Assembly: GCA_009776805.1 (NCBI GenBank)
Contig: WRNB01000003.1
Location: 1 to 37,637 of the forward strand
Direction: 5' to 3'
DNA: 37,637 nt
From: Candidatus Bathycorpusculum grumuli
Lineage (GTDB): Archaea; Thermoproteota; Bathyarchaeia; Bathyarchaeales; Bathycorpusculaceae
Made by a program: the position numbers and the translations under genes. Below, piece after piece: positions 1-37,637 of the stretch. The notes below the pieces were generated by a model that made no database searches, had not been told where the DNA came from, and saw nothing but the letters and a program-made list of their open reading frames with translations. Position 1 is the stretch's first letter, and every line of letters begins with the position of its first letter.

Positions 1-2
1 CT

Positions 3-92
3 GTTAAGCAGGAGAGGTCTGTTTTTGCTACTATTGTTGGTATTGTTGATGGGTCGGTGACTTCTTTGTTTCAAAAGTCTTCACACGGCTGA
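3..92 (+). CDS. C-terminal end of an unidentified gene (partial)
   Basis: From the window edge one frame stays open for 29 codons to a TGA at 90-92. The peptide contains VFATIVGIVDGSVTSLF, which looks like ordinary coding sequence with alternating hydrophobic residues rather than low-complexity translation. The rest of the gene lies outside the window, so no family can be named. It converges on and overlaps by 12 bases the end of the minus-strand ORF that stops at 81, so one of the two ends may be wrong. Confidence 0.3.
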   Translation, partial: VKQERSVFATIVGIVDGSVTSLFQKSSHG

Positions 93-455
93 ATAGTTAC
101 CTTTTAAGAAGCCTGATTTTACTGTAGGTAGAGTAATTGTGTTCTCACTTGAAGCGTATAGATGATGAGCTAATGTACCAAGTTTGTTTTTATTGGGTAT
201 TTGACCAAACGCCAAATCAAATATAACTATGCTTAACACGTTTTTTTGGTATTTCTTTTTAATTCCTTTGACTATTCTTGATAATGAACCTTCTTCTAAG
301 GCATTTAGCTCTTTATCATCAATTCGTTTGATAATTTCTTTAATTTTTGTGTTACTTTCTAGATATACATGCTGTTTGGTTGGCTTTATGCCTCTTGATG
401 GGCTAATAAAAGAAACACCGTTTGCTAATGTGATTTCTTTTTTTATTATACCCAA
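81..455 (-). CDS. Hypothetical protein, N terminus uncertain
   Basis: An open frame of 124 codons using a TTG at 453-455. I do not recognise the family. The protein is basic in its middle (KGIKKKYQKN) followed by a hydrophobic strand (VLSIVIFDLAFG). The frame stays open upstream of the TTG as far as about 588 and would encode CYDCFKSKRAKRDESLG just before it, with a CxxC pair that looks protein-like. However, no ATG, GTG or TTG occurs in that extension, so the gene may have lost its 5' end or be decayed. It is divergent from the antitoxin-like gene at 582 and is flanked by accessory genes. Confidence 0.4.
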   Translation of the reverse strand: MGIIKKEITLANGVSFISPSRGIKPTKQHVYLESNTKIKEIIKRIDDKELNALEEGSLSRIVKGIKKKYQKNVLSIVIFDLAFGQIPNKNKLGTLAHHLYASSENTITLPTVKSGFLKGNYSAV

Positions 456-581
456 ACTTTCGTCTCTTTTAGCTCTTTTACTTTTAAAGCAGTCATAACA
501 ATATGTTAAAAGACGAAGATATTTTAAAATACCTATAACATATAAAAAGTGCAGGTTCGAGTTTACATGGATGTTTAATAT

Positions 582-1271
582 ATGACTTTAATTGAGGATT
601 ATGGGTTGGAATCACCCACTAAAACCTTGTTATTGCTTATTTTATCTATAGAGGATTATAGTCACACAAAAAAAATGGATAAATTGCACATTCAGAAAAT
701 AATCAAATTTTTTGAAGAATTGTGTCAAAGTAAAAAAATTGATTTTTCGAATTTCAAATTAGGCGGTGTTTCATACAAGTTAGAGGAAAATAAACAAGAA
801 CTAATCGAATATGGATTCATAGAATTAACAAGTGGTTATTATAACCTCACAAATGAAGGTGATAAAGCTGCTAATTTGTTGAAACAAACATTTGATGAAG
901 AGAAATATGAAAAACTTGTTTATGCTAAGCAGTCTCTAAATGATTTACCTTCTGATGAATTAATGTATTTTATGTATAAGACTATCCCTACAACTCAGGA
1001 GCATTCAACCGAGTTTAAGCGTTTGGAGAGAAAAAACGAAAAATTGGTTAGTGTTCTGTTTTCAAAAAGAAAAATTGATGTTGCCACAGCATCAAGATGG
1101 CTTGGGATATCGAAAAATGAATTTATTAAAAAAATACCTAAAAAAACATTGTCTGTTGAGACACAGAAAGCTTTGATTGAGGGCTATCAACAGGGTGCTG
1201 ATGAGGATCTATCTATTGCAAAAGAATTTGAGTGGGTTGATTATGAACTTGACCAACAATGCAATATGTAG
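582..1271 (+). CDS. Antitoxin-like protein paired with a MazF remnant
   Basis: A 229-residue protein. The first ~110 residues look like a winged-helix region (helices around [16 protein letters not shown], then a strand-rich segment ending ITLTSG-like at about 85-95). The C-terminal third has a short helix-turn-helix-like stretch ([19 protein letters not shown], about 170-188). The last 29 bases overlap the start of a MazF/PemK-type toxin reading frame, the usual arrangement of antitoxin before toxin, and this is the main reason to call it an antitoxin. It is much longer than MazE. A TATA-like stretch sits at 538-548 and a weak GGATG lies before the ATG. The specific antitoxin family is not recognised. 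Confidence 0.55.
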
Positions 1272-1598
1272 AGGCGACATATTTCTTGTTAGACTTGATC
1301 CAGTTATGGGTTCTGAGCAAGGAAAAACTCGGCCGTGCGTAATCATTCAAAATGATCTGGGAACCAACATAGTACAATGACAATAGTTGCTTGCATAACA
1401 AGCAACCTAACACGTAGAGCACATCCTACAAATGTATTTGTTACAGCTAAAGAAACAGGACTTGACACAGACTCACTTGTTCTGCTTAATCAGATTAGAT
1501 CAGCTGATAAAAAACGTGTAATTAAAAAACTGGATTCTATTCCATACGTCAAAATGCTTGAAGTTAATGCTGCACTGGAAACAAGTTTAGATCTCTAG
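1243..1598 (+). pseudogene. MazF/PemK-type endoribonuclease toxin, frameshifted
   Basis: The first part, from ATG 1243, gives [20 protein letters not shown] followed by [11 protein letters not shown], the N-terminal signature of the MazF/PemK/Kid mRNA interferases. It then runs into TGA at 1378-1380. The other half is in the next frame: [13 protein letters not shown], matching the family's TIVAPIT-type strand, and it ends normally at 1598. Restoring one base within gggaac at 1360-1362 joins the two into a protein of about 118 residues, the usual length. One missing base is therefore the simplest explanation. The gene starts inside the end of the upstream antitoxin-like gene. Alternatives are an assembly error or programmed frameshifting; I see no slippery heptamer. 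Confidence 0.8.
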
Positions 1599-2450
1599 TT
1601 TGTGTATTTTGGTTTGATGATTCGTGAGTTGTTAATCAGCAGGTTGTTCATTACGCGGCTAATCATAGTACTATACTTCATGTATTTAAAATGACTGTTT
1701 GAATAAAAAGGCAAAAGTTTCAAAATACACTGTTTTAAATTTCACCTTAAGTTAACCAAATAACGAAATAGCATATAAACTGTTTTTTTCAGATAATCAG
1801 GTGTTGTATGAGAAAAAGTTAGGTAGAGTTGGGTTTGATGTGTGAATCGCTGATTTAAGATAGCTGATTTAGATAGCTGTTTGATGTGTGTTGATGGTTT
1901 GATGGTGGTTGGGTTACGTGAGGCACCGTTTTTTTAGGAATTACGCCACCGCAGACATCAACCACAAGGGTTGAGTCTCGCACCCCGTTAATTCGTGGTG
2001 GTGTGTTGTTGGTGTTTGTGTGTGTTGGTTTTTTGTGGTTTTTGGTGGAGGGGTTGTTTTGTGTACCCACCTAAAATAGCGAAAGGCCGTCTTTTTTGGG
2101 TGATATTGAGATGATTGATGTTTGGGGTTTTTATTGGTGTTTTGTGTGAGTGGTTGGGTTGTTTTGTTAAGGGGTGTGTAAGTGTTTTTTTATGGTGAAG
2201 TGTTGTTTTGTTTGTGGTGTTTTGTTGTTTGGGTTTTGTTGGAGTTTTGTTGGTGTGTTTGGGCGTGGTTTTTTTTCTGCGAGAATTGAGGGTTTGGTGG
2301 ATTATTTGTGGTCTTGGCATGAATTTTTCTATTTCAAATAATCTACTCTAAACTATGACACTGTCTTTTTTTAATTAATCCATACTTGACGATTTAGCTG
2401 AAATAAAACATAATAATCACCAAGAGACATAAGAAAAGAAGCGGAGTATT
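1599..2450. other. Gene-less region with repeat copy 1 and a G/T-rich tract
   Basis: No convincing gene. 1600-1900 is AT-rich with no recognised feature. 1928-2088 is copy 1 of the 161-bp repeat. From about 1990 to 2320 the plus strand is almost wholly G and T, so the minus strand is A/C-rich and gives threonine/asparagine/lysine-rich open frames that are composition artefacts. A ribosome-binding site (GCGGAG, 2440-2445) precedes the methyltransferase at 2451. Confidence 0.6.
1928..2088 (-). repeat. 161-bp intergenic repeat, copy 1
   Basis: This shares its full 161-bp extent with 21873-22033 (opposite orientation, about ten differences) and its first ~117 bp with 19282-19398. The core at 1951-1981 folds into a hairpin: GC, AGAC and TCAACC pair with GGTTGA, GTCT and GC around an ACAAG loop, with one bulged base on each side. 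CCACC (1946-1950) and GGTGG (1997-2001) can close outside it. The far end is CCTAAAATAGCGAAAGGCC. Strand is given so that all three copies read alike. Function unknown. Confidence 0.85.
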
Positions 2451-3377
2451 ATGAGCGGTAAGACACCCCATGTTGTTCAATATCAAGGTTCAAAGCGGAT
2501 ACTTGCTCCGCAAATTCTACAGTATATGCCACATAAATTTAAGCGGTTGTTGGAGCCATTTTCAGGTATGGCAGCCGTGTCGATCGCTGTGGCGGTCGAA
2601 TGTCGGACGGAGCGGTATATCATCAATGACTTAAACGAACCAATTGTAAAATTGTTAAAATCCGCAATTGAAACACCATCCACACTTGTAAAAAAGTATG
2701 AAATAACGTGGTCTGAACAGTTTAAATACAAAGACGGACATGTTGAACATTTCAACCATATAAGAGATCGATTTAATTCAGGAGAACAAAGCCCTGAAAA
2801 TATGCTGTATTTGTTGGCGCGTTGCGTGAAAGGTTCTGTTCGATATGGCAAAAATGGGAAATTTAATCAATCCCCCGATAAGCGTCGTCATGGTACGAAC
2901 CCAAAAAATGTGGCAAAAAACGTTCATGCAATTTCAGCTTTGATGAAAGGTAAAGTATCTTTTTCAGCATTAGATTATCATAAAATCTTTGAGTTGGCAC
3001 AACCTGGCGATTTGGTGTATATGGATCCGCCATATCAGGGTGTAACAAATAATCGTGATAATCGCTATTTTTCTGGTGTATCATTTGATGAATTTGTTGA
3101 AGCCCTTGAAACACTTAACAACAAAGGCATTAATTACTTAATCAGTTATGACGGAAAATGTGGTGGCAGGGAATATGGGAAAGAATTGCCACAAAAATTA
3201 GAATGCACAAAAATTTTACTCAACGCAGGACTTTCCACACAAGCTACATTGCTGGGTAAGCATAACACAACTTACGAAGCCTTGTATCTTAGCAAAAATC
3301 TTTCTTTCAATAGTAAAATGCGAAATATAATTGATGAAAGCCCGAAGCAAATGACGCTATTGGAAGTATCGTTATGA
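2451..3377 (+). CDS. D12-class DNA adenine N6-methyltransferase
   Basis: A 308-residue Dam-like methyltransferase that transfers a methyl group from S-adenosylmethionine to adenine in DNA. The N-terminal YQGSKR (11-16) is the usual D12 opening motif, EPFSGMAA (35-42) is the AdoMet-binding motif I, and DPPYQG (192-197) is the catalytic motif IV. Length is normal for the class. GCGGAG lies 6 bases before the ATG. The stop overlaps the start of the next frame (3374), which carries the DNA-binding half of a broken HNH nuclease, so this is the protecting enzyme of a type II restriction-modification pair. Recognition sequence cannot be read from the protein. The gene itself is intact. Confidence 0.9.
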   Translation: MSGKTPHVVQYQGSKRILAPQILQYMPHKFKRLLEPFSGMAAVSIAVAVECRTERYIINDLNEPIVKLLKSAIETPSTLVKKYEITWSEQFKYKDGHVEHFNHIRDRFNSGEQSPENMLYLLARCVKGSVRYGKNGKFNQSPDKRRHGTNPKNVAKNVHAISALMKGKVSFSALDYHKIFELAQPGDLVYMDPPYQGVTNNRDNRYFSGVSFDEFVEALETLNNKGINYLISYDGKCGGREYGKELPQKLECTKILLNAGLSTQATLLGKHNTTYEALYLSKNLSFNSKMRNIIDESPKQMTLLEVSL

Positions 3378-4086
3378 GTAAAGATTACTCGGAAAGTTTC
3401 TTAAAATTGCTTAATTCTATAACGGCAAAACGGCCACGTGCAGTAATTCAGCATATTATTGAATATGGATATATTACATCTCAGGAATTAAAAGACACTT
3501 ACGGATATAACCACCCGCCGCGTGCTGTTCGTGATGTTCGCGAACACGGAATCCCTTTAATCACCTACGTATTGAGGGTACAGATGGCAGAAACATTGCG
3601 GCTTATAGATTCGGTGACCCTAAAGATGTCATCAATGTAATCGCCAAATCAACTGGACGAACTTTGTTATCAAAAACATTAAAGCAGGCATTAATTGGTA
3701 AGCACGGAGCGAGGTGTTTCATTTATTATGAAACTATGAGCGAAGATTTGTTGCAAGTTGACCATCGTGTACCTTATGAAATTGGTGGCGAACCGGATGA
3801 AAAGGATATTGAAAAGTATATGTTACTTTGTCCGTCCGCTAATCGAGCAAAATCATGGACATGCGAACATTGTGCAAATTGGACAAACAAAGAACCAACT
3901 TTTTGTGTTAGCTGTTATTGGGCGCACCCTGAAAATTATGAACACATCGCAGGAAAACAACAAAAAGTAATATCTGTAATGTTCACAGGGGACGAAGTTG
4001 AAGACTATAAGCGGTTAATTGAAATCTCAGGTATTGACGGGGCGCAAAAAACCATTAAGCGGTTAGTACGGGATTTTGTGGAGTAA
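3374..4086 (+). pseudogene. HNH restriction endonuclease, frameshifted
   Basis: Two overlapping frames make one protein of about 237 residues. The first (3374 to about 3570) ends in a helix-turn-helix-like stretch (RAVRDVREHGIPLITYV). The second continues from about 3571 as EGTDGRNIAAYRFGDPKDV, then carries LLQVDHRVPYEIGGE, the HNH-type DHR core, and a zinc ribbon (CEHC...CVSC). One missing base near 3569-3571 joins them. The HNH zinc site is also damaged: the expected paired cysteines read CFIY and CPSA, so the second cysteine of each pair is absent. Coupled to the methyltransferase by an overlapping start. Likely a dead restriction enzyme; an assembly error would not explain the missing cysteines. 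Confidence 0.75.
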
Positions 4087-4129
4087 GTGGTTATTGCGGG
4101 TAAACCTGCAAGTTCAGCATTACAGTTGT

Positions 4130-4262
4130 AAACGTGACAAATATGACCTCAACACACACCATCAACTCACCAACCCACAGAGATCTCAACTCGCAACACA
4201 ACACCAACCAACAACAATCACCACTACCGACTGCCAAACAACAAAACACAACAAATAAAACA
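4130..4262 (+). other. A/C-rich tract downstream of the restriction remnant
   Basis: About 130 bases with very few G residues on the plus strand. It translates to threonine/asparagine/glutamine-rich peptides in several frames. One of a family of such tracts in this window; no gene is supported. The 80 bases that follow are plain AT-rich. Confidence 0.5.
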
Positions 4263-4340
4263 AATTACAACTGTAATACTTAACAATGTTGAGGCACTAC
4301 ATAGTTTGTAGCAAATAAACAACATAAACCAGACAATCAA

Positions 4341-4529
4341 CTAAATAAGAGTGAAGAGGTAACCTGCGCCAATGTTTCTTTTTCGGTTTACTCGGGCTAA
4401 TCTTTTTTGTTCACATACAACATATTTTTCGTTAAACACTTGACTTATTGCGTTAAATTCTTCAAGGGCGAGACTTGAAAAATTTCTAAAATACCCAAGT
4501 TTTTTAGATAACACAACACAATTAAACAC
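4341..4529 (-). pseudogene. IS5-like transposase, N-terminal stub
   Basis: A 62-codon frame whose sequence matches the start of IS5-group (DDE_Tnp_4) transposases as I know them: a short helix with FRNFSSLALEEFNAISQVF, then EQKRLARVNRKRNIGAGYLF, the basic segment preceding the catalytic domain. It stops right there and none of the DDE domain follows, so this is the truncated remnant of an insertion sequence. No terminal inverted repeats were found around it. Family assignment is from memory of the motif, without a search. Confidence 0.55.
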
Positions 4530-4647
4530 ATAAACACCTTAACAATCAAATAATACGCCCGCACGTTAATAAAAACTTCATTTTAAACCAAAAAACTAGT
4601 AACAATTAAGGCCTAATCAATAAACGTAAATGATTTTTAGCTTAATT

Positions 4648-4678
4648 AAAAAAAATGAGTGCATGGAAAAAACCATGC
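4648..4678 (-). terminator. Hairpin plus T-run after rnfC
   Basis: A perfect 6-bp inverted repeat, GCATGG and CCATGC (4661-4666 and 4673-4678), is separated by a 6-base loop. On the minus strand it is followed by a T-run (eight A residues at 4648-4655 on the plus strand). It sits 10 bases beyond the rnfC stop, so it probably ends that transcript. Archaeal termination usually needs only the T-run; the hairpin is an addition. Confidence 0.6.
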
Positions 4679-4688
4679 TAAAGATTGT

Positions 4689-5984
4689 TTAGTATCTTGA
4701 TGCCATGATTGTACTTGCTAGAGGTAGACGTGATGGACAGACATATGTACATGTTCCGCAACCGATGCAGTCTTTATTCCAGAGTTTTTCTGCTTTTTCC
4801 ATATTTGCCGCCATGATTGCATTGTAGATCAGAATTGGATGTAGTTTAACTGGGCAAGCACTGATACATTTTGAGCAGTGAATACACACAGTTTGTTTTT
4901 GTTCTTTTTTGCAGTTGTTTTCAGAAAATGGAATGATACTTGAGCTTCGTTTAGTTATTGGTGCTTCAGTTGTTGGAATTGCATGACCCATCATGACTCC
5001 ACCAACAACAACTTGTCTGACATCGTTCATGTCAATGTTGTTTTGGCTAAATATGTCACTTATCGGTGTACCAATTTTTACCAGTAAATTTTTAGGTTGT
5101 GCAATTTCACCATTAAATGCAACTACCCTACTTATGAGGGGTTCGCCAGCAAATACCGCATCTGCAATTGCGTTGATTGTAGCAACATTTTGAACAATAC
5201 AGCCACTTTCGTATGAACGTTTTTCAGGTGATGGTTCATAACCAAAGAGGGCTTTCTGTAAAACGCTTGCGTCACCTTGTTGATATTTAAAGTGTCCTGC
5301 AACTATTTTTATGTCTGGCTCGTTACCAAAAACTTCTTGTAATTTTGGTATTGCTTCTACTTTAGATACTTTTGTTGCAATGGTTACAGCTGGGTTGCCT
5401 AAAATTCTTTTTATTACATTTACACCGCGTAGTATATTTTCAGTTTTTTCGACAAGTAATCGTTCATCAGCTGTGTCGTAGGGTTCACCTTCAGTAGCAT
5501 TCACAACCAAATTTTTGATTGGAAACTCTGCTGGTGGGGATAGCTTGATGTGTGTTGGAAATCCTGCGCCTCCAAGACCAATTATGCCTGCTTCGTGTAT
5601 TATATTAAGTAAATCAGCTGGTTTAGTTTTTTCTAGTTCTGCTTCACAAATTGGAGTTAATGATTTGTCTTTAGTTCTTTTACAATCAGTTTCAATGAAT
5701 ATTGCGTTTGTAAATGTTTCTAGACAGTGATTATAGATGTTTCCGATGTTAACAACTTGACCTGATATTGGACTGTGTACCGGTGAACTTATACGTTCTT
5801 TTGAGTCAGCAATTTTTTGGCCTACTGCTACAGAGTCACCTACAGCTACAAGGGGGGAAAGAGGTTTCCCCGAGTGTTGATCCAAGATAACTATGGCAGT
5901 TTTAGGGTCTGGAAATATTTCAATGGGTGTTATGCGTGCTTGATCTTTGACTTCTTTTATATGTTCGTATGGCATTTTGTTCAT
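4689..5984 (-). CDS. rnfC: RnfC-like electron transport complex subunit
   Basis: The 431-residue peripheral subunit of the ion-translocating ferredoxin:NAD oxidoreductase, which binds NADH/FMN and passes electrons through iron-sulfur clusters. The N-terminal part has the barrel-sandwich segment SPVHSPISGQV (67-77). The nucleotide-binding glycine-rich stretch is GIIGLGGAGFPTHIKLSP (133-150). Two C-terminal ferredoxin clusters are complete: cysteines 367, 370, 373, 377 and 406, 409, 412, 416. The ATG at 5984 overlaps the rnfD stop (ATGA). A GGGAG lies immediately before it, better spaced for the ATG three codons in (5975), so the start may be 5975. Followed by a hairpin terminator. Length is normal. 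Confidence 0.93.
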   Translation of the reverse strand: MNKMPYEHIKEVKDQARITPIEIFPDPKTAIVILDQHSGKPLSPLVAVGDSVAVGQKIADSKERISSPVHSPISGQVVNIGNIYNHCLETFTNAIFIETDCKRTKDKSLTPICEAELEKTKPADLLNIIHEAGIIGLGGAGFPTHIKLSPPAEFPIKNLVVNATEGEPYDTADERLLVEKTENILRGVNVIKRILGNPAVTIATKVSKVEAIPKLQEVFGNEPDIKIVAGHFKYQQGDASVLQKALFGYEPSPEKRSYESGCIVQNVATINAIADAVFAGEPLISRVVAFNGEIAQPKNLLVKIGTPISDIFSQNNIDMNDVRQVVVGGVMMGHAIPTTEAPITKRSSSIIPFSENNCKKEQKQTVCIHCSKCISACPVKLHPILIYNAIMAANMEKAEKLWNKDCIGCGTCTYVCPSRLPLASTIMASRY

Positions 5985-7159
5985 CTCCCAAAGGGTTTAT
6001 GGATTCCTATACGGTCTAAGAGTGGTACAGTAAAGTTCATTATTAGCAATGCAAGTAATGCGCCACCAAAGAAGTTCATGTATGTTTGAATAATTACAGT
6101 TAGTACACCTAAGCCAATACCAAATATTATTTGTCCAGTTTTAGTATACGGAGTTGTAGCAGGATCAGTAGCCATAAAGAATCCTAAGAAAATAGAGCTT
6201 CCGATAAACAATTCAAACAGTAAACGTGTCATTGGGTCTCCACCGTAGATACCAGTCATAATTACAGACATCACAGCAACACTACCAAAGTATGAAGCAG
6301 TAACTTTCCATTTGAAATAATCTCGTAGCAAGAAAATTAGTACAGCACCGACAATGATCACAAGTATACTAGATGCTCCGCCAGGCCATCCGTGGAATTT
6401 AGTCAAAAGCATTACAGACTCAAGACTAGCAGGGTTAGCTGATCCTGGGTGACTGTAACAACCTTGCAGGTACATACCAAACATGTTTTTATCAATAGCA
6501 CTTGCAAGTTGAGGCATTCCTAGACCGCCGAGTGAAGCATCAGTTGTATTATATGCAGCCCAGTGTTCTTTTGTAAGGAACACAGAAAAGAGAAATGGTA
6601 ACAATACTATGAATTTTGCGGCGGCCGCTGGGTTTAGATATTTACGTCCCAGTAGTCCTCCTTGTAGTTTCTTGAAAAAGACAAGACCAAAGAAGGAAAT
6701 TATGGCTACGTAAATAAAGCACATAGGAGCACTCAATGCTTGAAGGGGCATTACTTCCACAGATCTTGCCATACCAGGAAGACCAAGTGAGTAACAAAGA
6801 GTTACAATTAACCCGAAAACTGCGGCTGACATTGTATTTATTTCACTGTCAACAGCGGCTTTTCCGATTATAAAGTCACTCAATACAGCTACTCCAACAG
6901 CAATCAATGCATTTATCAAAAGAATAGCACCGAGAGGCATTGCATAAAAGCCAGTTATTTCAGCAGTAGCAAATGATTCCATTTGGCTTTGTGTTGGCGT
7001 TGTAACTTGCCACCACATAGCAGCCGTGACGATTGTTATAATCATCAATGCAACAAAGGTGTAGTTCATTATGCGAGTTTTTGACATTGTACCAGTAATT
7101 TGTGGGGGTTGTGAAACAACCAAATCTTTAGGTTTTTCAACAGAGGATTGATTAGTCAT
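5981..7159 (-). CDS. rnfD: RnfD-like membrane subunit
   Basis: About 392 residues, integral membrane, NqrB/RnfD family. The start at 7159 is chosen because AGAGGT lies 8 bases upstream; an upstream in-frame start at 7186 lacks this. A ~45-residue cytoplasmic N terminus precedes roughly nine to ten hydrophobic helices. The family signature near the end is clear: FFMATDPATTPYTKTGQIIFG followed by a final helix. I cannot find the S/TGAT motif whose threonine carries covalent FMN in bacterial RnfD; the equivalent loop appears to read GSANPASLES. The stop overlaps the rnfC start by four bases. None of rnfG, E, A or B is next to the pair. Confidence 0.88.
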   Translation of the reverse strand: MTNQSSVEKPKDLVVSQPPQITGTMSKTRIMNYTFVALMIITIVTAAMWWQVTTPTQSQMESFATAEITGFYAMPLGAILLINALIAVGVAVLSDFIIGKAAVDSEINTMSAAVFGLIVTLCYSLGLPGMARSVEVMPLQALSAPMCFIYVAIISFFGLVFFKKLQGGLLGRKYLNPAAAAKFIVLLPFLFSVFLTKEHWAAYNTTDASLGGLGMPQLASAIDKNMFGMYLQGCYSHPGSANPASLESVMLLTKFHGWPGGASSILVIIVGAVLIFLLRDYFKWKVTASYFGSVAVMSVIMTGIYGGDPMTRLLFELFIGSSIFLGFFMATDPATTPYTKTGQIIFGIGLGVLTVIIQTYMNFFGGALLALLIMNFTVPLLDRIGIHKPFGR

Positions 7160-7186
7160 ATAGTAACCTCTTAATATGAAAAACAA

Positions 7187-7719
7187 ATTAACCTTACTTG
7201 ATATTAAACTCTTTCGGAAAAATAATAAGTAAGAAAAAAATTGTTTGTGCCATCTAATTGGTTGTTGGTTTTTTCTTATGTTACTGTTAAATTTGTGTTT
7301 GTTTTATTTTGGTTAAAGTATTTTTTTCATTTTGGTTTTGGGTTAAAATTATTTTTTGTTAGATTTTCATTGTATTTATTCGGTTTATATTGTTGATGTA
7401 GTTTATGTGTTTGTGATTGGGTTCAATGTTTGTTGTAAATTTTTTGTCGTTGGTGTAAGTATTCTATTTTTGTAAAGTATTGTGCTTTGAAATATTTTGT
7501 GGATTGTTTTTTCAATATCTGTTTGTTGTCGGTTGGTGATCTTTATAAGAGAATGTAAAAGAGAAGTTTGCAGTGTTTGTTTATCATTGTTTTTTCTGAA
7601 TATGTTATCTGTGAAGCAATAAAATCAGGTGATTGTTAAAACTGGTCGAAAGCAATTAAGCTGAAGTTTATGCTCGCTATAGGAAATTTTATATCGATAA
7701 AGTTTGATGTTAATACTTT
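7187..7719. promoter_or_regulatory. Divergent promoter region between rnfD and the radical SAM gene
   Basis: About 530 bases without a gene. 7260-7510 is T/G-rich on the plus strand. A TATA-like TTTTATAT lies at 7687-7694, about 28 bases before the GTG at 7720. That spacing puts the transcription start at or next to the start codon, so the radical SAM mRNA is probably leaderless, in keeping with the lack of a ribosome-binding site. I could not place the rnfDC promoter. Confidence 0.5.
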
Positions 7720-8826
7720 GTGATTAAATTGGTTCAAACTAGACCGCCCTTGTACATGGTAACTTGGAGATGTACGAGACGATGTGTAGGTAATTGTATT
7801 TACTGTAGTTATGTACCTAAATTTGCTAAGGATAACGAAGTAAACACTGAAACTGGTAAAAAAATTGTTGATGAAATGTATAATTTTGGTGCTAAATGGT
7901 TTGGTATTAGTGGAGGGGAACCATTAGTACGTGAAGACATTTTTGAAATTATTGAATACGCTAAAAAAATGTATGGTATGGAAGTGAGTTTAATCACAAG
8001 TGGGTTTGCTTTTGATCAAAAACGTTTAGATCTGCTAACAAAATATGAAGTTCACACGGCAGTGAGTATTGATGGTGATAAAGCTACAAACGACATTGTG
8101 AGAGGACAAGGCAGTTACGATAAAGCCACATATGCCATGCAAAAACTTGGAGAAAACGGTTTACTTGACTGTATAGTTACAACTATGAACAAATACAACA
8201 TTAACGTGCTTGAACACACTTGTCAATTAGCAGCTGAATACGGCGGTAAAATGGTTGTTTACCACAACCTTGTGCCAGTTGGAAGAGCAAGTGATAACAT
8301 GATAGACTTGGCTCCAACAGCAGATCAATATGAAACAGCACTTAACCAACTATACGATTATGAAATAAAATATAATCGTAACAAGAAAAACAATAATTTC
8401 CGCGTCAATGTTTATTCACCATTCTATGCAAGAATTGTAAAACAGCGAAACCCAGCAAGATTTTGGGATTGGTTTACCAACGAATTCTTAGGTAAATGTA
8501 CGATCGGCGGAGACTATATAGGTGTAACAGAAAACGGTGACTATAGACCATGTGGTTTTCATGAAGGCTACCGTTTAGCTAACGTTAATAACAAGAGTTT
8601 AAAAACAGCATGGGAAGAACTTCAAACTAACCCACTTCATCTTAAACTAAGAGACAAGAGTCAAATTAAAGGTAAATGTGGGATTTGTGAATACAGAGAA
8701 ATCTGTGGTGGATGTAGAACACGTGCTGAATTTTATACAGGCGATTTATTTGAGACTGATCCCGCGTGTGCATACATACCGCAAGTTATGCGAGAAAACT
8801 CTGAACACCTACTAAAGAAACAATAA
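7720..8826 (+). CDS. Radical SAM/SPASM enzyme, NirJ/AhbC/AhbD-like
   Basis: A 368-residue radical S-adenosylmethionine enzyme. The cluster-binding CxxxCxxC is C22-VGN-C26-IY-C29. GGEP (about residues 66-69) is the AdoMet-binding motif. The C-terminal SPASM domain carries KCGICEYREICGGCRTRA and a following TGD...DPAC, a pattern typical of the heme-modifying group (NirJ, AhbC, AhbD) and of PqqE-like enzymes, which bind auxiliary 4Fe-4S clusters. An extra cysteine pair occurs earlier (KCTIGGDY...RPCGFHEG). No heme-biosynthesis or precursor-peptide gene is adjacent, so the substrate is open: siroheme decarboxylation route, peptide modification or other. GTG start, probably leaderless. Confidence 0.82.
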   Translation: MIKLVQTRPPLYMVTWRCTRRCVGNCIYCSYVPKFAKDNEVNTETGKKIVDEMYNFGAKWFGISGGEPLVREDIFEIIEYAKKMYGMEVSLITSGFAFDQKRLDLLTKYEVHTAVSIDGDKATNDIVRGQGSYDKATYAMQKLGENGLLDCIVTTMNKYNINVLEHTCQLAAEYGGKMVVYHNLVPVGRASDNMIDLAPTADQYETALNQLYDYEIKYNRNKKNNNFRVNVYSPFYARIVKQRNPARFWDWFTNEFLGKCTIGGDYIGVTENGDYRPCGFHEGYRLANVNNKSLKTAWEELQTNPLHLKLRDKSQIKGKCGICEYREICGGCRTRAEFYTGDLFETDPACAYIPQVMRENSEHLLKKQ

Positions 8827-8872
8827 ACCAGTTTTATTTTACTTTTCTTTTTATTTTTTTAAAAATTATTTT
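8827..8872. terminator. T/A-rich bidirectional terminator
   Basis: Between the converging radical SAM gene and the GT-C gene the 39-base gap is packed with T-runs on the plus strand and A-runs that read as T on the minus strand. Oligo-T tracts are the usual archaeal termination signal, so this short segment probably ends both transcripts. Confidence 0.5.
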
Positions 8873-11163
8873 TGATGATTTATTCTAAATACAGCGTAAC
8901 GATCGTTTGAGTAAACTAATTCTAGAATATTACATCTTACAATGTTGGGATCCAACTTGTTTTTGTCGTAAACAATAAAACCAATATTGTTTTCTTCTAT
9001 GTAACTAATGTAGTCTCTACTGTCAACAGTGAAATATTCTGCTGGATCCGTAGCAAATATTTCTTTGATTTTCGATGGCTGTACAGTTTGATGATAACTT
9101 TCTTCAGAAAAAATCAGAGTTTCATAAGAGAAAGCTGCATTATGGCCAGAATTAATTTGTTCAAAGGTATAACTAAGACGAATAGCATCAATCTGCATAC
9201 TACCTAACGCACCCATATTACCCCAGTCAGGCAAATCATTAAATTTCATAGCATAATACACTTGATTTTGTTCATCATACATTGCTATATAATCATCAAT
9301 TAAATTATTCTTAGAAAAATTAGTTACAGCCCAATATATTTCATTAGTATCGGTCGGGTTGTCCCAAGGGCTTTCCCAATTCAAAATACCAGGCAAATAT
9401 GCTTTGTCAAATTTGAAATGTAAATTAAAGAAAGTAGACGTATACAAAGTAACATTACTTACAGCTCTCCCAACAGGAGAAATATTCCAGAAAACTTGAG
9501 TACCATAAGAAGAAGGCTGAATTAACTGTGATTGAGTTACTAAAATATCATCATTAGCATAAACTATTGTCAAATTATGCGCTATCTGACTTTGATCTAA
9601 CGTGTAATAACGCCCCATTTGAGTTAAAGGTACCATCTTATACACACCATCAACATTATAAGAAACATAATCACCAGCTATTGAAGAAAAAGTACAAAGC
9701 CACCAAATATCATTATCAGAAACATAATATTCACTTATAACATCCCCTTTAGCTCCATAAGCACGAAGAAGAGACAAAGGAGTCTCGATTTCATAAGACA
9801 AAGCTAAAACGGATTCAGAAACCACATTACGTTCAACCGCTGGATTAACTTCTACTATCACGTTTTTCTCACAAAAAGTGCTAAACCAAAAACCAGGAGC
9901 CTCAGTAACAACCACCGACACATCATCAGGATAGTGAGTCTTAAGCCACTGACCAACTTGTAATGATGCTGAATCAGAAGTGGCATAAAGAGAAACAGCC
10001 CCGCTAATCCGTGTACTCAACACGTCTCCACGCATCACAAGTGCAAAACAAGACAAAGCAATCATACCCACAACAACAGCTTTAAAATAAACCCGTTTTA
10101 TACTTGTTTTGTGCGTCTGGTAATAACGAATAGCCCTATCAATTGTAAAGAACAAAAACACTGCAGCAAAAATCACCAGAGGCGGCATCACATAATAAAC
10201 AAACCATTGAAAAGGTAAGTATAAACCAAAAAAGTAAGATTTCATCAAAACTAGAGGAATAATAAAACTAAGAATTAAAGTAAAATTATTCACGTGATTC
10301 TTTTCAAACCATAATTTATGAGCAGCCACAAACAAACCGGCAACACCTAAAATTAATACAAAACCAAAATTTGACCAAAAAGCAGTCAACGATGTTTGCG
10401 AAATTTGATAAGCCATAGCTTTCTGTTCAAAGAAAATATGATTAATTAATTCACCTAAATAGGGCAACATTGCTCTAATATAGTAAAGGAAAAAAGAAAT
10501 GCCTCCACCAATAATTACGAAAAGTAATGCCTTGATACCTTTACCTCTAGATTTTATTATTAAAAACACCATAACAGGCATCAGAATCAAAACAGTTACA
10601 AATAAGGCAAGTTGATGAGATAAAACTAACGCAAAAGCAGATACGCTAACAACTATTAAGTAACTCTTGTGCTCAACTGAAAGAGGTAAATACAAAAACA
10701 AAAGTAACATAAATGCAATACCCAAAACACTTGTGTAACCACCCCACATGTTTAATTCAAACGCTGGAAAACATAAAAACAACAAACTCGCAGCAATCAT
10801 GCCTACTTTTTTGTTAAAAAAACGCTTACCAACAAGATATATACTAAAAAACAGCAACCAATTAATCACTATAGCAGATACTTTAACAAGTAAAAGAAGC
10901 TGCTCAATACTTGTAACACCTGTAAAAGTAATTAGAAACGTTAACAAAATTTGATACAGTGGAGGAGTCCAACCGATATTAGCTAAAGAAATTTGACCCG
11001 TATTTAGAAATTCTTGTGCACGCCCAAGATGCACTGAACCATCATTTCCAATAACAGCTCCACCTATAGAGAGAAGACAATAAAATACTACAAGAACAAC
11101 AATAGAAAAAACTGTTAAAAACATGATTTCCAACAGTTTATCTTTCGAAAGTTTTAGTAGCAA
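8866..11163 (-). CDS. Large membrane protein, GT-C glycosyltransferase-like
   Basis: A 765-residue protein with about ten to twelve predicted membrane helices in the first ~400 residues and a ~350-residue extracytoplasmic C-terminal domain. After the first helix an acidic loop (GNDGSVHLGRAQ) matches the position of the catalytic aspartate of GT-C enzymes, which use lipid-linked sugars. The NMWGGYTS motif is shared with its neighbour. Fold and position suggest a transferase acting on surface glycans or glycoproteins; acceptor and sugar are unknown. The TTG start at 11163 is supported by AGAGGTGA seven bases before it. Only 23 bases separate it from the upstream paralogue, so they are one operon. 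Confidence 0.65.
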   Translation of the reverse strand: MLLKLSKDKLLEIMFLTVFSIVVLVVFYCLLSIGGAVIGNDGSVHLGRAQEFLNTGQISLANIGWTPPLYQILLTFLITFTGVTSIEQLLLLVKVSAIVINWLLFFSIYLVGKRFFNKKVGMIAASLLFLCFPAFELNMWGGYTSVLGIAFMLLLFLYLPLSVEHKSYLIVVSVSAFALVLSHQLALFVTVLILMPVMVFLIIKSRGKGIKALLFVIIGGGISFFLYYIRAMLPYLGELINHIFFEQKAMAYQISQTSLTAFWSNFGFVLILGVAGLFVAAHKLWFEKNHVNNFTLILSFIIPLVLMKSYFFGLYLPFQWFVYYVMPPLVIFAAVFLFFTIDRAIRYYQTHKTSIKRVYFKAVVVGMIALSCFALVMRGDVLSTRISGAVSLYATSDSASLQVGQWLKTHYPDDVSVVVTEAPGFWFSTFCEKNVIVEVNPAVERNVVSESVLALSYEIETPLSLLRAYGAKGDVISEYYVSDNDIWWLCTFSSIAGDYVSYNVDGVYKMVPLTQMGRYYTLDQSQIAHNLTIVYANDDILVTQSQLIQPSSYGTQVFWNISPVGRAVSNVTLYTSTFFNLHFKFDKAYLPGILNWESPWDNPTDTNEIYWAVTNFSKNNLIDDYIAMYDEQNQVYYAMKFNDLPDWGNMGALGSMQIDAIRLSYTFEQINSGHNAAFSYETLIFSEESYHQTVQPSKIKEIFATDPAEYFTVDSRDYISYIEENNIGFIVYDKNKLDPNIVRCNILELVYSNDRYAVFRINHQK

Positions 11164-11186
11164 ACAAAAGTCACCTCTTAGTATAA

Positions 11187-13550
11187 TTAACTATTTACTT
11201 CAAATATAGCAACTTCATGGTTAATAAATACAAGGTTAAACAAGGGGTCATTTGCGAATTTAAGTTTTGTAGAAGCGTTTGCCTCTTCATAGTTACGAGT
11301 TACAGCTATATAATTTATTTTATTAATTTTTAGTTCAGCCTGATAGTCAAAAGGTTCTAGAAGTGGTAAATCGCTACGAATTTCTGGTTCCAAATTGAAG
11401 TTAATTTGGTCGTTAAAAAAATCATTAACCGTCTGAGCATTTTGATAAAGCGCAGCATTGTTTGTAACAGAATAAGCCGTTAAGGATAACTGAATCTCAG
11501 CTTGTTTTTTACCTTCTAAATTATAATCAAGGTAAACCTCAGTATACTCTTTAAAGTACGATTTGGAATTAACTTCAGGAACATTTTTGTTAAACACTAT
11601 TTGACCAAAAACTTTTACACCCTCCGCTAAAAATCCAATAGTGTTAGTTCTTGCAGAACCTACAGATACAGCATTAACCGCCAAAGTGGATTGCAACCAA
11701 GATAATGACACGTTATCATCAACCGCTTCAATCATAATTGTTATATTAACAAATCTAGAACCTTGATATACCGTTGTTAACTGGGTGTGAGTAAAATACT
11801 CATTACCTCTAATAATAGCTACTTTAGTATATTGAGTGTTATTTTCCATGTACATAGCAATTACAGGTAACATTTCTAAAGTTACAGATTTGGGAGTACC
11901 ATTTACTTCATACAAAATTTTTGTGCTATTACTATTAAAATTAAATACAGGGTAAGGCGCATACGTCCAATTTAAACTAGCAAAAATTTGAGGATTATTA
12001 CCTGCCATATATCCACCGTCTTCTCGTACTTGAATACTGTGAATTTCATTAGAAAAATTGAAAGAACTACCAAATATATAATCGGCATCAAGCAAATTAG
12101 TTGCCACTTGAGCAATTGAAAATTCACGTGAAAGTGAAAGAAATTGTGGGTCAACAGCACTCCAAGTAGACCGTTGAGCAAAACCAGCAAGCCACCAACC
12201 ATAATAAGCCTCAGTAACAAACGTTGCACTATCAACCGTATTAGTCTTAATCCACTCCATAGCATCATAAAGAGGATCATTCATTAATTGGTAAAATGTT
12301 TGATGTTTTAAACCTTCAGTTGGAGCTGTAAAAAGAGGTGTTATAAAACAAACTAACAATAAACCTATAATAAAAACTGCATACAAATTAGGGCGTGTAA
12401 AGTATTGGTTTATTTTTTTTGAAAAATTAACTAGCCGTTTATGAGTTATAGGTTCTGTGCCTTTTATTGTGTTTTTTATTTGATTTATAAATTTACAGTG
12501 TGTAACCAATATGTCAGCAAAGAAGTCAGAACCAAGATCAATAAAAAGACCTATCAGAATTAGAAGGGGAAGTATTGCAAAATATAAAAATCGATTAAAG
12601 TCTGTGTATAACCCAACAAGATAGACTTGTGTAAATACTGCAGGAATAAGTAACCATAACGCTAACAAAACGGTTGGAAGTGTAAAGTATTTTTTAAGAT
12701 ATTTCTTTGATAACAAAAAATAAAGTCCTGTAACTGCAAAAAGAGGCAAAACAATGTTTAAAGGTAAAATTCGTGTAGCAGCTGTTGCCTGATTAATCGC
12801 GGCGTTTGTTGTGTTTGTTAGATATGCTGGAACAATTTGTATCAGATATGGCGAAACAATTAATGCACCAAAAATTACAGGCAGTAACCAACTTAACGTT
12901 TCAAATCGTGTAGTTCCAATTTTTTGGCCAAAAAGTAAGCCAAACAAGATTACAGAAAAAAGTATGCTAATAAATACAAGGCAACTTAGAGAGTGCGATA
13001 AAAAGATTGAACCGATTAACAATGAAGTAGTTAAATAGAAAGGCAACTTTGTAAAACGATTTTTTTGAATGTATAGATAAAAAGTTAAAGGAATTAACAT
13101 AAGCGTAACAACGTTTGGGTATCCACCCCAAAGTAGCATTTCAATGTCAAAACGTGAAATTGCCATAAGGAACGCAACAATAATGGCGGTAGATTCTTTC
13201 CAAACTGTTCGTGTTATAAGATAAGAAACAAGTACAATTACAGCTGAAATTAAAGAAACAGACAATGTGTGCACTAAATATTCAGACATACCTGTTAGTA
13301 TCATTATTTGAGCAACAAAAATGTGGTAACCCGGAAAAGTGAGGGATAATCCACCACCCATTTGATAATAATTATAAAGAAAGTCAACATTACCATTTTG
13401 GTTAATTATTGAATGAACTACGCTGTTGTGTAAACCTACATCAGCACCTGCTGGATAAGTTCCATGAGTCATCAATAGGCAACGATATAAAAAAGCAAAA
13501 ATAAAAATTGCGAGAATTGGTATTAAATACTTGTTTTTATCGGTTACCAT
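11187..13550 (-). CDS. Large membrane protein, GT-C glycosyltransferase-like (paralogue)
   Basis: About 787 residues, built like its downstream neighbour: a hydrophobic N-terminal half with about eleven helices and a long outside domain. The first outside loop has GADVGLHNSVVHSI, and LLWGGYPNVVT corresponds to the neighbour's NMWGGYTS, so the two are diverged paralogues. The start at 13550 is preferred because GAGG stands seven bases before the ATG; seven more in-frame codons exist upstream. Probable role is sugar or oligosaccharide transfer at the outer face of the membrane. No oligosaccharyltransferase WWDYG motif is visible, so it is not AglB. First gene of a two-gene operon. Confidence 0.65.
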   Translation of the reverse strand: MVTDKNKYLIPILAIFIFAFLYRCLLMTHGTYPAGADVGLHNSVVHSIINQNGNVDFLYNYYQMGGGLSLTFPGYHIFVAQIMILTGMSEYLVHTLSVSLISAVIVLVSYLITRTVWKESTAIIVAFLMAISRFDIEMLLWGGYPNVVTLMLIPLTFYLYIQKNRFTKLPFYLTTSLLIGSIFLSHSLSCLVFISILFSVILFGLLFGQKIGTTRFETLSWLLPVIFGALIVSPYLIQIVPAYLTNTTNAAINQATAATRILPLNIVLPLFAVTGLYFLLSKKYLKKYFTLPTVLLALWLLIPAVFTQVYLVGLYTDFNRFLYFAILPLLILIGLFIDLGSDFFADILVTHCKFINQIKNTIKGTEPITHKRLVNFSKKINQYFTRPNLYAVFIIGLLLVCFITPLFTAPTEGLKHQTFYQLMNDPLYDAMEWIKTNTVDSATFVTEAYYGWWLAGFAQRSTWSAVDPQFLSLSREFSIAQVATNLLDADYIFGSSFNFSNEIHSIQVREDGGYMAGNNPQIFASLNWTYAPYPVFNFNSNSTKILYEVNGTPKSVTLEMLPVIAMYMENNTQYTKVAIIRGNEYFTHTQLTTVYQGSRFVNITIMIEAVDDNVSLSWLQSTLAVNAVSVGSARTNTIGFLAEGVKVFGQIVFNKNVPEVNSKSYFKEYTEVYLDYNLEGKKQAEIQLSLTAYSVTNNAALYQNAQTVNDFFNDQINFNLEPEIRSDLPLLEPFDYQAELKINKINYIAVTRNYEEANASTKLKFANDPLFNLVFINHEVAIFEVNS

Positions 13551-13670
13551 ATGTTGTCCTCGGTTAAACATTGCTTTTTATTTGAATTCATATTTATATA
13601 TAGAGTCAAGGTTTAAATATTAATCTCGAGTATAAAAAGCTCAGAGTATAAAGTTAAAACAGGTGTTTAT
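13551..13670. promoter_or_regulatory. Divergent promoters for the GT-C pair and the methyltransferase genes
   Basis: Two TATA-like elements lie back to back. TATAAAAAG at 13631-13639 serves the plus-strand corrinoid protein (AGGTG six bases before its ATG). TATTTATATATA at 13591-13602 reads as a TATA box on the minus strand for the GT-C operon. No clear operator was seen. Confidence 0.5.
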
Positions 13671-14096
13671 ATGTCCTGGCTAAAATCTATGATGGAAAAA
13701 GAACCCCCAGAACCAGAAAATCCACTAGGTATAGTAGTAATTGGAAATATTGAACCAGATATGCATGACACAGCAAAAGAAGCAGTTCGCAAATCACTAA
13801 AGCGTGCTGGATTCATAACAATTGATGTGGGAAAAAGCGTTGCACCACAAGTCTTCGTTGACAAAGCAAAAGAAAACAAAGCAGATCTCATTGCACTTTC
13901 AGTTAACACTGTACCAGCAAAAAATAATCTAGCAAAACTTGACGAGGCACTCAAAGCAGCAGGCCTTAAAGATAAGGTCGGCATAATCATGGGTGGCGCA
14001 GCAGTTAAAAAAGAAGACGCAGACGCATTTGGCGCACTCTTTGGCAAAAACAAAGAAGAAGCTCCAGAGTTAGCTAAAAAAGCATTAAAAAAATAA
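13671..14096 (+). CDS. Minimal corrinoid (B12-binding) protein
   Basis: A 141-residue cobalamin-binding Rossmann-type domain. The corrinoid-ligand motif is EPDMHDTAKE, with His32 as the lower axial ligand; the usual DxHxxG glycine is alanine. LSVNT (76-80) and IIMGGAA (105-111) correspond to the family's SxL and GG elements. The N-terminal four-helix cap domain found in MtaC/MtbC/MttC proteins is absent, only about 17 proline- and acid-rich residues preceding the fold. The next gene 19 bases on encodes MtrH, so this protein probably carries the methyl group that MtrH passes to or from tetrahydromethanopterin. Intact. Confidence 0.85.
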   Translation: MSWLKSMMEKEPPEPENPLGIVVIGNIEPDMHDTAKEAVRKSLKRAGFITIDVGKSVAPQVFVDKAKENKADLIALSVNTVPAKNNLAKLDEALKAAGLKDKVGIIMGGAAVKKEDADAFGALFGKNKEEAPELAKKALKK

Positions 14097-14115
14097 ACGC
14101 TGGCTGATAAGCAAC

Positions 14116-15027
14116 ATGCGAAAATTCAGTACCCCACAAAAAATCTATGAAATCGGAAAAGTAAAGGTCGGCGGCCAACCAGGTGAGTTACCAACATTTC
14201 TCATTGGTTCTATTTTCTGGCTTGGTCAAAAGATGGTTTCCGATGCAAATAAAGGCATTTTTGACGCAACAGCCGCAGAAGACATCATTAACAGGTGCCA
14301 AGTACAAAGCGATATTTCAGGTGTACCTTTTGCTCTTGACATTGTTGGCACAACAGAAACAGCATTTGAGAAATATTTTGACTTCGTTGCAGCACACACT
14401 GATGTTCCACTTATGCTTGACGCTATGAGTCCTAAAACACGTATGGCAGCAGCAAATATTGCAAAGAAAATGGGTCTACAAGAAAGGTGTTTTTACAATT
14501 CAGTCTACAAAGGTGTAACTGATGTTGAATTAGAAAACCTAAAAGAAAGCGGCATTAAAATGTCAATTGTTCTTGCAGACGACCCACACGACACATCACT
14601 CGCCGGTAGAATGAATGTTGTTGAAGAAGCTTTAGCACTTGCAGTAAAAGGTGGAATTACAAAACCACTCGTTGACACATCCATGCCATCTTTCCAACCA
14701 GATATGGGAAGTTCAGTTGTAGCATTTCCAATGATGAAAGAAAAGTATGGCCATCCAGTAGGTACAGGTAGCGGCAACGTTGTTACAACTATGGGTTGGG
14801 TAAAAGCTAACATTGCAAAAGAATTCAGAAAAGGTACAGTCACAGCAACAAACGCAATCTTACAAGTCATGGGTGCTAACTGGTTAATGTTTGGTCCAGC
14901 TGAACAAGCTGAATGGGTTTTCCCAGCAACAGCAGTTGTTGATACATACATCGCATCTGCAGCAGCAGATTTCGAAACACAACCACTAGATGTTGAGAGT
15001 CACCCAATATTCAAGATGTTTGCCTAA
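14116..15027 (+). CDS. mtrH: MtrH-type methyltetrahydropterin:corrinoid methyltransferase
   Basis: A 303-residue TIM-barrel protein matching the catalytic MtrH subunit of tetrahydromethanopterin S-methyltransferase across its length, for example GKVKVGGQPGELPTFLIGSI near the start and MGANWLMFGPAEQAEW near the end. It moves methyl groups between methyl-tetrahydromethanopterin and a corrinoid protein. None of the membrane subunits MtrA-G is present, so it is a stand-alone MtrH, as known in non-methanogenic archaea and for corrinoid methyltransferase systems using other methyl donors. Partner: the corrinoid protein immediately upstream. Weak ribosome-binding site; likely co-transcribed. T-rich terminator follows at 15033-15070. 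Confidence 0.92.
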   Translation: MRKFSTPQKIYEIGKVKVGGQPGELPTFLIGSIFWLGQKMVSDANKGIFDATAAEDIINRCQVQSDISGVPFALDIVGTTETAFEKYFDFVAAHTDVPLMLDAMSPKTRMAAANIAKKMGLQERCFYNSVYKGVTDVELENLKESGIKMSIVLADDPHDTSLAGRMNVVEEALALAVKGGITKPLVDTSMPSFQPDMGSSVVAFPMMKEKYGHPVGTGSGNVVTTMGWVKANIAKEFRKGTVTATNAILQVMGANWLMFGPAEQAEWVFPATAVVDTYIASAAADFETQPLDVESHPIFKMFA

Positions 15028-15077
15028 CATCTCCCCTTATTTTATTTTCAAAATAGTGTTTGTTTTTATTTAAGTAA

Positions 15078-15470
15078 GTGTATATAGTTATTATGAATCC
15101 TCTTCGATGGCTAGAATTAATCATACTGACCACAGTTTTAACTATACTTGCGGTTTACTTTATTCCAGCCGAGTCAATACTTGGTTACTTACGTTCTGCG
15201 CTTGCTATTATTTTCGTGTTTATTATTCCAGGTAATTGTCTAGTTAATATACTGTTTAGAAAAAGAAACGCTATAGATATTATAGAAAAAATTGTATTAA
15301 GTGTTGCATTAAGTTTTGGTATAGTAGGTATTACGGGATTGTTTCTTGGTCTCACAGCTATTGGGTTAAATTTTACGTCAATTACTATTTCACTAAGCAG
15401 TATTACACTTGTTTTAGCAATAATTGCGTTTATTTTAAAAAATAATGATTCAAAAATTTTAAAAAAATAA
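15078..15470 (+). CDS. DUF1616-like small membrane protein
   Basis: A 130-residue protein with four hydrophobic segments at about 14-29, 36-60, 72-92 and 98-118. The layout resembles the N-terminal membrane part of DUF1616 proteins: a helix, then IIFVFIIPGNCLVNILFRKR, an acidic-basic linker and SVALSFGIVGITGL. That is shorter than full DUF1616 proteins, which carry an added outside domain. The GTG at 15078 gives five more residues than the ATG at 15093, and neither has a clear ribosome-binding site. Function unknown; such proteins often sit near archaeal surface-glycan genes. Confidence 0.6.
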   Translation: MYIVIMNPLRWLELIILTTVLTILAVYFIPAESILGYLRSALAIIFVFIIPGNCLVNILFRKRNAIDIIEKIVLSVALSFGIVGITGLFLGLTAIGLNFTSITISLSSITLVLAIIAFILKNNDSKILKK

Positions 15471-15510
15471 AACAACAAGACATGTAGTCATGGTAAATAA
15501 GTAAAAATAG

Positions 15511-16557
15511 TCAGTGAATAAAATTTTGAAGGATCGCAATTGTTGCCTGTTTAGTAAAAGGGGGTAAATTAATTTCTGAAAAATGGGGTATACATTCAAA
15601 AGGTGCCTGGTTAAGAATTAGATTACCAAATTTTTTACTTGTTATAATTATGTCACCAAATTCTTTTGGAGTTAATTCTTTTTTGAATTCATCATCCAAT
15701 TTTACAGCTGCCAACAAAAATGTAGCAGAAATAGAGTCTGAAGCTATAATTTGTTCTAACAATGTAAAAATGGTTTTTTTGTCTCCAAAAACTTGGGCTT
15801 TTGAAAGTTCAATAGCCAAATATTCTATGGGTAGTTGTCGTTCGGAAAGTCTGCATGCTAACATTCGGCCTTTATGCGGTCCTTCTTGTTTATCTGCGGC
15901 TTCTTTAACTACTTGTCTTACTACGTTGGCTACAAGTTGTCCAACAGTTGAAGCTGGTCCGCCAAATTCAATTGTCTCGCCTTGTCCAGTTATTGCTACA
16001 GACAAACTATCAGTTATAGTTCCAGTTGCAATATCGCCACTGTATCGACTGCGTACATCATAATCGTTCATTGCAGCGGTTTTTGCTTCCGTTGCAGTTA
16101 AAAACAGACTGACTAGACAACTGTCGGTTGGATTAGCATTTAAAAAAACTATTATGTTGATTGTTCCACGTGTGTAATGTTTACTTTCTATAATTTCACC
16201 TGCAGATTCACCGTGTCGCCATCCAGCAGTTGCTATGGCAGTTATAGTTATATTACCTGTTTGTCGTGTTGCTATGGCGAGGTTTTGAATTTTTGCGGCG
16301 GTAAGCATTGCAATGTAGTCAGTTGTGATTTGCAGATTTTTTTGTGCATCATGTATCAAATTTACTGGGTTGTCGTGGAGATGTATGTCGTTATAGTTAT
16401 CAGGTACAGAAACATTTAGTATTGCATTTACTTTTTTGTAACCACCGTTGTATATGCCTGAGCTAAGAACAGTTAGTGGAGTTTCACTTATTATTGCAAC
16501 TATGTTGTCTTTTTCCACTATTTTTGCAGATGAGTTGGGTAATAGTTGTTGTTTCAT
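15511..16557 (-). CDS. cbiZ: Adenosylcobinamide amidohydrolase
   Basis: A 348-residue protein whose first ~220 residues match CbiZ: VLSSGIYNGGYKKVNAILNV (30-49), a central TAGWRHGES, and a stretch with LFLTATEAKTAAMNDYDVRS. CbiZ cleaves the nucleotide loop linkage of adenosylcobinamide so that imported corrinoids with the wrong lower base can be rebuilt. The last ~125 residues (from about 225) form a helical extension I do not recognise. The gene lies close to a corrinoid protein and MtrH, which supports a local corrinoid economy. No ribosome-binding site is evident, only GTGTGAT before the ATG. Confidence 0.85.
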   Translation of the reverse strand: MKQQLLPNSSAKIVEKDNIVAIISETPLTVLSSGIYNGGYKKVNAILNVSVPDNYNDIHLHDNPVNLIHDAQKNLQITTDYIAMLTAAKIQNLAIATRQTGNITITAIATAGWRHGESAGEIIESKHYTRGTINIIVFLNANPTDSCLVSLFLTATEAKTAAMNDYDVRSRYSGDIATGTITDSLSVAITGQGETIEFGGPASTVGQLVANVVRQVVKEAADKQEGPHKGRMLACRLSERQLPIEYLAIELSKAQVFGDKKTIFTLLEQIIASDSISATFLLAAVKLDDEFKKELTPKEFGDIIITSKKFGNLILNQAPFECIPHFSEINLPPFTKQATIAILQNFIH

Positions 16558-16772
16558 TTTATCACACGGTACTTGTTTTTAAGTTTATGACCTTTAAAAG
16601 GTTTTTGAGAGCATAAATTTCAAAATTAAAAAGGTTTTTTTCGCAATTATTTGTTAATATGTTCATGTTTTTCACGTTTTTTTCTACACATGTTCACATT
16701 TTTTTGATTTTTACAATCAGACGGATAAACTTAAATAAGATGTAAAGAAAGAGAAAACATGAGGACAAAAAA
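16558..16772. promoter_or_regulatory. Divergent promoter region, cbiZ and asparagine-synthase-like gene
   Basis: 215 bases between divergent genes. ACTTAAATAAG at 16729-16739 is the best TATA candidate for the plus-strand gene, and GAGG (16762-16765) serves as its ribosome-binding site. A near-palindrome ACCTTTAAAAGGT at 16589-16601 lies near the cbiZ start and could be an operator; this is weak in AT-rich DNA. Confidence 0.35.
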
Positions 16773-17762
16773 ATGACACTTGACCCAAAAGAATACAGTC
16801 ACTACATCCCAGAAACAAAAAACGTAATTAACAAAGTCGTCAAAAATAATCTAGGAGACAGCATATTATTCTCCGCTGGAACCGATACTTCAATAATTGC
16901 CTATGAAGCCATAAAATACAAACCCGAAATATCAACATTAACCATAGAATTTAAACAAGGCGATCCAAAAGATGCCAAATATGTTAAAAAAATGGTTAAA
17001 TTTTTAAAACTTAAAAACCACCAAACCTACGTTTTTGACATTAAAGAAGCCTTAGAAAATATACCCAAAGTTGTTAAAGCATTAAAAACTTTTGACCCTA
17101 TGGATGTAAGAAACAGCATGGCAATTTACATTGGACTAACACTACTAAAAGAAAAAGGGTTATCTAAAATTTTTACAGGCGACGGGTTAGACGAATTCTT
17201 TGGTTACCCATGGCAATTCCACCTCTCAGAAGAAGATCTTTATAAAAAACAGTTAGACATGTGGACAGAAATGAGCTTTAGCAGCAAACCACTATCAAAA
17301 TCTTTAGGAATAGAAGTAAAACAACCCTACCTAGACCCAATGTTTATGGAGTGGGCAAAAAAACTACCGATAAAAATTAAAATCAACATGCATAACAACG
17401 AAAAATACAGCAAATGGATACTACGCAAAGCATACGAAAACATCATACCAAAAGAAGTTATTTGGAGACCTAAAACACCACTTGAAACAGGAACAGGAAC
17501 ATCTTCATTAAACACTATCTTCCAAGAACAATACACTAACACTGAATTTGAAGAAAAGAAAAAAGACATATTTGAAAAAGATAACGTACAAATCCGCGAT
17601 AAAGAACACCTAATCTATTATGAAACGTTCAGAAAAATTTTTGGCAAACCATCAGAAATCTTTCCAAAAACAAACAACGACACAAAAACATGCCCACAAT
17701 GTAAAGGCCACATTAAAATAAAAACACAGTTTTGCAAAATATGCGGATCCTACCCCATCTAA
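16773..17762 (+). CDS. Asparagine-synthase-like ATP pyrophosphatase with zinc ribbon
   Basis: A 329-residue protein of the asparagine synthase C-terminal family, which activates a carboxylate with ATP. The PP-loop reads SAGTDTS (34-40) instead of the common SGGxDSS. FTGDGLDEFFGY (134-145) matches the family's GDGxDE motif. The amino-terminal glutamine-hydrolysing domain is absent, and a C-terminal zinc ribbon is present (Cys307, 310, 321, 324). It may therefore use free ammonia or a carrier protein, or modify a tRNA or protein rather than make asparagine. GAGG lies 7 bases before the ATG. It stands alone between cbiZ and htpX. Intact. Confidence 0.75.
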   Translation: MTLDPKEYSHYIPETKNVINKVVKNNLGDSILFSAGTDTSIIAYEAIKYKPEISTLTIEFKQGDPKDAKYVKKMVKFLKLKNHQTYVFDIKEALENIPKVVKALKTFDPMDVRNSMAIYIGLTLLKEKGLSKIFTGDGLDEFFGYPWQFHLSEEDLYKKQLDMWTEMSFSSKPLSKSLGIEVKQPYLDPMFMEWAKKLPIKIKINMHNNEKYSKWILRKAYENIIPKEVIWRPKTPLETGTGTSSLNTIFQEQYTNTEFEEKKKDIFEKDNVQIRDKEHLIYYETFRKIFGKPSEIFPKTNNDTKTCPQCKGHIKIKTQFCKICGSYPI

Positions 17763-17916
17763 CTTTCCACAGTACAACGCATAAAAAAAATTAAACATAC
17801 AAAAACAGTTTCCCAAAAAAAATGAACAAGAACAGAGAACAGGAAAAAATTGTTCTGGGAAAGATTTATTTCTTTATTTAATTGTTTGTGAACTAACATA
17901 ATAGGAGAAAAATATA

Positions 17917-18969
17917 GTGGCAAATCTATCTCAGTTAAAGTCAGCAATGACAGTATCAATCTTTCTTTCGCTATTCATATTTGGGCTTTTTGTTTATGCA
18001 ATAGCTTACATAATAGCACCTTCTAACTGGTTAACTTGGCTTTTCATTGCATGCGGCTGTTCAGCACTGTTTATTCTAATCCAGTATGCAATAGGCCCAG
18101 CAATAGTAACTATGTCAACAAAACTAAAATATGTAAAACCAGGCGAGTCACCATGGCTTGAAAACACTGTAAAAGAACTTGCAGATAAAAGCGGTTTACC
18201 CATGCCCAAACTTGCAATAGTACCCAATAATACACCTAATGCTTTTACGTTTGGCAGAACCACAAAAAGTGCCACTTTAGCTGTGCATGAAGGATTACTA
18301 CGACAACTTAATCAAGGTGAAATCCGTGGAGTAATAGCCCATGAATTAGGCCACATCAAACACAAAGATTATGTTATAATGACTATACTTTCCGCATTAC
18401 CATTAATTGCATACATAATTGCACAAACTGCTTTTCATGCAAGCATCATCTCAAACGCAGGAAGAAGTAAAAATAAAAACGACAACGGTGGCTTGATTTT
18501 ACTCATCATTGGAGCAGCATCATTTCTTGTGTACATCATAACTTTTCTAATTGTCATGCGACTTAGCAGATTACGCGAACATTTCGCAGACGCTTTTGCA
18601 GCATATGTTACTAATTCACCCCGCGATCTAGAAAGTGCCTTAGCTAAAATCACCTATGGTTTATCAATTTCACCAAAACCACCTGAAGGTGCAAGAGCAT
18701 TTTACATTGGAGACCCAGCAACAGCAAAAAAAGAAGTTAAACTAATAATGGAAAACAAAAACAAGTATGACCTTGACAAAGATGGCGTGCTTGATGAACG
18801 CGAACTTCAAATGGCAATGGAACATGAAGCACACAACACATGGACACAACTAAACGGCATGTTTGCAACACATCCACCAACATTTAAACGCATAATATTA
18901 CTAAAAGAAATTGAAAAAGAAATGGATACAGGGCAATACGCCAGCGATAAAATGTACGACCACATATAA
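17917..18969 (+). CDS. htpX: HtpX-like M48 membrane metalloprotease with EF-hand insertion
   Basis: A 350-residue zinc metalloprotease for membrane protein quality control. Two helices (about 13-35 and 38-62) precede the catalytic HELGH (142-146); two more follow (about 152-172 and 192-214). The third zinc ligand lies in EHFADAF, Glu221. An unusual segment at 285-296 reads DLDKDGVLDERE, a textbook 12-residue EF-hand calcium-binding loop (ligands at positions 1, 3, 5, 9 and 12, with glycine at 6), set between the metalloprotease core and the end of the domain (THPPTFKR). GTG start; GGAG about 11 bases upstream. The EF-hand suggests calcium sensing or stabilisation, which I infer only. Confidence 0.9.
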   Translation: MANLSQLKSAMTVSIFLSLFIFGLFVYAIAYIIAPSNWLTWLFIACGCSALFILIQYAIGPAIVTMSTKLKYVKPGESPWLENTVKELADKSGLPMPKLAIVPNNTPNAFTFGRTTKSATLAVHEGLLRQLNQGEIRGVIAHELGHIKHKDYVIMTILSALPLIAYIIAQTAFHASIISNAGRSKNKNDNGGLILLIIGAASFLVYIITFLIVMRLSRLREHFADAFAAYVTNSPRDLESALAKITYGLSISPKPPEGARAFYIGDPATAKKEVKLIMENKNKYDLDKDGVLDERELQMAMEHEAHNTWTQLNGMFATHPPTFKRIILLKEIEKEMDTGQYASDKMYDHI

Positions 18970-19281
18970 AACATTTCACACCACTTTTTTGGTACCATTA
19001 CAAGAAAACACTTTCGACGGCAATACCATCAGACTATCGATAGTTAAAGAAATCGAATTACACAATTTAACAACATAAAAACCCATTAAACAAAAAAACA
19101 CAAACAAAAAAACCTTGTGTCCATAACCCGCATACACGAATTACAAAATAATTTTTTCAAACCATTATGATTATCATTTTTGTTGTCAAGCCAATATGGT
19201 TTATTATTTTTGCATGTTTGTAGTCTTTTTAGGTAATTATAACGTGTTTTTCAAAATTTGTATACTGGTTATGGTCGCATG

Positions 19282-19398
19282 GTTTTTTTAGGATTTACAC
19301 CACCGCAGACATCAACCACAAGGGTTGAGTCTCGCACCCCATTAATTCGTGGTGGTGTGTTGGTGGTGTTTGTGTGTGTTGGTTTTTTGTGGTTTTGG
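19282..19398 (-). repeat. Intergenic repeat, copy 2 (truncated)
   Basis: Matches the first ~117 bp of copies 1 and 3, including the 31-base hairpin core (19305-19335). It is preceded by a shared flank (GGTTATGGTCGCATG at 19267-19281) also found in altered form beside copy 3. The right part ending in the GAAAGGCC terminus is missing. Inverted relative to copy 3; the pair brackets the secreted-protein operon. Confidence 0.85.
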
Positions 19399-19480
19399 GT
19401 TTGATGTTGTGTTTTGTGTTTGAGTGAGAATTTTTGTGTTGTTTGTTTTTTTAGTGGAAATTGTGTTTGAAAAACTAGTG

Positions 19481-19503
19481 GGTTATGGACATATGGTTTT
19501 TTT
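19481..19503 (+). repeat. Left 23-bp direct repeat of the secreted-protein island
   Basis: GGTTATGGACATATGG followed by seven T residues, identical to 22191-22213 and in the same orientation, 2.7 kb apart. It contains the palindrome CATATG and resembles the outer flank of repeat copies 2 and 3. Confidence 0.75.
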
Positions 19504-19740
19504 CTTTTGGTGTGTTTATTGTGTTTTGTTTGTTGTTTGTTGTGTTTTTTCTTCTTTTTGTATACGCTATTTATAGCGTACACGTTTGTGTGATTGGCTG
19601 TAAATGTTTGTTTTTGTGTTTTGTGTGTGGAGTGTGTTGTTGTTTTTTCAAAATTTTAAGATGTTTTGTTGGTTATTTTGTGTACGCTAAAAAACTGCAA
19701 AATTCAGGATCTAACAAAAGAAAAGAAAGGTACTGAAATG

Positions 19741-20919
19741 TTACCTGTGTCTCTTTTTAACTACTACTCCGATAGCTAATGCTACAACTACTACCGCTAC
19801 AACCGCCACAACCATAAACACTAGCATATTACCATATGACCCAGTATCAGAAACACCATCACCAACATCATAGGTTCCGCCATATGCCATGTTACTATAT
19901 GCACTGAATTCTCCAGTATTAGCCCAAATACCTACTGCAATACCATGAACATTACCAGGATAGACTTCATCTAGCATCATTCGGACATCCCAATAAGGTC
20001 TAAGCTCATAACCAACAGGAGAAGTAACCAACGTAGCTACAACATTACTTCTAGACACCTTAAAATCTGTCACTACCACATCATCATACATATCATAAGA
20101 GTAACCCTTCAAATTCTCTAAAGCTATATCAATTGCCTGCTCTTTTGAAACATTTATTGAGGTGTCTCCAATTGTATAGAGTGCCCGAGTATCATACACT
20201 GAAATTATGTGGTTATTTGTATTAACGCTGATTTCTAGTTTTGTATAGTCTGCACCGTTTATTGTGTGTGCCCATTTTAATTGTGTTTGTTCTGTTCCCC
20301 AAAAAGTGCTAACTAATACGTCAAGTTTCGTGTTTTCTTGGGTTGTTGTGGAATTTTTTGATAGATTAGCACTGTTTAGCATTGTTATTAGGTTGTTTGA
20401 ATTAATGTTGGTGGTTTGTTGGTATTTTTCAAGAAAATCAACTATTGCGTCATGACGGTTAGCATAATTTGTAGTTGTGATAACTTGCGAGTCTAGAGGT
20501 GTAATGAGATAGCTTGTTAAGACGTCTTTTTCAAAAGAAAAAGAGACCTCTAAGGCACTATTTTCATTACCATTGCCTTCGTTTGGAGTTAGTGCATACA
20601 GTAGGTTAGTTATTTTTCTGTCAATATTGCTGAGGGGTATGCCATCCATTATTGAGTTGATTTTGAGGTTGAGGTTGTATTTTGATAAATCTAGTTGCAT
20701 TACATTTTGTATGATGTTTACAGCTTCTTCTTGGGCAGTAGTTGTTTGATTTGGATTCAGCGGTGGGGTGGTTGTTCCTTTTGGAGGTTCAGGAGCTAAA
20801 AGGTTCTCTTGAGCAGCGACTGGTTGGTTTGCAACTGGAGTCTGAAAAGCTCCAAAAAAAGACATTACAATTAGCACAGCAAGTAAGGTTGTGAAAAATT
20901 TTGTTAATTGTTTTTTCAT
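19741..20919 (-). CDS. Secreted, membrane-anchored PepSY-like protein
   Basis: About 392 residues. A signal peptide (MKKQLTKFF then a hydrophobic core, cleavage near AQE at about 37) is followed by a proline-rich linker. Two halves of alternating strands and helices follow; the second, starting VSKEQAIDIALENL and ending GIWANTGE, looks like a PepSY domain. The C terminus is a 23-residue hydrophobic helix with KKRHR, so the protein is anchored at the cell surface. The ATG at 20919 is preferred: AGGAGG (20928-20933) is 8 bases upstream and overlaps the upstream stop codon, implying translational coupling with the secreted clan CD-like protein. PepSY domains often inhibit peptidases, so an inhibitor or partner role is possible. 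Confidence 0.6.
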   Translation of the reverse strand: MKKQLTKFFTTLLAVLIVMSFFGAFQTPVANQPVAAQENLLAPEPPKGTTTPPLNPNQTTTAQEEAVNIIQNVMQLDLSKYNLNLKINSIMDGIPLSNIDRKITNLLYALTPNEGNGNENSALEVSFSFEKDVLTSYLITPLDSQVITTTNYANRHDAIVDFLEKYQQTTNINSNNLITMLNSANLSKNSTTTQENTKLDVLVSTFWGTEQTQLKWAHTINGADYTKLEISVNTNNHIISVYDTRALYTIGDTSINVSKEQAIDIALENLKGYSYDMYDDVVVTDFKVSRSNVVATLVTSPVGYELRPYWDVRMMLDEVYPGNVHGIAVGIWANTGEFSAYSNMAYGGTYDVGDGVSDTGSYGNMLVFMVVAVVAVVVVALAIGVVVKKRHR

Positions 20920-20931
20920 CAATTTTTCCTC

Positions 20932-21801
20932 CTAAGGTAACCCCACATACATATTTCCATAGACTACTAACCACCCCGAGTTTGTTTTCCCTGATAGGTC
21001 TGAGTATGCATAAGAGGTATAAAATAACGTTTGCGCCAGCATAGATAGGGCTTGAGCTGTTGAGTACCCTTGACACACGTAATAATAGTACAAGCCAGCA
21101 ACTTGAGAATAGTTAGAGTGTATTGTTGGATCAATTTCCCATGAATATTGTGGTGATCCGCCTGACAGAGGATTGCCATATGGTACGTTATCGTTCCAGC
21201 CTAAGTAAACTTGACTACCTGAAGAACCCCACTCAGCTATATTTTGGTTATGTGTAAAGGCTCTAGGTAATCCACGGCATACACATGTGTTAGGATTTGG
21301 ATCTGGGCTAATTGCTGTTTTGCAGTGCCATATAAATGAATTAACGTTCTTTGAGGAGGTTAGCTGGTAAATTTCAGAATCCCATACTTGACTAGTTCCC
21401 TGATACATAGAAAGCCTATGATGTGCATAACCGCTTGTACATGAAGCCCAAGCCAAGTGTCCTTTGGAATAGATCACAGCTGAGTCATAATTTTGTAGGT
21501 CGTAGACACAGTAATCAAAATTGACATCTGTACAGAGAGAATTGCGTACATCGTACAACCAATAATAACGGTTTAGCTCGAGCGATATGTAGTCAGCGGT
21601 GTTTTCAGATAACTGTACTTCCTGTTGGGTGTCCAATATAATTATTTTACCATTGTCATCTACGTATGGTACATAATAATTTGGTAGAAAGTTGGCTGCG
21701 CAAATATCTGCTGAAGCGTAGTTCCCAAATGTTGAAGGAGCTATTGAAAGTATCAACAAACAAATTAAAAGTACACTTGTAATTCTTAATGCTTTTTTCA
21801 T
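20932..21801 (-). CDS. Secreted protein, possible clan CD cysteine peptidase
   Basis: 289 residues from the ATG at 21801, chosen because GGAG is 10 bases upstream and the signal peptide then starts MKKALR, with a hydrophobic core up to about 21. Mature features resemble the caspase-hemoglobinase fold: strand plus His (VIYSKGH, His115), helix, strand plus Cys (FIWHC, Cys160), VYLGW (198-202), a long helix after GYSTAQAL, and a closing strand WLVVYGNMYVGLP much like the GDP strand of gingipain-type enzymes. His is not followed by the usual glycine. Ten or more cysteines could form disulfides. No close family is recognised; the peptidase reading is inference. Two-gene operon with the PepSY-like protein. 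Confidence 0.5.
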   Translation of the reverse strand: MKKALRITSVLLICLLILSIAPSTFGNYASADICAANFLPNYYVPYVDDNGKIIILDTQQEVQLSENTADYISLELNRYYWLYDVRNSLCTDVNFDYCVYDLQNYDSAVIYSKGHLAWASCTSGYAHHRLSMYQGTSQVWDSEIYQLTSSKNVNSFIWHCKTAISPDPNPNTCVCRGLPRAFTHNQNIAEWGSSGSQVYLGWNDNVPYGNPLSGGSPQYSWEIDPTIHSNYSQVAGLYYYYVCQGYSTAQALSMLAQTLFYTSYAYSDLSGKTNSGWLVVYGNMYVGLP

Positions 21802-21872
21802 ATTTTTCTTTTCTCCGTATATATTATGCAAAACAGATGTATTATTTAAAAGTTGTTTTTACGAAGATATGT

Positions 21873-22033
21873 GGCCTTTCGCTATTTTAGGTGGGTGCAC
21901 ATAACACCCCTCCACCAAAAAACTACAAAAAACCAACACACACAAACACCACCAACACACCACCACGAATTAATGGGGTGCGAGACTCAACCCTTGCGGT
22001 TGATGTCTGCGGTGGTGTAAATCCTAAAAAAAC
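21873..22033 (+). repeat. 161-bp intergenic repeat, copy 3
   Basis: Full-length copy in the opposite orientation to copies 1 and 2, the same length as copy 1 and with roughly ten differences. The hairpin core is at 21980-22010. Its one change within the hairpin (GCAAG for ACAAG, read on the other strand) falls in the loop and not in a stem. The end GGCCTTTCGCTATTTTAGG is the same as in copy 1. Confidence 0.85.
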
Positions 22034-22190
22034 CATACGCCAATAACCATCGCACACGTTTTGCAGATCACTTTTCCACAATAAACTAAACTATTACACG
22101 ACTACAAAAATAGTGTTTTTATAGGGTTTTTGCAACCAAAATATTTACTATGATATCACAAAAAAAGTTACACTATAATGCTTGTGCGCA

Positions 22191-22213
22191 GGTTATGGAC
22201 ATATGGTTTTTTT
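22191..22213 (+). repeat. Right 23-bp direct repeat of the secreted-protein island
   Basis: Identical over 23 bases to 19481-19503 and in the same orientation; flanks differ on both sides. Together they bracket copy 3, the two secreted-protein genes and the G/T-rich tract. Confidence 0.75.
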
Positions 22214-22296
22214 AAAAAACGTTTATTCATGTTAGAACACCGTGTGTTGTAGTTTTTGCGAAGCTTTTATAAGGTTAAAGTAAGATATTCCTACTG

Positions 22297-22569
22297 GTGA
22301 TTGATGTGAGAGAAGCTGAAGTAACAACAATGAGCGAAAAAGGCCAAGTTGTCATTCCCCAAATGATGCGAAAAGAATTAGAACTAACACCAAAAACCAA
22401 ACTCTTAGTTTATAGAAAAGACAATTTGCTTATACTAAAAAAACTAGAAATTCCAGATTTGGCTAAAGAGTGGGATGATATAGTTAAGCAGATGTCTAAA
22501 AAAGGGTTAAAGATGTCCTTTGAAGAAATTCAAAAAGAAGTAGATGCTGTTAGAGCGGCAAATAGATGA
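22297..22569 (+). CDS. AbrB/SpoVT-type antitoxin
   Basis: A 90-residue DNA-binding antitoxin. Residues about 8-47 form the swapped-hairpin AbrB domain with the signature MSEKGQVVIPQMMRKELEL and a closing LLILKKL strand. The C-terminal helical tail (DLAKEWDDIVKQMSKKGL) would bind the toxin. The stop codon TGA is directly followed by the GTG of a PIN-domain toxin frame, so this was a VapBC-like pair. GTG start; leaderless promoter. The antitoxin is intact although its toxin is broken. Confidence 0.85.
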   Translation: MIDVREAEVTTMSEKGQVVIPQMMRKELELTPKTKLLVYRKDNLLILKKLEIPDLAKEWDDIVKQMSKKGLKMSFEEIQKEVDAVRAANR

Positions 22570-23001
22570 GTGTTGGTGTTTCGTGTTGTATTTGACACTA
22601 ATGTTTTGATTAGCACCATAATTTCTGAGGGTAAGCCCTCGTTGCTTTTAAGAAAAGGGATTTTTAAAAGAGTTTACAATAGTTACGTCAGATTTGTTAC
22701 TTAGAGAATTTGAGACTGTTATGCAAAAGGCCAAAGTTCAAGGTTAACAATGATGATGCTGAAGTTTGCAGAACTATTCAAGTTTTGACACAAATAGCTG
22801 ATTTTGTGGTTGTTACCTAAGTTTAATGTTGTTGAGAGGGATTTTAAAGATAATGTGGTTGTTGAGGTGGCTTTTGATGGGAAAGCTGATTTTATTGTTT
22901 TGGGGGATGACCATTTATTGTCGTTAAAGAGTTTTAAAGGTATTAGCGTTGTTAGTGTTAAACAGATGCTTGCGTATCTTGAAGAAAACAGTGTAGTATA
23001 G
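22570..23001 (+). pseudogene. PIN-domain toxin, three frameshifts
   Basis: Assembling three frames restores a PIN-domain ribonuclease of the COG1569 type: FRVVFDTNVLISTII (first acidic residue), then TIVTSDLLLREFETVMQKAK, then NNDDAEVCRTIQVLTQIADF, then PKFNVVERDFKDNVVVEVA with GKADFIVLGDDHLLSLKSF. Frame changes occur near 22665-22673, 22733-22737 and 22812-22816; each gains one base, so the final frame equals the first. Stops occur at 22702, 22745 and 22818 in the abandoned frames. All catalytic acidic positions are still visible, so inactivation looks recent. Starts on the base after the antitoxin stop. Confidence 0.85.
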
Positions 23002-23419
23002 AACAAACGTCTAAACGTTATCAACATTTTTAATAAAACATTGGGTCTTACTTATTGTGTTTTAGTTTGTGTGTTGGTTGTGAGTGTTTGGGTTTTTAAA
23101 TTTCTGTAATTTTAAAGCTGATTTGTATGTTGCAGTTATTGTTGTTGGTATTGTTTGTTTTTGCGGTAAGTGTTTTAGTTTATGTTTCTGTTTTTGATTT
23201 TAGTATTACAGGTGTAATTTTTTTATTTGTTGCGTTTTGTTGTTTGATTGCAGTAGTGTTGGTGTTGGTTGGTGTAGAGTTGTGAGTTGGAGTCTGTGTT
23301 TGATGGGTTAATGACACGTATTTGGATACGTTTATTATATTTACAACTGTGATATCAGTGGGCCGGTCGTGTGTTTCTGTAAAGGTTAACATAGTATTGT
23401 TTAGGAAACTTTTAATATT
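23002..23419. other. Gene-less T/G-rich spacer
   Basis: From about 23040 to 23290 the plus strand is mostly T and G. I see no gene. ACTTTTAATATTTT at 23409-23422 may be the TATA region of the antitoxin gene that follows. Confidence 0.4.
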
Positions 23420-23452
23420 TTGCAAGGTGTTGTGGATATTGGTGTTTTATCC

Positions 23453-23683
23453 ATGGTTGAAGCTGTTTTCACTGAGGAAGAGAAGAAAAATCTCAAAGCA
23501 TTAACCGAAGAGTTTCCAAAGCTTCGTTTAGAGGTTGAGTCGTTAAAAGAAACTTTGGAGCTATTAAGTTGTGAAGGAGTTCTTGAACGTTTAGAGCAGA
23601 GTAAAAAGGATTTTGCTGAAGGCCGTGTTTATACTTTTGAAGAAGCGTTAAAAGAATTGGATATTGATGAAGACGAACTCTAA
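23453..23683 (+). CDS. RelB-like antitoxin
   Basis: About 76 residues from the ATG at 23453; an in-frame TTG eleven codons earlier (23420) is possible but less likely. The protein is acidic and helical, with a coiled-coil-like heptad run (LRLEVESLKETLELLS) and the tail RVYTFEEALKELDIDEDEL, a form common in antitoxins of RelE/ParE toxins. Its last 17-20 bases overlap the toxin start. Intact. Confidence 0.75.
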   Translation: MVEAVFTEEEKKNLKALTEEFPKLRLEVESLKETLELLSCEGVLERLEQSKKDFAEGRVYTFEEALKELDIDEDEL

Positions 23684-23924
23684 AATTATCCTCTCTAAAG
23701 CTGCTATCAAACAGTTAGATTGTTTAGATAAGTCTGTGAGAATTAGAATTTTCAGGGAATTGCAAGTTTTGGAAAATAATCCGTTAGCGGGCAAGTTATT
23801 ATCTGGAGATTTTCAGAGTTTTAGATCCCTTCGTGTAGGTAAGTACAGGGTTGTCTATCAATTGTTAGAGCATGGGCTTAAGGTCATGTTAATTGAGCAT
23901 CGCAAAAAAGTTTATGATGTCTAA
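23667..23924 (+). CDS. RelE/ParE-family toxin
   Basis: An 85-residue toxin of the RelE fold, which cleaves ribosome-bound mRNA or, in ParE, blocks gyrase. KIILSKAAIKQLDCLDKSVR is the N-terminal strand and helix; RSLRVGKYRVVYQL and VMLIEHRKKVYDV are the core strands and the C-terminal basic tail. R, K and Y residues expected of active RelE are present. The ATG at 23667 follows a TTG at 23664; either could serve. It overlaps the antitoxin. This is the only intact toxin-antitoxin pair in the window. Confidence 0.85.
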   Translation: MKTNSKIILSKAAIKQLDCLDKSVRIRIFRELQVLENNPLAGKLLSGDFQSFRSLRVGKYRVVYQLLEHGLKVMLIEHRKKVYDV

Positions 23925-24166
23925 AATTCTTTGCCAGTTACCAAAAGTACCTCGCTAAGTGTAATTAACCGTAATTCCCGCTAATTTTATTACCACATAA
24001 AAAACAAATATTAAACCGAAAATAAACCCCAAACACCAAAAACACAAACACCTACAAGTAATAAAACGATGCCCTCAAAATCACCTGCATAGTGGGATAG
24101 TTGGTTAACACCTATAACATCAAGCAAACAACTTAACTCTTATTGGTCATTACAATTGATGGCACC

Positions 24167-24388
24167 TCATATATGTAGAGATAAAGCAAAACCACACCCG
24201 AGATCATAATGATTCTTGAAGGTAAAAACCTGCTTGGCAAACTTGTTATAAATGTTAGTCAGCATGTCTTGTAGTTCTTTCTTGGAAACATTACAACATA
24301 TGTCCACATCTACGCTAAGACATGCCCACTTATCCTGCAGGACCACCTGAACTGCTAAATCACCACTTTTGTATATCGGGAACTTTAA
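24167..24388 (-). pseudogene. Unknown gene remnant
   Basis: A frame open for 73 codons to TGA (24167-24169). It contains SGDLAVQVVLQDKWACLSVD and NIYNKFAKQVFTFKNHYDLG, mixed composition unlike the low-complexity frames nearby. No ATG, GTG or TTG lies before the middle (the first ATG is within DMLTNIYNK), and a stop precedes it at 24389-24391. It may be the inner piece of a lost gene. The rest of 23925-24466 is AT-rich and holds nothing I can identify. Confidence 0.3.
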
Positions 24389-24466
24389 TCATTTAAAAAT
24401 TCAAATAAATAGTCCAAAAACCCCGTTAAAATCATCAAATATAATAAGGAAAGGATTTAATGAACG

Positions 24467-24799
24467 TTATTTTAGTTTGTTAAAGAAGCAACTATATGAA
24501 CCTGTGTGACATGCATTGTCTTTTTGATCAACAATGTAGAGCAATGTGTCGTAATCGCAGTCTGTTGATACTTCAACAATTTTTTGTGTGTGACCACTGG
24601 TTTCGCCTTTAACCCATATTTCATTGCGAGAACGGCTCCAGTATGTTGCTTTACCAGTTTTTAATGTTAATTCTAAAGCTTCTTTGTTTGCATAAGCAAG
24701 CATCAAAACAGTTTTAGTATGTACATCTTGTACTATAACAGGAATTAGACCATTGCCTTTAACAAAATCAAGTTGTGTGAACAAATTTTGAAAAGTCAT
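24467..24799 (-). CDS. hisI: Phosphoribosyl-AMP cyclohydrolase
   Basis: A 110-residue HisI, the zinc-dependent enzyme that opens the adenine ring of phosphoribosyl-AMP in histidine synthesis. [20 protein letters not shown] is the family signature. Metal ligands CDYD (DCDYDTLL) and the CHTGSYSCF stretch are present. It is the cyclohydrolase only; the HisE pyrophosphohydrolase domain is not fused. The start overlaps the hisF stop (ATGA), and it is the last gene of the operon. Confidence 0.95.
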
Positions 24800-25599
24800 T
24801 GTCTTATTGCCACTCCAGCTTCAAGTAAATATTTTTTTACATTTTGAACAGGATATTTATTATAGTGAAACACTGAAGCAGCTAACGCTGCATCTGCTTT
24901 ACCAACAGTTAAAACGTCAACAAAATGTTGCGGTAACCCTGCGCCGCCACTTGCAATAACAGGAACATGTACCTGTTCAGAAATAGCACGTGTAAGTTCA
25001 ATATCAAAACCACTTTCAGTACCATCTTTATCCATAGAAGTAACTAAGAATTCTCCTGCACCTAACTTTTCAGCTTGCATTGCCCATGCAACAGCATCAA
25101 TACCTGTGTTAGTTCGTCCACCATAAGTTGTAACTTCAAACCATACAGACCCTTCAGTTGTTTGAACATTAATTTTGTCCGTTGTTGGGTTTAGGTTACG
25201 TTTAGCGTCAATAGCAACAACTATACATTGTTGGCCAAAAACATTTGACAATTCGGTAATCAGATTAGGATTTTCTACGGCAGCTGTATTTATTGAAACT
25301 TTGTCAGCACCACTGCACAAAACGTTTCGGGCATCAATTACGTTACGAATTCCTCCACCTACTGTGAAAGGGATGTTTATTGCTTTAGCCACTCCTTCCA
25401 CATACTGACGCATAATATCACGTTTTTCATGAGAAGCAGTAATATCCAAAAAAACCAGTTCATCAGCTCCTTCATCACTGTAACGTTTTGCTAACTCTAC
25501 TGGATCACCTGCATGTTTAAGTTGTAAAAAATTGATTCCTTTAACTACTTTACCATGATTAACATCCAAACAGGGTATAATACGTTTTGTAAGCGTCAT
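24796..25599 (-). CDS. hisF: Imidazole glycerol phosphate synthase, cyclase subunit
   Basis: A 267-residue TIM barrel that, with HisH, makes imidazole glycerol phosphate and AICAR from PRFAR and ammonia. [16 protein letters not shown] is the family start with the catalytic Asp11-type residue; the second catalytic aspartate is in [16 protein letters not shown] and [10 protein letters not shown] are the phosphate-binding loops. A strong ribosome-binding site (AGGAG) overlaps the end of hisA. Normal length. Confidence 0.96.
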
Positions 25600-25602
25600 A
25601 AT

Positions 25603-26325
25603 TTAAACTCCTATTTCTTGAATAGCTTGTTTTAATGTAAACCGACCTTCATAAAGGGCTTTGCCAATCACTGCACCTTCTACACCAATTTTTTCAAGAT
25701 TTACAAGATCCTCTATACTGCCTATGCCACCTGCCGCCAAAATTTTAGCACCAGAACAGTTAACAATTTTAGCAAGAGTTTCAAAATCTGGCCCACTAAG
25801 TGAACCATCATAAACAATAGAGGTGACTAAGAACCATTTTACACCTAATTTGATAAATTTATCAAGTGAATTTTGCAGAGTCATATTTGTTGTAGTGCGC
25901 CAACCATCAATCATTACCTGACCATTTTTGTTATCTAGTGCAACTATGACGGAGTCTTTACCGAATTTATCTTGTAAACGTGTAATAACTGTAGCGTCTT
26001 TGAATGCTAATGAACCAAGCATAACTTGAGTAATGCCTGTACTGAAAAGTTTTTCAGCAATTTCAAAACTATGTATACCACCACCAACTTGGATGGGTAA
26101 ATCAATGTTTTTAGCAATCTCTGCTATAACTGTGTGGTTATTACCTTGCCCAAATGCGGCGTCAAGATCAATTATGTGAAGTTTACCAGCACCTTCGCAG
26201 CACCAACGTTTTGCAGCTTCTATTGGTTCACCAAATTGTTCATAAAATTTAGCAGTTTTTATTTCACCCTGTACTAAACGCACAATTTTGTTGTTCATTA
26301 AATCTATAGCTGGAATCAAATGCAT
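25603..26325 (-). CDS. hisA: Phosphoribosylformimino-AICAR-P isomerase
   Basis: A 240-residue TIM barrel homologous to HisF, which isomerises ProFAR to PRFAR. LIPAIDLMNNKIVRLVQGE is the typical start with the catalytic aspartate; VGGGIHS and ILAAGGIGS are the phosphate-binding loops; the second catalytic acid lies in WFLVTSIVYDGSLSG. AGGTAATC precedes the ATG. Four-base spacing to hisF. Confidence 0.95.
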   Translation of the reverse strand: MHLIPAIDLMNNKIVRLVQGEIKTAKFYEQFGEPIEAAKRWCCEGAGKLHIIDLDAAFGQGNNHTVIAEIAKNIDLPIQVGGGIHSFEIAEKLFSTGITQVMLGSLAFKDATVITRLQDKFGKDSVIVALDNKNGQVMIDGWRTTTNMTLQNSLDKFIKLGVKWFLVTSIVYDGSLSGPDFETLAKIVNCSGAKILAAGGIGSIEDLVNLEKIGVEGAVIGKALYEGRFTLKQAIQEIGV

Positions 26326-26331
26326 ACTTGA

Positions 26332-26937
26332 TTACCTCATAACTATTTTAGTAAAGTTTTGTAAAATATGTAAACCTACATCACCTGATTTCTCAGGGTG
26401 AAACTGAAGCCCATACACGTTTTTATCTGCCACAGCAGAAACAAAATTTACGCCATACATTGTTTTAGCACACACAATACGCTCATCAATTGGCACTGGA
26501 TATAATGAATGCACAAAATACACGTAAGTACCATCAACTATACCATCAAAAAGCTCACATGACTTGACAATATTTATGGTATTCCAACCCATATGAGGAA
26601 ATTTCAAATCACCATTAAATCGTACAACTTTTCCTTTAAATAAACCTAAACCAACACCAGAACCTTCTGTGCTTTCTTCAAAAAACAGTTGTAACCCAAG
26701 ACAAATACCCAATAACGGTACACCCTCTGCTACTTTACTTTGAATAATTTCTTTAACACATTCAATTTTTTTCACGGCATAAGCAAAACTACCTACACCA
26801 GGAAGAATTATAGCATCAGCCGCCATCAAATCTTGTCTTGAATTACTAATAAAAACGTCAAACCCAGCTCGCTCTAAGGCACATTTAATACTTAACAAAT
26901 TACCTATACCATAGTCAAAAATGACTGCTTTTACCAA
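26332..26937 (-). CDS. hisH: Imidazole glycerol phosphate synthase, glutaminase subunit
   Basis: A 201-residue class I glutamine amidotransferase that feeds ammonia to HisF. IFDYGIGNLLSIKCAL begins the fold. The nucleophile is in GICLGLQLFFE, and the His and Glu of the triad lie in LQFHPEKSG. The start is a TTG at 26937 directly after the hisB stop, with GGAG eight bases upstream. Complete. Confidence 0.95.
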   Translation of the reverse strand: MVKAVIFDYGIGNLLSIKCALERAGFDVFISNSRQDLMAADAIILPGVGSFAYAVKKIECVKEIIQSKVAEGVPLLGICLGLQLFFEESTEGSGVGLGLFKGKVVRFNGDLKFPHMGWNTINIVKSCELFDGIVDGTYVYFVHSLYPVPIDERIVCAKTMYGVNFVSAVADKNVYGLQFHPEKSGDVGLHILQNFTKIVMR

Positions 26938-27513
26938 TTATATTACTCCTTTTGAACTTGGTACACCCTTACGACGAGAGTCAAATGTAATCGCTTGACG
27001 TAGTGACAAAGCTAAAGCTTTAGTTGCAGCCTCTGCTTTGTGGTGATCATTGCTACCATACATTACAAGCATATGTATGTTAGCTTGTAGAGAATTTGTC
27101 AGTGACTCGTAGAAATGATTAATGTCTTCAGTTTGCATTTCTTCTACTTTTTTACCTCTAAATTTAAGATCAATTTTGAAGTAGGGCCGTTTAATCAAGT
27201 CAACGGCAACAATTGCCAGTGAACAATCCATTGGAGTAAACGCGTTACCAAACCGTGTGATACCTAAACGAGCATCTAAAGCTTTGTTTAAAGCTTCACC
27301 TAAACCAATTGCCAAGTCTTCTACACAATGGTGCACTAAATCACCTTTGACACTGGCTTCAATATCGATTAAACTATGTGTAGCAAAACTTGTTAACATG
27401 TGATCAAGAAAAGGAATACCAGAAGTAATTGTTGATTTACCTTCACCGTCAAGATTTACTTTTACTTTTACTTCAGTTTCTTTAGTTTTACGACAGACTT
27501 CTGCAATTCGCAT
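26938..27513 (-). CDS. hisB: Imidazoleglycerol-phosphate dehydratase
   Basis: A 191-residue dehydratase that makes imidazole acetol phosphate. GIPFLDHMLTSFATHSLIDI and HHCVEDLAIGLGEAL carry metal-binding histidines and acids, and the second repeat has SNDHHKAEAATKALALSLR. It lacks the histidinol-phosphatase domain of the bacterial fusion. GAGGAA for translation is embedded in the last codons of hisC. Normal length. Confidence 0.96.
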   Translation of the reverse strand: MRIAEVCRKTKETEVKVKVNLDGEGKSTITSGIPFLDHMLTSFATHSLIDIEASVKGDLVHHCVEDLAIGLGEALNKALDARLGITRFGNAFTPMDCSLAIVAVDLIKRPYFKIDLKFRGKKVEEMQTEDINHFYESLTNSLQANIHMLVMYGSNDHHKAEAATKALALSLRQAITFDSRRKGVPSSKGVI

Positions 27514-27515
27514 AA

Positions 27516-28634
27516 TTATTCCTCATTTATCTGTTTCAATGATTCGATGAGTTTAGCGTTAACTTCAGGCAAACCAACAGTCACACGGAAACAGTTATCA
27601 TACTGCAATAGTTTACCCCATTTTTTAAGTATAATGCCACGTTTAAGCAGTTTCTCATACACAAAGTCTGCAGGCAGTTTTGTGTTCATAAGTACAAAAT
27701 CGGTTTGTGAATCAAACGCTTGTACACCGTCTATTTGATTTAATGAATCTATTAATTTTGCTCGTTCCACTTTCAAAGCTGTAACAGCTGTTTGCATAAT
27801 ATCCAAGTTTTCCAACATTTTAATACCCATACGAGCAGTAAAACCACTTACTGGGTAGGGTAATGGTGATTTTTTTATTAAAATTTCGGCTATTTCAGGA
27901 TTGGCAATTGCATAGCCAAGGCGTAACATTGCAAGACCGAAAGCTTTGGAGAAAGTTCGCAGAATAATCATGTTTGGAAATTCATGAATACGTTGTACAA
28001 ACGAGTAAACTGCAAATTCATTGTAGGCTTCATCCAAAATAACAATACCTGGAAAAGCTTTGGTTAAGGTTTCAATGTCTTTAGGGTTCATTTGGTTGCT
28101 TGTTGGATTGTTAGGTGAGCATAAATAGAGCAACCGTGTTTTTTTGGAGAAAGCGGCAAGCATTGTGGGTACATCAAGTTGAAAATCGTTTTTAAGGGGT
28201 ATTGTAACGTATTTTGCTTCTTGACGTTTTACACATAACTGTGGAATAACAAAAGATGGAGCAAATGAGATAGCGGTGTCACCTTTTTCGATAAAGAGTC
28301 GTATTATGCGATCAAGCAGTTCATCACCTGCATTACCAATAACTATACAGTTTTGTGGAATTTTTAGGTATTCTGCCAAGTTTTTGGCCAGTTTTGGGAC
28401 TTCATCTTCAGGATAAATTCGTAAGTCAATTTCGTCAGCAGTTTGCTTTAACAAGAGTGTTTGGCGGTCACGGTTGATAAATAGGTTCTCATTAAAGTTT
28501 AGTTTTACAATTTCAGATGTATTAACGCCTAATTGTTGTGCTAATTCTTCAGGTGTAATGCCTGCAGAGTAACAATCAAGAGAGTTTAATTTCAGTTTTT
28601 TCTGATCTAACCAGTTAGTGTAAGACTCACTCAT
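27516..28634 (-). CDS. hisC: Histidinol-phosphate aminotransferase
   Basis: A 372-residue fold-type I PLP enzyme. The PLP lysine is in RTFSKAFGLAMLRLGY. LCSPNNPTSNQ binds the cofactor phosphate and pyridine, and ILDEAYNEF carries the aspartate facing the pyridine nitrogen. The hisD stop and the hisC start share a base (TAATG), indicating coupled translation. Complete and typical. Confidence 0.94.
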   Translation of the reverse strand: MSESYTNWLDQKKLKLNSLDCYSAGITPEELAQQLGVNTSEIVKLNFNENLFINRDRQTLLLKQTADEIDLRIYPEDEVPKLAKNLAEYLKIPQNCIVIGNAGDELLDRIIRLFIEKGDTAISFAPSFVIPQLCVKRQEAKYVTIPLKNDFQLDVPTMLAAFSKKTRLLYLCSPNNPTSNQMNPKDIETLTKAFPGIVILDEAYNEFAVYSFVQRIHEFPNMIILRTFSKAFGLAMLRLGYAIANPEIAEILIKKSPLPYPVSGFTARMGIKMLENLDIMQTAVTALKVERAKLIDSLNQIDGVQAFDSQTDFVLMNTKLPADFVYEKLLKRGIILKKWGKLLQYDNCFRVTVGLPEVNAKLIESLKQINEE

Positions 28635-29926
28635 TATTTGAACCTCGCATCTATTGCTTTATAGTGATTTGGAAGATTTTCTGCATCTGTAAGTATTTTG
28701 ACATATTTTTTTGTTTTTTCCAAACCTGTTTTAGAGCATTCTACAATACTAACTCGTCGTGAAAAATCAAAGACACTTAATGCTGAGAAAGATTGAGCAA
28801 ACGTGCCTGTTGGTAGAACATGATTAGTTCCACTTGCATAATCACTAAGCGGCACTGGACTATAAGGACCAATAAGAATTAATCCTGCAATTAATTTTTC
28901 TGAAAAATCTTTAGCGTTTTTAATCATAACTTCCAAATGTTCAGGCGAAAACTTGTTAGATAACTCAACCATTTCTTCAATACTAGAACAAGTAATTATG
29001 AACCCATATTTTTTCAGTGACTCAGAAATTTTTTCGCCACGTTCAGTTGAAACAGTGATAGCTGCTAAATTTTCTTGAACCGCTTCAGCAAACTGTTTAG
29101 AAGTTGTAATTAAACCAGCAACACTATCTACACCATGTTCAGCTTGTGAAACCATATCAAACGCTACCAAACGAGGGTCTGCGGTTTCATCAGCTAAAAT
29201 CAACACTTCACTTGGACCAGCAGGCATATCAATAGCAACATCTGTTGAAACTAAAACTTTTGCCGCGGTTACATATTTGCTTCCAGGACCAACAATTTTA
29301 CGAACAGGTTTTATGGTTTGTGTACCATAAGCTAATGCTGCAATAGCTTGAGCTCCACCTATTTTGTAAATTTCAGTTACACCGCAAAGATCTGATGCGA
29401 CAAGAACCAACGCATTCACGTTACCCTCTGCATCTGAAGGCGAACACACAACTATGCGCTTTACTCCAGCAACATTAGCAGGAACAACCGTCATAACTAC
29501 TGTACTAGGATACGCAGCTTGACCGCCAGGAACATAACAGCCTACACTTTCCAAAGGATAAAGAACAGTTTTTATTGTTATACCATCAATGTCAGTCTGG
29601 TTTTCTGGCTGGAGTTGCTGTTTCTGGTAGGTTTCAACACGTTGTTTTATAAACTGTAGTGCATCTATTTGTTGTTGTGTGACTTTGTTATAGGCTTTCT
29701 TGATTTCCTCTGTAGAAACGCGCAGGGCTTGTGGAGTTAATTTTACTTTATCAAATTTTTCTGCAAATTCAATAAGTGCTTTATCGCCAGTTTTGTGTAC
29801 TTGGTTAACAATTTCTTTAACAGTTTTATCTAGTTGTTCAGTAGCTTTTTGGTCTGTTTGTTGGGGTTTAAACCAGTTAGGAGGAAGCGTTTGGGTTGTC
29901 CATTGCTTAACTATTCGGGTTTGCAT
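28634..29926 (-). CDS. hisD: Histidinol dehydrogenase
   Basis: A 430-residue NAD- and zinc-dependent enzyme for the last two oxidations to histidine. GCYVPGGQAAYPSTVVMTVVP is represented around residues 130-150, MPAGPSEVLILAD follows mid-protein, and QAEHGVDS carries the zinc and catalytic residues; SDYASGTNHVLPTGTFAQ is the C-terminal signature. The start lies 16 bases inside the end of hisG. Full length. Confidence 0.95.
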   Translation of the reverse strand: MQTRIVKQWTTQTLPPNWFKPQQTDQKATEQLDKTVKEIVNQVHKTGDKALIEFAEKFDKVKLTPQALRVSTEEIKKAYNKVTQQQIDALQFIKQRVETYQKQQLQPENQTDIDGITIKTVLYPLESVGCYVPGGQAAYPSTVVMTVVPANVAGVKRIVVCSPSDAEGNVNALVLVASDLCGVTEIYKIGGAQAIAALAYGTQTIKPVRKIVGPGSKYVTAAKVLVSTDVAIDMPAGPSEVLILADETADPRLVAFDMVSQAEHGVDSVAGLITTSKQFAEAVQENLAAITVSTERGEKISESLKKYGFIITCSSIEEMVELSNKFSPEHLEVMIKNAKDFSEKLIAGLILIGPYSPVPLSDYASGTNHVLPTGTFAQSFSALSVFDFSRRVSIVECSKTGLEKTKKYVKILTDAENLPNHYKAIDARFK

Positions 29927-30903
29927 GAATCTTCGTTTCTCCGCGCTATCTCATCTAGTGCTAAAACCTGTCTAGGCTCATATACAACTAGACCTTGAGC
30001 GATTTTACGGATTTTTGGTAAGAGCATTATTAAACTGTTTTTTTCGATAACTGTGTTTACACTAACCCAAGTATCATCTGCTAGAGGTGAAATTGTAGGG
30101 TTTTTCAGGGAGGGTAATTCTGTTAATAAGGTTTGCAAGTTTTCTTTTTTTACGTTAACAAATATGTGTATCCGTTTTTGGCCATCGACAACTCCTTTGA
30201 GTAGTGCAACGACATCAAAAATTTTTTCGCGTTTCTCAGGATCATCAAGAGATTTCTTATTGGCAATCAAAGTTGCTGTTGAATGCAAAACAGTGTCAAT
30301 TATTTTGAGGTTATTTGCTTCGATTGTTGTACCTGTTTCAGTTACGTCCATGATACAATCAGAATTTTCTGGTGGTTTAGCTTCAGTTGCACCAAATGAG
30401 AGAAAAATTTTTGCTTTAGGATTATCACCTTTTTTCCACCATGGTGTAACTAACAAAGGATCTTGATCCCCAAAACGTTTCTTATAGTTTGGTTGCGCTT
30501 TAAGGTATTCTGATGCAATGTTTAGATATTCAGTGCTAATACGGAAGTTTTTACCTTGGCTCCAAATATATTCCATGTACTCATTCATATCTTTCTGGGC
30601 AACATCTTTAGGAACAGCTATGACAAGACGAATTTTTCCATACTCTAGATTTTGCAGAATTTCAACGTCTGCACAATTTTCTTTTACCCAGTCTTCACCA
30701 GTAATACCTATGTCTTGCAGTCCTTCACTTACAAACACAGGAATTTCTTGGGGCCTTAAAACTTTAATTTCTATTTGCGGATCATTAAAAGTTGGTCGAT
30801 ACGTACGATCCATAGCACCAAGTTTATATCCTGATTTTTCAAAGAAGTCAGAAGTTGCTTTTTGCAGAGATCCTTTTGGAATAGCAAATTTTATTTTATC
30901 CAT
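29911..30903 (-). CDS. hisG: ATP phosphoribosyltransferase, long form
   Basis: A 330-residue enzyme for the first step, joining PRPP and ATP. The catalytic part spans about 1-240, including IAIPKGSL-like FAIPKGSLQ, DIGITGEDWV and a phosphate loop around DVTETGTTIEAN. The last ~75 residues form the regulatory domain of the long form, which binds histidine for feedback inhibition and makes a separate HisZ unnecessary. AGGTGA lies eight bases before the ATG. First gene of an eight-gene operon running to hisI. Confidence 0.95.
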   Translation of the reverse strand: MDKIKFAIPKGSLQKATSDFFEKSGYKLGAMDRTYRPTFNDPQIEIKVLRPQEIPVFVSEGLQDIGITGEDWVKENCADVEILQNLEYGKIRLVIAVPKDVAQKDMNEYMEYIWSQGKNFRISTEYLNIASEYLKAQPNYKKRFGDQDPLLVTPWWKKGDNPKAKIFLSFGATEAKPPENSDCIMDVTETGTTIEANNLKIIDTVLHSTATLIANKKSLDDPEKREKIFDVVALLKGVVDGQKRIHIFVNVKKENLQTLLTELPSLKNPTISPLADDTWVSVNTVIEKNSLIMLLPKIRKIAQGLVVYEPRQVLALDEIARRNEDSCKPE

Positions 30904-31407
30904 AATTTTTCACCTAAATTTTAGAGAGTCCCCCTAAAGGGTTTTTGTTTTCGTGATAAAATGGTTCTAAAGAGATATGTGCCTAATATCAAATAAAAAA
31001 ACGGTAAAGCAATTACAAAGTTAACACTATTAAGCTGAATGAAGACAATCGCCTGATATGAACACAATCCCTCATCATGTATCACTGAAAGACACCACAT
31101 AGTTTTCCCACATATAAACCTGTTTCTACAATATTTAACTATTCAAAAAAAACATACATCAATAAGTAACATACAAATTTATGAACAAAATTCTCGACAT
31201 AATAAACGTTAGTCCTAATCATTTTGACCCTCTTACGCCAAACATATACATGCTAAATGATTCAAAAACTAACACTAAAAACACAAACACCAACAAAATA
31301 CACACCCGCACCACCAAACACAAATTACAACCAACATCTAACATTAATTTTTTCGTTAACTTTAAACTATAATGCACTATTTCTTGCAATTTTTATTGTA
31401 AAAAAAA
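30904..31407. promoter_or_regulatory. his operon upstream region
   Basis: About 500 bases without a gene. It provides the hisG leader with its ribosome-binding site (30911-30916 on the plus strand). An imperfect repeat CCTTTAGG lies at about 30934-30941. 31260-31350 is A/C-rich. T-rich DNA at 31380-31410 may end the minus-strand transcript of the next gene. No operator can be named. Confidence 0.35.
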
Positions 31408-31980
31408 TTAAGTGATTAATTCAGAAGATTTTATTTCAAAAACAAACGGCGAAATTAAAGTTTTTGCCTTCGCCTTCACACTAAACAATCCATCTATCAA
31501 ACCTTCCCAAATAAGAGGTTCATTAAGAAATGGATTTTTAATAAGTAAATATTTATCTTTTAAATAAAAATAACCAAAACCTTGAACACCTAACCTTTTA
31601 AACACGTGCGGCCAATTTTCCTGTTTAGAAGCATCAAAACCATGTGTTGCTTCCATAGAAACTTTAAGAATATCACCCATTTTTTTGCCGATATCACATA
31701 ATTTTTCTTTTGGCGTATCTTGAATCAATACATTAATTAATTCTATGTTTACAAAAGCAACTCTACTTATCCCATAATAATATTCACCAGGAAAATGCCA
31801 ATCATAAATCATTAAGTTATTGTAAATATCAAGCATTTTAGAAATCAAAGATTTAATGCCAGTTTCTTTACCATCCTTAATTAACTGATCAATAAAAACA
31901 CGTTCAGCTTTTTCCAATATAAGAGTTGTTCGCTTTGCTTCATTAGATAATTCATCTAATCTATTTTTGCTTGACTGCAT
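31408..31980 (-). CDS. Ribbon-helix-helix-like regulator, C-terminal domain unknown
   Basis: A 190-residue protein. Residues about 14-58 read as a ribbon-helix-helix: a strand KRTTLILEK, a helix AERVFIDQLIKD, a turn, and a second helix KSLISKMLDIYNN. The remaining ~130 residues are mixed helix and strand, with HVFKRLGVQGFGYFYLKDKYLLIK, and are not recognised. It resembles archaeal proteins with a DNA-binding head and a sensor tail. It stands alone on the minus strand upstream of the his operon region. Target unknown. Confidence 0.55.
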   Translation of the reverse strand: MQSSKNRLDELSNEAKRTTLILEKAERVFIDQLIKDGKETGIKSLISKMLDIYNNLMIYDWHFPGEYYYGISRVAFVNIELINVLIQDTPKEKLCDIGKKMGDILKVSMEATHGFDASKQENWPHVFKRLGVQGFGYFYLKDKYLLIKNPFLNEPLIWEGLIDGLFSVKAKAKTLISPFVFEIKSSELIT

Positions 31981-32643
31981 AACAAATATCGGTTAAATCA
32001 CAGCCATATACTTTACGGTATTTTTTATACCACTAAATACGAGTTTACAATAAAATTCAGAATACTTAATAAAACACACCGACTTTAACAAGATGCCGAT
32101 GAAGAAGCTAAAAAGCTGATTTGATGATGCACCCTAGGGTATCTGAGGCAAAAATTAAAAACAGTAAAAATAAAAACAAAAACATTAAACAATAAACCAA
32201 CAATAGACCTCTCAAAGTTTATTTCCCATCCTCATAATTAATTATACCACAAATTAAAACTACACACAATTCATAACATTCACACCCATTACAATACTTG
32301 CACACCAAAAACTTACACCACAAACTCTACAATAACACACACTACAAAAACGCGTGTACAACTCGCGTTAACATACACACAAACATACAGATACCACCCA
32401 TAATTGTTAAACAAAAATAACATAAAAATTTAAACTACAACTTTACACTACAACAACAGTACTTGAATACAACACTTATACAAACAAAACAAAAACTCTT
32501 TGAAAACCATAAATTAAGAAAACGTTTTTTGTGAACAAAACATGTTAAAATGGATATAATATAAAGTGATGTTCGTTGCAGTATTAAAACAAACAAGAAA
32601 AAACCATTTTTCAACTAAAAACTAAACACATACACACAAAAAA
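31981..32643. other. Gene-less region with an sRNA candidate
   Basis: About 660 bases, AT-rich, with A/C-rich stretches at 32160-32460. It holds the box C/D sRNA candidate at 32095-32149; otherwise nothing is recognised. Confidence 0.4.
32095..32149 (+). ncRNA. Box C/D guide sRNA candidate
   Basis: 55 bases with the order of archaeal C/D guides: GCC terminal stem, GATGA (box C core, 32098-32102), 13-base guide, CTGA (box D', 32116-32119), TTGATGA (box C', 32121-32127), 15-base guide, CTGA (box D, 32143-32146) and GGC closing the stem. It is more GC-rich than its surroundings. CTTAATAAAA at 32065-32074 could be its TATA box. The D'-C' spacer is only one base, which is short, and the box C start deviates from RUGAUGA. 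The guides would direct 2'-O-methylation of rRNA or tRNA; targets not identified. Confidence 0.5.
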
Positions 32644-33324
32644 TTATTGCTCCAACGAAACATCATCTTTTAAACTCTCCGTTATTTCCTGTCCCAAAGC
32701 TTTCATCAAAAGTTTGAAAACCAAAAAACCTGCTTCACGATCAGCCTTAAAACCCAATGTTGTACCTAATAAACAAACACCATCAATATTACGCTCTTTA
32801 GCAAGTGCTAAAGTTAAACCCGTACCTCCAACTATTTTGCCTTTACTATAAATGACACCACCCTTCTCCATAAAATCTGCCGCAATCCTATTTGAAGTCG
32901 CTGCAACAAAAACCTCTGTTTTATCTTCAGTAATTGGGACACCACCCATAGTTACAACAAATTTACAATTCAAAGACTCAACAAAATTTAAAATTTCTTC
33001 ACAAATTGTATAATGAGAAACCACATCATCAAATGAAGGCTGTATTTCACTACTCATAATTATTAAATTATTTTTTTCAAGTGGCGCATAATAAAAATCA
33101 TATTTTGATAAATGAGCAATACCTTTAGGTGAAATTGAAATATAATCTGGAAATGTTGGTGAATACAATTCTGCAAATAATTTAGCATCAAAAAATTTAA
33201 CCAACATATGAGCAGCTATCCTACCAACATTCCCAAACCCCGAAAGACCCTGAACAAATATTGGATTCTCAAATGTAGGATTTGAAAGCATACGCAAATA
33301 GGGTTTATCAATTAAGATTGACAT
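32644..33324 (-). CDS. PAC2-family (proteasome assembly chaperone-like) protein
   Basis: 226 residues from the ATG at 33324, chosen because AGGT lies 7 bases before it; 24 further in-frame codons upstream lack one. NPIFVQGLSGFGNVGRIAAH near the start, FVVTMGGVPI in the middle and KIVGGTGLTLALAKERNIDG later match the archaeal ATP-grasp-like PAC2 family (COG2047), relatives of the chaperones for 20S proteasome assembly. The alignment is over the whole length and it is complete. The exact client is unknown. Confidence 0.82.
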   Translation of the reverse strand: MSILIDKPYLRMLSNPTFENPIFVQGLSGFGNVGRIAAHMLVKFFDAKLFAELYSPTFPDYISISPKGIAHLSKYDFYYAPLEKNNLIIMSSEIQPSFDDVVSHYTICEEILNFVESLNCKFVVTMGGVPITEDKTEVFVAATSNRIAADFMEKGGVIYSKGKIVGGTGLTLALAKERNIDGVCLLGTTLGFKADREAGFLVFKLLMKALGQEITESLKDDVSLEQ

Positions 33325-33439
33325 ACAGTACCTAAATATTCTCCATACTAAAATGCTTTTTCCGTATATGAAAAAGAAACTATTAATACCCGACAACGAA
33401 ATTTAGTAATCTGCAAAAATAAAGTTGCGCACTATTTGC

Positions 33440-33542
33440 AGCGGGGTGGGGTAGCCAGGATTAACCCGCTGGGCTCATAACAGCGTATTTTACGCTGTGA
33501 GATACCCAGAGATCGATAGTTCAAATCTATTCCCCGCTACCA
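33440..33542 (+). tRNA. Initiator tRNA-Met (CAT) with intron
   Basis: Full cloverleaf with CCA encoded at 33540-33542. Acceptor AGCGGGG/CCCCGCT with A1-T72 pair, D stem GGGT/ACCC, anticodon stem CTGGG/CCCAG with three G-C pairs at its end, T stem with TTCAAAT loop. The A1-T72 pair and the three G-C pairs identify the initiator. A 24-base intron (33480-33503) interrupts after position 37. The precursor forms the canonical bulge-helix-bulge: 3-base bulge TAA, 4-bp helix CTCA/TGAG, 3-base bulge ATA, and an inner stem CAGCGTA/TACGCTG. Confidence 0.95.
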
Positions 33543-33841
33543 ACATCATTTCATTTCTTGAAAAATTTCAAGCATAATCTTTCAAATTAATAGTAATCAA
33601 GATTTTTACACACAATTTTCCAGTTACAATACACATAATTGAAAATTTTCACATATAGTGGAATAACACTATTGTTTGAATTTAAGTAAAGCCGTCAGGA
33701 GATATCAACTTTTTGGTGCTGTAGACTAATCGATTAACTTTTTATTGGACCAAAAGAGTCCACTATGCCATCATTCAACAAACAACAAGGTGAAACCCAT
33801 AATTTCAGCCCAAACACAAATAGAAACACAAGACAATATAA

Positions 33842-34443
33842 CCTGCCAACACATCCCAAAAAACAAACAAACAAAACATACCAAAACAAACACTCCAAAA
33901 ACCCATAGAAAAACTCCAAAACACAACAATAACCAAACTATGCAAACCAATCTATACACGAGACCCAAACAGACAATACCAAAGAGCCACAACCACACAA
34001 AAAACACTAAAAACAAGACACGGCACAACAGAATTCAAACTTGTTAAAGCATACGATTTAGAAAATGGCACCTATTTTAGGCCGTTACTCGTGTATTTAA
34101 GAATTGTTTCCAGACAACGTATTGCGGATAACTTAGTGTTAGAGAGTGCAGAGGCCGCGTCATATTTGACTTATCGCGACTCAAAAGCTGTTATTGAGAG
34201 CCTGACTCATGTGAAGGTTTCTAAGCGCAGGGTACATGAGTGTGTGCAAAGGGTGGTGCTTTTATAGATGTGGAGCGTAGAAAAGCTTCTGGTTTGTTGG
34301 TGATGGGTGATGATGATGTGGGAGAGGAGGTTGTAGGAAAGGAAGATACGAGAAAGAAAGATGTAGAAAAGGAAGATACAAACCAAGAAATAAAAATAGA
34401 CCTACTTTTAGGCGACGGCACAAAAACAACACAAAAAAATTAA
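33842..34443 (+). pseudogene. Transposase (UPF0236/ISLre2-like), frameshifted and truncated
   Basis: One frame, open from 33842 to a TAG at 34265, reads KPIYTRDPNRQYQRATTTQK, HGTTEFKLVKAYDLENGTYF, then RIVSRQRIADNLVLESAEAA, SYLTYRDSKAVIESL and VSKRRVHECVQ. The sequence then continues in another frame as GAFIDVERRKASGLLVMGDD and IDLLLGDGTKT before stopping. One missing base near 34253 joins them. The order of motifs (FKxxK..., RQRI, SYRxS, VSxxxVH, DGT) fits the UPF0236/ISLre2 transposase group as I remember it. There is no start codon at the front and no C-terminal half, so it is a decayed insertion sequence. An upstream A/C-rich piece (33780-33842) may be its N terminus in another frame. Confidence 0.5.
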
Positions 34444-34650
34444 ATCCAAATGAAAAATAAATCAACTAAAGCCACATTTTCATTAAGAGCTGAATACATA
34501 CAAAAAAATAATAGCCTTTGAAAAATAGAAAAGTATTAATATTTTTCAGTTTATTGACTTTCATTAGTGTTTTTAAATGGACTTTATCCTTCTAAAAAAT
34601 TGGTATTTATATAATTGTGCGTGTTATTAACAATTTGGAATTAGACAACT
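34444..34650. promoter_or_regulatory. Upstream region of the winged-helix-like gene
   Basis: About 200 AT-rich bases. TTTATATAA at 34606-34614 is a good TATA box about 37-45 bases before the TTG at 34651. The preceding stretch ends the decayed transposase. Confidence 0.4.
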
Positions 34651-34977
34651 TTGGAAGTGAAAAACGTGAAAAAAATAGGGCCGTTATCAATTGATTTGAT
34701 TGTTGCTTGCAAAATATACGAATTCCACAAAAACAAACAGGTAGTAGAATATGGCAACTTAGTTTCCTCACTTATCGGACTTGTTTCCAAGTCAGCAGTT
34801 TCTTCCTCACTTATAACTCTTTCAAATTGGGGCATTATAGGTTCTGAGTTTTGTGAAACAAAAGCTGGAAGAGTTGGTAGGACATACTCTATATCGGGGG
34901 AAGCTTTCACAATGGTGAAAGAAACCTATGATCAATACTGGCAAAAAGTACTTACATACCGACATTCGGCAGTTTAA
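34651..34977 (+). CDS. Small winged-helix-like protein, unknown
   Basis: A 108-residue protein with TTG at 34651 (a GTG two codons later is possible). Pattern: helix (SIDLIVACKIYEFHKN), helix (VVEYGNLVSSLIGL), helix (KSAVSSSLITLSNWGII), then a strand with a positively charged turn (KAGRVGRTYSIS) and a last helix. This is the layout of a winged-helix DNA-binding domain. No specific family is recognised. It has a TATA box, and an A/C-only tract follows directly. Confidence 0.55.
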   Translation: MEVKNVKKIGPLSIDLIVACKIYEFHKNKQVVEYGNLVSSLIGLVSKSAVSSSLITLSNWGIIGSEFCETKAGRVGRTYSISGEAFTMVKETYDQYWQKVLTYRHSAV

Positions 34978-34979
34978 AA

Positions 34980-35215
34980 CAAGACCTGCCCAAAACACCA
35001 CAACAAACCAAAAAAACACAAAAAACAAACTCCAAAAACAAAACAAACCAAACCCAAACAACACAAACCAACCCCACCAAAAACAAACCCAAACCCAACA
35101 ACCAAAAAAACAAAAAACAAACACAGCCCCAGCTAACACACCCACCACCCAACAAACAAACAACCACTACACCACAAGAGACTCTAAACTACACCCCAAC
35201 AACTCCAAAAACTCG
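34980..35215 (+). other. Nearly pure A/C tract
   Basis: About 235 bases on the plus strand with only a handful of G or T residues, immediately 3' of the winged-helix-like gene. Simple composition gives long artefactual open frames rich in Thr, Asn, Gln, Lys and Pro. An RNA copied from it could hardly pair with itself. It is the clearest of several such tracts. Confidence 0.7.
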
Positions 35216-35218
35216 CCT

Positions 35219-35374
35219 CAGACTGTCTGAAAACTAGCCGAAATTATGTGTTAGAATTAAAAACTAACTTAACCGAAATATTAAACACTAAAAACGTGAA
35301 AATATTTCTAAAATACAAATTTTTAGAATCGTTTACAACAACAAAAATCCTGTGACCTGTTTTTCAGACAGTCT
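35219..35374. mobile_element. 156-bp inverted-repeat-bounded element (MITE-like)
   Basis: AGACTGTCTGAAAA at 35219-35232 is repeated exactly inverted at 35361-35374. The interior is AT-rich with no gene. Both ends contain the small palindrome CAGACTGTCTG or a near form. No convincing target duplication is seen. It could be a miniature transposon or a pair of operator sites in front of the cluster at 35646. Confidence 0.45.
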
Positions 35375-35645
35375 CTACCGCATTCGTTCCGAAGTACCAC
35401 GCATTAAAAGCGTGATAAGCTGAAATACTGGGCAGCTGTCCCGTAACGTCCAAAGGGTGATACTACGCTGAGTTTCTCTGCGAGCATGTGTCCAAACAGA
35501 AAGGCATCGAATTTTTCGACGAAAAATTAGAAAAATTATGTTGCCTTTTTTGCTTAAATGTGATACAATGAGCATTGAGTTGAAAACAATCAAGGTTTTA
35601 ATTTTTTTTCTGCGTAAGCAATAAAAACAACGCAGAAGAACTTTT
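35375..35645. other. GC-richer segment of unknown role, then AT-rich leader
   Basis: 35375-35500 is clearly more GC-rich than the surroundings, with small hairpins such as CACGC/GCGTG (35398-35414) and GGGCAGCTGTCCC (35430-35442). Stable RNAs stand out in this way in AT-rich genomes, but I could not match 5S, SRP, RNase P or C/D RNA. A minus-strand frame over it ending LLMRGTSERMR might instead be the tail of a transposase next to the inverted repeat at 35361. From 35505 to 35645 it is AT-rich. Confidence 0.3.
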
Positions 35646-36137
35646 ATGGAATTTAAATGTGAATCATTAAAAGGCGCGACTGATATGTCAGTTTCAATCG
35701 TTGCAATTAAAGAAGATTACAAAATTTTTCGAGTCCCAGCAAAAACATGTATTATGAACATCACATTTTCAAAAGATGAACTTGCAGTGAGCAAGTTTAT
35801 AGTAGAATGTATAATACTAAATGACGGCAACATTATGGTAAATCTTTCAGTTTTTATGATAGCACCCAAAACAAGAGAGGTAACTGACGATGAAAGTCTC
35901 CGCATTGGATTTGCAATACGCGAATGTAGTAACGGCTTAAAACGTGAATTGCAAAAGGAAAAAACGCAATATCAAGACATATTAAATATGCTAAAACGTG
36001 TGGGAATACAGACGAAAAGCAAAAAGATCGCTACAGAAATAAGCACACTGTTTTTAAGAACAACACAGGAATGCAATACTCATGAGAAAGATTTGCAAAA
36101 CACAAAAATAATACATAAAAAACGGAGATGTTGCTGA
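35646..36137 (+). CDS. Hypothetical protein, first of an accessory cluster
   Basis: A 163-residue protein, unknown. The first ~95 residues are strand-rich (VSIVAIKEDYKIFRVP, IVECIILNDGNIMVNLSVFM). The second part is a helix of charged residues (ECSNGLKRELQKEKTQYQDI) and the tail is basic with a final CC. The stop TGA overlaps the next ATG (TGATG), so the two are translated together. Neighbours are unknown or decayed genes. Confidence 0.55.
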   Translation: MEFKCESLKGATDMSVSIVAIKEDYKIFRVPAKTCIMNITFSKDELAVSKFIVECIILNDGNIMVNLSVFMIAPKTREVTDDESLRIGFAIRECSNGLKRELQKEKTQYQDILNMLKRVGIQTKSKKIATEISTLFLRTTQECNTHEKDLQNTKIIHKKRRCC

Positions 36138-36445
36138 TGCGATTTGACACACCAAGGATTATACGAAAGATTGCAGCTGAGATGGAACAAGGTGAACATT
36201 TATCTAAAGTTGTGGCACAACAACTAAACAAAATACGTCCAGAATTATATCCTGTTGCTAAAGCGTGGGCAAATGGAATAAAAAAATCCTTTGAGTTTAA
36301 CGGAATAACGTTAGATGAAATACAAAATAGATATAATCCTTCTACTCCGCGTGTTGTAGCTATTTTGACTATGAATTCCTATTTGGAAAATCCTGCTTTA
36401 ATAGAGCGAGACAGAAACCTTAAAATTCAATTTATAAAAAAATGA
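36137..36445 (+). CDS. Hypothetical helical protein, second of the cluster
   Basis: About 102 residues from the ATG at 36137, which overlaps the upstream TGA; GGAG lies nine bases upstream, supporting this start over the ATG at 36128. It is mostly helical and basic (RIIRKIAAEMEQG, KVVAQQLNKI, AKAWANGIKKSFEF) and ends with RDRNLKIQFIKK. No family recognised. Confidence 0.55.
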   Translation: MRFDTPRIIRKIAAEMEQGEHLSKVVAQQLNKIRPELYPVAKAWANGIKKSFEFNGITLDEIQNRYNPSTPRVVAILTMNSYLENPALIERDRNLKIQFIKK

Positions 36446-36457
36446 TAGTGTTTTTAA

Positions 36458-37158
36458 GTGAATTGCAGCGTTTTTGAAACAAGTATTTGGGCGAAATTAA
36501 ATAATAGTGCCATGAGGCTAGCTGTGTTGCAAGAATTAGAGGACAATATGGCTCTGCAACAAGGCAGAGTAGATGATGATAGTAACGGTCGAACTATAGT
36601 AGATGTAGAATTAGAAGATTGCGTATGTGGATATTATGATGGTGATAAATATTCGAATTACATATTTATCAATACAAAGTATCTTGAAGATTCCAGTAAA
36701 AATTATGTTGTGATGGATACAATTATCCACGAGTGATGTCATGCATATAAGATGACGTGATTGTTGCATATATAAATGGCAATATAGGGAAATGCAAACT
36801 AAAAATGCCTAAAATTGAAAAGATAGAATTATGGATAAAAAATTCAATAGTTTATTATGAACATTCACAAGAAAAAAGTACATATGTTAAATACATAACT
36901 CAACCACGCGAAGATGATGCATATTATTACACACATAAGAAAATGCGGGAAATACAGAGATTAGACCTTTCGCTCAATAGCGATGAAAAATATGACGCTT
37001 ATTTACAAGAAGAGGAAAACAATTATAATATTGTTTGGAAACCAGAAGCAGAAAGGAGTTTTGACAAAGACTATAAACAAAATATTGCCAAAGATATTGT
37101 TGACCGATATAACGCACGTATTAACAAATATGGAGCGTTTTTTAATAAAATGAAATGA
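36458..37158 (+). pseudogene. HExxH metallopeptidase-like gene, broken at its active site
   Basis: GTG at 36458 opens a frame with SNYIFINTKYLEDSSKNYVV and then MDTIIHE followed by an in-frame TGA (36734-36736) and CHAYK. With tryptophan (TGG) at the TGA this reads TIIHEWCHAY, an HExxH zinc-peptidase motif of SprT- or zincin-type. The sequence then changes frame by one missing base near 36749-36751 and continues as DDVIVAYINGNIGKCKLK to the stop at 37158. Two lesions in the catalytic region point to a pseudogene of about 233 residues. No other family hallmark is seen. Confidence 0.55.
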
Positions 37159-37337
37159 CCAAATATTTGAAAACTTTTAACTATACATTTCTTTATTTTT
37201 AATATAAACCAGAGCCGTTGCCCCGCATAATTCTTAAAATTTATAACTAAAATTCGATCATACTTCAAACTAGTTTATTTCCAAACTCCAACACATAAAT
37301 AAACAAACCAAACAAAACCATATGCAACACCAAAAAC

Positions 37338-37571
37338 TTAACAACAAATAGACCTACAAACCAAACACTTCAACCATGCACAAAACATCAAATGTTTACG
37401 CTCAACACGTTGAGTATTTCGTTTACCAGTACACAAAAAACCTCTTGACATGATTTCGTAGTAGACAAAATTATCATCAAAAAATACTGCAGTTATATCT
37501 AGATTTAAATTTTTTAAACCGTGTCCCTTCACTTTTTTGGCAATATGTCCTCTCAGCTTTTTAAAAATCAA
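37338..37571 (-). pseudogene. IS1-family transposase, C-terminal fragment
   Basis: A 77-codon frame whose last part, GKRNTQRVERKHLMFCAWLK then LVCRSICC, matches the C terminus of IS1-family transposases (TQRIERKNL... RTRLKRLARKTICF as known). The preceding DDNFVYYEIMSRGFLCT fits the segment just upstream in that family. The catalytic aspartates and the N-terminal zinc finger are missing, so it is a remnant. Nothing else is recognised between 37159 and the window end. Confidence 0.55.
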
Positions 37572-37637
37572 CCAAATTTAGCTATAAATCAAAAAACAAC
37601 ATTAAAATTCACCACAAATACACAAAAACATTCACAG

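What the first reader, a model, noticed from the sequence alone, without database searches (positions are those of the whole stretch)
1928..22033. A repeat family with an absolutely conserved hairpin core
Three copies (1928-2088, 19282-19398, 21873-22033) share a 31-base hairpin with two bulges and an outer 5-bp stem. Differences between copies fall outside the stems or in the loop. The core also stays open in one frame in all copies (PPRINGVRDSTL then VDVCGG), so either a small peptide or an RNA/DNA structure could be under selection. I know no named element with this sequence.
Basis: partly seen in the sequence, partly recalled or inferred. Interest (0 to 1): 0.7.

Follow-up and report, generated by a model that had tools for sequence, protein, structure and literature searches.

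The report
Shared hairpin of archaeal mobile elements
A short hairpin sequence that unrelated jumping genes and integrated plasmids of one archaeal lineage (Bathyarchaeia) all carry just behind their last gene; the copies in this window are broken transposon ends, but relatives show that the hairpin is kept by selection.

Summary
The repeat is real. A ~58-bp core (TTTTTTTAGGAATTACGCCACCGC-AGACATCAACC-ACAAG-GGTTGAGTCT-CGCACCCC) occurs 16 times in this Bathyarchaeia genome, three times in the window, and in 11 other genomes of the same family. It is not an isolated hairpin gene and not a peptide. All window copies lie in mobile-element debris: core plus 75 bp plus an ISL3-type terminal repeat (8-bp target duplications in intact relatives), behind IS110 remnants or a second MITE. 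Elsewhere the core follows ISL3 and IS110 transposase genes.

Its best-kept home is an apparently undescribed family of 5-7 kb elements integrated in a tRNA gene (tyrosine integrase, HUH-type Rep, swappable defence cargo). There it is an isolated 54-bp block, 10-61 bp behind the stop codon of different cargo genes, in the same orientation, and 91-92 bp from attR in four elements. Four stem pairs change on both sides between plasmids while loop and flanks stay: selection for structure. In the window's own genome the stem is not absolute (7 of 16 copies are weakened).

Best explanation: a 3'-end stem-loop/insulator at the right boundary of mobile elements. Rivals: rolling-circle origin, or recombination/insertion hot spot.

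The parts
1925..1986 (+). core copy 1 (T-tract, AGGAATTACGCCACCGC, bulged hairpin, CGCACCCC)
1987..2063 (+). GT-rich spacer 'D2' of the ISL3-type right end
   Evidence: shared with own C20, C109, C133 and copy 3
2064..2088 (+). ISL3-type right terminal repeat TACCCACCTAAAATAGCGAAAGGCC
   Evidence: exact pattern match, >100 copies in relative G024; complete relatives have 8-bp target duplications
1795..1927 (+). remnant of the 3' end of an IS110-family transposase gene and its downstream region
   Evidence: aligned by eye to C69/C102/C13 copies; PF02371 hit at C69:39-293 just upstream of that core
19279..19340 (+). core copy 2
   Evidence: model R1 E=2e-22
19341..19400 (+). truncated D2 spacer (terminal repeat missing)
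   Evidence: family D3
19106..19289 (.). MITE 'B' with terminal repeats AAAAAAACCTTGTGTCCATAACC / GGTTATGGTCGCATGGTTTTTTT, abutting core copy 2
   Evidence: (I4, D6, D11)
19481..19503 (+). solo end of MITE 'B'
   Evidence: D11
21975..22036 (-). core copy 3
   Evidence: model R1 E=1e-22
21898..21974 (-). D2 spacer of copy 3
   Evidence: I1
21873..21897 (-). ISL3-type right terminal repeat of copy 3
   Evidence: pattern match with 1 mismatch
22026..22213 (.). MITE 'B' abutting core copy 3
   Evidence: (I9)
18970..24466 (.). accessory island between HtpX (17917-18969) and hisI (24467-24799) that holds core copies 2 and 3; the two genes are adjacent (about 65-130 bp apart) in relatives G001, G021, G030

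Best explanation
The core is a portable stem-loop module carried at the 3' (right) boundary of several unrelated mobile elements of one Bathyarchaeia family: tRNA-integrated plasmids with a HUH-type Rep, ISL3-family and IS110-family insertion sequences, and MITE-like derivatives. It lies just behind the last gene, in that gene's orientation, about 90-100 bp inside the element's end in the plasmids and the ISL3-type elements. Inferred mechanism: the plus strand folds in the 3' part of the element's transcript, often just after a T-tract. There it acts as a 3'-end/termination and insulation signal, ending or stabilising the element's mRNA and separating it from what lies beyond (the host chromosome when integrated; attP and the co-directional integrase gene in the circle). 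Shown here: position, orientation, conservation, compensated stem. Inferred: that it acts in RNA and that it terminates or insulates. The window copies are decayed right ends of an ISL3-type element and neighbouring MITEs inside accessory islands, and are probably no longer functional. Confidence in what it is (module of mobile elements, structure selected in plasmids): about 0.85; in the mechanism: about 0.4.
For: 16 own copies and 11 further genomes, confined to two genera of one family. Structure selected: G146/G029 have TCGGAG-ACAAG-CTCCGA and G147/G149 have TCGACC/GGTCGA in place of TCAACC/GGTTGA; all 10 pairs are kept in all six plasmids, and four pairs changed on both sides. Plasmid layout: 28-bp att direct repeats of a tRNA 3' end, integrase (PF00589), HUH Rep with invariant PHFH, variable defence-like cargo (FRG plus GmrSD, DEAD helicase, OLD-like TOPRIM). 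Core 10-61 bp behind the cargo stop codon, same orientation in 6 of 6, and 91-92 bp before attR in four elements. The same placement behind ISL3 (own C133, C109, C29; G024 C6/C132; G020), IS110 (own C69, C102) and an integrase remnant (G021). ISL3 nature of the right end: 8-bp target duplications cgaaaagt, gatttttg, tcttattt, aaataact. Single-sided stem changes are mostly G-U-compatible on the plus strand.
Against: No expression data. The T-tract is short or missing in some copies (G146, G007a, G026), so it is no canonical archaeal terminator everywhere. The unpaired flanks (CACCGC......CGCACCCC) are conserved more strictly than a plain terminator needs. C-to-T drift of the plus strand in these repeats could by itself produce G-U-compatible changes. 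A related Rep plasmid (L078, G011) has only 36 bp between the matching genes and so no core there. Three solitary copies (G007:C3, G014, G026) have no gene directly in front.
Confidence: 0.42

Rival explanations
1. The core is the rolling-circle replication origin (or single-strand origin) of the HUH-Rep plasmids. IS and MITE copies are captured origins that could let passenger DNA be mobilised by Rep in trans.
For: The six core plasmids encode an HUH-type Rep (weak Rep_1 match in 6 of 9 members of the alignment, best E 0.0043). The core is an isolated conserved block kept while sequence on both sides is exchanged. A hairpin with strictly kept single-stranded flanks suits a Rep site. On the minus strand the loop usually reads CTTGY; CTTG occurs at nick sites of several HUH replicons (own knowledge).
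Against: It does not lie beside rep but behind different cargo genes, always co-oriented with them. It also sits in ISL3 and IS110 elements, which have no use for such an origin. Another conserved GC-rich repeat block at the end of the rep operon is an equal candidate origin. No Rep gene of this family was found in the window's own genome. The loop is CCTGT in G149.
Confidence: 0.25
2. The core is a recombination or insertion hot spot: a cassette-exchange site, or a preferred target of MITEs and ISs, at which modules on both sides are swapped.
For: In the own genome upstream modules (IS110, ISL3, MITE-B, MITE-125) and downstream modules (D1, D2) occur in all four pairings for IS110 and MITE-B. 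Four divergent MITE-B copies abut the same T-tract. In plasmids the core borders coincide with cargo junctions, and in G007/G029 an extra gene sits between core and att. The variable gene in front of the core is integrase-like in G007a and has relatives in G147b and G149.
Against: 16 near-identical copies allow ordinary homologous recombination to shuffle flanks. No recombinase was tied to the site. No crossover point or target duplication was mapped at the core. It lacks attC architecture.
Confidence: 0.2
3. The core is part of the bridge RNA or another small RNA of an IS110/IS1111-type element (compare the sRNAs encoded next to the ISPpu9 transposase).
For: In own C69 and C102 the core lies behind an IS110-family transposase gene. 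ISPpu9 transposase is regulated by small RNAs encoded beside its gene (PMC8450116).
Against: The core occurs with ISL3 elements and HUH-Rep plasmids that lack an IS110 gene.
Confidence: 0.05
4. A small conserved peptide (PPRINGVRDSTL...VDVCGG) is encoded.
For: The minus-strand frame is open across most copies.
Against: A 1-bp indel shifts it in half of the own copies; the N-terminal part is absent outside D2 copies; no conserved start; compensated stem changes alter residues.
Confidence: 0.01

Closest known systems
ISL3-family insertion sequences and their MITEs
   Same: Right terminal repeat GGCCTTTCGCTATTTTAGGTGGGTA; complete relatives start GGYTATTCGTCAAATCAGG and make 8-bp target duplications; an ISL3 transposase gene (PF01610) lies upstream in own C133
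   Different: Window copies have one end only; the core is not an ISL3 terminal repeat and also occurs without ISL3
Rolling-circle plasmids (HUH Rep, Rep_1-like) integrated in tRNA genes of archaea
   Same: HUH motif, tyrosine integrase, att direct repeats in a tRNA 3' end
   Different: Rep family without a Pfam or PHROG assignment above cut-off; no match in the plasmid or phage collections; origin not located
Integron attC sites (archaeal integrons, PMC9668308)
   Same: Imperfect hairpin with an extrahelical base behind single co-oriented genes, in variable cargo
   Different: No L boxes, very short loop, and the GTTRRRY/RYYYAAC boxes are lost in the GGAG/CTCC variants; no second site behind the extra gene in G007/G029
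REP/BIME elements as targets of IS110-family elements
   Same: Dispersed hairpin repeats next to IS elements
   Different: Restricted to mobile elements, one fixed orientation behind genes, few copies
Transcription-blocking hairpins near IS ends (for example IS200; own knowledge)
   Same: A stem-loop close to the element's end, where it can stop read-through
   Different: Here one sequence module is shared by unrelated element families

Membership tests
ISL3 family (for the 161-bp copies) | DDE_Tnp_ISL3 transposase in the element | tested here: met
   PF01610 at own C133:25-267, just upstream of a core + D2 + terminal repeat; not present beside the window copies
ISL3 family (for the 161-bp copies) | terminal inverted repeats and 8-bp target duplication | tested here: inconclusive
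   met for ~130-bp MITEs with the same right end; window copies have only the right end
Integron attC | R''/R' boxes RYYYAAC / GTTRRRY | tested here: not met
   ACTCAAC/GTTGAGT fits some copies, but CTCCGAGT in G146/G029 does not
Integron attC | L boxes and variable terminal structure between R boxes | tested here: not met
   only a 5-nt loop
Integron attC | integron integrase IntI nearby | not tested
   integrases match generic PF00589 or archaeal phage integrase models; the IntI-specific domain was not checked
Rolling-circle origin (dso) | HUH Rep encoded by the replicon | tested here: met
   invariant PHFH and tyrosine-bearing YQLNH motifs, weak Rep_1
Rolling-circle origin (dso) | nicked by Rep at a defined site | not testable with these tools
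   biochemistry needed
IS110/IS1111 bridge RNA | encoded by an IS110-family element | tested here: not met
   core present in elements without IS110
Known RNA family (Rfam 15) | score above a family's gathering cut-off | tested here: not met
   (only tRNA hits; a DicF match of 21.5 bits against a cut-off of 48)
Archaeal transcription terminator | T-rich tract behind a gene, co-directional | tested here: inconclusive
   co-directional in 6 of 6 plasmids and in the IS contexts; T-tract of 5 or more in most but not all copies

The most novel reading that the evidence does not exclude
The core is a new kind of archaeal cassette-exchange site: a folded single-stranded hairpin, not an attC, used by a plasmid-borne recombinase or HUH enzyme to swap defence genes and IS modules between unrelated mobile elements.
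Probability: 0.12. Interest if true: 0.82.

Novelty: new variant of a known kind. Interest (0 to 1): 0.5.

Why it matters
One 54-58-bp structured module shared by a rolling-circle-type plasmid family and two unrelated IS families is unusual. It marks a common functional need at the right end of archaeal mobile elements, and a route by which they exchange parts. It also exposes an apparently undescribed family of defence-carrying integrative plasmids in Bathyarchaeia, and gives a small, testable sequence with natural compensatory mutants.

Tried and rejected
Peptide: rejected. Outer stem: rejected, present in D2 copies only. CRISPR-like repeat: rejected; no arrays, tandem copies only ~103 bp apart in C133/C109. 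tRNA or tRNA-like: ARAGORN and Rfam give nothing at the core; the tRNA matches are att sites or host tRNAs. Phylum-level hits G450 and G472 (E ~1e-3) show no hairpin and are taken as chance. Viral contigs: none with the core or the Rep; plasmid and phage collections: no Rep match; PDB: no sequence match. AlphaFold of Rep from a single sequence failed (mean pLDDT 33) and was not used. No complete ISL3 element carrying the core between two terminal repeats was found, because contigs break inside it.
Full report
Observation. The three copies exist as described and the central bulged hairpin is intact in all of them. A covariance model of the core (R1) finds 16 copies in the own genome and copies in 12 of 257 genomes of the class, all in two genera of one family. 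A phylum-wide sample adds only two marginal, hairpin-less hits, taken as chance. No viral contig holds the core, and Rfam has no family for it.

The module and its borders. Lining up the 16 own copies shows that only about 58 bp are common: T-tract, AGGAATTACGCCACCGC, hairpin, CGCACCCC. Upstream of it lie different things: the end of an IS110-family transposase gene (C3a, C102, C69, C28, C13; PF02371 confirmed at C69:39-293), the end of an ISL3-family transposase gene (C133, C109, C29; PF01610 at C133:25-267), a MITE with TATGGTTTTTTT ends (C3b, C3c, C9, C147), or a ~130-bp MITE (C20). Downstream lies either D1 (ends ..GGTATCAATGGCAGATTTTCATGAGAG) or D2 (ends TACCCACCTAAAATAGCGAAAGGCC). The D2 end is the right terminal repeat of an ISL3-type family: complete ~130-bp relatives start GGYTATTCGTCAAATCAGG and are flanked by exact 8-bp duplications in several cases (cgaaaagt, gatttttg, tcttattt, aaataact). 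Relative G024 holds more than 100 such ends.

Where it is best kept. In G147 (two elements), G149, G146, G007 and G029 the core sits in integrated elements of about 5-7 kb. Order: attL in a tRNA 3' end; tyrosine integrase (PF00589); variable cargo (FRG plus GmrSD_N, DEAD helicase, OLD-like TOPRIM); genes of 118 and 95 aa; a ~318-aa Rep with the HUH signature PHFHxxGF and YQLNH, weakly like Rep_1 (6 of 9 members, best E 0.0043); a second variable gene (wHTH, integrase-like, DUF5677 or unknown); the core; about 91 bp; attR (G029's attL lies outside its contig). The att sites are 28-bp direct repeats; Rfam recognises the attL copy as a tRNA of 117-127 bp, so probably with an intron. Between elements the sequence before the core is mostly unrelated up to TTTAGG, and in G007/G029 an extra gene begins just behind CACCCC. 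So the core is an isolated conserved block between exchangeable parts. No Rep relative was found in the plasmid or phage collections or in viral contigs, and none in the own genome.

Selection on structure. Across the six plasmids all ten pairs are formed and four pairs changed on both sides, with three stem versions (AACC/GGTT, GACC/GGTC, GGAG/CTCC), while the loop (mostly RCAAG) and the unpaired flanks stay. On the mixed alignment of 26 copies the covariation score exceeds all 500 shuffles, though related rows can do that too. In the own genome the stem is looser: the CAAGTG(T/C)AAGGGTTG versions lose inner pairs without compensation, as expected of decaying IS ends.

Position and orientation. 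In the six plasmids the core starts 10-61 bp behind a stop codon, always in that gene's orientation, and ends 91-92 bp before attR in the four without the extra gene. ISL3 elements of three genomes (own, G024, G020), the own IS110 copies and an integrase remnant in G021 show the same order. In the window the distance from the end of the core to the end of the ISL3 repeat is 102 bp. This shared placement in otherwise unrelated elements is the main reason for preferring a 3'-end/insulator role. In the excised plasmid the core would separate the second cargo gene from attP and the co-directional integrase gene. That step, and that the active form is RNA, are inferences.

Window context. Copies 2 and 3 lie in a 5.5-kb island between HtpX and hisI; these genes are adjacent in relatives G001, G021 and G030. 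Copy 1 lies beside a D12 DNA methyltransferase and an HNH gene. These are accessory regions, and the window copies look like fossils: one-sided ISL3 ends and neighbouring MITEs.

Alternatives. A rolling-circle origin remains possible: Rep is present, the module is isolated and its flanks are strict. But it does not explain the IS contexts or the co-orientation with cargo, and another conserved GC-rich block lies at the end of the rep operon. A recombination or insertion site fits the shuffled flanks and the repeated MITE insertions at the T-tract, but no enzyme or crossover was tied to it, and it fails the attC features tested. Archaeal integrons are known (PMC9668308), but their attC sites share the standard attC folding. 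An IS110 bridge RNA or sRNA is contradicted by contexts without IS110. A peptide is contradicted by frameshifts and structure-driven substitutions.

Verdict. A real, MGE-borne structured module with good comparative evidence for selection and an unproven function; new in its sharing across unrelated elements, ordinary in its window copies.

Noticed in passing
own copies C28 and C13 against C102/C69; window 1586-2320 and 19340-19640: Decaying IS copies drift strongly strand-asymmetrically: in C28, A>G 19 and C>T 16 against T>C 3 and G>A 2 on the gene-sense strand, giving GT-rich (or CA-rich) intergenic tracts. A strand-specific mutational process is suggested.
   Followed up: partly
L119-L122, L124, L125: Apparently undescribed family of tRNA-integrated HUH-Rep plasmids in Bathyarchaeia with swappable defence-like cargo (FRG + GmrSD, DEAD helicase, OLD-like TOPRIM).
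   Followed up: partly
about L120:10732-10803 (G147), with counterparts in L122, L124, L125, L119, L121: Second conserved block at the end of the Rep operon: GC-rich repeats GCTTCGCGGGCTTCGCCTCGCTCCGCTCC followed by CCAAACGAWACGCC; a candidate origin.
   Followed up: no
G024 genome: More than 100 ISL3-type MITE ends in one MAG, many at contig edges.
   Followed up: no
19106-22213: Two secreted-protein genes (19741-20922, 20932-21831) lie between inverted copies of MITE-B + core + D2, like a composite element.
   Followed up: no
22297-22569 and 23420-23924: MazE/AbrB-type antitoxin gene and a ParE-type toxin with an upstream partner, in the same island.
   Followed up: no
L123 about 7890-7945 and L127 about 7755-7805: A different conserved hairpin (CTGGGACGGCGACRTCATCCCCC ... 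TCCCAGT) lies upstream of solitary cores in G007 and G026; possibly another small RNA or repeat.
   Followed up: no
L194 (G031), downstream of HtpX: MITE-B-like ends (GTTAATTATGGATGTATGGAAAAAAACATACGTCCATAAG) also occur in G031.
   Followed up: no
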